The translations under genes were made by a program, and so were the position numbers. The notes under the pieces were generated by a model, which ran no database searches, had not been told where the DNA came from, and was given only the letters and a program-made list of their open reading frames with translations. 64,000 nt of DNA. It comes from Lysobacter sp. GTDB taxonomy: Bacteria > Pseudomonadota > Gammaproteobacteria > Xanthomonadales > Xanthomonadaceae. Positions 1 through 64,000 of this stretch are shown piece by piece (position 1 is the first letter of the stretch; each line of letters starts with the position of its first letter). Location of the stretch: the NCBI GenBank assembly GCA_013141175.1, contig JABFRN010000001.1:3864001-3928000 (forward strand), in the 5' to 3' direction.

Positions 1-3000
1 GCCGTGGCGATCGCAACCGTTTCCATCGGCAGGGTTTCCGCCGGCGCCTCTTCCCGGGTGGGCAGTTGGCTTTCGACATAGGCGCCGAGCGCGTCGATGT
101 TCGCGTAATCGTAGACCCGGGTCGCCGCGATATTGATCCCGAGCCCCTTGTTGATGCTCTTGACCCACTCCACGCCGACGATCGAATCCAGGCCGAGATC
201 GACGAACGAGCGATCGTTGTCGATGCTCGACTCGTCGAGATACAGCGCCTGCGAGAGCGTGCTTTTCAGGAACGCGAGCACGTCATCGCGACGACGCGGC
301 TTGGCCGTCGTCTTCGCCGGTGTGACCGCGACCGGCATCGGTGCGGGCATCGGTGCGGGCATCGGTGCGGGCATTGGCGCCGCGATCGACTGCGGGCTGC
401 GCGTGACCGCCAGCGGGGCCGAGATCGCATGTTCGAGCGCCGCAAGCCGCGAAGCAGAGGGCTTCGGCAACGCGACGCCTGCGGCGGGCGGCAGTGCCGT
501 CAATTCGGCCAGCGCCACCGCATTCGGCTTGGACAGGCTCACCGCCGGCATCGTTTCGAAGAATGCATCCGCGCTCTGCAACTGCGCAAAAGAGTGCACG
601 GCCGATGGCGTGGATGCGGCTCCGGCAAGCACTGCCGAGACCGGCACGAAACCGCGCCAGCGCAGACAGAGGTTGCCGTTGGCGTCGCACCAGTCCATGT
701 CCCAGGCCGCAGCGTGTTCGTCGTGCCAGCGCACCCAGACCCGCATGCTTGGCGTGCACGCCGACACGATGTCCAGCGATTCGATCGTGCCCGGCGTCGA
801 CGCGTCGACGCCCAGCGCCGTCGCGGCGGTCTCCAGCACCGCCTGCACGAGCGCCGGATGCAGCAGGAAGTCGCCGGCCTGGCCGGCGCCGGTATCGGCA
901 TCGACCGCGATCAACAATTCCTGTGCGCCCCGCCACAGACGCCATGCGGCGTGCGGATGGCCGGTGGGCGATGGCGCAGGCTGAAGGCGCATGGCCAGCG
1001 CATCGACATCGAGTCTTGCGGTCGAGGCGGACGCCAGGACGCGGCCGGTGCCCTGCGCTTGAACGCGCTCATCGACGCCGCTGTAGATGTCGAAGTCGAT
1101 CGCGTCGTCCGTCGAGGGATACAGCGCGATGTGCAGCGCGCTCGCGCCATCGGCAACGAACGGCGTACCGAAGCGCAAAGCACGCAGTTCGATCGTCGTC
1201 GTGGTCGCATGGCCGCGCTGTGCCTGCACCAGCGCCGCGCACGCCATTTCAAGCAGCGCTGCGGACGGCAAGCCGGCGGCAGCGGGCATCCTTCCGAGGA
1301 AAGGTTCATTGCCGCTGAGCACCGACGAGAAGCGCAGTTGGCCCAGGTCCGAGGTGTTGTCGTGCAGCAGCGGATGGAGGGTGGCGCGCGCAGCGGCGTG
1401 CCCCGGCGCGACGGGCGGGTGCGTGTCGAGCGGGAACAACCCCACCATCGGGTCGATCCAGTATTTTTCCTTTGCGAACGGATACGTCGGCAGATGCATG
1501 CGACGCGGTTTTGCGCTGCCGTGGAACTTCTGCCAATCCAGGTCGAAGCCTTTGACCCACAGGTCGACCAGCTTCGCCAGCTTGCCCTGCGCGATCCATT
1601 TGTCGACCGCTTCGTCGTATTCGGGATCGGCGGCGAACAGGCTCAACATCTCCTTGTTCGCCTTGACCTGGCCACGGAAGCCGCTGCCGAGGTCGCCACC
1701 CAGCCAGGCGCGCAGCGCGTCCTGCAACTGCGCCGCCGAATCGACGACGAAGCCGAGGCGTTCATCCATCGCGTCGCGACCGATCTGCAGCGTGTACGCC
1801 AATACGCCGTGATCGACGCTGCGGCCGTCCGCGCTCTGCCCATCGAGGAAGGCCAGCAGATCCTGTGCCTTCTGCGTCAACTGCTCCGGCGTGCGCGCCG
1901 AGAGCGGCACGATCGCCGGCAGGCCCGGGAACGCTCCTGCCGCCGATTCGGCGGCGATGTATTCCTGGATGACGAAGTGCGCATTCGATCCGCCCGCGCC
2001 GAACGACGACAGACCCGCGATCCGCGGCACGGCTTTGCCATCGACGACCGGCGCATCCCAGTCGTGCAATCGCTGATTGACGATGAACGGCGTGCGCTCG
2101 AAGTCGATGTTCGGATTCAGTCGTTCCGAGTGCAGCGACGGCACGATCTGCCGATGCTGCATCTGCAGGATCACCTTGGTCAGCCCGGCGATGCCGGCCG
2201 CCGACTCGCAGTGACCGATGTTCGATTTCGCCGAACCGAGCATGCAGAACTGCGTATCGGACGTGTTCTGCTGGAACGCCTTGCTCAGGGCCACGATTTC
2301 GATCGGGTCGCCCAGCTTGGTGCCGGTGCCGTGCGCTTCGATGTAGCTGACATGGCGGGCATCGACGCCCGATTCCAGCAATGCGTCGGCGATCACCGCC
2401 GCCTGCGCCTGCGGATTGGGTACCGTGTAGCCGTTGGTCTTTCCGCCGTGGTTGAGCGCGCTGCCGCGGATGATCGCGTGGATCGCATCGCCGTCGCGCT
2501 CGGCGTCGGACAGGCGCTTCAATATCGCCACGCCCACGCCTTCGCCGGGAATATAACCGTCGCCGCCTTCGCCGAAGCTCTGGCAATGGCCCGAGGTCGA
2601 AATGAACTGCCCCGCGCTCAGCATGCTGTATTTGTCGGGATGGATGCTGAGGTTGACGCCGCCGGCCAGCGCCATGTCGGTGCGGCCATGCCTCAGGTCC
2701 TGGCAGGCGAGATGCATCGCGGTCAACGACGACGAGCACATCGTGTCCAGCGTCATGCTCGGCCCGTGCAGGTTCAGCACGTACGACACGCGGTTGGCGA
2801 TGCTGGCGAGGCTGCCGGAGCGGTTGTATTCGCCGTACATCACGCCGGCGTAGACACCGACCTGTCCCGGCAAGCCATTGCCGTGCGGAATCCGCAGGCT
2901 CTTGCGCGAGTAACCTGCGTCTTCGATCGCCATCCACGCATGCTGCAGGAACATGCGTTCCTGCGGATCGATATACGGCGCCTCGCGCGGCGAGACGTTG

Positions 3001-6000
3001 AAGAACTGCGGGTCGAACTCGTCCGCACCGACGATGAATCCGCCCCACTTGCTGTAGTGGCCGCGTTGTTCGCGGTCGTCGGTGTAGTAGCTTTCCCAGC
3101 GCCAACGTTCGGCCGGGATCTCGACGATGCAGTCCTTGCCGTCGCGCAGGTTGCGCCAATAATCCTGCAGCGTTTCCGCTTCGGGATAACGGCCGCTCAA
3201 ACCGATCACCGCGATCGGCTCCGGATGCCCCGACTGGCTGCGTCGCGCCATGAATGCGGGCGCCGCCGACTTGCCGCGCAATACGGCCTTGGCCTCGGAG
3301 CGTTGGGTATCGCGCGTCGGCACGATGGCCCGCGACGCTGGCGCGGCGGCAGGCGCCGTTGCTGGCGTGCCCGCGGGGTTCAACAGCGCCTGCAGCGTGG
3401 CTTCATGCGCCCGCACGAGGTGTTCGCTGAGCGCTTCGATCGTCTGGTATTCGAAGAACAGGGTTTTCGGCAGCGGCCCGAAGTGTTTCTCGAGCTGGCT
3501 GGTCAGGTTCATCGCCAGAATCGAATTGATTCCGTAGTTTTCCAGCGCCTCGTGGATGTCGATCTGCGCCGCCGCGATCTTCAGGACGGGCGCGAACTCC
3601 CTGCGCAGGAACTCCCGCGCCTGTGCCAGGAGATCGCCGGCCACCGGCATCGCTGCAGGCCGTTCGACTTGCGGCGGTGCGGGCGCGGCAGGTTTTGCGG
3701 CGACGCGCGCCGCCGGAGCATCGAACAGGCGACGCAGTCTGCGGCCATCGCCTTCGACCGCCAGCACCTGGTCGTGATCGCTCAAGAGCGCCCGGCACAG
3801 CACCGCGATACCGGATGCGGTACGCATCGGCGTCATCCCGGTCTGCGCCTGCAGCCATTGCAGGGTCCCGGCCTCGGGACGCATACCGCCGTCCTGCCAG
3901 AGCGGCCAGTTGATCGCGATCGTCTTGCCGCTGCGCAACTGTTGCGACGCCAGCTGCGTGCGATAGCGGGCGAATGCATCCATGAAACCGTTGGCCGCGG
4001 CGTAATCGGCCTGGCCGACATTGCCGAACACCGACACGCCCGAGGAAAACAGTGCGAAGAAATCCAGGTCCAGATGCCGCGTCGCCGCATCCAGGTGCCA
4101 GGTGCCCTGCACTTTCGGAGCCAGCACTCCGGCCATCTCCTGCGCGGTCTTCTTCAGGATGACGTTGTCGTTGCGCGCGCCTGCGCAGTGAAGAATGCCG
4201 CGGATCCTGCCGATCCCGGCCTGGATGTCTTCGATCGTCGAGACGCAGCGGTCGGGATCGTTGAGATCCAGCGCGCGGTAATGCAGTCGCGCTGCAAACC
4301 CGGATTCGTCGAGCCGCTGTTGGATCGCGGCATCCAGCGGCGAGCGTCCGGTGAGCACGACCTGCGCATGCTGCGCGCTGCCCAGGATGTCCTGCGCGAA
4401 CACATGGCCCAGGCCACCCAGTCCGCCGGTGATGACATAGATGCCGTCTTCCTTGTACGGATGCTCGACGTGGCCATCGCTCCAACCCGGGAGCGTCTTC
4501 CAGTTCAGCGAACGCCATTCGTCCGCGCGGCACTGGATCGGCGAGAGATGCGACTGGCTGCCCGCATGCGTCAGCTGTTCGGCGAGCTGGCGGGGCGATG
4601 CCTGCGCCTCGACGATCACCAGTTGCGCGGTCAGCGCCGGATTCTCCAGCGCCGCGGTCTTCAGCATCGCGCCCAGGCCGCTGGACAGCAAAGCGTCCGG
4701 CGTGTTCTGGACAACGCACTGGACGAGCGCGGTCTGGACGAGCGCGGTTGCGCCGGCCTGCTGTTTCATTACCGACTGCAGCTGATCGAAGACCTGCAGC
4801 GCGATGGCCTGATAGCGCGAGGCCGGATCACCGGCGTTCTCGGGTGATGCGATGGTTTCGATCTGGTGCTTGGGCAGCGCCGAAGCCAGCGCGACAGGAT
4901 CGATGCCGGTCGGATCGCAGAGCAGCACGCGGCTGTGCGCGAAAGCCGCAGCAGCGGCATTCGCTTCGCGCGGGCGATACGCCGCCCATTCGGGGACCGC
5001 AACCACGGTTTCGGCCGTCGCGGCTTCGGACAGTCGGATGGCCGCGCTTTTCGCATCGAAGCGGCGCGCGCGGAAACCGCGCATCTGCACGCAGATCGTG
5101 CCGTCCGGATCGCAGAGATCGAGATCCAGCACCAGCTGGTTGTCGCCATCGCCCGCCGACTCGACGCGGCGGATGAAGGCGTGCAGCGCTTGCGGGCATT
5201 CGCCGAGGATGCACAGCGATTCCAACGCGAACGGCAGCATCGGGTCGGTCGGCAGTACGCCGCGATCGCCCAGTCCGATCGCCGCCTGAAGGGCGCTGTC
5301 GATCAGGGACGGGTGCAGCAGGTAGGCGGCATTGTCTTCGCCCGCGAGCGCGTCCGGCAGCGAGAGCTCGGCCAATACCTGGGCTTCGCCGCTGTCGAGC
5401 TGCACGATCCCGCGATGCGCGGGACCGTATTCGATCCCGACCTGCGCATAGGTGTCGTAGATCGAGGTCGAATCCCAATGCTCGCGCCGCATGCGCTCGC
5501 GAATGCCGGCGAGATCCAGCGAGGCGGTCTCGACGGCATCGTAGAAGCGCGCGCGCCCGGAGGCATGGTCCATGCTGTTGCCGGCCGCGTCCTCGCTGAA
5601 CACGCGGAACGCAAGGCAGTCCTCCTCCGCATCGATATCGATGCAGACATCGCGCCCGTCCTCGACGACGAGCGGCATCAGCCACAGCACGTCCTCGAAC
5701 GCGATCAGCGACGTCGCCGCGAGATCGGGAACGGCATCCGCGATCGCGGCCCTGGCCATCTCGAGGTAAGCGACGCCGGGCAGGACGCTGGCGGCAAAGC
5801 CATCGCCCATCCTGACCCGATGATCGCGCAGGAAGAATTCCGCGCCGCTCAGGTGCGAGCGGTAGCGCTGCTGCGTCAGCGTCGAGACATTGCGATGCAC
5901 GAGCGGGTGCAGGCGCACGCTGTCCGTGGGACGCCCGAGGAACTGCTGCATGAGTTCCAGCGCGCCGGCCTTCGCCAGACGCTTGCTTTTCAGCTCGGAA

Positions 6001-6026
6001 ACCACGTATTCGACAAAATCTACCAT
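1..6026 (-). CDS. Trans-AT polyketide synthase D (DH-KR-ACP-KS-DH0-ACP...), cut by left edge
   Basis: The ATG at 6026 opens a frame that stays open to position 1 (about 2008 residues visible; C-terminus missing). Residues 1-30 form a helical docking segment. DH at about 30-320 has an HxxxG...P-type motif (DHRVRMGDG near 69) and HPSLIDSALQ near 243, so it looks active. KR at about 350-770 has YVITGGLGGLG and Tyr in GQADYAAANG. ACP (about 835) has the unusual site GINSI, with Asn before the pantetheine Ser. KS at about 938-1500 has DTMCSSSL, EAHGTGT and SNIGHCES, then the LPTYPFAKEKYW linker; no AT follows, the trans-AT hallmark. A DH-like fold at about 1545-1800 lacks the catalytic His and Asp. 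A Pro/Ala/Met linker leads to an ACP at about 1947 with DSIVGVEW, the DSxxxxxW flag of beta-branching ACPs. DH-KR-ACP completes module 7 begun by the KS at the end of protein C; the rest is module 8. It lies 34 bases after gene C, same operon. Confidence 0.93.
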   Translation of the reverse strand, partial: MVDFVEYVVSELKSKRLAKAGALELMQQFLGRPTDSVRLHPLVHRNVSTLTQQRYRSHLSGAEFFLRDHRVRMGDGFAASVLPGVAYLEMARAAIADAVPDLAATSLIAFEDVLWLMPLVVEDGRDVCIDIDAEEDCLAFRVFSEDAAGNSMDHASGRARFYDAVETASLDLAGIRERMRREHWDSTSIYDTYAQVGIEYGPAHRGIVQLDSGEAQVLAELSLPDALAGEDNAAYLLHPSLIDSALQAAIGLGDRGVLPTDPMLPFALESLCILGECPQALHAFIRRVESAGDGDNQLVLDLDLCDPDGTICVQMRGFRARRFDAKSAAIRLSEAATAETVVAVPEWAAYRPREANAAAAAFAHSRVLLCDPTGIDPVALASALPKHQIETIASPENAGDPASRYQAIALQVFDQLQSVMKQQAGATALVQTALVQCVVQNTPDALLSSGLGAMLKTAALENPALTAQLVIVEAQASPRQLAEQLTHAGSQSHLSPIQCRADEWRSLNWKTLPGWSDGHVEHPYKEDGIYVITGGLGGLGHVFAQDILGSAQHAQVVLTGRSPLDAAIQQRLDESGFAARLHYRALDLNDPDRCVSTIEDIQAGIGRIRGILHCAGARNDNVILKKTAQEMAGVLAPKVQGTWHLDAATRHLDLDFFALFSSGVSVFGNVGQADYAAANGFMDAFARYRTQLASQQLRSGKTIAINWPLWQDGGMRPEAGTLQWLQAQTGMTPMRTASGIAVLCRALLSDHDQVLAVEGDGRRLRRLFDAPAARVAAKPAAPAPPQVERPAAMPVAGDLLAQAREFLRREFAPVLKIAAAQIDIHEALENYGINSILAMNLTSQLEKHFGPLPKTLFFEYQTIEALSEHLVRAHEATLQALLNPAGTPATAPAAAPASRAIVPTRDTQRSEAKAVLRGKSAAPAFMARRSQSGHPEPIAVIGLSGRYPEAETLQDYWRNLRDGKDCIVEIPAERWRWESYYTDDREQRGHYSKWGGFIVGADEFDPQFFNVSPREAPYIDPQERMFLQHAWMAIEDAGYSRKSLRIPHGNGLPGQVGVYAGVMYGEYNRSGSLASIANRVSYVLNLHGPSMTLDTMCSSSLTAMHLACQDLRHGRTDMALAGGVNLSIHPDKYSMLSAGQFISTSGHCQSFGEGGDGYIPGEGVGVAILKRLSDAERDGDAIHAIIRGSALNHGGKTNGYTVPNPQAQAAVIADALLESGVDARHVSYIEAHGTGTKLGDPIEIVALSKAFQQNTSDTQFCMLGSAKSNIGHCESAAGIAGLTKVILQMQHRQIVPSLHSERLNPNIDFERTPFIVNQRLHDWDAPVVDGKAVPRIAGLSSFGAGGSNAHFVIQEYIAAESAAGAFPGLPAIVPLSARTPEQLTQKAQDLLAFLDGQSADGRSVDHGVLAYTLQIGRDAMDERLGFVVDSAAQLQDALRAWLGGDLGSGFRGQVKANKEMLSLFAADPEYDEAVDKWIAQGKLAKLVDLWVKGFDLDWQKFHGSAKPRRMHLPTYPFAKEKYWIDPMVGLFPLDTHPPVAPGHAAARATLHPLLHDNTSDLGQLRFSSVLSGNEPFLGRMPAAAGLPSAALLEMACAALVQAQRGHATTTTIELRALRFGTPFVADGASALHIALYPSTDDAIDFDIYSGVDERVQAQGTGRVLASASTARLDVDALAMRLQPAPSPTGHPHAAWRLWRGAQELLIAVDADTGAGQAGDFLLHPALVQAVLETAATALGVDASTPGTIESLDIVSACTPSMRVWVRWHDEHAAAWDMDWCDANGNLCLRWRGFVPVSAVLAGAASTPSAVHSFAQLQSADAFFETMPAVSLSKPNAVALAELTALPPAAGVALPKPSASRLAALEHAISAPLAVTRSPQSIAAPMPAPMPAPMPAPMPVAVTPAKTTAKPRRRDDVLAFLKSTLSQALYLDESSIDNDRSFVDLGLDSIVGVEWVKSINKGLGINIAATRVYDYANIDALGAYVESQLPTREEAPAETLPMETVAIAT
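334..381. repeat. Four-copy 12-base tandem repeat in gene D
   Basis: GGCATCGGTGCG is repeated at 334, 346 and 358, with an imperfect fourth copy at 370. It encodes a repeated Pro-Met-Pro-Ala linker before the last visible ACP. Likely a flexible interdomain hinge, prone to slippage. Confidence 0.85.
2077..2864. repeat. Near-identical KS DNA repeat, copy in gene D (other copy 13043-13830)
   Basis: This part of the module 8 KS aligns without a gap (constant offset 10966) to part of the module 6 KS in gene C, with only scattered substitutions over 788 bases; several stretches longer than 60 bases are identical. It indicates recent duplication or gene conversion between the two KS domains. Confidence 0.9.
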
Positions 6027-6060
6027 AACGTCCGTTCTCTCATGATTTTGTGCCGCTGTC

Positions 6061-9000
6061 CTACGCCAGGGATTTCACGCGCTCGACCACCTGGAGGGTG
6101 GTCAGCCTGTCGAGCTCCAGCTCGGTGAAAAGTTCGGCGATGGCGTCCAGGTGATTGACGAACGGTCCGTGCTGCGCGGGCTGCGCTGCCGCACCCACGC
6201 TGGCCTTCGATGGAATCCAGCAACGGATGCGCGCGAATGAATATGCCGGCAGGTGCATCAGCGGAACCGTCTTCGCGCCGTCGTCCGCATCGGCGCCTTC
6301 ATCGGCGATGGCCGACTGGCGATAACCCTGTTCGCGGATGTCGGCGACCTTTTCCTGCAGCAGCGGATGGAGATGCTGCGGCTTGTGCTCGCGGCTGGCG
6401 GTCGCTGTCGAGTACCCGCTTTCGCTGGGAGTGATCCAGTAAGCGTCTTCCGCGAACGGATACTGCGGCAGCGCGATCACGCCGGGCCTGTCCGCGCCGT
6501 ACAGCTTGCGCCAATCCAGCGACAGCCCCTTCACCCACAGCTCGCACAGTTTCGACAGATTGCCGTCGGCGATGCACTTGCCGATGACCAGTTCCGTCAT
6601 CCCGGCGTCCTCGCTCAACAGCCGAACGCTTTCCAGACCCTGCTTCACGTGCGCGGCGAACAGGTCGGCCGGCATCGGTTTCGCCGACTCGGTCCGCACG
6701 ATGTATGCATTCAACCGGTCGACGACGTCCTGCATGTCGTGCGCGACGAAGCACAGTCTTTCGTCCATCGCATCGCGGTGCACCTGCAGACTGTGGCTCA
6801 AAGCGACCAGCGGAAGATCCGGACGGGCCTGCACGAAATCGAGCAATTGCCTGGCTTTCCGCAGCAACTGCTCCGCTGTGCGCGCCGACAAGGGAACGAC
6901 TGCGCCGATCTCCGGACGGACCGGCATGGCGGCCGGCTGCGGCAGCTTCGGCATGTATTCGCCCAGGACCAGATGCGCGTTGGTGCCGCTGAAACCGAAC
7001 GAGCTGATCGCGGCATGGCGGGCGACGCCCGGCGGCGTGGTCCACTCCTTCAGCGCCGTGTTGACGTAGAACGGACTGTCGGCGAGATCGAGATGTTCGT
7101 TCGGCTTCTCGAAATGGATGCTCGGTGGCAACTGCCGGTGCTTCAGCGCCAGCAGCAGCTTGATGAAGCCGGACACGCCCGCCGCCGTCAGGCAATGACC
7201 GATATTGGTCTTGACCGAACCGATGGCGCAGTAGTGCTTCCTGTCCGTCGACGGACGGAACGCGGCGTTCAGCCCTTCGATCTCGATCGGGTCGCCTAGC
7301 TTGGTGCCGGTACCGTGCGCTTCGATCAACTGGATCTGATTCGGGTCCAGCCCGAACCGGTCGTAGACGTCCATGATCAGGTGCTGCTGCGATTCGGCGT
7401 TCGGCGCGGTGATGCCGTTGCTCCGGCCATCCTGGTTGATGCCCCAGCCGCGGACCACCGCCAGGATCGAATCGCCGTCGCGCTCCGCGTCCGCCAGGCG
7501 CTTCAGCATGATCACGCCGACGCCCTCGCCCGGCACGAAACCATTGGCGCGCTGATCGAACGTGTAGCAGCGTCCGCTCGGCGACAGCATGCCGGCGTGG
7601 CCGGTCTTCAGGAACATGTCGGCGTTGGCCATCACGTACACGCCGCCGGCGAAGGCCAGTTCGGAGGCACCGGTCAGCAGGCTGTCGCAGGCCATCGAAA
7701 TCGCGACCAGCGACGACGAGCATGCGGTGTCGATCGACACGCACGGCCCCTGCAGATTGAGGAAGTACGACAGCCGCGCAGCGAGGATGGAGGTCGCGCC
7801 GCCGGTGAAGCCCAGCGCATTGATCTGCTGTTCGCGCGACAGCAGGTTGTAGTCGCCGTAGGCGCAGCCGACGAAAACGCCGCATTTGCTGCCCGACAGC
7901 CGCTCGGCGGTATAGCCCGCGTTCTCCATGCCATGCCAGCAGCACTGCAGCAGGACGCGCTGCTGCGGATCCATGGCTTCGGCTTCCACCGGAGACAGGC
8001 CGAAGAACAGCGGATCGAACTGATCGTGCCCTTCCAGTACGCCCATCCACTTCGAATTGCTCTGGCCGAGCGAGGCGCGGCCTTCGACGTAATAGGTGCT
8101 GGTGTCCCAGCGCGACGCGGGGATTTCGCTGACGCAGTCGCGGCCGTTGGCGATGTTTTCCCAGAAGGCGTCGAGATCCTTCGCCATCGGGAACGAGCCC
8201 GCCATGCCGATCACCGCGACCTCGGGTGCGTGCGACATCGCGCCCGGCGACGCCGCCAAGGGTTCGATGGCGATGGCGTCCGTCTGCCAGGATCGCAGCG
8301 ACGGCCAGTCGAACTTCTGCACGCCGACAGGCGCTGCGGAAAGCGTCGTCGCCACGGCATGCGTCGCAGGCGGCGCTGCCGGCTGCGCGACCGGATCGAC
8401 CTGCGCGGAACCGCGCTCGACCAGCAGATCGCGCAGATAGCGCGCGAATTTCTCGACCGTGGCATACGTGTAGATCTTGGTCGCCTCGATCGCGGTGCCG
8501 TAGGCCTGATTGATCGCGCGGATCCAGGTGACGCCCGAGATCGAGTCAAGACCCAGTTCCACGAAGCCCCGGTCCGCATCGATGCTGTCGGGTTCCTGGC
8601 GCAGTTCCTGCGCGAGCATGCCGATGATGGCGTGCCTGATCGCACCGAGATCGACCCGGGGCTGTTGCGCCGCGGGTTTCGCGGCCATCGCGACAGGCAG
8701 CGCCGGCCTGGGTGCTGCGGTCGCGGGCTGCGGCGCGGTCGCAACGACAGCCGTCGCGACCACGGCAGGCGCATCCACGGGCAACAGCTCGCCGACGTGC
8801 TGGCCCAGCTTCTGCAGATTCGGGTAGGTGTAGACCTTGGTCGCTTCGATCGCCAGACCGAATTGTTCGTTGATCTTCCTGATCCAGGTGACGCTGGAAA
8901 TCGAATCGAGGCCCAGATCGATGAACGGCGTGCGCACGTCGATCTCGGTCTCGTCGATGCGCAGTTCCTCGGCCAGCAAACGGCGGATCGTCGGCAGGAT

Positions 9001-12000
9001 ATCCGCGCGCGCCGATGCGGCCGGCGCGCGGCGCGGCTCCGCGCTCACGACCGTCGGCTTCGGCTGTTGCAGCGGCGCCGGACGGGATTGCTGCGCGGGC
9101 GTGAAGCGATCCTCGATACGCGACAGCGCATCGGACTGGCCGACCAGCGTGGCTTCGTGCATCTGCACTTCGCGCGCGAACAGCGCCTGCCATGCCGCGA
9201 AACGGTGCGCGGTGCTCGCCGCCTTCCAGGCGACGAGGTCGCTGCGTTCGTGCCGGCTGAACTTCTGCGCGAGCGCCATCGCATCCACCAGGACCCGATC
9301 GCGGGGAACGACGGTCAACAGCGGATTGCGCCGCTTCAGATCGTCGCCCAGCATCTCGCGGCCGGTGAACAGGCTTTCGCGCGCCAGATCCGGGCCAAGC
9401 TTCGCCGGCAAGATGCCGGTGGCGCCAGCACCGGGCGTGAACCCGAAATTCATGTACGGGCTGACGTAGCGACTTTCCTCGCTGAACAGCACGCAGTCGG
9501 CGAACAGTCCGAGCGTCCAGCCAGCACCGATGCCGTGACCCTGCATCGCCGCGACCACCGGCAGCGGACAGCGCATCGCCAGTTGGAAAACATCCAGATC
9601 GGTGAAGCGGACCTTGCCTTCCTGGATCGCCTTCAAACCATCGCGCGTACCGCCGGACGAGAAATACGTGTCGTAACCGACCAGCACGACCGCCTTGTAC
9701 GAGGACGGGCGAGCGAGGCGATCGAACACTTCCTGCAGACCCGCGATCAGCGCGTCCGAGAACATGTTCCTGGCGTCGCGGTCTTCGAGCCGCACCAGGA
9801 CCACGCCATCGGCGTCGACGCTGGCGCTGACCACGGTCGACGACAGTGCGAGCGTCGTTTCGCCCGCCGGTTGCGCACCGGCATGGGCCGCGTCCATCGC
9901 CACGGTCGCGGATTGCCCGCGCTGCTGGATGCGCGCGACGAGCGCCGACTTGTGGCTGAAAACGTCGCGCGGAATCGCGGCCAGTCCATCAACCACCTGC
10001 TGTGCGCCCGCAAGCGCGCCGCCGGCGGAACAGGCGTGCACGGATGGCGAGCGCTGCTGCAGTTCGCGACCGGTTTGCGAGAGACCGGACAGGATCCATT
10101 CGTTGGCGCACACGCCGAGGCGCTGCGCGACGACTTCGTCGAGCATGGGCAGCTGCGCGCGATAATCGTGCAGGGCGAGTCCGCCGTAGCGGCCGTCCTC
10201 GTTGCAGACCGCACGGTCGCAGGCGAGCGCCAGCACGAAGCCGGCATTGAGCGCATTCTTCTCGACGACCGCGACCACCGGCGCGCGCAGCAGCGAAAGA
10301 TCCACGACGACCTGTCGCAGCAAGTCGACGTGTTGCGATGCGTCCTCGGGCAGGAAGGCCTCGAAGTCGCTGTGCAGGAACACTGCATCCGCATCACGGC
10401 ATGCGTTCAACGCCGCGGACAATTGCTGCAGAACGGCGTCGGCTCGCGTCGTTTTCTTCGCCTTGATCCGCACGTGGATCCGGTTGTGGTCGCCCTTGCG
10501 AAGCTCGATGGCCTCATGCCGGGCCGAACCCGTCGCGACCACCGTCTCCGCCGACGCTTCGCCGACCGCATCGAACTGCGCAAGCCGCGCATCGAACCCG
10601 GACACCAGGTGCTGCTTGAGCAACCGCAGTGCGTCCTGCGATTTGTCGGAGAGACTCCGGCACAGGTCATCGACGGCGCTCGAGAGTCGCGCACGCTCGA
10701 CCACCTTGGCGCCCCAACCGATCTGCCGCAGTTGCTCGCCGCTGAAGGGATCGGCATTGGTCGCCAGCAAGGCTGCGACCGATTCGCCGAACCGCGCGGC
10801 CAGCCACGCCATCTGCGAGCGCTGGGTCAGCGCGACGCCATCCTGCGTCGCAAGCCCGTAGACCTGATCGTCGACGGCCACCATGGCATCGCAGGCGCAT
10901 GCGAACCAGAATCCCGCACCGACGGCCTTGCCGGCCAGCACCGCCAGCGTCGGATACGGGAACGACGCCAGTCCACGCCAGAGCGACCGCGTCGCTTCGT
11001 CGTCGAACACAGGGCTGCCGCCGTGCAGGAACACCTGCTCATCGCTTTCGAGCACGAGGGCCTTGATCGACGGCAATTCGCGCGCGTAGTCCAGCGCATC
11101 CCGGAACGCGTCGGCCAGCGCTGCATTCAGCGCGCCATCCACTGCGTCCATGCGCAGGACGAAAATACCGTCGCCGCGATCGCGCACGACGATCGACGCG
11201 CGCTGCCCGGACTCGACGCGGTCGCCTTCGGCGGCCAGCACGACGGCGGGCTTGTTCGCCACACCGGTCCGATCCACGGCGTTGGTCCGATCCGGTGCCG
11301 ACAGCGCGATCGCATTGGGCTTGCCGGGCATCGCTGCGCTTTCGGCGCGTGCTGTCGTCGCTTCGGGATCGGCGGTCGCGGACGCAACGCTGAGGCCGTG
11401 GAACACGCGGTCCGCGATGCGAACAGGCGGCGCGGATCGTTCGGCGCCGCTTTCGACACGCTGCGCTTGGGCGATTTCGACGCGTGGCGATGGCGCATCG
11501 GACGCGATCGCCGCATGCGCCGGCATCAGCGCCAGCGACTCGAGCTGCACGCAGACCCTGCCATCGCCATCGCAGATCGCGATATCCACGCAGAAGGCGT
11601 CGCCCTGCGGATCGGCGGTTTGAATCCATGCATAGCGCGGGTTTTCGCAGCTGCCGTGGATCCGGATGGACGCGATGGAGGCCGGCATGTACAGCGTGCC
11701 GGCTGTCGGATGCAGCCATTGCGCGGCGATCAGCGCGTTTTCGAGGACGCCCGGGGGCAAGAGGCAATCGGAGAACGCATTGCGCGCGGCGTCCGACAGC
11801 TCGAAGCCCAGCAACAGGCCGTGCGCAGTCCGCTGGATCGTCGCGACCGTCCGATACAAGGCGTCGGCTTCGACGCCGATCGAGCGATCGGCCATCGCGA
11901 TCGCCTCCTGGTCCGCGAACAACGGCGATGCGGTGCGCGTCAGCTGGGCGATATCGAGCACGGGCGCGGCGGTATCCGGGCGCGGCTCGGCGAATCCCTG

Positions 12001-15000
12001 GCACAGCACGCCGGCATGGTCGCCATCGATCGAGATTTCGAACGCGGCTTTCTGCTGCGACGGGCGTGCGCCCTGGCCGGGCAGCATCACCGCGATATCG
12101 ATACCGCTCAATGGCGAAGCCGCGTGCGGCGCAGCGAATCGCACGTCCTGCAATTCCCACGGACTGCCGTTCTGCAGCGCGGGCAATGCGTCCGCGACCG
12201 CGGCCCTCGCCGCTTCGATCAGCACGCCATGCGGCACGCCGGGGTTGCCGAACAGCTTGATCCCGGAAAGACGCGCGTCATCGGCCCGGAATGCGCTGCG
12301 GTAGCGCTGCTGGCCGGGCTTGGAGATATTGTGGTGCACCAGCGGATGCAGGGCGGAGTCCAGCACGCCGGCGCCGAGCGACGATCCGCCCGGAGCTGCC
12401 GCCATCTCTTCATGCCAGTAGCGTTCGCGGGCGAACGGATAGACCGGCAGGTGCAGGCGCCCGGGCGAAGAGGCCGCGTGCAGTTTCCGCCAATCGACAT
12501 CCAGGCCCTTGGTCCAGATATCGATCAGGCGCGAGAATTTCCCGGCACGGAACCAGCTGTCGACGCTGGCCTGCAATTCCTTGTCGACGCTGAACAGCGT
12601 GATCGCATCGCGGTGCCGCCTGGATTGCGCATAGAACAGATCGTCGGCGAGCGCGCCGTCCTCGATGCTGTCGCTGTCCAGGAACAGCGCGAGTTTTTCG
12701 AGCAACCCGGCACGCGAATGCACGACCATGGCGAGGCGTTCGTCCATCGCCTCGCGCCCGACCTGCAGGGTGTACGCCAATGCCGAAAGATCGATCACGG
12801 CGTCCTTTTCGACGAACGCTTTCAGATCCTCCGCTTTCTGCCGCAGCTGCGGGAAGGTGCGCGCCGAAAGCACGACGATGCACGCCGCGCCGTCGCGGTA
12901 CGGCGCGGCATCCACGGGCGCGGAATACCCTTCGACGACCACGTGCGCGTTGGCGCCGCCGGCACCGAAGGAGGAAATGCCTGCGATCAGCGGCAAGCGC
13001 TTGCCGTCAACGACGGGCGCTTCCCACGCGCGCAGGCGCTGGTTGACGATGAACGGCGTTTCGTCGAAGTCGATGTTCGGGTTCAGTCGTTCCGAGTGCA
13101 GCGACGGCACGATCTGCCGATGCTGCATCTGCAGGATCACCTTCGTCAGTCCGGCGATGCCGGCCGCCGACTCGCAGTGACCGATGTTCGATTTCGCCGA
13201 ACCGAGCAGGCAGAACTGCGTATCCGCCGTGTAGGCCCGGAACGCCTTGCTGATGGCCGCGATCTCGATCGGGTCGCCCAGCTTGGTGCCGGTGCCGTGC
13301 GCTTCGATGTAGCTGACATGGCGGGCGTCGACGCCGCCTTCGGCCAAGGCGTCGGCGATCACCGCCGCCTGCGCCTGCGGATTGGGTACCGTGTAGCCGT
13401 TGGTCTTTCCGCCGTGGTTGAGCGCGCTGCTGCGGATGATCGCGTGGATCGCATCGCCGTCGCGCTCGGCATCGGACAGGCGCTTCAACACCACCACGCC
13501 GACGCCTTCACCGGGGATGTAGCCATCGCCGCCTTCGCCGAAGCTCTGGCAATGTCCGGCGCTGGAAATGAACTGGCCACCACTGAGCATGCTGTACTTG
13601 CCCGGATGGATGCTGAGATTCACGCCGCCGGCCAGCGCCATGTCGGTGCGGCCGAGTCTCAGGTCCTGGCAGGCGAGATGGATCGCGGTCAACGACGATG
13701 AGCACATCGTGTCGAGGGTCATGCTCGGCCCGCGCAGGTTCAATACGTACGACACGCGGTTGGCGATGCTGGCGAGGCTGCCCGAACGGTTGTATTCGCC
13801 GTACATCACGCCGGCATAGACGCCGACCTGGCCACCGCGCCGTCCCTGCAATCCATCGCGCGTATAGCCCGCGTCCTCGATCGCCATCCACGCGTACTGC
13901 AGGAACAGGCGTTCCTGCGGGTCGATCTGTTCGGCGTCGCGCGGGGTGATATTGAAGAAGCGCGGATCGAACTCGTCGGCGCCTTCGATGAATCCGCCCC
14001 ATTTGCTGCTGTGCTGTCCGGCGCCGAGCACTTCGCCAGCGGCGACATCGCGGAAATAGTCCTGCCAGCGCCAGCGCTGCGCCGGGATTTCGCGGATGCA
14101 GTCCTTGCCTTCGGCCAGATTCCGCCAGTAGTCGTCGAGATTCCTCGCTTCCGGATAGCGTCCGCTGAGCCCGACGATCGCCACCGGCTCCGTCGCCATC
14201 ACCCTGCCGAGCACCGGCGGCTGTTCCGCTGCCGGAAGCTTCGGTGGAACAGGCGCCGCTGCGGCGCGCGTGGGTGGGATGCGTTTACCGACGACATGCT
14301 GTTGAGACGCCTGCTGCGCTGCATGCGGCATCGAAGCCGGCTTCTGCAGCGATACCGCAGGCGTTCGGGCCGCGCGAGGCGCCTGCGGCAGCTGCGGCGC
14401 GAGCACGTCGGCCAGCCGGGTTGCGTGCGTGGCGCAGAAATAATCGTTCAGCTGCGCGATGGTCTGGTATTCGAAAGCCAGCGTCTTGGGCAACTTGCCG
14501 AAGATCGATTCCAGATGCGTCACGAGCTTCATCGCCAGGATCGAGTCCATGCCGTAATTCTCGAGCGGCGCATCGGGACGCAGCTTGACGACGGGAATCT
14601 TCAATACGATGGAAAACTGCTGGCACAGGTATTCCAGCGACTTGGCCCGGAAGGCGTCGTCCGTGGACGGCGCATCAGCGGAGATGGCGGCCGACGCGTC
14701 TTCCTGCCCGGCGTCGCCAGCGCGATCGTTCCGCGGTGCGACGTCCGCGTGATCGAGCAGCGCCTGCATGGCCGACAGTTCGCCTTCCATCACCAGCAAA
14801 CGGTCGCAGTCGAGCGCGAAGCCCCGATGCACCGCCCGCATCGCGGTCGCGGTCTTCAGCGGCTGCATCCCGGTCCGGCCCTGCATCCGCTCGTGCGTCG
14901 CCGCATCGAGGGTCATACCGCCGTCCTGCCAGAACGGCCAGTTCACCGACAGCGTGCGGCCCGAGCGTTGCCCCTGCCCCACGAGACCGTTGCGGTATTC

Positions 15001-16200
15001 CGCGAAGGCATCCATGAAGCCGTTTCCGGTCGCGTAATCGGCCTGCCCGTTGATGCCCCAGCAGGCGGCGATCGACGAACACATCAGCATGAAATCGAGC
15101 TTCGTATCCCGCGTGGCGCGATCCAGGTTGCCCACGCCCGCGACCTTGGGCGAAAGCACGGATGCGAATTCGTCGGTGGACTTCCTGATGATGAAACTGT
15201 CGCGGGTGATGCCGGCGCAATGGACGATGCCGGTCAGCGGCTGCCCTTCCGACCGCAGTCGCGCCACCAGCGCGTCGACCGCTTCCGCCTGCGCGACATC
15301 GAGCACAACGTAATCGATCTTGTGCTGCGCGGTCGCGAGCGTCCGCAGAATCTCCGCGGTCCCGGCCGACGGCGCCGATCGCCCGGCCAACACGATGCGC
15401 ACGCGCGCGGTCTGCGCGATGATTTCGCGCGCGAACTGCAGGCCGATGCCACCGGCGCCGCCGGTGATCAGATAGCAGCCGCCCTCTTTGAAGATCACCG
15501 GGGCGTGAAGCGCGGCATCGTCGGACCCCGCTTTCGCCAGCAACCGCCAGCGCGATGCTTCGCGCTCCAGTTGCTTGCCGTCGCGCCGGTAGCGGACAGC
15601 GACATCCTGTCCGGAGGAAGCCTGTTCACCGGACGACGCCGATTCGCGTTGCAGCGATTGCAGCAGCTGCGCGGGCTCGATATCGGCAGGCACGCGGACG
15701 AACCGGGCGGACAGCGCCGGGTTCTCTTCCATCGCCGTTCGCAACAGCGCCTCGAGGCCCGTCGCCACGGACATGCCGGGCGAATCCACGGCGACCAGCA
15801 GCAGGCCGATACGCTTCGCGCGGCCGGCCTTGTTCGCCAACAGCGATTTGATTTCGCCGAAACATTGCAGCGCGGCTTGTGCGAACGATGCGTCGGTCTC
15901 CTTCGAGCCGGGCGGCGCGATTTCGACCAGGTCGGCCGCGCTCAGGTGCTTCCTCAGAAAGGCCGTTGTTTCGGACGCGACGCCCCACAGGAGGATCTTC
16001 TGCGGCGCCTGCGGCGATCCGCCCGCATCGCCTGCGGGCGCGGCGGGCGCACTCGTCCATTGGCGCGTCGCCAGGATCGTTCCCTGTTGTGCGGCATCGG
16101 CGTTGCGCTGTTTCAGCGCCTTGATGCGGACCAGCGCTTCGGCCTGGGTCAGGCGGCCTTCGGCGACAGCGCGATAAATCGGCAGTAAAGAGTCTTTCAT
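6061..16200 (-). CDS. Trans-AT polyketide synthase C (KR-ACP-KS-DH0-ECHx3-ACP-ACP-KS)
   Basis: 3379 residues; the ATG at 16200 overlaps the stop of gene B as ATGA, implying translational coupling. Order: docking helices (1-33); KR (about 40-480, YLITGGAGGIG near 245, GQADYATGNG near 387); ACP (Ser about 553, YGMDSILAM); KS (about 671-1250, LDTMCSSSL near 831); DH-like domain (about 1270-1560) without the His/Asp pair; three crotonase-fold domains (about 1670-1880, 1897-2100, 2120-2365), of which the third keeps an intact-looking GYDTYFSSGGT / AMQGHGIGAGW oxyanion region; two ACPs (Ser about 2431 and 2551, DSISSVTW and DSISGVTW); KS (about 2660-3243, IDTACSSSL near 2828). The tail carries a sliver of DH start, a second LPAYSFARIRCW linker motif and a helical docking end. 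KR-ACP completes module 5; the middle is beta-branching module 6; the last KS starts module 7, finished by protein D. Confidence 0.95.
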   Translation of the reverse strand: MKDSLLPIYRAVAEGRLTQAEALVRIKALKQRNADAAQQGTILATRQWTSAPAAPAGDAGGSPQAPQKILLWGVASETTAFLRKHLSAADLVEIAPPGSKETDASFAQAALQCFGEIKSLLANKAGRAKRIGLLLVAVDSPGMSVATGLEALLRTAMEENPALSARFVRVPADIEPAQLLQSLQRESASSGEQASSGQDVAVRYRRDGKQLEREASRWRLLAKAGSDDAALHAPVIFKEGGCYLITGGAGGIGLQFAREIIAQTARVRIVLAGRSAPSAGTAEILRTLATAQHKIDYVVLDVAQAEAVDALVARLRSEGQPLTGIVHCAGITRDSFIIRKSTDEFASVLSPKVAGVGNLDRATRDTKLDFMLMCSSIAACWGINGQADYATGNGFMDAFAEYRNGLVGQGQRSGRTLSVNWPFWQDGGMTLDAATHERMQGRTGMQPLKTATAMRAVHRGFALDCDRLLVMEGELSAMQALLDHADVAPRNDRAGDAGQEDASAAISADAPSTDDAFRAKSLEYLCQQFSIVLKIPVVKLRPDAPLENYGMDSILAMKLVTHLESIFGKLPKTLAFEYQTIAQLNDYFCATHATRLADVLAPQLPQAPRAARTPAVSLQKPASMPHAAQQASQQHVVGKRIPPTRAAAAPVPPKLPAAEQPPVLGRVMATEPVAIVGLSGRYPEARNLDDYWRNLAEGKDCIREIPAQRWRWQDYFRDVAAGEVLGAGQHSSKWGGFIEGADEFDPRFFNITPRDAEQIDPQERLFLQYAWMAIEDAGYTRDGLQGRRGGQVGVYAGVMYGEYNRSGSLASIANRVSYVLNLRGPSMTLDTMCSSSLTAIHLACQDLRLGRTDMALAGGVNLSIHPGKYSMLSGGQFISSAGHCQSFGEGGDGYIPGEGVGVVVLKRLSDAERDGDAIHAIIRSSALNHGGKTNGYTVPNPQAQAAVIADALAEGGVDARHVSYIEAHGTGTKLGDPIEIAAISKAFRAYTADTQFCLLGSAKSNIGHCESAAGIAGLTKVILQMQHRQIVPSLHSERLNPNIDFDETPFIVNQRLRAWEAPVVDGKRLPLIAGISSFGAGGANAHVVVEGYSAPVDAAPYRDGAACIVVLSARTFPQLRQKAEDLKAFVEKDAVIDLSALAYTLQVGREAMDERLAMVVHSRAGLLEKLALFLDSDSIEDGALADDLFYAQSRRHRDAITLFSVDKELQASVDSWFRAGKFSRLIDIWTKGLDVDWRKLHAASSPGRLHLPVYPFARERYWHEEMAAAPGGSSLGAGVLDSALHPLVHHNISKPGQQRYRSAFRADDARLSGIKLFGNPGVPHGVLIEAARAAVADALPALQNGSPWELQDVRFAAPHAASPLSGIDIAVMLPGQGARPSQQKAAFEISIDGDHAGVLCQGFAEPRPDTAAPVLDIAQLTRTASPLFADQEAIAMADRSIGVEADALYRTVATIQRTAHGLLLGFELSDAARNAFSDCLLPPGVLENALIAAQWLHPTAGTLYMPASIASIRIHGSCENPRYAWIQTADPQGDAFCVDIAICDGDGRVCVQLESLALMPAHAAIASDAPSPRVEIAQAQRVESGAERSAPPVRIADRVFHGLSVASATADPEATTARAESAAMPGKPNAIALSAPDRTNAVDRTGVANKPAVVLAAEGDRVESGQRASIVVRDRGDGIFVLRMDAVDGALNAALADAFRDALDYARELPSIKALVLESDEQVFLHGGSPVFDDEATRSLWRGLASFPYPTLAVLAGKAVGAGFWFACACDAMVAVDDQVYGLATQDGVALTQRSQMAWLAARFGESVAALLATNADPFSGEQLRQIGWGAKVVERARLSSAVDDLCRSLSDKSQDALRLLKQHLVSGFDARLAQFDAVGEASAETVVATGSARHEAIELRKGDHNRIHVRIKAKKTTRADAVLQQLSAALNACRDADAVFLHSDFEAFLPEDASQHVDLLRQVVVDLSLLRAPVVAVVEKNALNAGFVLALACDRAVCNEDGRYGGLALHDYRAQLPMLDEVVAQRLGVCANEWILSGLSQTGRELQQRSPSVHACSAGGALAGAQQVVDGLAAIPRDVFSHKSALVARIQQRGQSATVAMDAAHAGAQPAGETTLALSSTVVSASVDADGVVLVRLEDRDARNMFSDALIAGLQEVFDRLARPSSYKAVVLVGYDTYFSSGGTRDGLKAIQEGKVRFTDLDVFQLAMRCPLPVVAAMQGHGIGAGWTLGLFADCVLFSEESRYVSPYMNFGFTPGAGATGILPAKLGPDLARESLFTGREMLGDDLKRRNPLLTVVPRDRVLVDAMALAQKFSRHERSDLVAWKAASTAHRFAAWQALFAREVQMHEATLVGQSDALSRIEDRFTPAQQSRPAPLQQPKPTVVSAEPRRAPAASARADILPTIRRLLAEELRIDETEIDVRTPFIDLGLDSISSVTWIRKINEQFGLAIEATKVYTYPNLQKLGQHVGELLPVDAPAVVATAVVATAPQPATAAPRPALPVAMAAKPAAQQPRVDLGAIRHAIIGMLAQELRQEPDSIDADRGFVELGLDSISGVTWIRAINQAYGTAIEATKIYTYATVEKFARYLRDLLVERGSAQVDPVAQPAAPPATHAVATTLSAAPVGVQKFDWPSLRSWQTDAIAIEPLAASPGAMSHAPEVAVIGMAGSFPMAKDLDAFWENIANGRDCVSEIPASRWDTSTYYVEGRASLGQSNSKWMGVLEGHDQFDPLFFGLSPVEAEAMDPQQRVLLQCCWHGMENAGYTAERLSGSKCGVFVGCAYGDYNLLSREQQINALGFTGGATSILAARLSYFLNLQGPCVSIDTACSSSLVAISMACDSLLTGASELAFAGGVYVMANADMFLKTGHAGMLSPSGRCYTFDQRANGFVPGEGVGVIMLKRLADAERDGDSILAVVRGWGINQDGRSNGITAPNAESQQHLIMDVYDRFGLDPNQIQLIEAHGTGTKLGDPIEIEGLNAAFRPSTDRKHYCAIGSVKTNIGHCLTAAGVSGFIKLLLALKHRQLPPSIHFEKPNEHLDLADSPFYVNTALKEWTTPPGVARHAAISSFGFSGTNAHLVLGEYMPKLPQPAAMPVRPEIGAVVPLSARTAEQLLRKARQLLDFVQARPDLPLVALSHSLQVHRDAMDERLCFVAHDMQDVVDRLNAYIVRTESAKPMPADLFAAHVKQGLESVRLLSEDAGMTELVIGKCIADGNLSKLCELWVKGLSLDWRKLYGADRPGVIALPQYPFAEDAYWITPSESGYSTATASREHKPQHLHPLLQEKVADIREQGYRQSAIADEGADADDGAKTVPLMHLPAYSFARIRCWIPSKASVGAAAQPAQHGPFVNHLDAIAELFTELELDRLTTLQVVERVKSLA
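13043..13830. repeat. Near-identical KS DNA repeat, copy in gene C (other copy 2077-2864)
   Basis: Partner of the repeat at 2077-2864; encodes the module 6 KS from before the DTMCSSSL active site through SNIGHCESAAG to the NPNIDF segment. Confidence 0.9.
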
Positions 16201-19200
16201 GACAATAGCCCGAGATCCACGGCTTCTTCGGCCGACATTTCATTGTTGGAGATGCTTTCTAACAATTCCTGATAGAACGCTTCATCGAACATCGGCGTTT
16301 CATCCGATGGAATCACGAAACAAGGGGCTTCGGAAGACACCGCTTTCCGCGCTTCCACGACGCGCCAGGCGAATCCGCGAATGGCCACGCACAGCCTGCC
16401 GTCGGGCGCATGGATCGAGACATTGCAGGTCTCGGTCGCGGCGCCCTTGATCGGGCTGCGCATCGGCGTCAGTACGACGATCGCCTCCGGCGGGCACTGC
16501 CCGTGGATGGTCATCGATTGCAGCGTGAACGGAACCGATGGTTCCTTCGGCAGCGCCTGCAGCGACGGCAGGAAGCCGATGCAGGCCTGCAGCGCCGAAT
16601 CCATCACGCTGGGATGCAGCCAATAGGCATCGCTGTCGCTCGCGCAGGAGGGCAGCGAGACTTTCGCCACGACCGTTCCATCGTCGCGGCAGATCTTGTC
16701 GATGCCGCGGTGCGTGGGACCGTAGTGCAGACCGACCTGGGTGAAGGCCGCATAGATGTCGGCGGCGCGCCAACCTTCGCCGTTCAGTACCGAAGCGAAG
16801 GCAGCGGTATCGACCATCGGCGCGTCGGCGCCGATGAACTCGGCCTCGCCCTGGCAGTGCAGCACCCGCTCGCCGCCGTTTTCGCTGAAGATTTCGCTGA
16901 CGATCTCGAACATGATCGTGCCGGTTTCGTCGACGCCCAGATCGATCGCGACGGTCGTCCGGCCATTCACGATCACGGGCCGCCACCAGGCGACGTTGTT
17001 CAACACCAGTTGCTGCGACACGGCGCGCTCCGGCAACGCATCGGCGATCGCCGCCCGCGCCATTTCCAGATAGGCGACACCGGGCAGGACATGCTCGATG
17101 CGCCCGTCCGCCAGGCGCACGCGATGGTCGCGCAGGAAGGATTCGCTGCCGTCGAAGGTCGTGCGATACCGCTGCTGCATCAAGGTCGAAGCATTGACGT
17201 GCAGCAGCGGATGGATGACCGGTGCCGCGCCCGGGACGTTGCCGGCCGTGGCCGACATGTCGTCCTCCAGCCAGTAACGCTCTTTCGCGAACGGATACAG
17301 CGGCAGTTCGATGCGTCGCCGGGGTTGGTCGGCCGACGGCGCATGGCGATAGAGCTGTTCCCATGCGAGGTCGAGACCGTCGACCCAGAGCTCCGCCAAC
17401 TTGCCCAGTTTGCCGTCGCGCAGGCAGGTGTCGATCAGGGCATCGCGCAGGTCGCCGTCCTGGCCGATGAACGCCAGTTTGTTCGAACGCGACGACGTGC
17501 TGCCGACATGCATGTCGCGCGAGGTTTCGCCGGCCGCGAATGCGCGCAGGCGCTCGACCAGCTCGCGCATGGAGCTCACGACGGTCGCGCAGCGCTCATC
17601 CATGGCCTCACGGCCCACCTGCAGGGTGTAGGCCACATCGGAGAGCGACAGCGAGGCTTCGTTGCGGACGATGAAATCGGCCAGCTCCCCGGCCTCTTCC
17701 CGCAGTTGTTCCCGCGACTTCGCCGACAGCGGGACCATCACCGCCGGCGTCGAGGGTGCATGACGCTTCGTTTCCGAGGAAAGCTCCGGGCCCGCTTCCA
17801 GCACCAGGTGCGCATTGGTTCCGCTGAATCCGAACGAGCTCACCACGCCGAGTCGACCGCCCTTGGCATTGACCGGCCAGGGTTTCAACGCGGTATTGAT
17901 CACGAACGGACTGTCGGCGAGATCGAGATGCTCGTTCAAGCGCTCGAAATTGGCGGCAGGCGGCAACTGGCGGTGTTTCAGGGCCAGCACCAGTTTCAGC
18001 ACGCCGGCCACGCCAGCGGCATACAGGCAATGGCCGACATTGCTCTTGACCGACCCGAGCACGCAGTACTCCGCTTTCTGCGTGTAATGGCGGAAGGCGT
18101 TGTTCAATCCTTCCACTTCGATCGGATCGCCCAGCGGGGTGCCGGTACCGTGCGCCTCGATCAGCTGGATGTCTTCCGGATCGATGCCGAACTTGTCGTA
18201 GATGCTGCGCATCAGGCGCGTCTGCGAGACCGGGTTCGGGGCGGTGATGCCGTTGGTCTTGCCGTCCTGGTTGATGCCCCAGCCGCGGATCGTCGCGTGG
18301 ATGATGTCGCCGTCGCGCTCGGCGTCGGCCAGTCGCTTCAGCATCACCACGCCGACGCCTTCGCCCGGAACGAATCCGTTCGCGCGGTGATCGAAGGCGA
18401 AGCACCGGCCGTCCGGCGACAACATGCCGGACTGCGCGGTCTTGATGTGCATCATCGGGCCGGCCATGACCGCGACGCCGCCGGCCAGCGCGATGGCGCA
18501 ATCGTGGCTGGCGAGGCTGTCGCAGGCGTTGGCGATGGCGACCAGCGACGACGAGCAGGCGGTATCGATCGCGATCGACGGCCCCTGCAGATTCAGGAAG
18601 TACGAGATGCGCGCGGCGAGGATCGACATCGCCGCGCCGGTGAACCCCTGCGTGCTGTAGCGGTGCTCGCGCGAGCGCTGGTGATAGTCGGTCGCGCCGC
18701 AACCGACGAACACGCCGCAGCGGCTGCCCGAGAGGGTACGCGGGTTGATCGCGGCGTTTTCGATCGCGTGCCAGCAGGTCTGCAGCAGCAGACGCTGCTG
18801 CGGGTCCATGCTTTCGGCTTCGGTCGGCGAGATGTTGAAGAACAGCGGGTCGAAGGCATCGCAATCCTCCAGCGCGCCCATCCAGCGGCTGTTGGTGGTG
18901 CCGGACACCGAGATGTCTTCGTTGAAATAGGCGTTGATGTCCCAGCGCTTCGACGGCACCTGGTCGATGCAGTCCTTGCCGCCTGCGATGTTCCGCCAGA
19001 ATTCGTCGAGATTCTTCGCGTGCGGGAATTGTCCGGCGATACCGATCACGGCGATCGCATCGGTGCCGAGCCTCGGCGACCCACGATGCCGCGTCCGCCA
19101 CGAAATCAACTTGCGCCGCTGCGTTGCGCCCGTACGCGCGACGGCCGCGACCGGCCGTTGGACGTGAACGACAGGCGCCTGCTCGCGCCGGGGCGCGGAC

Positions 19201-22200
19201 GGCGATCCGGCCTGCGCCGGCAGCGATGCGCCGATGAAACGGGCGAACTCGACCAGCGTCGGATGGCTGTAGACCTTGGTGGCTTCGATCTTCGTCAGGT
19301 ACTTGGCGTTGATCTTGCGCACCCAGGTGACGCCGGTGATCGAATCCAGGCCCAGTTCGACGAACTGCCGGTCCTCGTCGATGTCTTCTTCCGGCATGTG
19401 CAGTTCCTGCGCGAGCAGGCTCTTCAGCTCCCGCAGCAGATCCCTGCCCGCTTCTGCCGGCGCGGCAGCGACCACCGGCTCGACAGCAGCGCTCGCGGGC
19501 ACTTGCGGCTGCGCGGCGGGCACCGTCTGCGGCGCGACCTGGACACGCGGGCGGTCGGCAGCCTGTGTCGACGCCTGCGCCGACACGCGTTCATGCACGA
19601 ATTCGCAGAACTGGCGCAGCGTGGGATGGCTGTAGACCTTGGTCGCTTCGATCTTCGTCAGGTACTTGGCGTTGATCTTCCTGACCCAGGTGACCCCGGT
19701 GATGGAGTCGAGGCCGATATCGACGAACTGCGCGTCCTCATCGACGTCGCCGATCTCCATCTGCAGTTCGGCGGCGAGCAGCGACTTGAGATCCTCCGCC
19801 ACGGCCGCGGCATCCACGGTCGTGGACGATGGCATCGCGGGCGATGGCACGGCGGCAGGCGCCGATGATGCCTGCGCCGCAGGTTCAACCGTCGCGACGG
19901 CGGCGGGTTGATCGCCGGTCAGGAAGTGCGCCATGACACCCTGCATGGCGTGCTGCTGGCCGACGAAACTCTGGTCGTGCATCGCCAGCTCGCGATCGTA
20001 CGTCTCGTCGAGCACTGCCAGCCAGCGCGCGCCGAAATGGCGCTTCAACGCGATCAGGTCCTCGCGGCCACGCGTCGCCAGCGCGTCCGCAAGCGCCAGC
20101 GCCTGCGGCATCAGCTCGCTGCGTGCGAGACAGCGATGGGACAGGCCCTTCGCCTTCAGCTCGCTGCCGGAGTATTCGGTGGCGGTGAACAGCGATTCCT
20201 TGGCCAGATCGACGCCCAGCGTCGCCGGGAAAATCAGCGTGGAGCCGGCGCCGGGGGTGAAGCCGTACTGCATGTACGGGCTGATGTAGCGGCTTTCGGC
20301 GCTGAACATGCAGATGTCGGCGAACATGCCGAGCGCCCAGCCGCCGCCGATCGCGTGCCCCTGCATCGCGGCGATGACCGGCAGCTTGCAGCTCATCGGC
20401 AGCTGGTAGATCTTCGCGTCGGTGAACTTCGCGGTGCCCTGCTGGATCGCAAGCAGGCTTTCGCGGGTGCCGCCGCAGGCGAAATAGGTGTCGTAGCCGC
20501 ACAGCACGACGACGCGATGGTCGTCGGACGCTTCGATGTGCGCGAACACGTCCTCCAGCCCCTGGATGATCTCCGGGGAGAACATGTTCTTGGCCTGGCG
20601 ATCGACCATGCGCACGACGAACACGCCGTTGTCGTGGACTTCGGTTTCGATCGCGCTCGATGCGGAGACGAACGTCGAAGCCGGGCGTTTTCCCGCTGCG
20701 GCGTCGCCGGCAGCGGGCAGGCCGGCGGCGGCCTGTCCGTCGGCGCGCGCTGCCGCTTCGCGCATCCGCCATTGCTGGAACACCGTCGGCGACCGCAGCG
20801 GGAAGGATGCGGCGATCGCCAGCGCCTTCGCCAGGACCTCGCTGGCGCCACCGGTCGCGACGATGCCGGCGCATGCCACCAGTTCCGCACCGGAGACCGC
20901 CGCCGTATCGAACAGGATCCTTTTCGCCAGGCGCTCGCCGAATCGACGGTCGAACCGCAGGGTCGCCTGCTGCAGCAGCGTCGGATGCCGCCACAGCGCT
21001 TCCGTCGAATACCGGCCGCTGTCGAGATGGACGCAGGCATCGCCGCTCAGGCCGAGCAACCAACCGGGGCCATCGGCATCGTGTTCGAAGGCCGTGATCA
21101 CCGGCACCGGGAAGGACGACAGTGCGGCCTGCAGTGCGGTCAGTTCCGACTCGCCATCGGTGTCGATCGGCGGCAGGAAGCCATCATGCTCGCTGCGGAT
21201 GACGAGCGCCGCGTAGCCGCTGGACTGCGCGAGATCGTCGAGCGCGGCGCGCAGGTTGCGCAGCAGCGCGGACGGGTCCGCACCGCTGCCGAACAGGCGA
21301 AGCGAAACGACGGACGCCGACAGCATTTCGACCGCAATGCCTTCGCGTGCGACCCACGCATCGAGCGACAGCGTCGGGCGCTGGGGCTGCGTTGTCGCGT
21401 CCGGTTCCTGCGTCGACGAGCCGGTCGCGCCGAAACCGGTCGTGCCGAAACCAGCCACATGCTGCTGCCATGCGCTGGCCAGATGCGTTTTCAGCAGGCG
21501 CAGGGCTTGGCCGGGCTTTTCGGCCAGCGTCCTCGCGAGCGTCAACGCGGTCGACAGCGCCTGCGCACGGTCGGCGATCGGGAACGTCCAGCCCTTCGCC
21601 GACATCGAGCGACCGTCCTGGGCGCCTCCGATGTAGAGCAGATCGTTGGCCAGAGCCGCGCCGAAACGGGCCGCGAAGAAGTCGCTTTCCACCGGCGTCG
21701 CATGCACGCCCGACTGCGGATCGGAGAAGCCGTATCGCGATTCGCGGCTGCAGATCATGAAGTCGCAGATTGCGCCGAGCAGGAAGCCCGCACCGCTGGC
21801 ATCGCCCTGCATGACGGCGATGGTCGGAATCGGGAGATCGAGCACGGCCCGATACAGGCCCGCGCTCGCCGCCTGGTCGATCGCAGGACGATCGCCGTGC
21901 AGGAAATCCGTCTCCGATCCGGTGATCAGCAGCGCCTTCGCATCCGTGCGCAGTTGCACGGCCTGCAACGCCTGACGCAGGTGATCCAGAGCGGCGCCGT
22001 CCAGCATGTTGCGTTCGATGGCGATCGACAGAACGCCATCGCCATGGTCGTGGATGCTGACGCACGATGACTGCGCATCCGCAGCGGAAGCCGCGCCGGG
22101 TGCCGACAGGGAAATCGTGGGACGCGCCACGCGCTTCGCATCGCTGCTGTCGCCGGCATCGCCGAGGACGCTCGGTGCGATCGCCCTCAGGGCGATGGTG

Positions 22201-25200
22201 TTCGGTTTGGTGGCGACGGCATCCGGGACCGGGGACAAGGCCACGGCCGGCAGGACGGTTGGCAAGAACTCGATGCGTTGCCTGGTCTCGACCGGTGGCT
22301 TGATCTCGACCGGTGTCGGCAACTGCAGCGTCGCTTGAGCGACGGTGGTCGGTGCGCTGGCGCTCGAAACGACGACATCGTGATCCGATGCGCCCTGCAA
22401 TCGCAAACCGGTCGCGTGAAAGCTGGGCTGACCGAGTGCGTCGAACGCTTCGACCTCCCATTCGGATTCGCTGCGGTCCGCGCCCGGGGCATCGCTGCAG
22501 CGCAGGATGAGATAGCCGCGTTGATCGCAGCGGGCGTGGACCTGCAGCGTCCGCAGTTCGCGAAGCTGCCATTCGACGGCGGACGACGGCAGGCGGCCGA
22601 GGTCGCCGAGCAGCCGGGCAGCGCCCTGGGTCAGCGCTTGCAGCATGCCCGGAGACAGTCCCCAGGGCTCGGGCGCAGACGCTTCCGTCGAGAATTCGAG
22701 CACGATCTCGCGGCCTGAAAGCACCGCACGCTGGACGACACGCGGGCCGATGCCACCGAGATGCGCATGGAATGCGTCGGCGGCTTCACCGCGCGACAGG
22801 CGCGCGGCGATGGCGGCGACGTCCAGATGCGCCGGTCGGGCCTGTGGTTCGAATTGCGCGCGGCCTTGGCAGTGGATGTTCTCCTGCCCATCGCGCGTGC
22901 TGTAGATTTCGAAGCGCAGCGCCTCATCGCTATCGGGCAACAGCGCGATCTGCAGCTCGCACCCGGCGTCGATGACGATGGGATCGGCCGACACCATGTC
23001 GTCGATCCGCAGGTCGCGTGTCTGTGCCTGCTCGGGATACGCCGCCGCCACGGCGGCGCGCGCCATTTCGATGCACAGCAGGGCCGGCAGCTGGCGTTGG
23101 CCGGCCGCGCCCTGCACGAGGAAGGATTCGTCGCCCTTGAAGCCGGCGGCGTAAGCGGGATAGCGCAGCGTCGATGTATTGCGCTGAAGCAGCGGATGCG
23201 CCGCTGCGTGCGCCTGCGCGGCGGCGCCCGAACGCTGGGGCTCCATCCAGTGACGATCCCGGGCGAACGGATACAGCGGCAGCGAAATGCGTTTCGGCCG
23301 CAGTGGGGCATACAGCCTGCTCCAGTCGAGGTCCACGCCCCTGGCCCAGTGCTCCGCCAGCTTTGCGTCGTCGCGCTGGGCGATCCAGGCATCGCATCGC
23401 TGCGAAAACCCCGGGTCGGCCCTGCAGGCCGCGATGAATTCTTTTTCCTGTCGGGTCGAACCGCGATACGTGTCGCGTCCGGCACGCTGCCCGGTCGCCA
23501 GTGCGCGCAGCTGTCGCTGCAGGTCGTCGATCGAACCGGCGATGAGCGCCAGACGCTCGTCCATCGCTTCGCGGCCGACCTGCAGCGTGTACACCAGCTC
23601 GCTCAGATTGACACCCGATCCGTTGCGCGACAGGAAGGCATCGAGCTGGCGGATCTTCTGCTGCAGCTGATCGGACGTGCGTGCGGACAGCGGCACGATG
23701 CAGGCGCGATCGCCGTCGAACGCCTGGCGATAGGCGGCGTCGGATTCCGGTTCCGGGCGCTCCTGGACGACGACATGTGCGTTGGCGCCGCCCGCGCCGA
23801 AGGACGAGATGCCGGCGATAAGCGGGATCTCGCGCATGCCGGCGGCATCGCTGACGACCCGCCTGCGCCACGGCGCCAGCGTGCGCTGCAGGTGGAACGG
23901 CGTCTTCGAAAAATCGATCTCGTCGTTGACCTCGTCGGAATGCAGCGTCGGCACGAGCTGCCGATGCTTGAGCTGCAGCAGCACTTTGCCCAGCGCCGCG
24001 ATGCCGGCCGCCGACTCGCAATGACCCATGTTGGATTTCAACGAGCCGATGGCGCAGTACTGCCGCTCCGCGCTGCCGTCCGCTGCCGTGCGACGGCTCG
24101 CGGCGAAGGCCTTGGTCAGGCCGGCGATCTCGATCGGATCGCCGAGCGCCGTACCGGTGCCGTGGGCTTCGATATAACCGACGTCGGCGGCATCGACGTT
24201 CGCGCGGGCAAGCGCGCTGGACACGACATCCGCCTGGGCGACCGGATTCGGCACCGAATAGCCGTGGGTGCGCCCACCGGCATTCAACGCGCTGCCCTTG
24301 ATCACGGCATGGATGTTGTCGCCGTCGCGCAGGGCATGCGACAGCGGCTTCAGGATCACCGCGCCCACGCCTTCCGCATCGATGAAGCCGTCCGCATTCC
24401 TGCCGAAGGACCGGCACTGCGAGCCTTCCGACAGCATGCCGACCGCCGTGAGTTCCAGCATGTGCTGCGGATCGACGATCAGGCTGACGCCACCGGCGAT
24501 CGCCGTATCGCACATGCCGCCGTAGAGGCTCTCCAGCGCGAGATGGATCGCGGTCAGCGACGACGAACAGGCGCTGTCGACAGCGAACGAAGGCCCGTTG
24601 AAATTGAACAGGAAGGACACGCGATTCGCGATCGAGTAGTACAGCGGCTGGACCGTGTACCTCGAGTTCATCACCCCGACGAAGACGCCGACCTTTCCGT
24701 TCGGCGCAAGCGTGGCCGGCGTGTGGCCGCTGTCTTCGATCGCGTGATAGCTGGTTTCTAGAAACAGCCGTTCCTGCGGGTCGAGGCGTTTGGCTTCCTT
24801 CGGAGCGATCTTGAAGAACAGCGGATCGAATTTGTCGATCTCGGCGAGAAATCCGCCCCACCGGGTGTAACTGGTGCCGGCCTTGCCTTTCTCCGGATCG
24901 TAGTAATCCTGCCAGTTCCAGCGGTCGGCGGGAATTTCGGTGACGCAGTTCCTGCCCGAAGACAGGTTTTCCCAGAACTGTTCCATGTCCTGCGCCTGCG
25001 GGAATCGGCCGCTGAAACCGATCACCGCCACGTCGAACACATTCAGTCCTTCCGCAGCCACGGCCGGAGCCGGGACGGGGAGCGGGAGCGGGACCGGCGC
25101 CGGCGCCGGCGCCACCGCCTTGCGTGGCGCGAACCGTCGCCGTTCGGTTTGCTCGCTGCCTGGCGACAGCGTGGCGGGCGCGACGGGAGCGGCTGGACGT

Positions 25201-26770
25201 GCGGATGATGCGGCAGCAACGGGCATCTGGCCTTTCGCCGCAAGGACAGCGACCAGCGTCTCGCGATCGTTGTCGAGGAAATGCCGCACCAGGCCATCGA
25301 TGCTCTTGACTTCGAAGAACAGCGTGCTGCGCACGCTCGGGAACAGTTTGCGGAAATGGGTCGTCAGCTGGACGACCAGGATGCTGTCGAGGCCGTAGCT
25401 TTCGAGCGCCGCGTGCGGTTCGATTTCGCGCGCATCCATCTTCAGCGCGCCTGCGATCACGTCGCGGAACAGCGCGATGGACGCTTGGCGCAGCGCCGCA
25501 TCGTCGGTGACCGCCGCGTTCGCCGGGATCGACGATTGCGTCGGCGCGGACGGTACGGATACCGCCGCCGGTGCGACTGCGACCGGGGCAGCCGCAGCCA
25601 TGGCGCGCGCGGGCGGTTTCGGCGGCAGCGCATGGGCGACCAGACGCTGCCTCACGACGCCGTCGCTGCTCGCGACGATGATCTGCTGGCCCAGCCCGTG
25701 CTGGTCCTTCGCGGGGAATCCGATATCGAAATAGCGTTCGGCCTTCAACAGGCTTTCCCACTGCGCCGGCGACAAGCCGGGGCTGCCGGGCAACCGCAGG
25801 TTCTCGTCCTCGTACAACCACCAGCCTTCGAGCAGCCCGAACGTGAAATGCGTGTACCACGACCAGTCGCTGATCTCGTTGACCAGCAGCAGGCCGTTGC
25901 GCTTCAGCGCCGCTTTCGCATTGCGCATGGTCTCGCGCATGTTCGAGGTCGCGTGCAGCACGTTGGTGGCGATCACCACGTCGTAGCTGTTGGCGGGTAC
26001 CGCTTGCCCGGCCAGCGGTTTGCCGACATTGAAGATGGCGGTCCTGATCGCCGGGAACTGCGGCTGGTAGACATCCTCCGCATGCAGCAGGAACGCCTTC
26101 GACAGATCGGTGTAACAGTATTCCTCGATGGCATCGCCGAACTCGCGCAGCATCGGCAGCAATGCGGCGGTCGTGCCGCCGGTGCCGGCGCCGATCTCGA
26201 GCAGACGGATGCCGCGCTCGCCGCGCGCGACCTTCGCGGCCAATGCGGCGCGCAGGCTTTCGCCCAACACCCGGTTGAAATGATCGGCGACGAGATTGTG
26301 CTTGTAGATGCCCTCGACCATGTGCATCGAGGATTCCGGGAACATCACGTCGGTCGCGGGCACCGCGTCGGTCAGGATCTCCGGCAGGCTGCGCAGGCAC
26401 GCTTCGATCAGCGTGAGGTAGGCGCGATGGTTGGCGTTGTCGTGCCACGCGGGCTTGGCCGCGTCCCAACGCTGCCACAGGGCGTCGACGGACGCCATCG
26501 TGACGAACCTGTGGCGCTGCGTCGCCGCATCGATGTCGAGGCGTCCCTGCTGCGCGAGGTAACGCAGCGTCGCGCCCAGCCAGCGCTGGTACAGCGGCCC
26601 GAGCTTCTCGAAGCATTCGGCCGGCGCGCACTCGCCGTTGGCGTCGGCGAACAGCGCGCGCAGCTGCGCGGCGACGATCGTGGACGCCAGCTGCTCGGCT
26701 TCGACCGGCAGTTTCGCGGCCTCCAGCTCGGCGGCGGAGAAACCGTGCTGTCCGTGTGTTTTCGGTGGAT

Positions 26771-26774
<4 letters not shown>
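16197..26774 (-). CDS. Trans-AT polyketide synthase B (cMT-ACP-KS-DH0-ECHx3-ACP-ACP-KS-DH)
   Basis: I place the start at the ATG at 26774 (3525 residues), which overlaps the stop of gene A as ATGA; the frame is open further upstream to 27035, but that stretch lies inside gene A. Order: C-methyltransferase (about 100-350, LLEIGAGTGGTT near 190); ACP (Ser about 462, YGLDSILVV); KS (about 580-1165, VDSACSSSL near 734); DH-like domain (about 1180-1465) with Gln in place of the catalytic His and no Asp; three crotonase-fold ECH domains (about 1565-1775, 1800-2010, 2035-2285), the third with GYDTYFACGGT and AMQGHAIGGGW; two near-identical ACPs (Ser about 2357 and 2478), both DSITGVTW, flagging beta-branching; KS (about 2571-3156, IDTACSSSL near 2739); DH (about 3190-3490) with DHRVRLADG and HPSVMDSALQ, probably active. 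The last 25 residues look like a docking helix pair. cMT-ACP completes module 3, then beta-branching module 4, then the start of module 5. Confidence 0.95.
19261..19729. repeat. Tandem repeat of the two beta-branching ACPs in gene B
   Basis: Bases 19261-19366 and 19624-19729 are nearly identical at a 363-base spacing and encode the cores of the twin ACPs, both with DSITGVTW and the following helix. Recent in-gene duplication. Confidence 0.85.
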
Positions 26775-39778
<13,004 letters not shown>

Positions 39779-39975
39779 GACGACGACGCGGATATTCCGC
39801 GCACGCGGCGAAAAAGATGATGCGCACTTGCTCTTGCTATGGATCCTTCATGAACCGCAAACACCGCAACGGCGCTGCGGACTTCCCGGCGGCGACGGGC
39901 GCGCCGCATGGCGTGCACCACGGTTCCGGTGTTTCCGGTCTCGAGGGTCGCCGGCAGCGATGATCATGCCTGGCG

Positions 39976-39999
39976 AAAAGAGCCTTTTTTGCATGGCTC
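39976..39999 (-). terminator. Possible weak intrinsic terminator or leader hairpin
   Basis: On the minus strand GAGCC and GGCTC (39999-39995 and 39984-39980) can pair around a 10-base loop and are followed by TTTT (39979-39976). A five-base stem is weak for a terminator, but its position in the leader of a PKS operon preceded by a NusG-type antiterminator makes it worth noting. Confidence 0.3.
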
Positions 40000-40035
40000 C
40001 GCCCCGTGGCGTTACATCCCTAAACGTCACTTCCA

Positions 40036-40043
40036 CTACCGCC
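40036..40043 (-). promoter_or_regulatory. ops-like octamer GGCGGTAG
   Basis: The minus strand reads GGCGGTAG followed by TGG. GGCGGTAG is the conserved core of the ops element that recruits the NusG paralogue RfaH in enterobacteria. It lies about 200 bases downstream of the NusG-paralogue gene and about 260 bases upstream of gene A. An octamer can occur by chance, and the protein encoded here looks closer to the UpxY/LoaP branch than to RfaH. Confidence 0.35.
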
Positions 40044-40246
40044 TTCGATTTCATGCCGTGCCCGGAAGCGCATTGCTTCAGACGGCTTGGCTCATCCTTC
40101 GGAAATCAAATGGGCTATTCGCAAACCACACAGAAAACCATCGGCTGCACAACTGATTCGGATATCGCTCGGGTTTCGAGTGTCCATCACCGGATCAAAC
40201 GATCTGGCGGCCTTTTTCAGGACAAACGCAGGACAGGGGCCATGCG

Positions 40247-40747
40247 CTATCCGATGGATACCATGTCCCTGCCTACTTCCACACTCACGCTGCTGCCCAA
40301 CAAATGCGCGTTGATCACCAGCCTTTCCTGACTCTTGACCTTGACGAGCTCGCCTTCTGCGCCGGCGAACGGGCCCGAGACGACTTTCACGCGCTGCCCG
40401 ACCACGATATTCATATCCAACTTCAGGTCGGCGCCACTGCCGACAAGGATCTTCACGGCCTGCAGGTCCTTTTCGGGCATCGTGGCCGGCTGGTTGCCGA
40501 TGAGCACGAGCCCGCACGATCCGCGGATGTAGCGCATGTCGGCGTATTGATCGGCGCTCGGCTGTACGAACACGTAGCCGGGAAACAACGGCAACTCGAC
40601 CACGCGCCTGCGATCTTTCCAGCGGCGGGTCACTTTATGCTTGGGTAGGTACGCTTTGATCGATTTGCGCTGCAGGCAAGACTCGACCAAATGTTCATGG
40701 CGGCTCCTGGTCCTGAGCACCATCCACCCCTCGACTCGAGCATCCAT
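40247..40747 (-). CDS. NusG-family specialised transcription antiterminator (RfaH/LoaP/TaA-like)
   Basis: 166 residues. The N-terminal NGN domain (about 8-105) has the family signature WMVLRTRSRHE ... YLPKH ... ELPLFPGYVFVQ; the C-terminal half (about 113-160) is a KOW domain (GQRVKVVSGPFAGAEGELVKV). General NusG sits beside ribosomal genes; paralogues of this type head large biosynthetic operons and suppress pausing and termination across them (RfaH; LoaP for Bacillus polyketides; TaA at the head of the myxovirescin PKS genes). Here it is the first gene on the strand of the PKS genes and is followed by a leader with an ops-like element, so cis-acting control of genes A-D is the natural inference. 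The ATG at 40747 follows GAAGGGTA, a plausible ribosome site; a second ATG lies at residue 9. Confidence 0.88.
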   Translation of the reverse strand: MDARVEGWMVLRTRSRHEHLVESCLQRKSIKAYLPKHKVTRRWKDRRRVVELPLFPGYVFVQPSADQYADMRYIRGSCGLVLIGNQPATMPEKDLQAVKILVGSGADLKLDMNIVVGQRVKVVSGPFAGAEGELVKVKSQERLVINAHLLGSSVSVEVGRDMVSIG

Positions 40748-40777
40748 TACCCTTCACTTCCCCTTTGACTGTCCATG

Positions 40778-40793
40778 AATCGTCATTTCCACT
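40778..40793 (-). promoter_or_regulatory. Leader motif copy 1 (second copy 40022-40037)
   Basis: The minus strand reads AGTGGAAATGACGATT here, 30 bases before the start of the NusG paralogue, and AGTGGAAGTGACGTTT in the PKS leader at 40037-40022. The two 16-mers share 14 positions and the same orientation relative to transcription. Sharing between the only two leaders of this operon suggests a common regulator or RNA element; function unknown. Confidence 0.45.
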
Positions 40794-40894
40794 TGACATT
40801 GCCGGCATCGTCCCCTGACGTCGCACAATCACTGTGCTTCAACCATCACCGGCATATATCGTTCGCGCATATTGTTATACGTGAACGTTGCAGG

Positions 40895-40923
40895 AACATA
40901 ACAACACCCTACTGTCGAGTCAA
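40895..40923 (-). promoter_or_regulatory. Sigma70-type promoter for the NusG paralogue / PKS operon
   Basis: On the minus strand TTGACT (40923-40918) and TATGTT (40900-40895) are separated by exactly 17 bases. Transcription would start near 40888, giving a 5' leader of about 140 bases before the NusG paralogue. This is the best promoter match I see upstream of the PKS genes. Confidence 0.55.
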
Positions 40924-41831
40924 ACGGTATACGTAAGCAATGCCGGACACGCCTCGACGATGCTGTTCAAAGCCGGTCCAATCAGAATGGCTGGAGCGCG
41001 CGGTCTGAAGAATGCGTTCCGGGTGCCGTCGAGTCGTAGCGGAACGACTATCAGCGCGATTCACGCCGGGAACGACTTGTTTTATCGCAAGAATTAACTT
41101 TTATTTAACCCCATGGTGGACGCCAATCACGAAATAACACGCATTTCGCGTCGGGACTCGGAATGAAACTCATGAAGAGCACGTGGATACCCGAAGCACA
41201 ATCGCATCTTTTCGTGCCTGCGCCTGCCGCCATGAATCCGACCGGGGCCGGACTTTGCATGATCGGTTTCTTTGCCGATGTTCGAGCAAGCCTGTTCCGA
41301 CAGCGTTGTCACCGCCGGCCAGTGCGCGGAATGCGGGATGGGCCAAGCCGGTCATCAGCTGTCGTGGCGACCATTGCCATACGTGCCCGGCCGAATGACA
41401 AATGTCGCGATAGCGTTGTCAATGATGGCGCTGAAGCAAAGATGCGCTGCAGTCGCATGCACGGACTCCGCTGCCTCGGCACCACCGTGATCATGGATAC
41501 ATGACCGAATGTTAGTATCCGGAACGGATGCTGCATATGAAGGAGTCGACGATATCGGCCGCGCTGGCCGTATCCATGCTGTCGTGCCAGGGATCGCAAT
41601 GCTGCCGGATTCGAAAGCCGACGTCGTTCGACCGCACGCCTGGACCAACCATCGCCGTTCCTCGCCAGCGCAACCAACCGCGATGAGCGTCCGCTTGTGC
41701 ATCCGGGTGGTGCCGGCAAGTGGAGATGATCGAAAGCAATCGTAATCCTCTGCCCGAAGGTCGTCGGGTTTGCCCTGGATACCCCCCGGGTGAGCGTACG
41801 GCGCGGCCGGGCATTCTGCACAGGTCGGAAA

Positions 41832-44468
41832 ATGAAAGATTGGAGTGAGGAACTCGGCGCTGCGCTCGACTCGGGCGACCCCGAATACATGAAAGCGATG
41901 ATGGCGCGTGTACCGCCCGACATCCTGCAGCAGGCGACCGTATGGGTGGAACAGCTGGCGCAGGCGAGTCTGAAGGAAGACAGGCTCCAGGATGCCCTGG
42001 TTTCTTTCGATCACCTGATCGCGCTGTCACCGGACAATCTGGACGCACGGCTCGAGCGCACCCGCATCTGCCTTCGACTGGAAGCGCCCGCCGAAGCGCT
42101 AGCCGAAGCAGTCCGGTTTGCCGCACTGGCACCGGAGCGTGTCGAGGGTTTCCTGTTGGAAGGAGAAGCCCGGGAGCGACTGGGCGAAAACAAACCTGCA
42201 CTCATCGCCTACCGCAAAGCGCTGGACCGCGCGCCGGGGGACGCCGACCTGACGCAGCGGATCCAGCAATTGGAGACGCGTCTCCGCAAGGATTCGATAC
42301 TGAAGCAAACCCTGGACCCCGATACGGCCGTGGAGTCCGTAACCGAAGTCATGCCCCGCCCCGAGGCACGATTCGATCCCGCGATGCTGGACGATCCATC
42401 CCTGCCCGAGGCGACCGCACCCTTCCGCGTCGAAGGCCTCGGACAGCACCTGTCGCGCTACGGCAACCAACAGTCGCCCAGGCAGTGCATCGCGCGCCTG
42501 GAGGATCCCGAATGGCTCAAGGCCTGGGACAGCGCACTCTCGGCATTGGCGGGCGACAGCGTGCTTTTCTGCGGCAGCGAACTGGGCGTCTTCGGATTGC
42601 GCGCACTGCATCATGGTGCAGCGCAAGTATTGTGCGCCGAGTCTTACGCACTGGATGCGCGGATCACCGCCGGCATGGTTCAAAAACATTTCCTGTTGCC
42701 ATGGCAGGAGCGACACGGCGCCGATTTGAAGGATCGCACGCCAGAAGAGCGGCGCGCTTCCTTCGAAGCCTTCGTGCAAGGGATCGATATCGAGGGTCCC
42801 GATGGCAATCAGCGCGATGAAGGCGGTTACGACGTCCTTGTATTCCCGCGTATCGACCACTCGTTGTTGGGCACGGGAATCGTCAAGGCGATCCGCCGTC
42901 ACCAGGCCAGTGCGGCCGGCAAGCCGACCCGTGTTCTGCCCGCGCGCGCAACCCTTTTCGCCATGGCGATCCAATGGCAATACCCGTCGGCCGATGTTCC
43001 ACTCCCCGAACTCGATCGGCTACGGTGGAGTCTTTACCCGCAGGCGCTCGAGCTGGATGCGACGTTCTGGAATGCGCTCACCACCCCGATCCAGGTCGGG
43101 GAAATCGATTTCGTCGATTTCAAGGAACAGCATCTGCAGGTGGAACTGCCGGTCGTTCGTGCCGGACAGGTGGATGCCATCGTCTACTGGTTCGATCTGG
43201 ACCTGGGCGTGGCGCGACTCGGCAATGCACCGGGAAGCGAGTTGCAGTGCATCAAACCGGCGGTTCAATACACCGACCCGATCGATGTGCAGCCCATGCA
43301 ATCGCTGCCGGTCAGGATCCGGATCGACGAGACGCGACTGTACGTGCAGGCCCAGCCTGCACCCAAAGAGTTGCATGCACGGAATGTGCCCGCATGGTTC
43401 ATCCCGACACTCGGCGATCAGCGGCGTTACGATGCCTACGGGAAAGCGCTCATCGCTTCCCGGGCGCTGCATCCGGCGCGCACCGCGCTGAACATCGGCG
43501 CAGGCTGCGGACTGCTCGCGACGCTCGCGGTGCGCGCGGGCGTCGAGCGCGTCGTCGGGACCGAAACGCAGGCTGCGATCCGTGCCGTTGGCCGGGACGC
43601 GATCAAGCGCGTGGGACTTGAAAGCCGGATCGCACTCCTCGACAAGGACTGTCACAACCTCGCTGTTCCCGAAGATATCGACGAGCGCGCCGACTTGGCG
43701 CTGTTCGATGCGTTCGACTGCAGCCTGATCGGCGAAGGCATCCTGCATTTCCTGGCGCATGCCCGCGAGCACCTGCTCGACGCGCATGCGCGATTCCTTC
43801 CGGCCGGCGCCCGGATCCGGGCGATGTTGATCGAGTACCGCCTGGATCGGATCATGGATATCGACGCCAATCTGCTGAATCCGTATCGATTCTCGCCTTC
43901 CTTCATCAATGTCGACGCCGGCACGTTGCCCTATCGCGCGCTCAGCGCTCCGTTCGATGTGTTCGATTTCGATTTCTCGACGGATGGCCCCACGCCCGCT
44001 GGAAAAGAACTGGCCATCCGTGCCATCGCCCCGGGCACCGCAGGGGGCGTGCTGTTCTGGTTCGATCTGCGTATGGACCCGAGCGCATGGCTCAGCAATG
44101 CACCGCACAGCGGCGATGCCTTGAAGTGGAAACAGGGCCTGCAATTCCTGCCCGAAGTGCACGTCACCACCGGGATGGATCTGCCCCTGCTCGCACGTCA
44201 CGATGGCAGTCAACTGCGGTTTCAGTGGCAGGCCGATGCCCTGCCGGCGGAATCGTTCTCGCGGTTGCCGAGGTTCGACCCGCGCTGGCTCGCTGCGAGC
44301 CAGGAACTGGAACAGCAGACGCGCGATCTGCTGCAGCATTGCGCGCAGAATCCGGATGAATTCGCGAAAGTGTCCGATCTGGCGATGCGTTTCGCGATCG
44401 ACCCGGCGGCCCATGGCCTGGACCCGGTCATCGCGCAGCGCTTCGCGGCGATGATGCTCGGCAGTTAG
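41832..44468 (+). CDS. TPR protein with tandem PRMT-like methyltransferase modules (PRMT9-like)
   Basis: I start at the ATG at 41832 (878 residues) rather than the in-frame GTG 14 codons upstream. Residues about 1-165 are helical TPR-like repeats (VSFDHLIALSPDNLDARLERT, then PALIAYRKALDRAPGDADL). Two copies of a PRMT-like unit follow. The first (about 235-540) is degenerate (SVLFCGSELGVFGLR; RIDHSLLGTGI). The second (about 545-835) has a recognisable SAM motif ALNIGAGCGLLATLA, a double-E-loop-like segment FDAFDCSLIGEG and a barrel motif LFWFDLR ... ALKWKQGLQFL resembling the THW-loop region of protein arginine methyltransferases; the first unit has a parallel VYWFDLD motif. TPRs plus two PRMT units is the PRMT9 layout. 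The substrate is unknown: a protein arginine or another nucleophile, or the polyketide, are possible. The gene ends 10 bases from the convergent PPTase gene. Confidence 0.75.
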   Translation: MKDWSEELGAALDSGDPEYMKAMMARVPPDILQQATVWVEQLAQASLKEDRLQDALVSFDHLIALSPDNLDARLERTRICLRLEAPAEALAEAVRFAALAPERVEGFLLEGEARERLGENKPALIAYRKALDRAPGDADLTQRIQQLETRLRKDSILKQTLDPDTAVESVTEVMPRPEARFDPAMLDDPSLPEATAPFRVEGLGQHLSRYGNQQSPRQCIARLEDPEWLKAWDSALSALAGDSVLFCGSELGVFGLRALHHGAAQVLCAESYALDARITAGMVQKHFLLPWQERHGADLKDRTPEERRASFEAFVQGIDIEGPDGNQRDEGGYDVLVFPRIDHSLLGTGIVKAIRRHQASAAGKPTRVLPARATLFAMAIQWQYPSADVPLPELDRLRWSLYPQALELDATFWNALTTPIQVGEIDFVDFKEQHLQVELPVVRAGQVDAIVYWFDLDLGVARLGNAPGSELQCIKPAVQYTDPIDVQPMQSLPVRIRIDETRLYVQAQPAPKELHARNVPAWFIPTLGDQRRYDAYGKALIASRALHPARTALNIGAGCGLLATLAVRAGVERVVGTETQAAIRAVGRDAIKRVGLESRIALLDKDCHNLAVPEDIDERADLALFDAFDCSLIGEGILHFLAHAREHLLDAHARFLPAGARIRAMLIEYRLDRIMDIDANLLNPYRFSPSFINVDAGTLPYRALSAPFDVFDFDFSTDGPTPAGKELAIRAIAPGTAGGVLFWFDLRMDPSAWLSNAPHSGDALKWKQGLQFLPEVHVTTGMDLPLLARHDGSQLRFQWQADALPAESFSRLPRFDPRWLAASQELEQQTRDLLQHCAQNPDEFAKVSDLAMRFAIDPAAHGLDPVIAQRFAAMMLGS

Positions 44469-44478
44469 GACAAGGGCA

Positions 44479-45321
44479 TCAGGTTTCCGGCGAAAAGGCC
44501 TGGGCGGCACGACCGGGATGGAAATCCGATGTTTTCAGGAATTCAGGCACCAGTTGCACCTCACTGGCCAGTGGGGTGAATTTACGCATCGAGATCGTGG
44601 GTGATGCGCCGGCGTTGCGCTCGGCGCAGATCGCCATCACGTAATCGACCGTCGGCCGGCACTGCCAGAAGCTCCAGCGCCCGGCATGGTCGTCCAGGTC
44701 GGGCTGGATGCTGATCCGCACCGCGTCATGATGCGGAAAATCGAAGCTGAAACGGTCCAGGGGCAGCGAAAGCCCCATGCCGCGCGCCTTGATGTACGAT
44801 TCCTTGAAGGTCCAGTATTCGAAAAAGCGATCCAGCTGTCGTTCCGTCGGAACGCAAGACAGTTCCGCGACTTCGGTGGGGGAGAAAAAGCGTTCCGCGA
44901 TGCCGATCGATGGGCTCCGCACCGCGACGTTTTCGACGTCCACGCCAAATTCCCGGCCACGACCCACCGCCAGCGCGATGAGCCCGCGCGTATGCGAGAT
45001 ATTGAAGGACAGGCCACGCACCTCATCCACCGCGTTGGCGATCTCCGGTCGGCCGTATGCGTTCCTGGAGAATTCCCAACACTCCGGTGCGACCGGTGCG
45101 TAACGCGACAACAGCATGCGCACCGCTGCGCGCGTGACCAGATAGCGTTTGCGGTCGTCGGCGAAGAAGAATCGACCTTCCTTGTCCACTTCTTCCGCAT
45201 TGAGCAACGCGCGGAGCATGACAAGTTGATCCTCGTCGACGATCTCGTCGTAATAGATCAGCCAGATATCGATATCGCGCTTGCCGGTTTCTACGCCGGC
45301 AGGGACCATTGGTTCATCCAT
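44479..45321 (-). CDS. 4'-phosphopantetheinyl transferase, Sfp type
   Basis: 280 residues. Transfers phosphopantetheine from CoA to the Ser of carrier proteins. Family motifs are present in order: FNISHTRGLIALAV, FGVDVENV and WTFKESYIKARGMGLSLPLDRFSF (within about residues 100-185), giving the Mg-binding Asp/Glu residues and the catalytic region. The length is slightly above Sfp because of about 40 extra C-terminal residues. Its place between the PKS locus and the polyamine genes suggests it activates the many ACPs of proteins A-D, although such enzymes can also serve other pathways. The start at 45321 has no clear ribosome site; an in-frame ATG at residue 5 is an alternative. Confidence 0.92.
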   Translation of the reverse strand: MDEPMVPAGVETGKRDIDIWLIYYDEIVDEDQLVMLRALLNAEEVDKEGRFFFADDRKRYLVTRAAVRMLLSRYAPVAPECWEFSRNAYGRPEIANAVDEVRGLSFNISHTRGLIALAVGRGREFGVDVENVAVRSPSIGIAERFFSPTEVAELSCVPTERQLDRFFEYWTFKESYIKARGMGLSLPLDRFSFDFPHHDAVRISIQPDLDDHAGRWSFWQCRPTVDYVMAICAERNAGASPTISMRKFTPLASEVQLVPEFLKTSDFHPGRAAQAFSPET

Positions 45322-45449
45322 GGGTCAAGACATTCTTCATTCTTGCGGTGCGGCCCGCAGCCGGGTTGGGCGATGGCGTCCCGGCCCGATGCATCGGCCA
45401 GCGGTTTCTGTTCTTCTCGTCAACGCATGCAAAGGATCGTTCCTGGTCG

Positions 45450-46814
45450 TCAACCCGCGACATACACCGTCTTGATGTTCATGAATTCGTGGATGCCGTG
45501 CTCGGCGAGTTCCCTGCCGAAGCCCGAGTTCTTCGTTCCGCCGAACGGCAATCGCACATCGCTGCGCACGATCGCGTTGACGAACGTGGCGCCGGCCTGC
45601 AGACGACGCGCGACCGCTTCGCCGCGCGCCTTGTCCGTGGTCCAGACGCTGGCGCCGAGACCGAAGTCGGTGTCGTTGGCGATGCGCACGGCATCGTCGT
45701 CGTCCCGGGCGCGCAGGATGCTGGCGGCGGGCCCGAACAGTTCGTCGTGATAGGCGGGCATGCCGGGCACGACATGATCGAGGATGGTCGCCGGGTAGTG
45801 CGAGCCGCCCTGCCCCGGCGTGCCGCCGAGCAGGAGTTTCGCGCCCGCCGCGACGCTGCGCTGCACTTGATCGTGCACTTCGTCGCGCAGGTCCGCACGG
45901 GCCATCGGCGCGAGCGTGGTGGCGTCGAGATCCGGATCGCCGACGGCGAGCTTGCCGGCCGCTTCGACGAAACGGGCGACGAACGCTTCGGCAATCCCCG
46001 GCGTGACGATGAAGCGCTTGGCGGCGATACAGGTCTGCCCCGCATTGCCGAAGCGCGAAGCGACAGCGGCGGGGATGGTCGCGTCCAGATCGGCATCGTC
46101 GAGCACCACGAACGGGTCGCTGCCGCCGAGTTCCATCACGCATTTCTTCAAATGCTTGCCGGCCGTCGAGGCGACCGCGCTGCCGGCGCGTTCGCTGCCG
46201 GTCAGGGTCACGGCCTTCACGCGGGGATCGGCGATCACCCTGGCGGCCAGTGCATTGTCGATGTGCAGCACGCCGAACACGCCGTCGGGAATCCCGGCAT
46301 CGCGCAGCACGCCGGCGATGGCGTCCGCGCAGCGCGGCACGTTGGTCGCATGCTTGAGCACCGCGACATTGCCCGCCATCAGCCCCGGCGCGAGGAAACG
46401 GAACACCTGCCAGACCGGAAAATTCCACGGCATCACCGCGAAAATGCAGCCCAGCGGTTCGTAGGTGACGTAGCTGCGATGCGCTTCGGTGGCGATCATG
46501 CCGTCGCGCAGATAATCGATGGCATGGTCCGCGTAGTATTCGCAGGCGGACGCGGATTTTTCGATTTCGACCAGCGCTTCCCGGCGCAGCTTGCCCATGT
46601 CGGCGGTCATGACCGCAGCGATGGCATCACGCTGTTCCCGCAGCCGCGCGGCGACCGCGCGGATCAGCCCACCACGTTCATCGAGACTGCGCGCGGCCCA
46701 TCCGGGGGCCGCCTGTGCGGCGGATTGAAGCACACGTTCGACCTCGGACTCGCCGATGTAGTCGTAGGTGTAGTCGATCTCGCCGGTCCATGGATGGATC
46801 AATCGCACCGTCAT
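45450..46814 (-). CDS. Succinate-semialdehyde dehydrogenase-type aldehyde dehydrogenase
   Basis: 454 residues, NAD(P)-dependent aldehyde dehydrogenase fold. Visible: the nucleotide-binding VMPWNFPVWQVFRF, catalytic Glu in VMELGGSDPFVVL and catalytic Cys in FGNAGQTCIAAKR. The short length and sequence resemble the Sad/GabD group oxidising succinate semialdehyde to succinate. As the last gene of the putrescine operon (9 bases after potI, with GAGGTG upstream of the ATG) it fits either the last step after GABA transamination or oxidation of gamma-glutamyl-aminobutyraldehyde; no separate puuC is present here, so it might do both. Confidence 0.88.
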   Translation of the reverse strand: MTVRLIHPWTGEIDYTYDYIGESEVERVLQSAAQAAPGWAARSLDERGGLIRAVAARLREQRDAIAAVMTADMGKLRREALVEIEKSASACEYYADHAIDYLRDGMIATEAHRSYVTYEPLGCIFAVMPWNFPVWQVFRFLAPGLMAGNVAVLKHATNVPRCADAIAGVLRDAGIPDGVFGVLHIDNALAARVIADPRVKAVTLTGSERAGSAVASTAGKHLKKCVMELGGSDPFVVLDDADLDATIPAAVASRFGNAGQTCIAAKRFIVTPGIAEAFVARFVEAAGKLAVGDPDLDATTLAPMARADLRDEVHDQVQRSVAAGAKLLLGGTPGQGGSHYPATILDHVVPGMPAYHDELFGPAASILRARDDDDAVRIANDTDFGLGASVWTTDKARGEAVARRLQAGATFVNAIVRSDVRLPFGGTKNSGFGRELAEHGIHEFMNIKTVYVAG

Positions 46815-46823
46815 GTTTTCACC

Positions 46824-47675
46824 TCAGGTGTTGTCTTGAATGGCGAGCTGGATATCGCGCTGCCTGCGTTTCTCCTCGCGGTACATCAGCCACCAGCCGG
46901 TCACCGCCGCGAACGACACCGCCAGCACCATCAGGGTCGCCAGCGCATTGATCTTGGGGCTGAGGCCCAGACGGACCGACGAGAACACCTTCATCGGCAG
47001 CGTGGTCGAGTTCGGGCCGGCGACGAAGCTGGCGATCACCACGTCGTCCAGCGACAGCGTGAACGCCAGCAGCCAGCCCGATACCAGCGCGGGGGCGATG
47101 ATCGGCAGCGTGATCAGGAAGAACACCTTGATCCGGTTGGCGCCGAGATCCATCGCGGCTTCTTCCAGCGATTTGTCGAGTTCCGCGAGTCGCGAAGACA
47201 CCACCACGGTCACGAACGCCAGCGTGAAGGTCACGTGCGCGACCCAGATCGCGACCACGCCTTTCGGCGCGATTCCGATCAGGCCACCCATCGACACCAG
47301 CATCAGCAGGATCGACAGGCCGGTGATCACTTCCGGCATCACCAGCGGCGCGGTGATCATCGCGCCGAACATGGTCTTGGTCGGGAAATGGCGCATGCGG
47401 GTCATCGCCAGCGCCGCCATCGTGCCGAGCACGACCGCAGCGGTCGCGGTCCAGAACGCCACTTTCAGACTGACCCATGCGGCGTCCAGCATCGAACGGT
47501 CGCGCATCAGTTCGCCGTACCATTTGAACGAAAAGCCTGACCACACCGAGGCCAGCCGGGATTCGTTGAAGGAGTAGACGATCAGGATCAGGATCGGGAG
47601 ATAGAGGAATGCGAAGCCCAGGCCCAGGACCGTCCAGCGGATCGCGCGATTGCCCTGCATGTTGGTACCGCTCAT
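46824..47675 (-). CDS. potI: Putrescine ABC transporter permease PotI
   Basis: 283 residues. The ATG at 47675 overlaps the potH stop as ATGA; a longer open frame extends upstream but is out of frame with potH. About six membrane segments, the first LGFAFLYLPILILIVYSF, and the EAA-type cytoplasmic loop (EEAAMDLGANRIKVFFLITLP) that contacts the ATPase. Inner-membrane partner of PotH. Confidence 0.93.
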   Translation of the reverse strand: MSGTNMQGNRAIRWTVLGLGFAFLYLPILILIVYSFNESRLASVWSGFSFKWYGELMRDRSMLDAAWVSLKVAFWTATAAVVLGTMAALAMTRMRHFPTKTMFGAMITAPLVMPEVITGLSILLMLVSMGGLIGIAPKGVVAIWVAHVTFTLAFVTVVVSSRLAELDKSLEEAAMDLGANRIKVFFLITLPIIAPALVSGWLLAFTLSLDDVVIASFVAGPNSTTLPMKVFSSVRLGLSPKINALATLMVLAVSFAAVTGWWLMYREEKRRQRDIQLAIQDNT

Positions 47676-48583
47676 GCCAGCCGCCCTTCCAGCTCTTTCT
47701 GCTGGACGCGGTTGAAGATCAGGATCGGGATGAGCAGCATGACCAGCATGACGATCGCGACCGCCGACGCCACCGGCCAGTCGCGGTTGTTGAAGAACTC
47801 GCTCCACAGCACGCGACCGATCATCAACGTATCCGGGCCGCCGAGCATTTCGGGAATGACGAACTCGCCGATCGCGGGAATCATCACCAGCATGCAGCCG
47901 GCGATGATGCCGGAGCGCGACATCGGCAAGGTGATCTTCAGGAAGGCCTTCCACGGCTTGGCGCCGAGGTCGTAGGCGGCTTCCAGCAGGCGGTGGTCGA
48001 ATTTGAGCAGGTTGGAGTACAGCGGCAGGACCATGAACGGCAGATAGCAGTAGACGATGCCGATGTAGGCCGCGAGCGGCGTGTTGAGGATGTGCAATGG
48101 CGCGTCGATCAATCCGATCTTCATCAGCAGGCTGTTGAGCAGGCCGTTGCTGTCGAGGATGCCGATCCAGGCATAGACGCGGATCAGGAACGATGTCCAC
48201 GACGGCAGCACCACCAGCATCATCGCGATGTTGCGCGCGGACGGCGACAGGCGCGAGATGACGTAGGCCATCGGATAGCCGATCAACAGCGTGAACAGGG
48301 TCGAGATCGCCGCGATCTTCAGTGAGCTGGCATACGCCAGCAGATACTGCGAGTCCGAGAACAGCACCGTGTAATTGGTGAGGTTGAGCTTGAGCAGCAC
48401 TTCGCTCTGCACGAACTCCAGGATCGGCGTGTACGGCGGCTGCGCGATCGCCAGCTTGGCGAACGAGATCTTCAGCACGATCAGGAACGGGACCGCGAAG
48501 AACAGCAGCAGCCAGAAGTACGGGACCGCGATGACGCCCCAGCGCGATCCCGGCAGGAACTTCTTCAGCGATCGGAGATTCAT
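47672..48583 (-). CDS. potH: Putrescine ABC transporter permease PotH
   Basis: 303 residues from the ATG at 48583, which overlaps the potG stop (ATGA); an upstream in-frame ATG at 48616 would reach into potG. Hydrophobic helices start at VIAVPYFWLLLFFAVPFLIV, and the EAA loop LEAAYDLGAKPWKAFLKITLP is present. Forms the inner-membrane channel with PotI. Confidence 0.93.
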   Translation of the reverse strand: MNLRSLKKFLPGSRWGVIAVPYFWLLLFFAVPFLIVLKISFAKLAIAQPPYTPILEFVQSEVLLKLNLTNYTVLFSDSQYLLAYASSLKIAAISTLFTLLIGYPMAYVISRLSPSARNIAMMLVVLPSWTSFLIRVYAWIGILDSNGLLNSLLMKIGLIDAPLHILNTPLAAYIGIVYCYLPFMVLPLYSNLLKFDHRLLEAAYDLGAKPWKAFLKITLPMSRSGIIAGCMLVMIPAIGEFVIPEMLGGPDTLMIGRVLWSEFFNNRDWPVASAVAIVMLVMLLIPILIFNRVQQKELEGRLA

Positions 48584-49728
48584 GACGTGAGCACCACGCC
48601 TTCGTTGTCGCCCCACGACACCCAGACACTGTCGCCCCAGGTCATGCCCTCGCTGGCCCAGCGCTGCTGGTTGGCGAAATTGGCCATGACCTTGTAACCG
48701 GTCGGCAGGCGGACATGGAAGACCGAGTGACTGCCGAAATAGGCGATATCCTCGATCTTGCCCTGCGCCTTGTTGTACTGCTGCGTCGGTTCTTCCTTGC
48801 TGATCGTCAGCTTTTCGGGGCGCACGCCGTAGCCCACTTCCTGTCCTTCGAAGCCGGAAACGCCGTGGCCGACGTAGATCGGCACCGGCAGCGACGGCGA
48901 CAGGATGGTGATGTAGTCGGCCTTGTCCTCGTCGATGCGTCCGTCGAACATGTTGATCGAACCGATGAATTCGGCGGCGAAACGGCTGGTCGGCGATTCG
49001 TAGATTTCGTCGGGCGTGCCGACCTGGCGGATCCGGCCGGCATCCATCAGCGCGATGCGCGTGGCCATGGTCATCGCCTCTTCCTGGTCGTGGGTGACCA
49101 TCACGCAGGTCACGCCCGACTTCTCGATGATATCGACCAGTTCGAGCTGCATCTTCGAGCGCAGTTTCTTGTCGAGCGCGCCCATCGGTTCGTCGAGCAG
49201 CAACAGCTTGGGGCCCTTGGCCAACGAGCGCGCAAGGGCGACGCGCTGCTGCTGGCCGCCGGAGAGCTGATGCGGCTTGCGCTTGGCGAGTTTGCCCAGT
49301 TGCACCAGGTTGAGCATGTCCTCGACGCGCTTGGCGATGGCCTCTTTGCCCAGACCGTCCTGCTTCAGCCCGAAGGCGATGTTCTGTTCGACGGTCATAT
49401 GCGGAAACAGCGCATAGGACTGGAACATCATGTTGATCGGGCGTTCGTACGGCGGCAGATCGTTCATCACCTGGCCGTCGAGATAGATCTTGCCGGAGGT
49501 GGGTTTCTCGAAGCCGCCGAGGCAGCGCAGCAACGTCGATTTGCCGCAGCCGGAACCGCCCAGCAACGCGAAGATCTCACCCTTGCGGATCGACAGGTTG
49601 GTGTCGTCGACCGCGACGAAACCGTCGAATTCCTTGCGGACATCGACGATGCGCAGGTAATCCTCGACCGTGGCCTTGGGAGCGGCAGGAGCGCCGTTGT
49701 GCGGTTTTTCGTTGGCGACTGCGGCCAT
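48580..49728 (-). CDS. potG: Putrescine ABC transporter ATP-binding protein PotG
   Basis: I choose the ATG at 49728 (382 residues) because GAGGGAA lies just upstream; the frame is open to an ATG at 49773. Walker A GGSGCGKST, signature LSGGQQQRVALARSL, Walker B LLLLDEPMGALD and the H-loop VTHDQEEAM are all present; the C-terminal third is the TOBE-type regulatory domain of the spermidine/putrescine family. Energises import through PotH/PotI. Confidence 0.94.
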   Translation of the reverse strand: MAAVANEKPHNGAPAAPKATVEDYLRIVDVRKEFDGFVAVDDTNLSIRKGEIFALLGGSGCGKSTLLRCLGGFEKPTSGKIYLDGQVMNDLPPYERPINMMFQSYALFPHMTVEQNIAFGLKQDGLGKEAIAKRVEDMLNLVQLGKLAKRKPHQLSGGQQQRVALARSLAKGPKLLLLDEPMGALDKKLRSKMQLELVDIIEKSGVTCVMVTHDQEEAMTMATRIALMDAGRIRQVGTPDEIYESPTSRFAAEFIGSINMFDGRIDEDKADYITILSPSLPVPIYVGHGVSGFEGQEVGYGVRPEKLTISKEEPTQQYNKAQGKIEDIAYFGSHSVFHVRLPTGYKVMANFANQQRWASEGMTWGDSVWVSWGDNEGVVLTS

Positions 49729-49797
49729 GGGGTTCCCTCGAATGCGGCTCGGAATGCAGCTCGGGGCAGGCATCGCTGCCTGCCCCGGGGCGATGTA

Positions 49798-50934
49798 TCA
49801 GCGACCGGTCTTGAGCTGGGTCCAGATCCGCGTGTACTGGCGATCCACGTCGGGCGGGATGATCGCGTAGGTGAAGAGTTTCGCGGCGACATCCGGCGGC
49901 GGGTAGATCGTCGGATCGCCGCTGATGTCCTTGTCGACCAGCGGCGTCGATTTCGGAATGGCGTTCGGGTAGCTGACGAAGTTGGTGTTGTTGGCGGCCA
50001 CCTGCGGCTCGAGCAGGTGGTTGATGAACGCATTCGCGCTCTCGACATGCTTGGCGTCCTTCGGGATCGCCAGCATGTCGAACCACATCGGCGCGCCTTC
50101 CTTCGGGATGGAATAGCCGATCTTCACGCCGTTCTTCGCTTCTTCGGCGCGGTCGCGCGCCTGGATGATGTCGCCGGACCAGCCGACCACCAGGCAGGTG
50201 TTGCCGGTGGCCATCGAATCGATGTATTGCGAGGAATGGAAGTTGGTGACGTAGGGACGGATCGTCTTCAGCAGCGCCGCCGCCTTGTCGATCACTGCCG
50301 GATCCTGGCTGTTGGGATCTTCACCGAGGTAGTTCAGCGCGATCGGGATCAGTTCCGAAGGCGTATCGAGGAGGGTCACGCCGCAGCCCTTGAGCTTGGC
50401 GATGTTTTCCGGCTTGAACACCAGGTCCCAGCTGTTGGTGACATCCGTGTTGCCGAAAGCGGCCGTGACCTTGTCGACGTTGTAACCGATGCCGGTGGTG
50501 CCCCACAGGTACGGCACGGCGTATTCGTTGCCCGGATCCTGCAGCGCGATGCGCTTCATCATCTCCGGATCGAGGTTGGCCAGATTCGGAATCTTCGACT
50601 TGTCCAGCTTCTGGAACACGCCGGCCTGGATCTGTCGGCCGAGGAAGTTCAGCGTGGGCACGACGATGTCGTAACCGCTGGAGCCCGCGAGCAGCTTGGT
50701 CTCGACCATCTCGTTGCTGTCGAAGACGTCGTAGACCACCTTCACGCCGCTCTTCTTCTCGAAGTCCGGGATGGTGGTTTCGGCGATGTAGTCCGACCAG
50801 TTGTAGACGTTCAAGGTCTTGTCGTCGTCGCCGCCCGACTTGCCGTCGCCGGACGCGGCGCCGCTGTCGGATTTGCCGCCGCAGGCGGCCAACAGACAGA
50901 CGGCGATGGAAAGCCCCAACACTCGCAGTTTCAT
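49798..50934 (-). CDS. potF: Putrescine-binding periplasmic lipoprotein PotF
   Basis: 378 residues. Begins with a lipoprotein signal (VCLLAACGG, lipobox LAAC about residue 18), then a low-complexity Gly/Ser/Asp spacer and a bacterial solute-binding fold starting LNVYNWSDYIAETTIPDFEK, typical of PotD/PotF/SpuD. Delivers putrescine to PotGHI. Equivalent in position to spuD/spuE of Pseudomonas; only one binding protein is present here. Confidence 0.93.
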   Translation of the reverse strand: MKLRVLGLSIAVCLLAACGGKSDSGAASGDGKSGGDDDKTLNVYNWSDYIAETTIPDFEKKSGVKVVYDVFDSNEMVETKLLAGSSGYDIVVPTLNFLGRQIQAGVFQKLDKSKIPNLANLDPEMMKRIALQDPGNEYAVPYLWGTTGIGYNVDKVTAAFGNTDVTNSWDLVFKPENIAKLKGCGVTLLDTPSELIPIALNYLGEDPNSQDPAVIDKAAALLKTIRPYVTNFHSSQYIDSMATGNTCLVVGWSGDIIQARDRAEEAKNGVKIGYSIPKEGAPMWFDMLAIPKDAKHVESANAFINHLLEPQVAANNTNFVSYPNAIPKSTPLVDKDISGDPTIYPPPDVAAKLFTYAIIPPDVDRQYTRIWTQLKTGR

Positions 50935-51023
50935 CGTGATATCCCTTTGCCCGGTAGGGCGTCAATGGTGTGGCGTGACGGTGGCATCCTCGACAGATTA
51001 ACGGCTGCGGCCTGTCGCTGCAT

Positions 51024-52382
51024 CTACAGTGCAGCGGCGGTTTCGTTCAGCGACTTCCAGGTTTTCTCGAACAGTTCGTCGACCTGCGCGCGGGTGATGA
51101 TCAGCGGCGGCGACAACAGCATTGAATCATAGGTGGCGCGCAGAATGAGGCCGTTCTTCAGGGCCATGTCCCGGCAGAGCACGCCAACGCTGCCCCGCTC
51201 CTCGAAGAAAGCGCGCTTGCCCTTGTCCGGAACCAGTTCCAGCGCACCGACCATGCCGGCGATGCGCGCCTCTCCGACCAGCGGGTGTTCGCCCAGTTCG
51301 GCCCAGCGCTGCGCCAGATACGGCGCGATGTCGTTCCGCGCCCGGTCGACGATGCCCTCTTCCTGCAGGATGCGGATGTTCTCCAGCGCGACCGCGGTGC
51401 AGACCGGATGACCGGAATAGGTGCAGCCGTGCGCCAGCTCCCCGCCCTGCTCCTTCAGCACACCGGCGACGCGGTCGTTGAACATGGCCGCGCCGAGCGG
51501 GATATAACCGGACGTGATGCCCTTGGCGAGCGTCATCACGTCGGGAGTGAAACCGAAATAGTCCGCACCGAACCATTCGCCGGTGCGGCCGAAGCCGCAG
51601 ATCACTTCGTCGGCGACCAGCAGCACGTCGTACTTGCGGCAGATCCGCTCGATCTCCGGCCAGTAGGTCATCGGCGGGATGTACACGCCGATCGCACCCA
51701 TGATCGGCTCGCCGATGAAGGCGGCGACCCGGTCGGGTCCCAGTTCGAGAATCTTCTGTTCCAACCGGCGCGCGGCGACCAGGCCGTACTCGTCGGGCGA
51801 CAGATCGCCGCCATCGGCGAACCAGAACGGTGGATCGATATGGTGGATGTCGGGAATCGGCAGCCCGCCCTGCTTGTGCATACCGGCCATGCCGCCGAGG
51901 CTGGCGCCGGCCATCGTGGTGCCGTGATAGCCGTTGTGGCGGCCGATGAAGATGTTCTTCCCCGGCTTGTCCTGCACCGCCCAGAAGTGGCGGACGAGCC
52001 GCAGGATGGTGTCGTTGGCCTCGGAACCGGAATTGGTGAAGAAGGCGTGGTTGAGATCGGCCGGCGTGAGTTCCGCAAGCTTGGCCGACAGCAGGACCGT
52101 CGGCTCCACCGTGCACTGGAAGAAGCTGTTGTAGTAGGCCAGCTCGATCATCTGCCGCGATGCCGCCTCGCCCAGCTCCCTGCGGCCATAGCCGACGTTC
52201 ACGCACCACAGGCCCGCGAAGGCGTCGAGCAGTTTGTTGCCGTTGGCGTCCCAGACATAGGCGCCCTCGCCCCGGGTCAGGATGCGCGTGCCTTTCTTCG
52301 CCAGCGCCGCGTTGTCGTTGAACGGATGCAGGTGATGCGCGGCGTCGAGCTGCTGCAGGTGGACGAGTTCAGCTTTATCCAT
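51024..52382 (-). CDS. spuC: Putrescine/GABA aminotransferase (class III, PLP)
   Basis: 452 residues from the ATG at 52382; upstream codons in frame overlap the next gene and look out of frame. Class-III aminotransferase with TNSGSEANDTILRL, the pyridine-binding ADEVICGFGRTGEWFG and the PLP lysine in TLAKGITSGYIPLGA. Closest to SpuC, which transfers the amino group of putrescine (or GABA) to pyruvate. Within the operon it can act on putrescine directly or on GABA released by SpuA. Confidence 0.9.
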   Translation of the reverse strand: MDKAELVHLQQLDAAHHLHPFNDNAALAKKGTRILTRGEGAYVWDANGNKLLDAFAGLWCVNVGYGRRELGEAASRQMIELAYYNSFFQCTVEPTVLLSAKLAELTPADLNHAFFTNSGSEANDTILRLVRHFWAVQDKPGKNIFIGRHNGYHGTTMAGASLGGMAGMHKQGGLPIPDIHHIDPPFWFADGGDLSPDEYGLVAARRLEQKILELGPDRVAAFIGEPIMGAIGVYIPPMTYWPEIERICRKYDVLLVADEVICGFGRTGEWFGADYFGFTPDVMTLAKGITSGYIPLGAAMFNDRVAGVLKEQGGELAHGCTYSGHPVCTAVALENIRILQEEGIVDRARNDIAPYLAQRWAELGEHPLVGEARIAGMVGALELVPDKGKRAFFEERGSVGVLCRDMALKNGLILRATYDSMLLSPPLIITRAQVDELFEKTWKSLNETAAAL

Positions 52383-52420
52383 GGTGGTTCCGGTGGAATG
52401 GCAATGCGATGTGGCGGAAA

Positions 52421-53851
52421 TCAGACGTTCAGCAGCAGGAACTCGCGTTCCCACGAACTGATCACCCGGAAGAAGGTTTCGTATTCCTTGCGCTTGACCG
52501 AGATGTACGCACGCACGAAACGCGCGCCCATCAGGTCGTGCAGCATCGTGCAGCTTTCCAACTGGTCCAGCGACTCGCCCAGGGAACGCGGCAGCTCGAA
52601 GCCCACATCCTGCGCACTGATGGTCAGCGGCGCGGTCGGTTGCAGCTTCTCGCGGATGCCGAACAGGCCGCAGGCCAGCGTACCGGCCATCGCCAGGTAC
52701 GGATTGGCGTCGGAACCCGCGAAACGGCTTTCGACGCGCGTGTTCTCCGGCGTATCCATCGGCACGCGCAGGCCGCAGGTGCGGTTGTCGTAGCCCCACT
52801 GCACGTTGATCGGCGCGACCTGGCCCAGCGCCAGCCGGCGATAGGAATTCACGTTCGGGGCGAAGAAGGCCATCGCCATCGGCACGTATTTCTGCAAGCC
52901 GCCGAGGTAGTGTTCGAAGATCTTGCTGTGCTTGCCCTCGCCCTTGCCGGCGAACACATTCCGCCCGGTCTTGATATCGACCAGACTCTGGTGGATGTGC
53001 ATCGCACTGCCGGGCTCGTTCTCCATCGGCTTGGCGAGGAAGGTCGCATACACGCCGTGGCGCATGGCGGCCTCGCGCATCATCCGCTTGAACAGGAACA
53101 CCTGGTCGGCGCGCGACATGGCGTCGGCATGGATGAGATTGACTTCCAACTGCGCCGCGCCGGATTCGTGGATCAGCGTATCCACGTCCAGTTCCATGGC
53201 ATCGCTGTAGTCGTACATCAGGTCGAGGATCGGGTCGAACTCGTTGACTGCATCGATCGAATACGACTGGCGCGCGGTTTCCGGCCGTCCCGAGCGCCCG
53301 GCGGGCGGCTGCAGCGGGAAATCCGGGTCGGTATTCTTCTGCACGAGGAAGAATTCGACCTCCGGCGCGACCACCGGCCGCAGGCCCAGCGCCTCATAGG
53401 CGTCGAGCACGCGCTTGAGCACGTTGCGCGGCGCCAATTCATGGCGTTCGCCGGTCTTGGTGTAGCAGTCGTGGATGATCTGCGCGGTCGGATCGGTGGC
53501 CCAGGGCACCAGGCGCACGGTATCCGGGTCCGGACGCAGCAGCATGTCGGCGTCGGAAGGCGAAATCAGATCGTAATAATCGTCGGGATAGTCGCCGGTG
53601 ACCGTCGTGGCGAAGATGCCTTCCGGCAACCGCGTGCCGTAGTCGTGCGAGAACTTGTCGGCTGGGATGATCTTGCCGCGCGCGTTGCCGGTGATGTCGG
53701 GCACCAGGCATTCGACCTCGGTGATCCGGCGATCCTTGAGCCAGCGCAGCAATGCGGGCTCGCCCGGCTGCATGGCATGCGATGGTGCCTTGTCCGTGGA
53801 TGCGATCGCACGTCTGGACGGGGTCTTGCGGGGCGGTTTGCGTGGACTCAT
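52421..53851 (-). CDS. spuB: Gamma-glutamylputrescine synthetase, glutamine-synthetase family
   Basis: 476 residues. Glutamine-synthetase fold: the N-terminal beta-grasp portion includes VPDITGNARGKIIP, the catalytic part has PEVEFFL, GAAQLEVNL, GSAMHIHQSL and NSYRRL. Homologous to PuuA/SpuB, which ATP-dependently joins glutamate to putrescine, the first step of the gamma-glutamyl route. Starts about 5 bases after the spuA stop. A basic 25-residue N-terminal extension is present. spuI at 54861 is a second, divergent member. Confidence 0.9.
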   Translation of the reverse strand: MSPRKPPRKTPSRRAIASTDKAPSHAMQPGEPALLRWLKDRRITEVECLVPDITGNARGKIIPADKFSHDYGTRLPEGIFATTVTGDYPDDYYDLISPSDADMLLRPDPDTVRLVPWATDPTAQIIHDCYTKTGERHELAPRNVLKRVLDAYEALGLRPVVAPEVEFFLVQKNTDPDFPLQPPAGRSGRPETARQSYSIDAVNEFDPILDLMYDYSDAMELDVDTLIHESGAAQLEVNLIHADAMSRADQVFLFKRMMREAAMRHGVYATFLAKPMENEPGSAMHIHQSLVDIKTGRNVFAGKGEGKHSKIFEHYLGGLQKYVPMAMAFFAPNVNSYRRLALGQVAPINVQWGYDNRTCGLRVPMDTPENTRVESRFAGSDANPYLAMAGTLACGLFGIREKLQPTAPLTISAQDVGFELPRSLGESLDQLESCTMLHDLMGARFVRAYISVKRKEYETFFRVISSWEREFLLLNV

Positions 53852-53855
53852 GCGG

Positions 53856-54623
53856 TCATCCTATCCGTTGTTGCGCGCGCTGGCGGCAGGCATCGCCGAA
53901 GGCGCGGAAAATGCCGTGATGGAACGCGTTCTCGGCGACACGCCATTCCGGGTGCCACTGCACCGCCAACAAAAACGCGCCGCCATCGCGGCGGTAGGCT
54001 TCGATCAGACCATCGGGTGCGGTCGCTTCCACGGTCAGGGTTTCGCCCAACCGCGCGATGCCCTGCCCGTGCAGCGAGTTGACCTGGACGGTTTCGGCAC
54101 CGGCGATGCCCGCGAGCAGTCCGCCCGGCGCCAGCGCGATCGGATGGGTCGGCGCGTACTGCACATCGAGCGGATCGTCGAGGTCTTCGCGATGGTCCAT
54201 GAAACCGTCGACTTCATGCACTTTCTGATGCAGGCGCCCACCGAAAGCGACATTGACCTCCTGGAACCCGCGGCAGATCGCGAGGATCGGCAGACCCAGT
54301 TCGATCGCCAGCGGAATCAGCGCCAGATTGGTCTCATCGCGGGCGGGGTCGTGGAGATTACCCGGATAGCTGGGTTCATCGCTGTAATGATGGGGTTCGA
54401 TATTGCTGACCGAGCCGCTCAGCAGGATGCCGTCGAGCCCTTCCAACAGCGGCCGTAACGGCAACGCGGGCTGCAGCCCGGGGATCAGCAGCGGCAGGCA
54501 TCCGGCGCCATCGACCACCGCGCGAACGTACTTCTCCCCGGCCGCCAGAAACGGGTGCGGGCCGATGAGTTTGCGGTCAGTGGGCAGACCCACCAGCGGT
54601 AGCCGTGCCGATGTGGATGACAT
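53856..54623 (-). CDS. spuA: Gamma-glutamyl-GABA hydrolase (class I glutamine amidotransferase fold)
   Basis: 255 residues. Nucleophile Cys in LAICRGFQEVNVAFGG and the His-Glu pair in VQWHPEW match the PuuD/SpuA family, which hydrolyses gamma-glutamyl-GABA to glutamate and GABA. First gene of the minus-strand operon; its promoter must lie in the 237 bases shared with the divergent spuI. Confidence 0.91.
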   Translation of the reverse strand: MSSTSARLPLVGLPTDRKLIGPHPFLAAGEKYVRAVVDGAGCLPLLIPGLQPALPLRPLLEGLDGILLSGSVSNIEPHHYSDEPSYPGNLHDPARDETNLALIPLAIELGLPILAICRGFQEVNVAFGGRLHQKVHEVDGFMDHREDLDDPLDVQYAPTHPIALAPGGLLAGIAGAETVQVNSLHGQGIARLGETLTVEATAPDGLIEAYRRDGGAFLLAVQWHPEWRVAENAFHHGIFRAFGDACRQRAQQRIG

Positions 54624-54860
54624 GCGAAACGCTCGTGGCGAGGCCTCGGGGGCGTCCTCCGCACGTTATCCGGCATGTTTGATTTCTGCAACACTCGGCG
54701 GCAAGGATGGCCATTCGTCGGCGCGACCATGCGCGATCACACTGATTTCAGGCAGGGCGATGGACATACTGGCAAGATGCCCGTTGAGTATTCTTGACGC
54801 CTTCCCGCCCCCATCGGCAACTGTCACACTGTTGTCGAGCCCAAGCAGACCACCGATATC
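54624..54860. promoter_or_regulatory. Divergent promoter region of spuA and spuI
   Basis: 237 bases between outward-facing starts. It must hold both promoters; I see no operator or box that I can name. Confidence 0.5.
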
Positions 54861-56225
54861 ATGCCCGCAAGCCTCAATCCCGAAGACCTTCTTGCACTGC
54901 AACAGAATCCGGACTGCGAGCTGGTCGACCTGATCCTGCCCGACATGAACGGCCTGCTGCGCGGCAAGCGCGTCACCCGCAGTGCGCTGGAAAAGGTCTA
55001 CGCCGACGGGGTTTGCCTGCCGATGTCGCTGATCGCCACCGACATCACCGGCAATACCGTCGAGGAAACCGGGCTGGGCTACGACATCGGCGACGAGGAC
55101 CGGATCTGCCGGCCGGTGCCGGGCACCCTGCGACCGGTGCCGTGGTCGCCCCGTCCGATGGCGCAACTGCTGCTGTCGATGGAAGACGCCAACGGCGGCA
55201 CCTTCGAGGCCAACCCGCGCGAAGTGCTGAAGCGCGTGCTCGACCGCTACACCGCGCGCGGCCTGAAGCCGGTGGTCGCGGTGGAACTGGAGTTCTACCT
55301 CTTCGACCGCCTGCCCGACGCCCACGGTCGCCCACAACCGCCGGTCAACGCGCATACCGGCGTCCGCAACATGAGCACGCAGGTCTATTACATCGAAGAC
55401 CTCAACGATTTCCACGACTTCATCGACGCTGTCGCCTGTGCCTGCAAGGCTCAGGGCATTCCGGCCGACACCGCCGTGGCGGAGTACGCGCCCGGCCAGT
55501 TCGAGATCAACCTCAAGCATCGCGACGATGCCCTGCTCGCCTGCGACGACGCGATCTATCTGAAGCGCGCGATCAAGGCGATCGCGCAGAAACAGGGCCT
55601 TCAGGCCAGTTTCATGGCCAAACCGCTCGTCGATCAGGCCGGCAGCGGCCTGCACATCCACGCCAGCGTGCTCGATGCGAACGGCGACAACATCTTCGCC
55701 TGCACCCAGGACGCGCCGTCGGACACGCTGCGCCACGCCATCGGCGGCCTGCAGCGCAGTGCGCAGGACTGCCTGCTGCTGTTCGCACCCAACGCCAACA
55801 GCTACCGCCGCTTCGTGCTCAACGCGTTCGTGCCGCTGAACGAGGTCTGGGGTTTCAACAACCGCACCGTGGCCATGCGCATCCCGCACAGCGACGAGAA
55901 GAACACCCGCATCGAGCACCGCATCGCCGGCGCCGACGCCAATGTGTATCTCGCCACCGCCGCAGTGCTGGCCGGGATGCTCGACGGTATCGAACACGGT
56001 TACGACCCCGGCGCACCGGTGGTCGGCAACGCCTACGAACAGACCGAGATCCGCACGCCCTACTGGCGCGATTCGATCCGCGACTTCATGGCCAGCGACT
56101 TCATCGCCACCCAGTTCGGCGAAACCTTCCGGCACATCTACGGCCAGCAGAAACTCAAGGAGCTGCACAGCTTCTACCGCGAAGTGACGACGCTGGAATA
56201 CGACTGGTATCTGCGGTCGGTGTGA
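54861..56225 (+). CDS. spuI: Glutamine-synthetase-like polyamine gamma-glutamyl ligase
   Basis: 454 residues. Same family as spuB: LPDMNGLLRGKRV, VELEFYLF, PGQFEINLKH, GSGLHIHASV and NSYRRFVLN. Equivalent to spuI of the Pseudomonas spuABCDEFGHI cluster, and probably specific for another mono- or polyamine. Divergent from the operon and followed by puuB. Confidence 0.88.
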   Translation: MPASLNPEDLLALQQNPDCELVDLILPDMNGLLRGKRVTRSALEKVYADGVCLPMSLIATDITGNTVEETGLGYDIGDEDRICRPVPGTLRPVPWSPRPMAQLLLSMEDANGGTFEANPREVLKRVLDRYTARGLKPVVAVELEFYLFDRLPDAHGRPQPPVNAHTGVRNMSTQVYYIEDLNDFHDFIDAVACACKAQGIPADTAVAEYAPGQFEINLKHRDDALLACDDAIYLKRAIKAIAQKQGLQASFMAKPLVDQAGSGLHIHASVLDANGDNIFACTQDAPSDTLRHAIGGLQRSAQDCLLLFAPNANSYRRFVLNAFVPLNEVWGFNNRTVAMRIPHSDEKNTRIEHRIAGADANVYLATAAVLAGMLDGIEHGYDPGAPVVGNAYEQTEIRTPYWRDSIRDFMASDFIATQFGETFRHIYGQQKLKELHSFYREVTTLEYDWYLRSV

Positions 56226-56292
56226 CTTTTCTGGCGAATATGATTTCGACTGATGCGATTTCGACGCGATCGTGCTTCAGAAAATCCACGTT

Positions 56293-56372
56293 GTTCCCGC
56301 GAACGCGGGAACCCAGTGTCTTCCGGATTGTGGAAAGCAAAGACACTGGATCCCCGCGTTCGCGGGGATGAC
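56293..56372. repeat. Inverted pair of CCCGCGAACGCGGG-type repeats
   Basis: The left arm (56293-56322, GTTCCCGCGAACGCGGGAAC then CCAGTGTCTT) is the inverted counterpart of the right arm (about 56340-56372, AAGACACTGGATCC then CCGCGTTCGCGGGG). Each arm also contains its own palindrome. This resembles the short dispersed dRS3-like repeats found in many Neisseria and Xanthomonadaceae genomes, here as a small hairpin element between spuI and puuB. Confidence 0.7.
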
Positions 56373-56392
56373 GATCGACACCAAGGCATCCC

Positions 56393-57673
56393 ATGACAGG
56401 TTCGCCCTACCCGCCCAGTTGGTATGCCGCCAGCACCGAAGCGCTACAGTCGCAACCGGCGCTGGCAGGCGACATCGACGCCGATGTCTGCATCCTCGGT
56501 GCGGGCTATGTCGGCTTGTCGACCGCACTCGAGTTGGCCGAAGCGGGTTACCGGGTCGTGGTGCTCGAGGCCGAGCGCATCGGCTGGGGCGCATCGGGTC
56601 GCAATGGCGGACAGGTGCTGCCCGGCTTCGGCTGCGGTGAGGCCAAGCTGGCCGCGCTGGTCGGTCGGGACGATGCCCGCAAGCTGTTCGACTGGTCCTG
56701 CGAAGGCATGCGCCTGATCCACGAACGCCGCGAACGCCACGGTATCGACTGCGACTGGCGCCAAGGGCACGCGACCGCTGCGATCAAGCCACGACAGATC
56801 GTCGAACTGCAGACCTGGCAACGCGAACTCGAAAGCGACTACGACTATCCGATGCAATGGTGGGATCGCGAACAGTTGCGCACCCGACTTGATACGCGAC
56901 GTTATCTCGGCGGCCTGTACGACGCCAACGCCGGGCATCTGCATCCACTGAAATACGCACTGGGCATCGGTCGCGCAGCGCTCGCGGCTGGCGTGCGGGT
57001 TTTCGAGGCCAGCCCGGTGCTGCGCATCGCCCATGGAGCGAAGCCTGTGCTGCATACCGCGCACGGGACGGTGCGCTGCGATTTCGCGGTCCTCGCCGGC
57101 AACGCGCTGGTGAAAGGCGTCGCGCCGGAGCTGGATCGCAAGATCATGCCGGTCGGGACCTATATCGCCGCGACCACGCCGCTGGGCGCGGAACGCGCGC
57201 AGGCGCTGATCCGCAACGACATGGCTGTCGCGGACTGCAACTGGGCGCTGGACTACTTCCGCCTGAGCAGCGACCACCGCCTGCTGTTCGGCGGACGTGC
57301 CAGTTACTCCAACTTCCAGCCGCCAAATCTGGGCTGGGTGATGACCCGACGGATGCGCAAGGTTTTCCCGCAGCTGGCGGATATCGGCTTCGATCACGTC
57401 TGGGGCGGCACCATCGACATCAGCTTCAACCGCGCGCCGCACTGGGGCAGGATCGGTGCGAACGTCTATTTCGCGCAGGGCTTTTCCGGACACGGCGTCG
57501 CCGCGACCAACCTCGCCGGACGCATCGTCGCCGATGCGATCCGTGGCCAGAACGAACGTCTCGACGTCTTCGCGCGCATCGCGCATCACGATTTCCCCGG
57601 CGGCCGGACCTTCCGCACCCCGATGCTGGTCGCGGCGATGGCCTGGTACAAACTGCGCGATGCGCTGTGGTGA
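56393..57673 (+). CDS. puuB: Gamma-glutamylputrescine oxidoreductase (FAD)
   Basis: 426 residues. N-terminal FAD Rossmann motif VCILGAGYVGLSTALELAEAG (about 32-52), WGASGRNGGQVLPG typical of the DadA/PuuB group, and the C-terminal FAD segment FAQGFSGHGVAATNLAGR. Oxidises gamma-glutamylputrescine to the aminobutyraldehyde, the step after SpuB/SpuI. Follows spuI after 167 bases that include the inverted repeat. Confidence 0.89.
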   Translation: MTGSPYPPSWYAASTEALQSQPALAGDIDADVCILGAGYVGLSTALELAEAGYRVVVLEAERIGWGASGRNGGQVLPGFGCGEAKLAALVGRDDARKLFDWSCEGMRLIHERRERHGIDCDWRQGHATAAIKPRQIVELQTWQRELESDYDYPMQWWDREQLRTRLDTRRYLGGLYDANAGHLHPLKYALGIGRAALAAGVRVFEASPVLRIAHGAKPVLHTAHGTVRCDFAVLAGNALVKGVAPELDRKIMPVGTYIAATTPLGAERAQALIRNDMAVADCNWALDYFRLSSDHRLLFGGRASYSNFQPPNLGWVMTRRMRKVFPQLADIGFDHVWGGTIDISFNRAPHWGRIGANVYFAQGFSGHGVAATNLAGRIVADAIRGQNERLDVFARIAHHDFPGGRTFRTPMLVAAMAWYKLRDALW

Positions 57674-57753
57674 GCCGGAACGCGGCGAATCGTCCGTTGA
57701 GGCTTGACGATCCTTGGGGCGGCCTCTAAACTTTCGCGCTCGCCACATCATGT

Positions 57754-57829
57754 GGGGCCATAGCTCAGCTGGGAGAGCGCCTGCATGGCATGCAGGAGGT
57801 CGGCGGTTCGATCCCGCCTGGCTCCACCA
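57754..57829 (+). tRNA. tRNA-Ala (GGC)
   Basis: A complete 76-base cloverleaf with encoded CCA. The acceptor stem GGGGCCA pairs with TGGCTCC and contains the G3-U70 pair that identifies alanine tRNA. The anticodon loop ATGGCAT gives GGC; TTCGATC is in the T loop. Confidence 0.97.
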
Positions 57830-57887
57830 ATCTTCAAACGCTTCTGATCGTTAGGCCGGATCCGAAGTGGCTTCAGAGTTCTACGAC

Positions 57888-57963
57888 GTCCCCATCGTCT
57901 AGAGGCCTAGGACACCACCCTTTCACGGTGGACACCGGGGTTCGAATCCCCGTGGGGACGCCA
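57888..57963 (+). tRNA. tRNA-Glu (UUC)
   Basis: 76 bases with encoded CCA. Acceptor stem GTCCCCA / TGGGGAC, anticodon loop CTTTCAC giving TTC, and GGTTCGAATCC in the T arm. Follows tRNA-Ala by 58 bases, so the two are probably co-transcribed. Confidence 0.97.
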
Positions 57964-57971
57964 ATATCCAC

Positions 57972-58005
57972 AAGGAAGGCCCGCGCAAGCGGGCCTTCCT
58001 TGTTT
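57972..58005 (+). terminator. Intrinsic terminator of the tRNA pair
   Basis: A 13-base stem AAGGAAGGCCCGC / GCGGGCCTTCCTT with a four-base GCAA loop and a short T-rich tail, directly after tRNA-Glu. Confidence 0.85.
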
Positions 58006-58051
58006 CCGGCGTGCGTTCGGTCAGCGCACGGAATCGGGGATCCCCGTCTGC

Positions 58052-59056
58052 TCAGATCCGCCGATAGACCCACAGGCTGCCGACGTTCATCCCGATATGA
58101 CTGCGACCGGTGCCGGTGTATATCTCGGGACCGACCAGCGCGTATCTCAGCATGTAGTTCGAGGCCACGGTCGAAAACCCGAGGCCATATTTCGTGTTGA
58201 TGTCGGTCAGCATGCGGTTGAACTGCGTCGGGCTGATGCAGAAACCGCGATCCTTGCCGCCCGGCGATACGCTGCCTTTGCGGAACGGTTCCAGCAGGTT
58301 GCCATAGCCCGGAATCGGTGCGCTGTAGACCGACTGGTTCTGGTTCTGCGTCTGCAGATGGGTGATGACGATCGGTTTGTGCGCGCTATTGACATCGGTG
58401 TCGATCAGCAGCGCATCGGCCACGGTCCAGCTCGGCCGCGAGTCGAACATCATCGCATTGACGTGAAAGCCCTGCGCGATGTTCGCCTGGTTTTCGAAAT
58501 ACAGCGTGATCATCGCCTGGTTGACGCCGCCGCCCGTGTAGGAGGAGGCCAGGTTCATGGTGCCGCTCACGCACAGCAGATCCTGCCGGTTCCAGACCAC
58601 GCGATTCAGATCGACGCGGTACTGCAGCGAGTGGTGTTGCGCGCCGCCCGGGAACGACGCCGGCCCGAAGGTGTTGAGATGCATGCCGACCGAGGTACCG
58701 CTGCGCTGGACAATGGTCGAGCCGTAGCCGGGTGTCGTCTCGGCCGCGGCCTTGCTCGCGCGCTGGCTGTTGGCAGTGCGATCCACCGGGTCCAGCGCGG
58801 TCCACGCCGCGCCCGACCACGTGTTCGGGCTGAGCCACGCGAAACTGGCGCCGCTGCTGACGTTGAGGATGTTGTTGGCGAGCAGATTCAGCCCCGGCTG
58901 CGGTGCCGCGGAAAGATAACCGGGGTTGTTGACGATGAGCTTCGTGAGGTCCGCCGCCTGCGGCGTGTAGTAGTACTCGGTGTTCGTCCATGCAACGGCA
59001 TCGACGGCGGCGGTCAGCAGCAGGACGGAAAGCGTGGTCTTGACGAGATTCGACAT
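58052..59056 (-). CDS. Secreted protein of unknown function
   Basis: 334 residues from the ATG at 59056, preceded by AAGGGAA; the open frame extends 77 codons upstream without a better start. Signal peptide at 1-22 (TLSVLLLTAAVDAVA, likely cleaved after AVA). The mature part is rich in Asn, Ser, Gly and aromatic residues, has few Cys (LLCVSG, FCISP) and no motif I recognise. Isolated monocistronic gene. Confidence 0.75.
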   Translation of the reverse strand: MSNLVKTTLSVLLLTAAVDAVAWTNTEYYYTPQAADLTKLIVNNPGYLSAAPQPGLNLLANNILNVSSGASFAWLSPNTWSGAAWTALDPVDRTANSQRASKAAAETTPGYGSTIVQRSGTSVGMHLNTFGPASFPGGAQHHSLQYRVDLNRVVWNRQDLLCVSGTMNLASSYTGGGVNQAMITLYFENQANIAQGFHVNAMMFDSRPSWTVADALLIDTDVNSAHKPIVITHLQTQNQNQSVYSAPIPGYGNLLEPFRKGSVSPGGKDRGFCISPTQFNRMLTDINTKYGLGFSTVASNYMLRYALVGPEIYTGTGRSHIGMNVGSLWVYRRI

Positions 59057-59259
59057 GCGGAAATTCCCTTTATATCGATGGAATTGAACTGCTACGGCAG
59101 GCTTTTCCACAAGTCGGCCGGGCTTGTTGCGATCCATACCGACTTCCTGAAAAAAACGCACCATGGATCGCAGGATCGATGCGTTCTCCGACTCGTTGCT
59201 TGCAACGCGCACGATGATGCGTCCGCTTTGCGGATGAGGCTGCCTTTGCTGACGTCGCT

Positions 59260-59745
59260 TTACCGATGGGGGGCGGACATCGCACACGCGGCGGTCAGTG
59301 CCGCCGCTCCGTGCCCGCGATCATCGAGATACTGCAGCCATTTACCGAGGAACGTGTTCATCCGCAGGCGGTGATCGAGCACTTCGGCCGCAGGCGGATA
59401 CATGCCGATGGCGTCCTGCCAGCGACGGCCGATGTAGCAATGGGTGGCTTCGACCTGTCTGGCGTCGCGGTACAGGCGCAGGTACGCGGAAGGATCGGGC
59501 TCGCCGGTCACCGGGTCGAGCATCGCGTAGCTCAGGCGCAATTCCGTGGTGTAGGCGTGCTGGGCGAGGATGTCGAGTTGCAGATCGAGGCCATCGCCGA
59601 CCGAAGACCCGTAACGCCCTACGGCAAGCGCCTCCGGCACGAACAAGCGATGCAGTCGCTGATGGTTCTCCGCGTACAGCGCCATCAACCAGGAAAACCG
59701 GTTGATCTTCGCGGCGTTGATCGGGCGGGAGACGACTTTGGACAT
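59260..59745 (-). CDS. DUF1249 (YqiB-like) protein
   Basis: 161 residues from the ATG at 59745 (the frame is open to 59853). Conserved DUF1249 features: LYAENHQRLHRLF near the start, TTELRLSY, then YLRLYRDARQVEA and a C-terminal NTFLGKWLQYL. Cytoplasmic; function not established. The 59746-59853 extension has unlikely codon use for a start. Confidence 0.8.
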   Translation of the reverse strand: MSKVVSRPINAAKINRFSWLMALYAENHQRLHRLFVPEALAVGRYGSSVGDGLDLQLDILAQHAYTTELRLSYAMLDPVTGEPDPSAYLRLYRDARQVEATHCYIGRRWQDAIGMYPPAAEVLDHRLRMNTFLGKWLQYLDDRGHGAAALTAACAMSAPHR

Positions 59746-60191
59746 GACGTGGATCGTACACATCGCATGCGGTTCGCGACAGCATTGACGGATCGCGAAA
59801 ACGCGTGGACGATGGAACTTGATGCGCCCTGCCCACGAACCGCAGGTTTTCATCGCATGAACTGCCCGGTTTTTGTGGCACTACGCAAAGCGTCGAAAGT
59901 GAACCATGCAAGCAATTAGCAGGCAAAAACCGGGGTTTTGAATGCAGTGGGCGGTTGTGGTATCTTGTTTCGGCCAACTCGACCTGCGCCAGTTTGAAAC
60001 CATGCGATCTTCGATGCGACGCCCGATTTTGGCGACACGCCGGAGAAGGGATTGAAAGCCGCTGCTGCGGGTTAGCCGGATCGGCAAGACTGTCGATCCA
60101 CGCGGCTCGGGTCGCCGGAGGGCGAGGCACAGCGATATAGCGAGAGCCTCTTCTTCCACCAGTATCAATGCGTCGCTGACGCAACGTCTAT
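59746..60191. other. Intergenic stretch upstream of the SRP RNA
   Basis: No gene seen. A plausible plus-strand promoter TTGAAT (59939-59944), 17 bases, TATCTT (59962-59967) lies about 220 bases before the SRP RNA. It may drive it or an unrecognised short transcript. Confidence 0.4.
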
Positions 60192-60299
60192 GGTGGCCCC
60201 GTCGGCCCCTCGCGACGCTAGATCGAAAACTCCGCCAGGGCCGGAAGGCAGCAACGGTATCGGTCGATGCGGGTGCCGAGGTCAGCCGGCGGGGCCATC
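60192..60299 (+). ncRNA. ffs: 4.5S / small signal recognition particle RNA
   Basis: The apical domain CCAGGGCCGGAAGGCAGCAA matches the conserved SRP RNA loop bound by Ffh, the GTGCCGAGGTC strand follows, and the ends GGCCCC (60195-60200) and GGGGCC (60291-60296) pair. The length of about 108 bases fits the bacterial 4.5S class. Guides membrane-protein translation with Ffh/FtsY. Confidence 0.95.
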
Positions 60300-60425
60300 G
60301 CCATGTTGTCGGCATGGATGCGGCCAAAACGGATGCGAGCACACCTGTTCGCCCCTCGTGCCTTACGAGCTTCCGCAACGGCAACGACGGGGTTCGGCGC
60401 CCGGCAGGGCAGCCAGGCCTTCGGG

Positions 60426-60830
60426 CTATTGCTTCTTCTTTCGGACGTACAGGACCAGCGCATGGTCCTCGATGTCGAAGCCGTACTCGGCCGCGATCCT
60501 GCGCTGCAATTCCTCGATCTCGGCGCTTTCGAACTCGGTGATTTTGCCGGTTTCGATGTCGACCATATGATCGTGGTGATCGCCGCGGTCCAGCTCATAG
60601 ACCGCATGCCCGCCCTCGAAGTTGTGCTTCAGCACCAGGCCGGCGGCCTCGAACTGCGTCAACACCCGGTAGACCGTCGCCAGCCCGATCTCGTCGCCAT
60701 CGTCGACCAGCTTTCGATAGATGTCTTCTGCGGTCATGTGACGCGGCAAGGCCTGCTGCAGGAGTTCCAGCACGCGCATGCGGGGGTGGGTCACTTTGAG
60801 GCCGAGCTTGCGAAGGTCTGTTGATTCCAT
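60426..60830 (-). CDS. fur: Ferric uptake regulator Fur
   Basis: 134 residues from the ATG at 60830. Winged-helix DNA-binding half (MESTDLRKLGLKVTHPRMRVL; GLATVYRVLTQFEAAGLV) and the metal-binding HDHMVD and dimerisation part ending VLYVRKKKQ. Divergent from omlA, as in Xanthomonas, where the promoters overlap. The CxxC pairs of some Fur proteins are absent. Confidence 0.97.
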   Translation of the reverse strand: MESTDLRKLGLKVTHPRMRVLELLQQALPRHMTAEDIYRKLVDDGDEIGLATVYRVLTQFEAAGLVLKHNFEGGHAVYELDRGDHHDHMVDIETGKITEFESAEIEELQRRIAAEYGFDIEDHALVLYVRKKKQ

Positions 60831-60966
60831 GAATGCGGTCCGTGGGTTCAAACTGGGGGGCGGCATCCAACCCGCGATGAACAACTCTTCCTGGTCCGGC
60901 TGACGGCATTGCCGGGCGCCAGTGTATCATCGGCGGGCGCATCACCCCCTCCCAGCTGGTCGCCTC

Positions 60967-61383
60967 ATGCCCACCAATCGCCACTCGCTCCGCACCCCTC
61001 TGCTCGTTCTCGCTGTCGCAATCGCCACCACTGGCTGCGGCATCCTGTACAAACAACCGATCTACCAGGGCAACCTGATCGACAAGACTGCAGTGGAGCA
61101 GTTGCAGACGGGGATGAGCAAGCAGGATGTCATGGGCCTGCTGGGCACGCCCTCGATCTCCGATCCGTACAACGAGAATCGCTGGGACTACACCGCGACC
61201 CAGCGCATCGACCGCCGCGGAACGACCGAAGTGAAGAATTTCACGGTCTATTTCGAAAACGGTGCGGTTGCGAAGTGGGAAGGCGAGTATTTCGCCGAAC
61301 AGGACGACACCCTGGCGGCGAATGCCGGCCGTCAGTTCGGACCGAATCTGGCGAAGGACGACAAAAAGAAGAAGCGCCGCTGA
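60967..61383 (+). CDS. bamE: Outer-membrane assembly lipoprotein BamE/OmlA
   Basis: 138 residues from the ATG at 60967 (the frame opens at 60922). Lipoprotein signal ending ATTGCGIL (Cys about residue 24), then the SmpA/OmlA domain with [17 protein letters not shown] and RWDYT. Component of the BAM complex in the outer membrane; the C-terminus is Lys/Arg rich. Confidence 0.93.
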
Positions 61384-61396
61384 GGCGATCCACGCG

Positions 61397-61657
61397 TTAC
61401 TTGCCGGCGCGTCGACGCCGGGCTTCCTTCGGGTCGATCGTCAGCGGACGCAGCAGCTCCACCCGATCCCCGTCCCGCAACCGCTGATCCCCGGTCGCGG
61501 GATCGCCGTATACCGCTATCCCGGCATGCCCGCCGGGCGTCAGGCCAGCCGCCGCGATCGCCTCGGCAACCGTCGAGCCCGCTGGAAGGTCCACGCACAC
61601 CGCCTCATGCCTGCGCGGCCACGCTTGAACGACCTCGACATGGACCCGTCCGGACAT
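61397..61657 (-). CDS. rnfH: RnfH family (UPF0125) protein
   Basis: 86 residues, start ATG at 61657. Ubiquitin-like fold: [50 protein letters not shown], the diagnostic ending of the family. Placed just after ratA as in most gammaproteobacteria; probably co-transcribed. Confidence 0.93.
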
Positions 61658-61659
61658 GC

Positions 61660-62091
61660 TTACTCGTCCCCGCGATCGGCCACACGCACGAAATCGTCGA
61701 CCATCCGGTCCGCAAGCGACTGGAACCCCAATACGAATGCCGGCCCGAGCAATTTGCTGTTCGGCTCGAAATCCAGACTCAGCGTGACCTTGCATGCGCA
61801 TTCGTCGAGCGCATGGAACTGCCATCGACCGGCCAGTTTCCTGAACGGGCCGTCGCGCAACACCATGTCGATGTGGTGCGGCGGCGAGAGGGTGTTCTCG
61901 GTGGTGAACCAGGTGCTCAGGCCTCCCAGCCCCAGATCCAGCCGTGCCACCACCCGTGCCGAATCGGCCTCGATGACATCCGCCGCTTCGCACCAGTCGA
62001 AACGGCGCGGATACGCGGCGATGTCGTTGACCAGCGCGAACATCTTCGCGGCGGAATGTTCGACCAGAGCAGAGCGTTGGATGACCGGCAT
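61660..62091 (-). CDS. ratA: RatA / coenzyme Q-binding START-domain protein
   Basis: 143 residues from the ATG at 62091. Starts [18 protein letters not shown] and contains [15 protein letters not shown] and [16 protein letters not shown], typical of the Coq10/RatA family, annotated as ubiquinone-binding or as ribosome association toxin. Divergent from smpB as usual. Confidence 0.93.
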
Positions 62092-62152
62092 GAGGCGTAT
62101 GACTCGCTGGGGTGACTCGCCAGCCTGCCCCGCATCAGGGACAATGCGACGA

Positions 62153-62680
62153 ATGAGCAAGCAGAAAGTCGGCAAGGATAAGGCAAAGGCGGGCGACAAG
62201 GCGGGCAAGAGCGCGCCCGTCACCAAGACGATTGCCCTGAACAAACGCGCGAGGCACGAGTACCACCTCGAACAGCGCCATGAGGCAGGCCTGTCGCTGC
62301 AGGGCTGGGAGCTGAAATCGATCCGCGCCGGCCGCGCCAACATCACCGACGGCTACGCCCTGATCCAGCACGGCGAGCTGTTCCTGATCGGTGCCCAGTT
62401 CACCCCACTGATCCAGGCATCCAGCCATGTCGTCGCCAACGACCGCCGCACCCGCAAGTTATTGCTGCATCGGCGCGAGATCGACCAGTTGATCGGCAAG
62501 GTGCAGCGCGATGGTTACACCATCGTACCGACCGCGATGTACTGGAAAGGCAACAAGGTCAAACTCGAAATCGCACTCGCCAAGGGCAAGCAGGACCACG
62601 ACAAGCGCCAGGCCTCCAAGGACCGCGACTGGGCCCGAGAGAAGCAGCGCACGATGCGTCGGCACAACAAGGACGCCTGA
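62153..62680 (+). CDS. smpB: SsrA-binding protein SmpB
   Basis: 175 residues from the ATG at 62153 (another ATG lies three codons upstream). Core: [43 protein letters not shown]-type loop, [19 protein letters not shown], and the basic tail [19 protein letters not shown]. Carries tmRNA to stalled ribosomes; ssrA follows immediately. Confidence 0.97.
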
Positions 62681-62802
62681 CCTTCGCCTCTCTTCATGCA
62701 GCCATCTCCCGCATTGTGGGACGGAGGCAAGCCGCGCGTCCGGCGCTTGAACCCCGCCCTACCCGGCCCCATACTGGAACCGTCAGTGGTATCGACTTTC
62801 CC

Positions 62803-63156
62803 GGGGGTGCACTTGGCTTCGACGGGAGTAGCAACGTCCACTGGTGCATGCCGAGGGGGTAGCTTTCCTCGCTAATCCAGCTGCAAAACTTAGTTGCCAA
62901 CGACGACAACTACGCTCTCGCCGCTTAAGGCGTAAGCCCCGAACCCACTTGTGCCCGTGCTCGTGGATGTAGGGTCATTATCACGGAACAGGCTCCGGCG
63001 GCGACCCGTCAACCGGTGTTTAAATAAAGCGGGTGTGTCTGGCGGTGTGCTTCGCACGTCGTGTTGCCGTCAGCCGAGAACGAACGTCGTGCTAAGCATG
63101 TAGTACCAGAGATCGCGCGCTTTCGGACGGGGGTTCGATTCCCCCCACCTCCACCA
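62803..63156 (+). ncRNA. ssrA: Transfer-messenger RNA
   Basis: 354 bases. The 5' end GGGGGTGCACTTGGCTTCGACGG and the 3' end GGTTCGATTCCCCCCACCTCCACCA form the tRNA-like domain with a G-U pair at the third position. The resume frame encodes ANDDNYALAA followed by TAA. Rescues stalled ribosomes with SmpB. Confidence 0.97.
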
Positions 63157-63179
63157 TTTCAAGCTCCAAAGCAGTCCCA

Positions 63180-63223
63180 GAAAGGCCGGAATCCCCGCAA
63201 GACAAGGGTTCCGGCCTTTTTGT
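63180..63223 (+). terminator. Intrinsic terminator of ssrA
   Basis: AAAGGCCGGAATCCC pairs with GGGTTCCGGCCTTTTT around a 10-base loop, with a T-run. Strong rho-independent signal just after tmRNA. Confidence 0.9.
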
Positions 63224-63305
63224 TGTCCGAGGGCATCCCGAGGGGATTGCGCAATCCGGGGCAACAATGGGGGCAGCAGACACGTCCCGGGTTGGAGTTG
63301 CCCCC

Positions 63306-63478
63306 ATGCCGCTCACCGGTCCCCTCATCCGCAACGCCAAGCCCGCCGAGAAAGCGCAGCGCTATTCGATGGCGACGGCCTGTATCTGGCGTTTCGCTCG
63401 CAGGGGCGATGTGGTGGCGTGTCAATGCGGTTTCGACCGCAGGAAAAACCGGATATCGCCAGGCAATGATTGCGACAG
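63306..63478 (+). pseudogene. Remnant of a tyrosine integrase (N-terminal arm-binding domain)
   Basis: The first 19 residues MPLTGPLIRNAKPAEKAQR are a typical start of phage/island integrases with a DUF4102 domain. After that the expected LFDGDGLYLAF lies in the next frame and WWRVNAV...TAGKTGYRQA in the third, so at least two frameshifts broke the gene and nothing of the catalytic domain is left. It sits 150 bases after tmRNA, the usual attachment site for such elements. Confidence 0.8.
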
Positions 63479-63502
63479 CGCCTCATGAGCATGCGCGATG
63501 AA

Positions 63503-64000
63503 TCAGGATCGTTGGATGCGGCTCACGAACCATCGATTGACGATGGTCAACAACGTCATGGGGATAACGGCCGAAAAGATCAGCTGGCCTTTGATGAAAA
63601 AGGAAGGAGTCGTAGCGATGATCGCCAGCGCCAGCAGTGCGAACGAATAGTGCTTCGTTCGCGATTCGCCGCGACCGTCCTCTTGCCCGACGAAGCCGGC
63701 CTTGGATCCGAGGGTCGTGAGAACGCCCACCGCAAGAATGCACAGGAACAGACCGCTTTCCCGCAGCGTATCGAGCATCTGGAGAATCCAGAGCTGGTTC
63801 GTGAGCGCCGACAGACCGCCGATGGCGAGATAGGCATTCACGCCAAGGAGCAGCCTGTTCAATGGGCGACCGCGGGAGATCATCGTCGCAAGGATGACCT
63901 GCAGCACGGCCACCGCACCGCCCACCATGAACGCGATCAGCCAGTCTTCCGGCTGTGGATTCCCATGCCTGAATGCAGCGAAGAGGAAGCAACTCAGAGG
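63503..64000 (-). CDS. Multi-pass membrane protein, cut by right edge
   Basis: The frame is open from the right edge to the stop at 63503, so the N-terminus is outside; an internal Met at 63928 is probably not the start because hydrophobic sequence (CFLFAAF, WLIAFMVGGAVAVLQVILATM) continues upstream of it. At least five hydrophobic helices are visible; the end is NRWFVSRIQRS. No family recognised. It follows the integrase remnant and may be island cargo. Confidence 0.6.
   Translation of the reverse strand, partial: PLSCFLFAAFRHGNPQPEDWLIAFMVGGAVAVLQVILATMISRGRPLNRLLLGVNAYLAIGGLSALTNQLWILQMLDTLRESGLFLCILAVGVLTTLGSKAGFVGQEDGRGESRTKHYSFALLALAIIATTPSFFIKGQLIFSAVIPMTLLTIVNRWFVSRIQRS

Follow-up and report, generated by a model that had tools for sequence, protein, structure and literature searches.

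A trans-AT Polyketide Synthase of Lysobacter sp. Predicted to Combine HMGS β-Branching, a Fused ECH Trio, and Late Sulfur Installation

Results

The window, by which we mean the whole 64,000-nucleotide stretch of Lysobacter sp. DNA that was analyzed, contains four colinear genes of a trans-AT PKS, A to D, all on the minus strand, with gene D running out of the window. The genes and their neighbors are as follows, negative positions lying outside the window.

40247..40747, minus: NusG paralogue (UpxY/LoaP/RfaH kind), the immediate upstream neighbor of gene A; scores 119.8 bits with NCBIfam UpxY against a cut-off of 100
44479..45321, minus: phosphopantetheinyl transferase (NCBIfam HetI-type, score under the cut-off)
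26771..39778, minus: gene A, GNAT-ACP / M1 KS-KR-ACP / M2 KS-KR-ACP / M3 KS-DH-KR (Pfam, domain scan)
38306..39778, minus: N-terminal part of gene A, with a GNAT loading domain of the CurA type followed by an ACP (phmmer to CurA 2ree)
16197..26774, minus: gene B, cMT-ACP (end of M3) / M4 KS-DH0-ECHabc-ACPw-ACPw / M5 KS-DH (domain scan)
6061..16200, minus: gene C, KR-ACP (end of M5) / M6 KS-DH0-ECHabc-ACPw-ACPw / M7 KS (domain scan)
1..6026, minus: gene D, part in the window, DH-KR-ACP (end of M7) / M8 KS-DH0-ACPw (domain scan)
continuing to -7083, minus: gene D beyond the window, ACPw / M9 KS-KR-ACP / M10 KS-DH (domain scan)

The domain order of M4 to M8 given by an earlier, sequence-only reading of this DNA is confirmed by Pfam and the domain scan. 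M1, M2, and the KS3-DH-KR portion of M3 sit in gene A (26774-39778), outside the segment 1-26774 to which that reading had referred. The GNAT domain of gene A matches CurA 2ree by phmmer (E 3.3e-45), and the nearest relatives of KS1 are KSs of other GNAT-start lines; the Pfam GNAT model has no match in the gene A loading region, and Rfam at the gathering threshold finds nothing near gene A.

The assembly line extends 33 kb past the window, with five further modules after M8, and ends in a TE. The seven PKS frames are uninterrupted and amount to ∼65 kb of coding sequence. The Cys-His-His set is present in 13 cluster KSs, and the last KS is without one His. There are 14 RhiE-like KS linkers in the cluster (15 genome-wide) and no in-line AT, the ATs being encoded by separate genes, AT1 and AT2. 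To judge from the coding sequence, the PKS is a complete trans-AT assembly line. The cluster also encodes a predicted MMPL exporter, the NusG paralogue is the probable antiterminator of the cluster, and counterparts of the phosphopantetheinyl transferase adjoin several related clusters.

The core of the line is a regular alternation. M4 and M6 read KS-DH0-ECH×3-ACPw-ACPw and M8 reads KS-DH0-ACPw-ACPw without any ECH, and these modules are parted by exactly one KS-DH-KR-ACP module each, M5 and M7. The diagnostic elements are the following.

19251..19814, minus: M4 tandem β-branching ACPs, GLDSITGVTW in both
8452..9009, minus: M6 tandem ACPs, GLDSISSVTW and GLDSISGVTW
636..1376, minus: M8 DH0, catalytic His absent, no ECH insert behind it
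-261..-61: second ACPw of M8, outside the window

The Trp flag, which stands six residues after the ACP Ser (GLDSIxxVxW), is found in 6/6 ACPs of M4, M6, and M8 and in 0/12 of the other in-line ACPs of the cluster. The DH domains of the three branch modules lack the catalytic His, as do the equivalent DHs visible in six related loci. The DHs of M5 and M7 keep the His and a DSALQ motif, with ∼5 extra residues between the His and LPG. The claim that modules with DH0 and tandem Trp-flagged ACPs alternate with DH-KR modules is thus borne out.

The three ECH-type domains inside both M4 and M6 are missing from the earlier reading.

19875..22079, minus: M4 fused ECH trio; the third domain (20669-19875) alone is PksI-like with a catalytic His
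9046..11205, minus: M6 fused ECH trio; third domain PksI-like

The third ECH matches PksI with an E value of 3.2e-61, PksI being the closest solved structure to ECHc. When last ECH domains were compared, the equivalent of PksI His230 as well as the GGT and QGH motifs were present in 33/33, a set in which Eleftheria is represented by a lone in-line ECH and Nostoc by a two-copy arrangement. Among the upstream copies, a His occurs in that column in 1/57, and that one lies within a linker; domains shorter than 150 aa were excluded from the comparison, and in several trios the middle copy escaped the ECHb model or was assigned to ECHc instead. PksI is a trimer in which only His230 is required and of which a K80A variant is active (PMC7501309); at the Lys80 position the ECHc of M6 has an Arg and the free ECH2 an Ala. 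The VIA rows mostly span the third domain and are uninformative on the fold of the other two. The predicted structure of the trio has a pLDDT of 85.4 and a pTM of 0.87, the packing as a pseudo-trimer being judged from the pTM. The trio most likely works as three crotonases joined covalently into a trimer, two of them serving as scaffold and a single one providing the active site.

The KS phylogeny provides a second view of the intermediates. The KSs that accept the branched chains are located as follows.

17790..19058, minus: KS5, takes over the M4 β-branched chain; clades with post-branch KSs
6946..8223, minus: KS7, takes over the M6 β-branched chain; clades with post-branch KSs
-1797..-517: KS9, outside the window

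With labels that denote upstream domain strings rather than measured substrates, the nearest neighbor from another lineage shares the upstream-module label for 96 of the 120 labeled KSs, as compared to a mean of 35.5 and a maximum of 55 agreements in 1,000 within-lineage shuffles. The full set holds 161 KSs, 41 of which were omitted from this test (26 with an unclear upstream module, 11 with no visible one, 2 SH, and 2 short). Agreement reaches 38/39 for post-branch KSs and is only 2/15 for β-hydroxy (KR) KSs, so the test is weak for the latter. KS5, KS7, and KS9 are each nearest to KSs that follow β-branching modules elsewhere, as β-branching at M4, M6, and M8 needs. KS4 groups with α-methyl-alkene KSs (support 0.994), and KS6, KS8, KS11, and KS13 are nearest to alkene KSs. 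KS3 falls in a clade of 0.996 support whose other four members all follow β-branching modules; within these five, the branching among KS3, KS9, and the KS of bacillaene is poorly supported (0.055). The 1,3-diol start proposed for M1 and M2 is consequently doubtful: the KR modules are in place, but KS3, the expected acceptor of the M2 β-hydroxy product, clades with post-branch KSs.

Simple triplication does not account for the alternation and was rejected. KS6 and KS8 are 83% identical and KS5 and KS7 65%, but KS9 is only 49% identical to KS5/KS7 and 61% to KS3, which argues that M8 is of another origin. By their sequences, M4 and M6 are not equivalent to M8, since they differ in the fused ECH trio and in the clade of the downstream KS. 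It could be argued from the same two features, the trio in M4/M6 only and KS5/KS7 in a clade apart from KS9 and hence differing gatekeepers, that the M4/M6 branch itself differs from that of M8, being β,γ-unsaturated, an exomethylene, or an alkene of other geometry, and that the product is not one continuous retinoid-like polyene. A β,γ or exomethylene product from the trio modules would break conjugation. Yet ECHc is closest, among solved structures, to PksI, the decarboxylase of the endo β-methyl system of bacillaene, and M5 and M7, the modules next in line, are still DH-KR; we regard a different branch as unlikely.

The HMG-CoA-synthase cassette, on which the β-branching proposal depends, is present in the full cluster. 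HMGS-ECH1-ECH2-ACP lies 11-14 kb beyond the window, and the complete trans set comprises HMGS, ECH1, ECH2, ACP, AT, and AT2. The decarboxylating KS of such a cassette is absent from this cluster. Four related genomes, 2PB among them, have a KS gene between the ACP and the AT, and its absence here might be taken as decay, in which the decarboxylase has been lost, branching fails, and M4, M6, and M8 pass on β-keto chains or stall. Against this, the seven frames are open, another related genome is also without a KS at that place, and a GGASASG-type KS is found 1.8 Mb away, at 2.054 Mb, again between an ACP and an AT. This distant ACP-KS-AT set can, from its sequence, supply the donor-making function, and a decaying cluster appears very improbable.

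Downstream, gene F encodes an LPG_synthase_C/DUF2156 and Beta_elim_lyase didomain (DUF-SH) of the leinamycin type, in the layout ACP-DUF-SH-KS-DH-KR-ACP-KS, with the TE at the end of the next gene. The best match of the SH domain is 9cen (E 6.1e-63), which we take to be a leinamycin-type SH domain although the title of the record is only "Polyketide Synthase Protein". The Lys of the S-K-D-F stretch, presumably the PLP lysine, is kept. M10 has two DHs, and we considered whether one of them acts as a pyran synthase; this was rejected, since the H and D/Q motifs are intact in the pair and the ring sizes misfit; double dehydration or isomerization is more likely.

Discussion

These observations suggest the following course of biosynthesis. 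An acetyl unit from the GNAT-ACP would start the chain, and, after extension, M3 would introduce an α-methyl alkene. In M4, M6, and M8, having no KR and a dead DH, the β-ketone would be left unreduced, and the Trp-flagged ACPs would bring in HMGS, which adds the acetyl carbon before ECH1 dehydrates. An enzyme of the ECH2 type would then decarboxylate to the β-methyl alkene; M4 and M6 would use the last ECH of their own trio for this, and M8 the free ECH2. M5 and M7 would contribute CH=CH. The chain would then pass through M9 and M10 to the ACP-DUF-SH module, which would add sulfur as SH or SSH, with conjugate addition to the enone as the probable route. Two further extensions would follow, and then release by the TE.

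Collinear logic, as in the sequence-only reading, puts a methyl on what had been the carbonyl of each of units 3, 5, and 7; these methyls fall on every fourth carbon, with CH=CH in the gaps. The α-methyl alkene that it placed before this run is supported by the cMT and the KS4 clade, but it does not continue the every-fourth-carbon pattern: the methyl gaps are 1, 4, and 4, and the run opens with vicinal methyls because the M3 C-methyl carbon adjoins the first β-methyl carbon. The predicted core is CH=C(Me)-C(Me)=CH-CH=CH-C(Me)=CH-CH=CH-C(Me)=CH, with about six conjugated double bonds and the last three methyls expected in retinoid spacing. The branch and alkene portion of the product proposed from M1-M8 is supported; the line continues past M8 and includes the DUF-SH module. 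Janthinopolyenemycin, a candidate for the product, was set aside.

We think it probable that this complete trans-AT PKS makes a β-methyl polyene by HMGS branching, with later sulfur entry and with the trio acting as a fused trimer. More tentatively, the PKS may convergently build from acetate a methyl hexaene of retinoid/carotenoid spacing that later receives a (hydroper)sulfide, using a built-in pseudo-trimeric ECH2 with two scaffold crotonases.

Should this reading of the chemistry be right, a programmable polyketide line would be able to set methyls at isoprenoid-like intervals along a conjugated chain, so that module engineering could be followed through a visible chromophore, and the DUF-SH combination would extend sulfur-installing PKSs to a polyene scaffold. 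The two kinds of branch module in one line, with and without the trio, allow one to ask what sets branch geometry, and the catalytic His pattern (33/33 vs 1/57) offers a testable proposal for a crotonase working in cis. The fused trio, if true, would be a new way to fit an obligate-trimer enzyme into a dimeric megasynthase.

Comparison with Known Systems

The trio is found at E≤1e-100 in 8/10 other same-genus genomes, the two without it both being fragmented, and in 0/24 other-genus genomes of the family and 0/24 of the order. At E≤1e-60 the query finds 1 other of 397 phylum genomes, covering positions 381-728 only. Fused trios occur in records named Pseudomonadota, Bacteroidota, Verrucomicrobia, and Acidobacteriota. 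SH-bearing large reading frames are present in 7/10 other same-genus genomes; outside the genus, 4/48 genomes have only ∼30% matches, in frames of 463-591 aa. The gene B/C architecture recurs in Lysobacteraceae 2PB, Lysobacter ISL-50, Pseudomarimonas arenosa, and Steroidobacter gossypii, with matching KSs 78-87% identical in the latter three. In 2PB, genes B to G follow one another as they do here, but M1-M2 and the GNAT start are absent, and F and G are separated by a KS-DH-KR gene with an ORF read as an AMP-ligase ahead of it. We know of no product of the trio-ECH PKSs in these four organisms.

The bacillaene PKS, which we take to be that in a B. velezensis record, has in common the HMGS cassette and tandem Trp-flagged ACPs, and its KS after the branch is 66% identical to KS9. 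It has one branching module and no fused ECH trio, whereas three branch modules alternate here.

Literature searches covering open-licence PMC papers returned no described product with this module programme. The product could be a described metabolite or a simple variant, for example of the Aquimarina cuniculene group or a Lysobacter polyketide. The trio architecture is seen in Aquimarina muelleri DSM 19832, a species reported to carry the cuniculene cluster (PMC9323603), and a layout similar to that of gene F (ACP-DUF-SH-KS-..-KR-ACP-KS) is found in F8TUA6 of Lysobacter sp. ATCC 53042 (PMC3870968, Table 2). PMC11451712 further describes two orphan trans-AT PKS clusters, each in more than one Lysobacter genome. 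The A. muelleri sequence is only a 13 kb fragment that may not belong to the cuniculene cluster, however, and its visible module order differs; identity with a known metabolite seems rather improbable.

Returning to the line as we read it, the third ECH of the trio resembles the ECH2 decarboxylases PksI and CurF ECH2 and keeps the His230 equivalent, but the known ones are single-copy and here two degenerate copies are fused ahead. Cis-AT lines, for example that of cylindrocyclophane, have ECH-ER tandems in line (PMC9582728), which is another arrangement. The phrases "embedded ECH", "three ECH domains", and "triple ECH" are absent from a small set of open-licence PMC literature. Finally, a DUF-SH didomain homologous to LnmJ is shared with the leinamycin family (leinamycin, guangnanmycin, and weishanmycin). 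The terminal module of leinamycin is KS-ACP-ACP-DUF-SH-TE (PMC7618002), whereas the DUF-SH module here is internal, with one ACP and no TE.

Results and Discussion

Architecture of the Assembly Line

The genome that carries the window is complete (4,155,120 bases), and the sequence to the left of the window was examined down to 3784001. The cluster is transcribed from right to left across the window; its PKS coding length is 65 kb, and the line reaches 33 kb past the window, to a TE. Domain labels come from HMMs built from the cluster itself, anchored by Pfam and PDB matches, while the gene names hotdog, MMPL and AT2 are our own reading.

Domain order from the domain scan, in order of transcription (genes A–D on the minus strand; M, module; DH0, DH without the catalytic His; ECHabc, three fused ECH domains; ACPw, ACP with the β-branching Trp flag)
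Gene A: GNAT-ACP; M1 KS-KR-ACP; M2 KS-KR-ACP; M3 KS-DH-KR
Gene B: cMT-ACP (end of M3); M4 KS-DH0-ECHabc-ACPw-ACPw; M5 KS-DH
Gene C: KR-ACP (end of M5); M6 KS-DH0-ECHabc-ACPw-ACPw; M7 KS
Gene D: DH-KR-ACP (end of M7); M8 KS-DH0-ACPw-ACPw; M9 KS-KR-ACP; M10 KS-DH
Gene E: DH-KR-ACP (end of M10); M11 KS
Stand-alone genes after gene E: HMGS, ECH1, ECH2, ACP, AT1, AT2, hotdog protein
Gene F (L009, left of the window): ACP-DUF-SH; M12 KS-DH-KR-ACP; M13 KS-DH
Gene after F: ACP-KS-ACP-TE, followed by an MMPL exporter

The GNAT at the start of gene A is assigned by its match to CurA (2ree, E 3.3e-45). The last KS reads EVDGYAT where EAHGTGT is expected, and is therefore probably non-elongating. M10 (L006/L010) contains two consecutive DHs, both with intact motifs, split over genes D and E, and the split is identical in the relative G008, taken as Lysobacteraceae bacterium 2PB. 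The M12 DH of gene F reads HLVSDIPTLP, with Asp for Gly in the HxxxGxxxxP motif, likewise in G008. Directly upstream of the ~76 kb gene cluster lies a NusG paralogue of the UpxY antiterminator family (window 40247–40747, minus strand); NusG matches also occur near the DUF-SH genes of the relatives G004 and G007. The right end of the window is ordinary, with tmRNA and small SRP RNA at 62803–63156 and 60199–60295.

Alternation of the Branching Modules

The sequence-only reading had β-branching modules M4, M6 and M8 alternating with DH-KR modules M5 and M7, and this order is borne out by the domains. The DHs of M4, M6 and M8 lack His at the catalytic position, as do the visible equivalents in G008 and five related loci (L011, L012, L013, L017 and L024), and the Trp flag is found in six in-line ACPs, exactly those of M4, M6 and M8, with 12 in-line ACPs lacking it. 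The DHs of M5 and M7 keep the His and the D-S-A-L-Q motif, and carry about five additional residues ahead of LPG.

The KS domains were compared in a set of 161, drawn from this and related clusters, four named plasmid clusters, and three further plasmid-borne clusters whose products we take to be bacillaene (L094/L101), thiomarinol (L095/L102) and sandarazol (L096). The label of each KS was taken from the domain content of the module upstream of it. The nearest neighbor from another lineage carries the same label for 96 of 120 labeled KSs, versus 35.5 on average and at most 55 in 1,000 label shuffles within lineages; for KSs that follow a Trp-flag module the match is 38/39. KS5 and KS7 belong to a clade of 28 KSs (support 0.999), 25 of them post-branch and three with unclear label, and KS9 to a five-member clade (support 0.996) with the bacillaene KS at 66% identity, so that all three group with KSs following Trp-flag modules. 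KS4 lies in a nine-member clade (support 0.994): four members, KS4 among them, are α-methyl-alkene KSs, and for the other five the visible part of the upstream module is cMT-ACP. KS6 and KS8 group with alkene KSs. KS3 is the exception: a β-hydroxy chain is expected, yet it falls in the five-member clade of KS9. Since only 2 of 15 β-hydroxy KSs matched their own label, the test has little power for KS2, KS3 and KS10.

If c_n and a_n denote the carbonyl and α carbons of unit n, M3 would give c2=a3(Me), M4 c3(Me)=a4, M5 c4=a5, M6 c5(Me)=a6, M7 c6=a7 and M8 c7(Me)=a8. From these assignments we infer β-methyls on c3, c5 and c7, with the four-carbon spacing of retinoids. For the β-branches this would agree with the proposed methyl on every fourth carbon, to which the M3 α-methyl on a3, beside c3, would be an addition. 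The M9 hydroxyl would be retained, or lost through the two M10 DHs. M11 has no KR, and an enone there could accept sulfur via DUF-SH, a role that has been put forward for DUF and SH domains of the leinamycin type (PMC8479088 and PMC7618002, in excerpt).

The HMGS Cassette and the Fused ECH Trio

The HMG-CoA-synthase cassette expected of such a line is present in the full cluster: HMGS, ECH1, ECH2 and a free ACP are encoded after gene E, ~11–14 kb beyond the left end of the window, and both HMG_CoA_synt_N and HMG_CoA_synt_C score above the Pfam cut-offs. A decarboxylating KS was not found in this cassette, nor at that place in G004; it is present in G008, G007, G010 and G001. The free KSs of those four relatives, thiomarinol, Photobacterium and Eleftheria share a GGASASG motif, which was not seen in the Methylosinus free KS. 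A KS with this motif lies elsewhere in the Lysobacter genome (2054315–2055541), flanked by ACP and AT (G000:C1:2053800-2056700; L103, L114 and L115), and a 4,361-residue ORF with ACP, KS and AT matches adjoins the set. This distant set may supply the missing decarboxylating KS; we infer a split cassette, whose donor-making half lies away from the main cluster.

DH0 is followed in both M4 and M6 by three crotonase-like domains, of which the third in M4 matches PksI (E 3.2e-61). The PksI His230, GGT and QGH positions are kept in 33/33 last ECH domains of this and related clusters, a count that includes one single in-line ECH (Eleftheria) and one pair (Nostoc). Among 57 upstream copies none keeps GGT or QGH, and a single one has His in the His230 column, inside a linker. 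A structure model of the M4 trio (17 sequences; pLDDT 85.4, pTM 0.87) has PksI as its best fold match. We propose that the trio is a putative fused trimer with a single active site.

Comparison with Related Clusters

The architecture of gene B recurs in Steroidobacter gossypii, Lysobacter sp. ISL-50, Pseudomarimonas arenosa, a Lysobacter MAG and 2PB, and matching KSs are 78–87% identical in the first three, all set outside the genus. The order of genes B to G is shared by G008, but a KS-DH-KR gene between F and G, preceded by an ORF read as an AMP-ligase, stands in for gene A. Because G008 keeps genes B to G with another start, the present start is probably a younger part of the line than the polyene core; the point where KS-DH-KR hands over to cMT-ACP seems conserved. 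The DUF-SH gene, the ACP-KS-ACP-TE gene and the exporter recur in the clusters of four relatives of the same genus (G001, G004, G007 and G010), but there two consecutive branch modules precede the alternation. A DUF-SH-type match also occurs on G004:C32, the second in that genome, within a reading frame of 4,114 residues. The trio PKSs of L015, G002:C12 and L021 have two directly adjacent branch modules, so their methyls would fall two carbons apart.

In the open-access literature we found no description of the alternating programme joined to DUF-SH, or of a conserved fused trio with two eroded copies, which is weak evidence. Trans-AT lines, HMGS branching and DUF-SH domains are already known, the last from 109 clusters by April 2021 (PMC8479088, section 9), as is a gene whose layout resembles that of gene F (F8TUA6; PMC3870968, Table 2); earlier work already lists Lysobacter trans-AT PKSs that are uncharacterised (PMC11451712, in excerpt). 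Trio modules alternate with one DH-KR module in Steroidobacteraceae (L016 and L018) and in Fulvivirga (L014), where the pattern used finds no Trp flag in the ACPs. ECH trios are also carried by Aquimarina muelleri (L022), a species for which the cuniculene cluster has been reported (PMC9323603, in excerpt).
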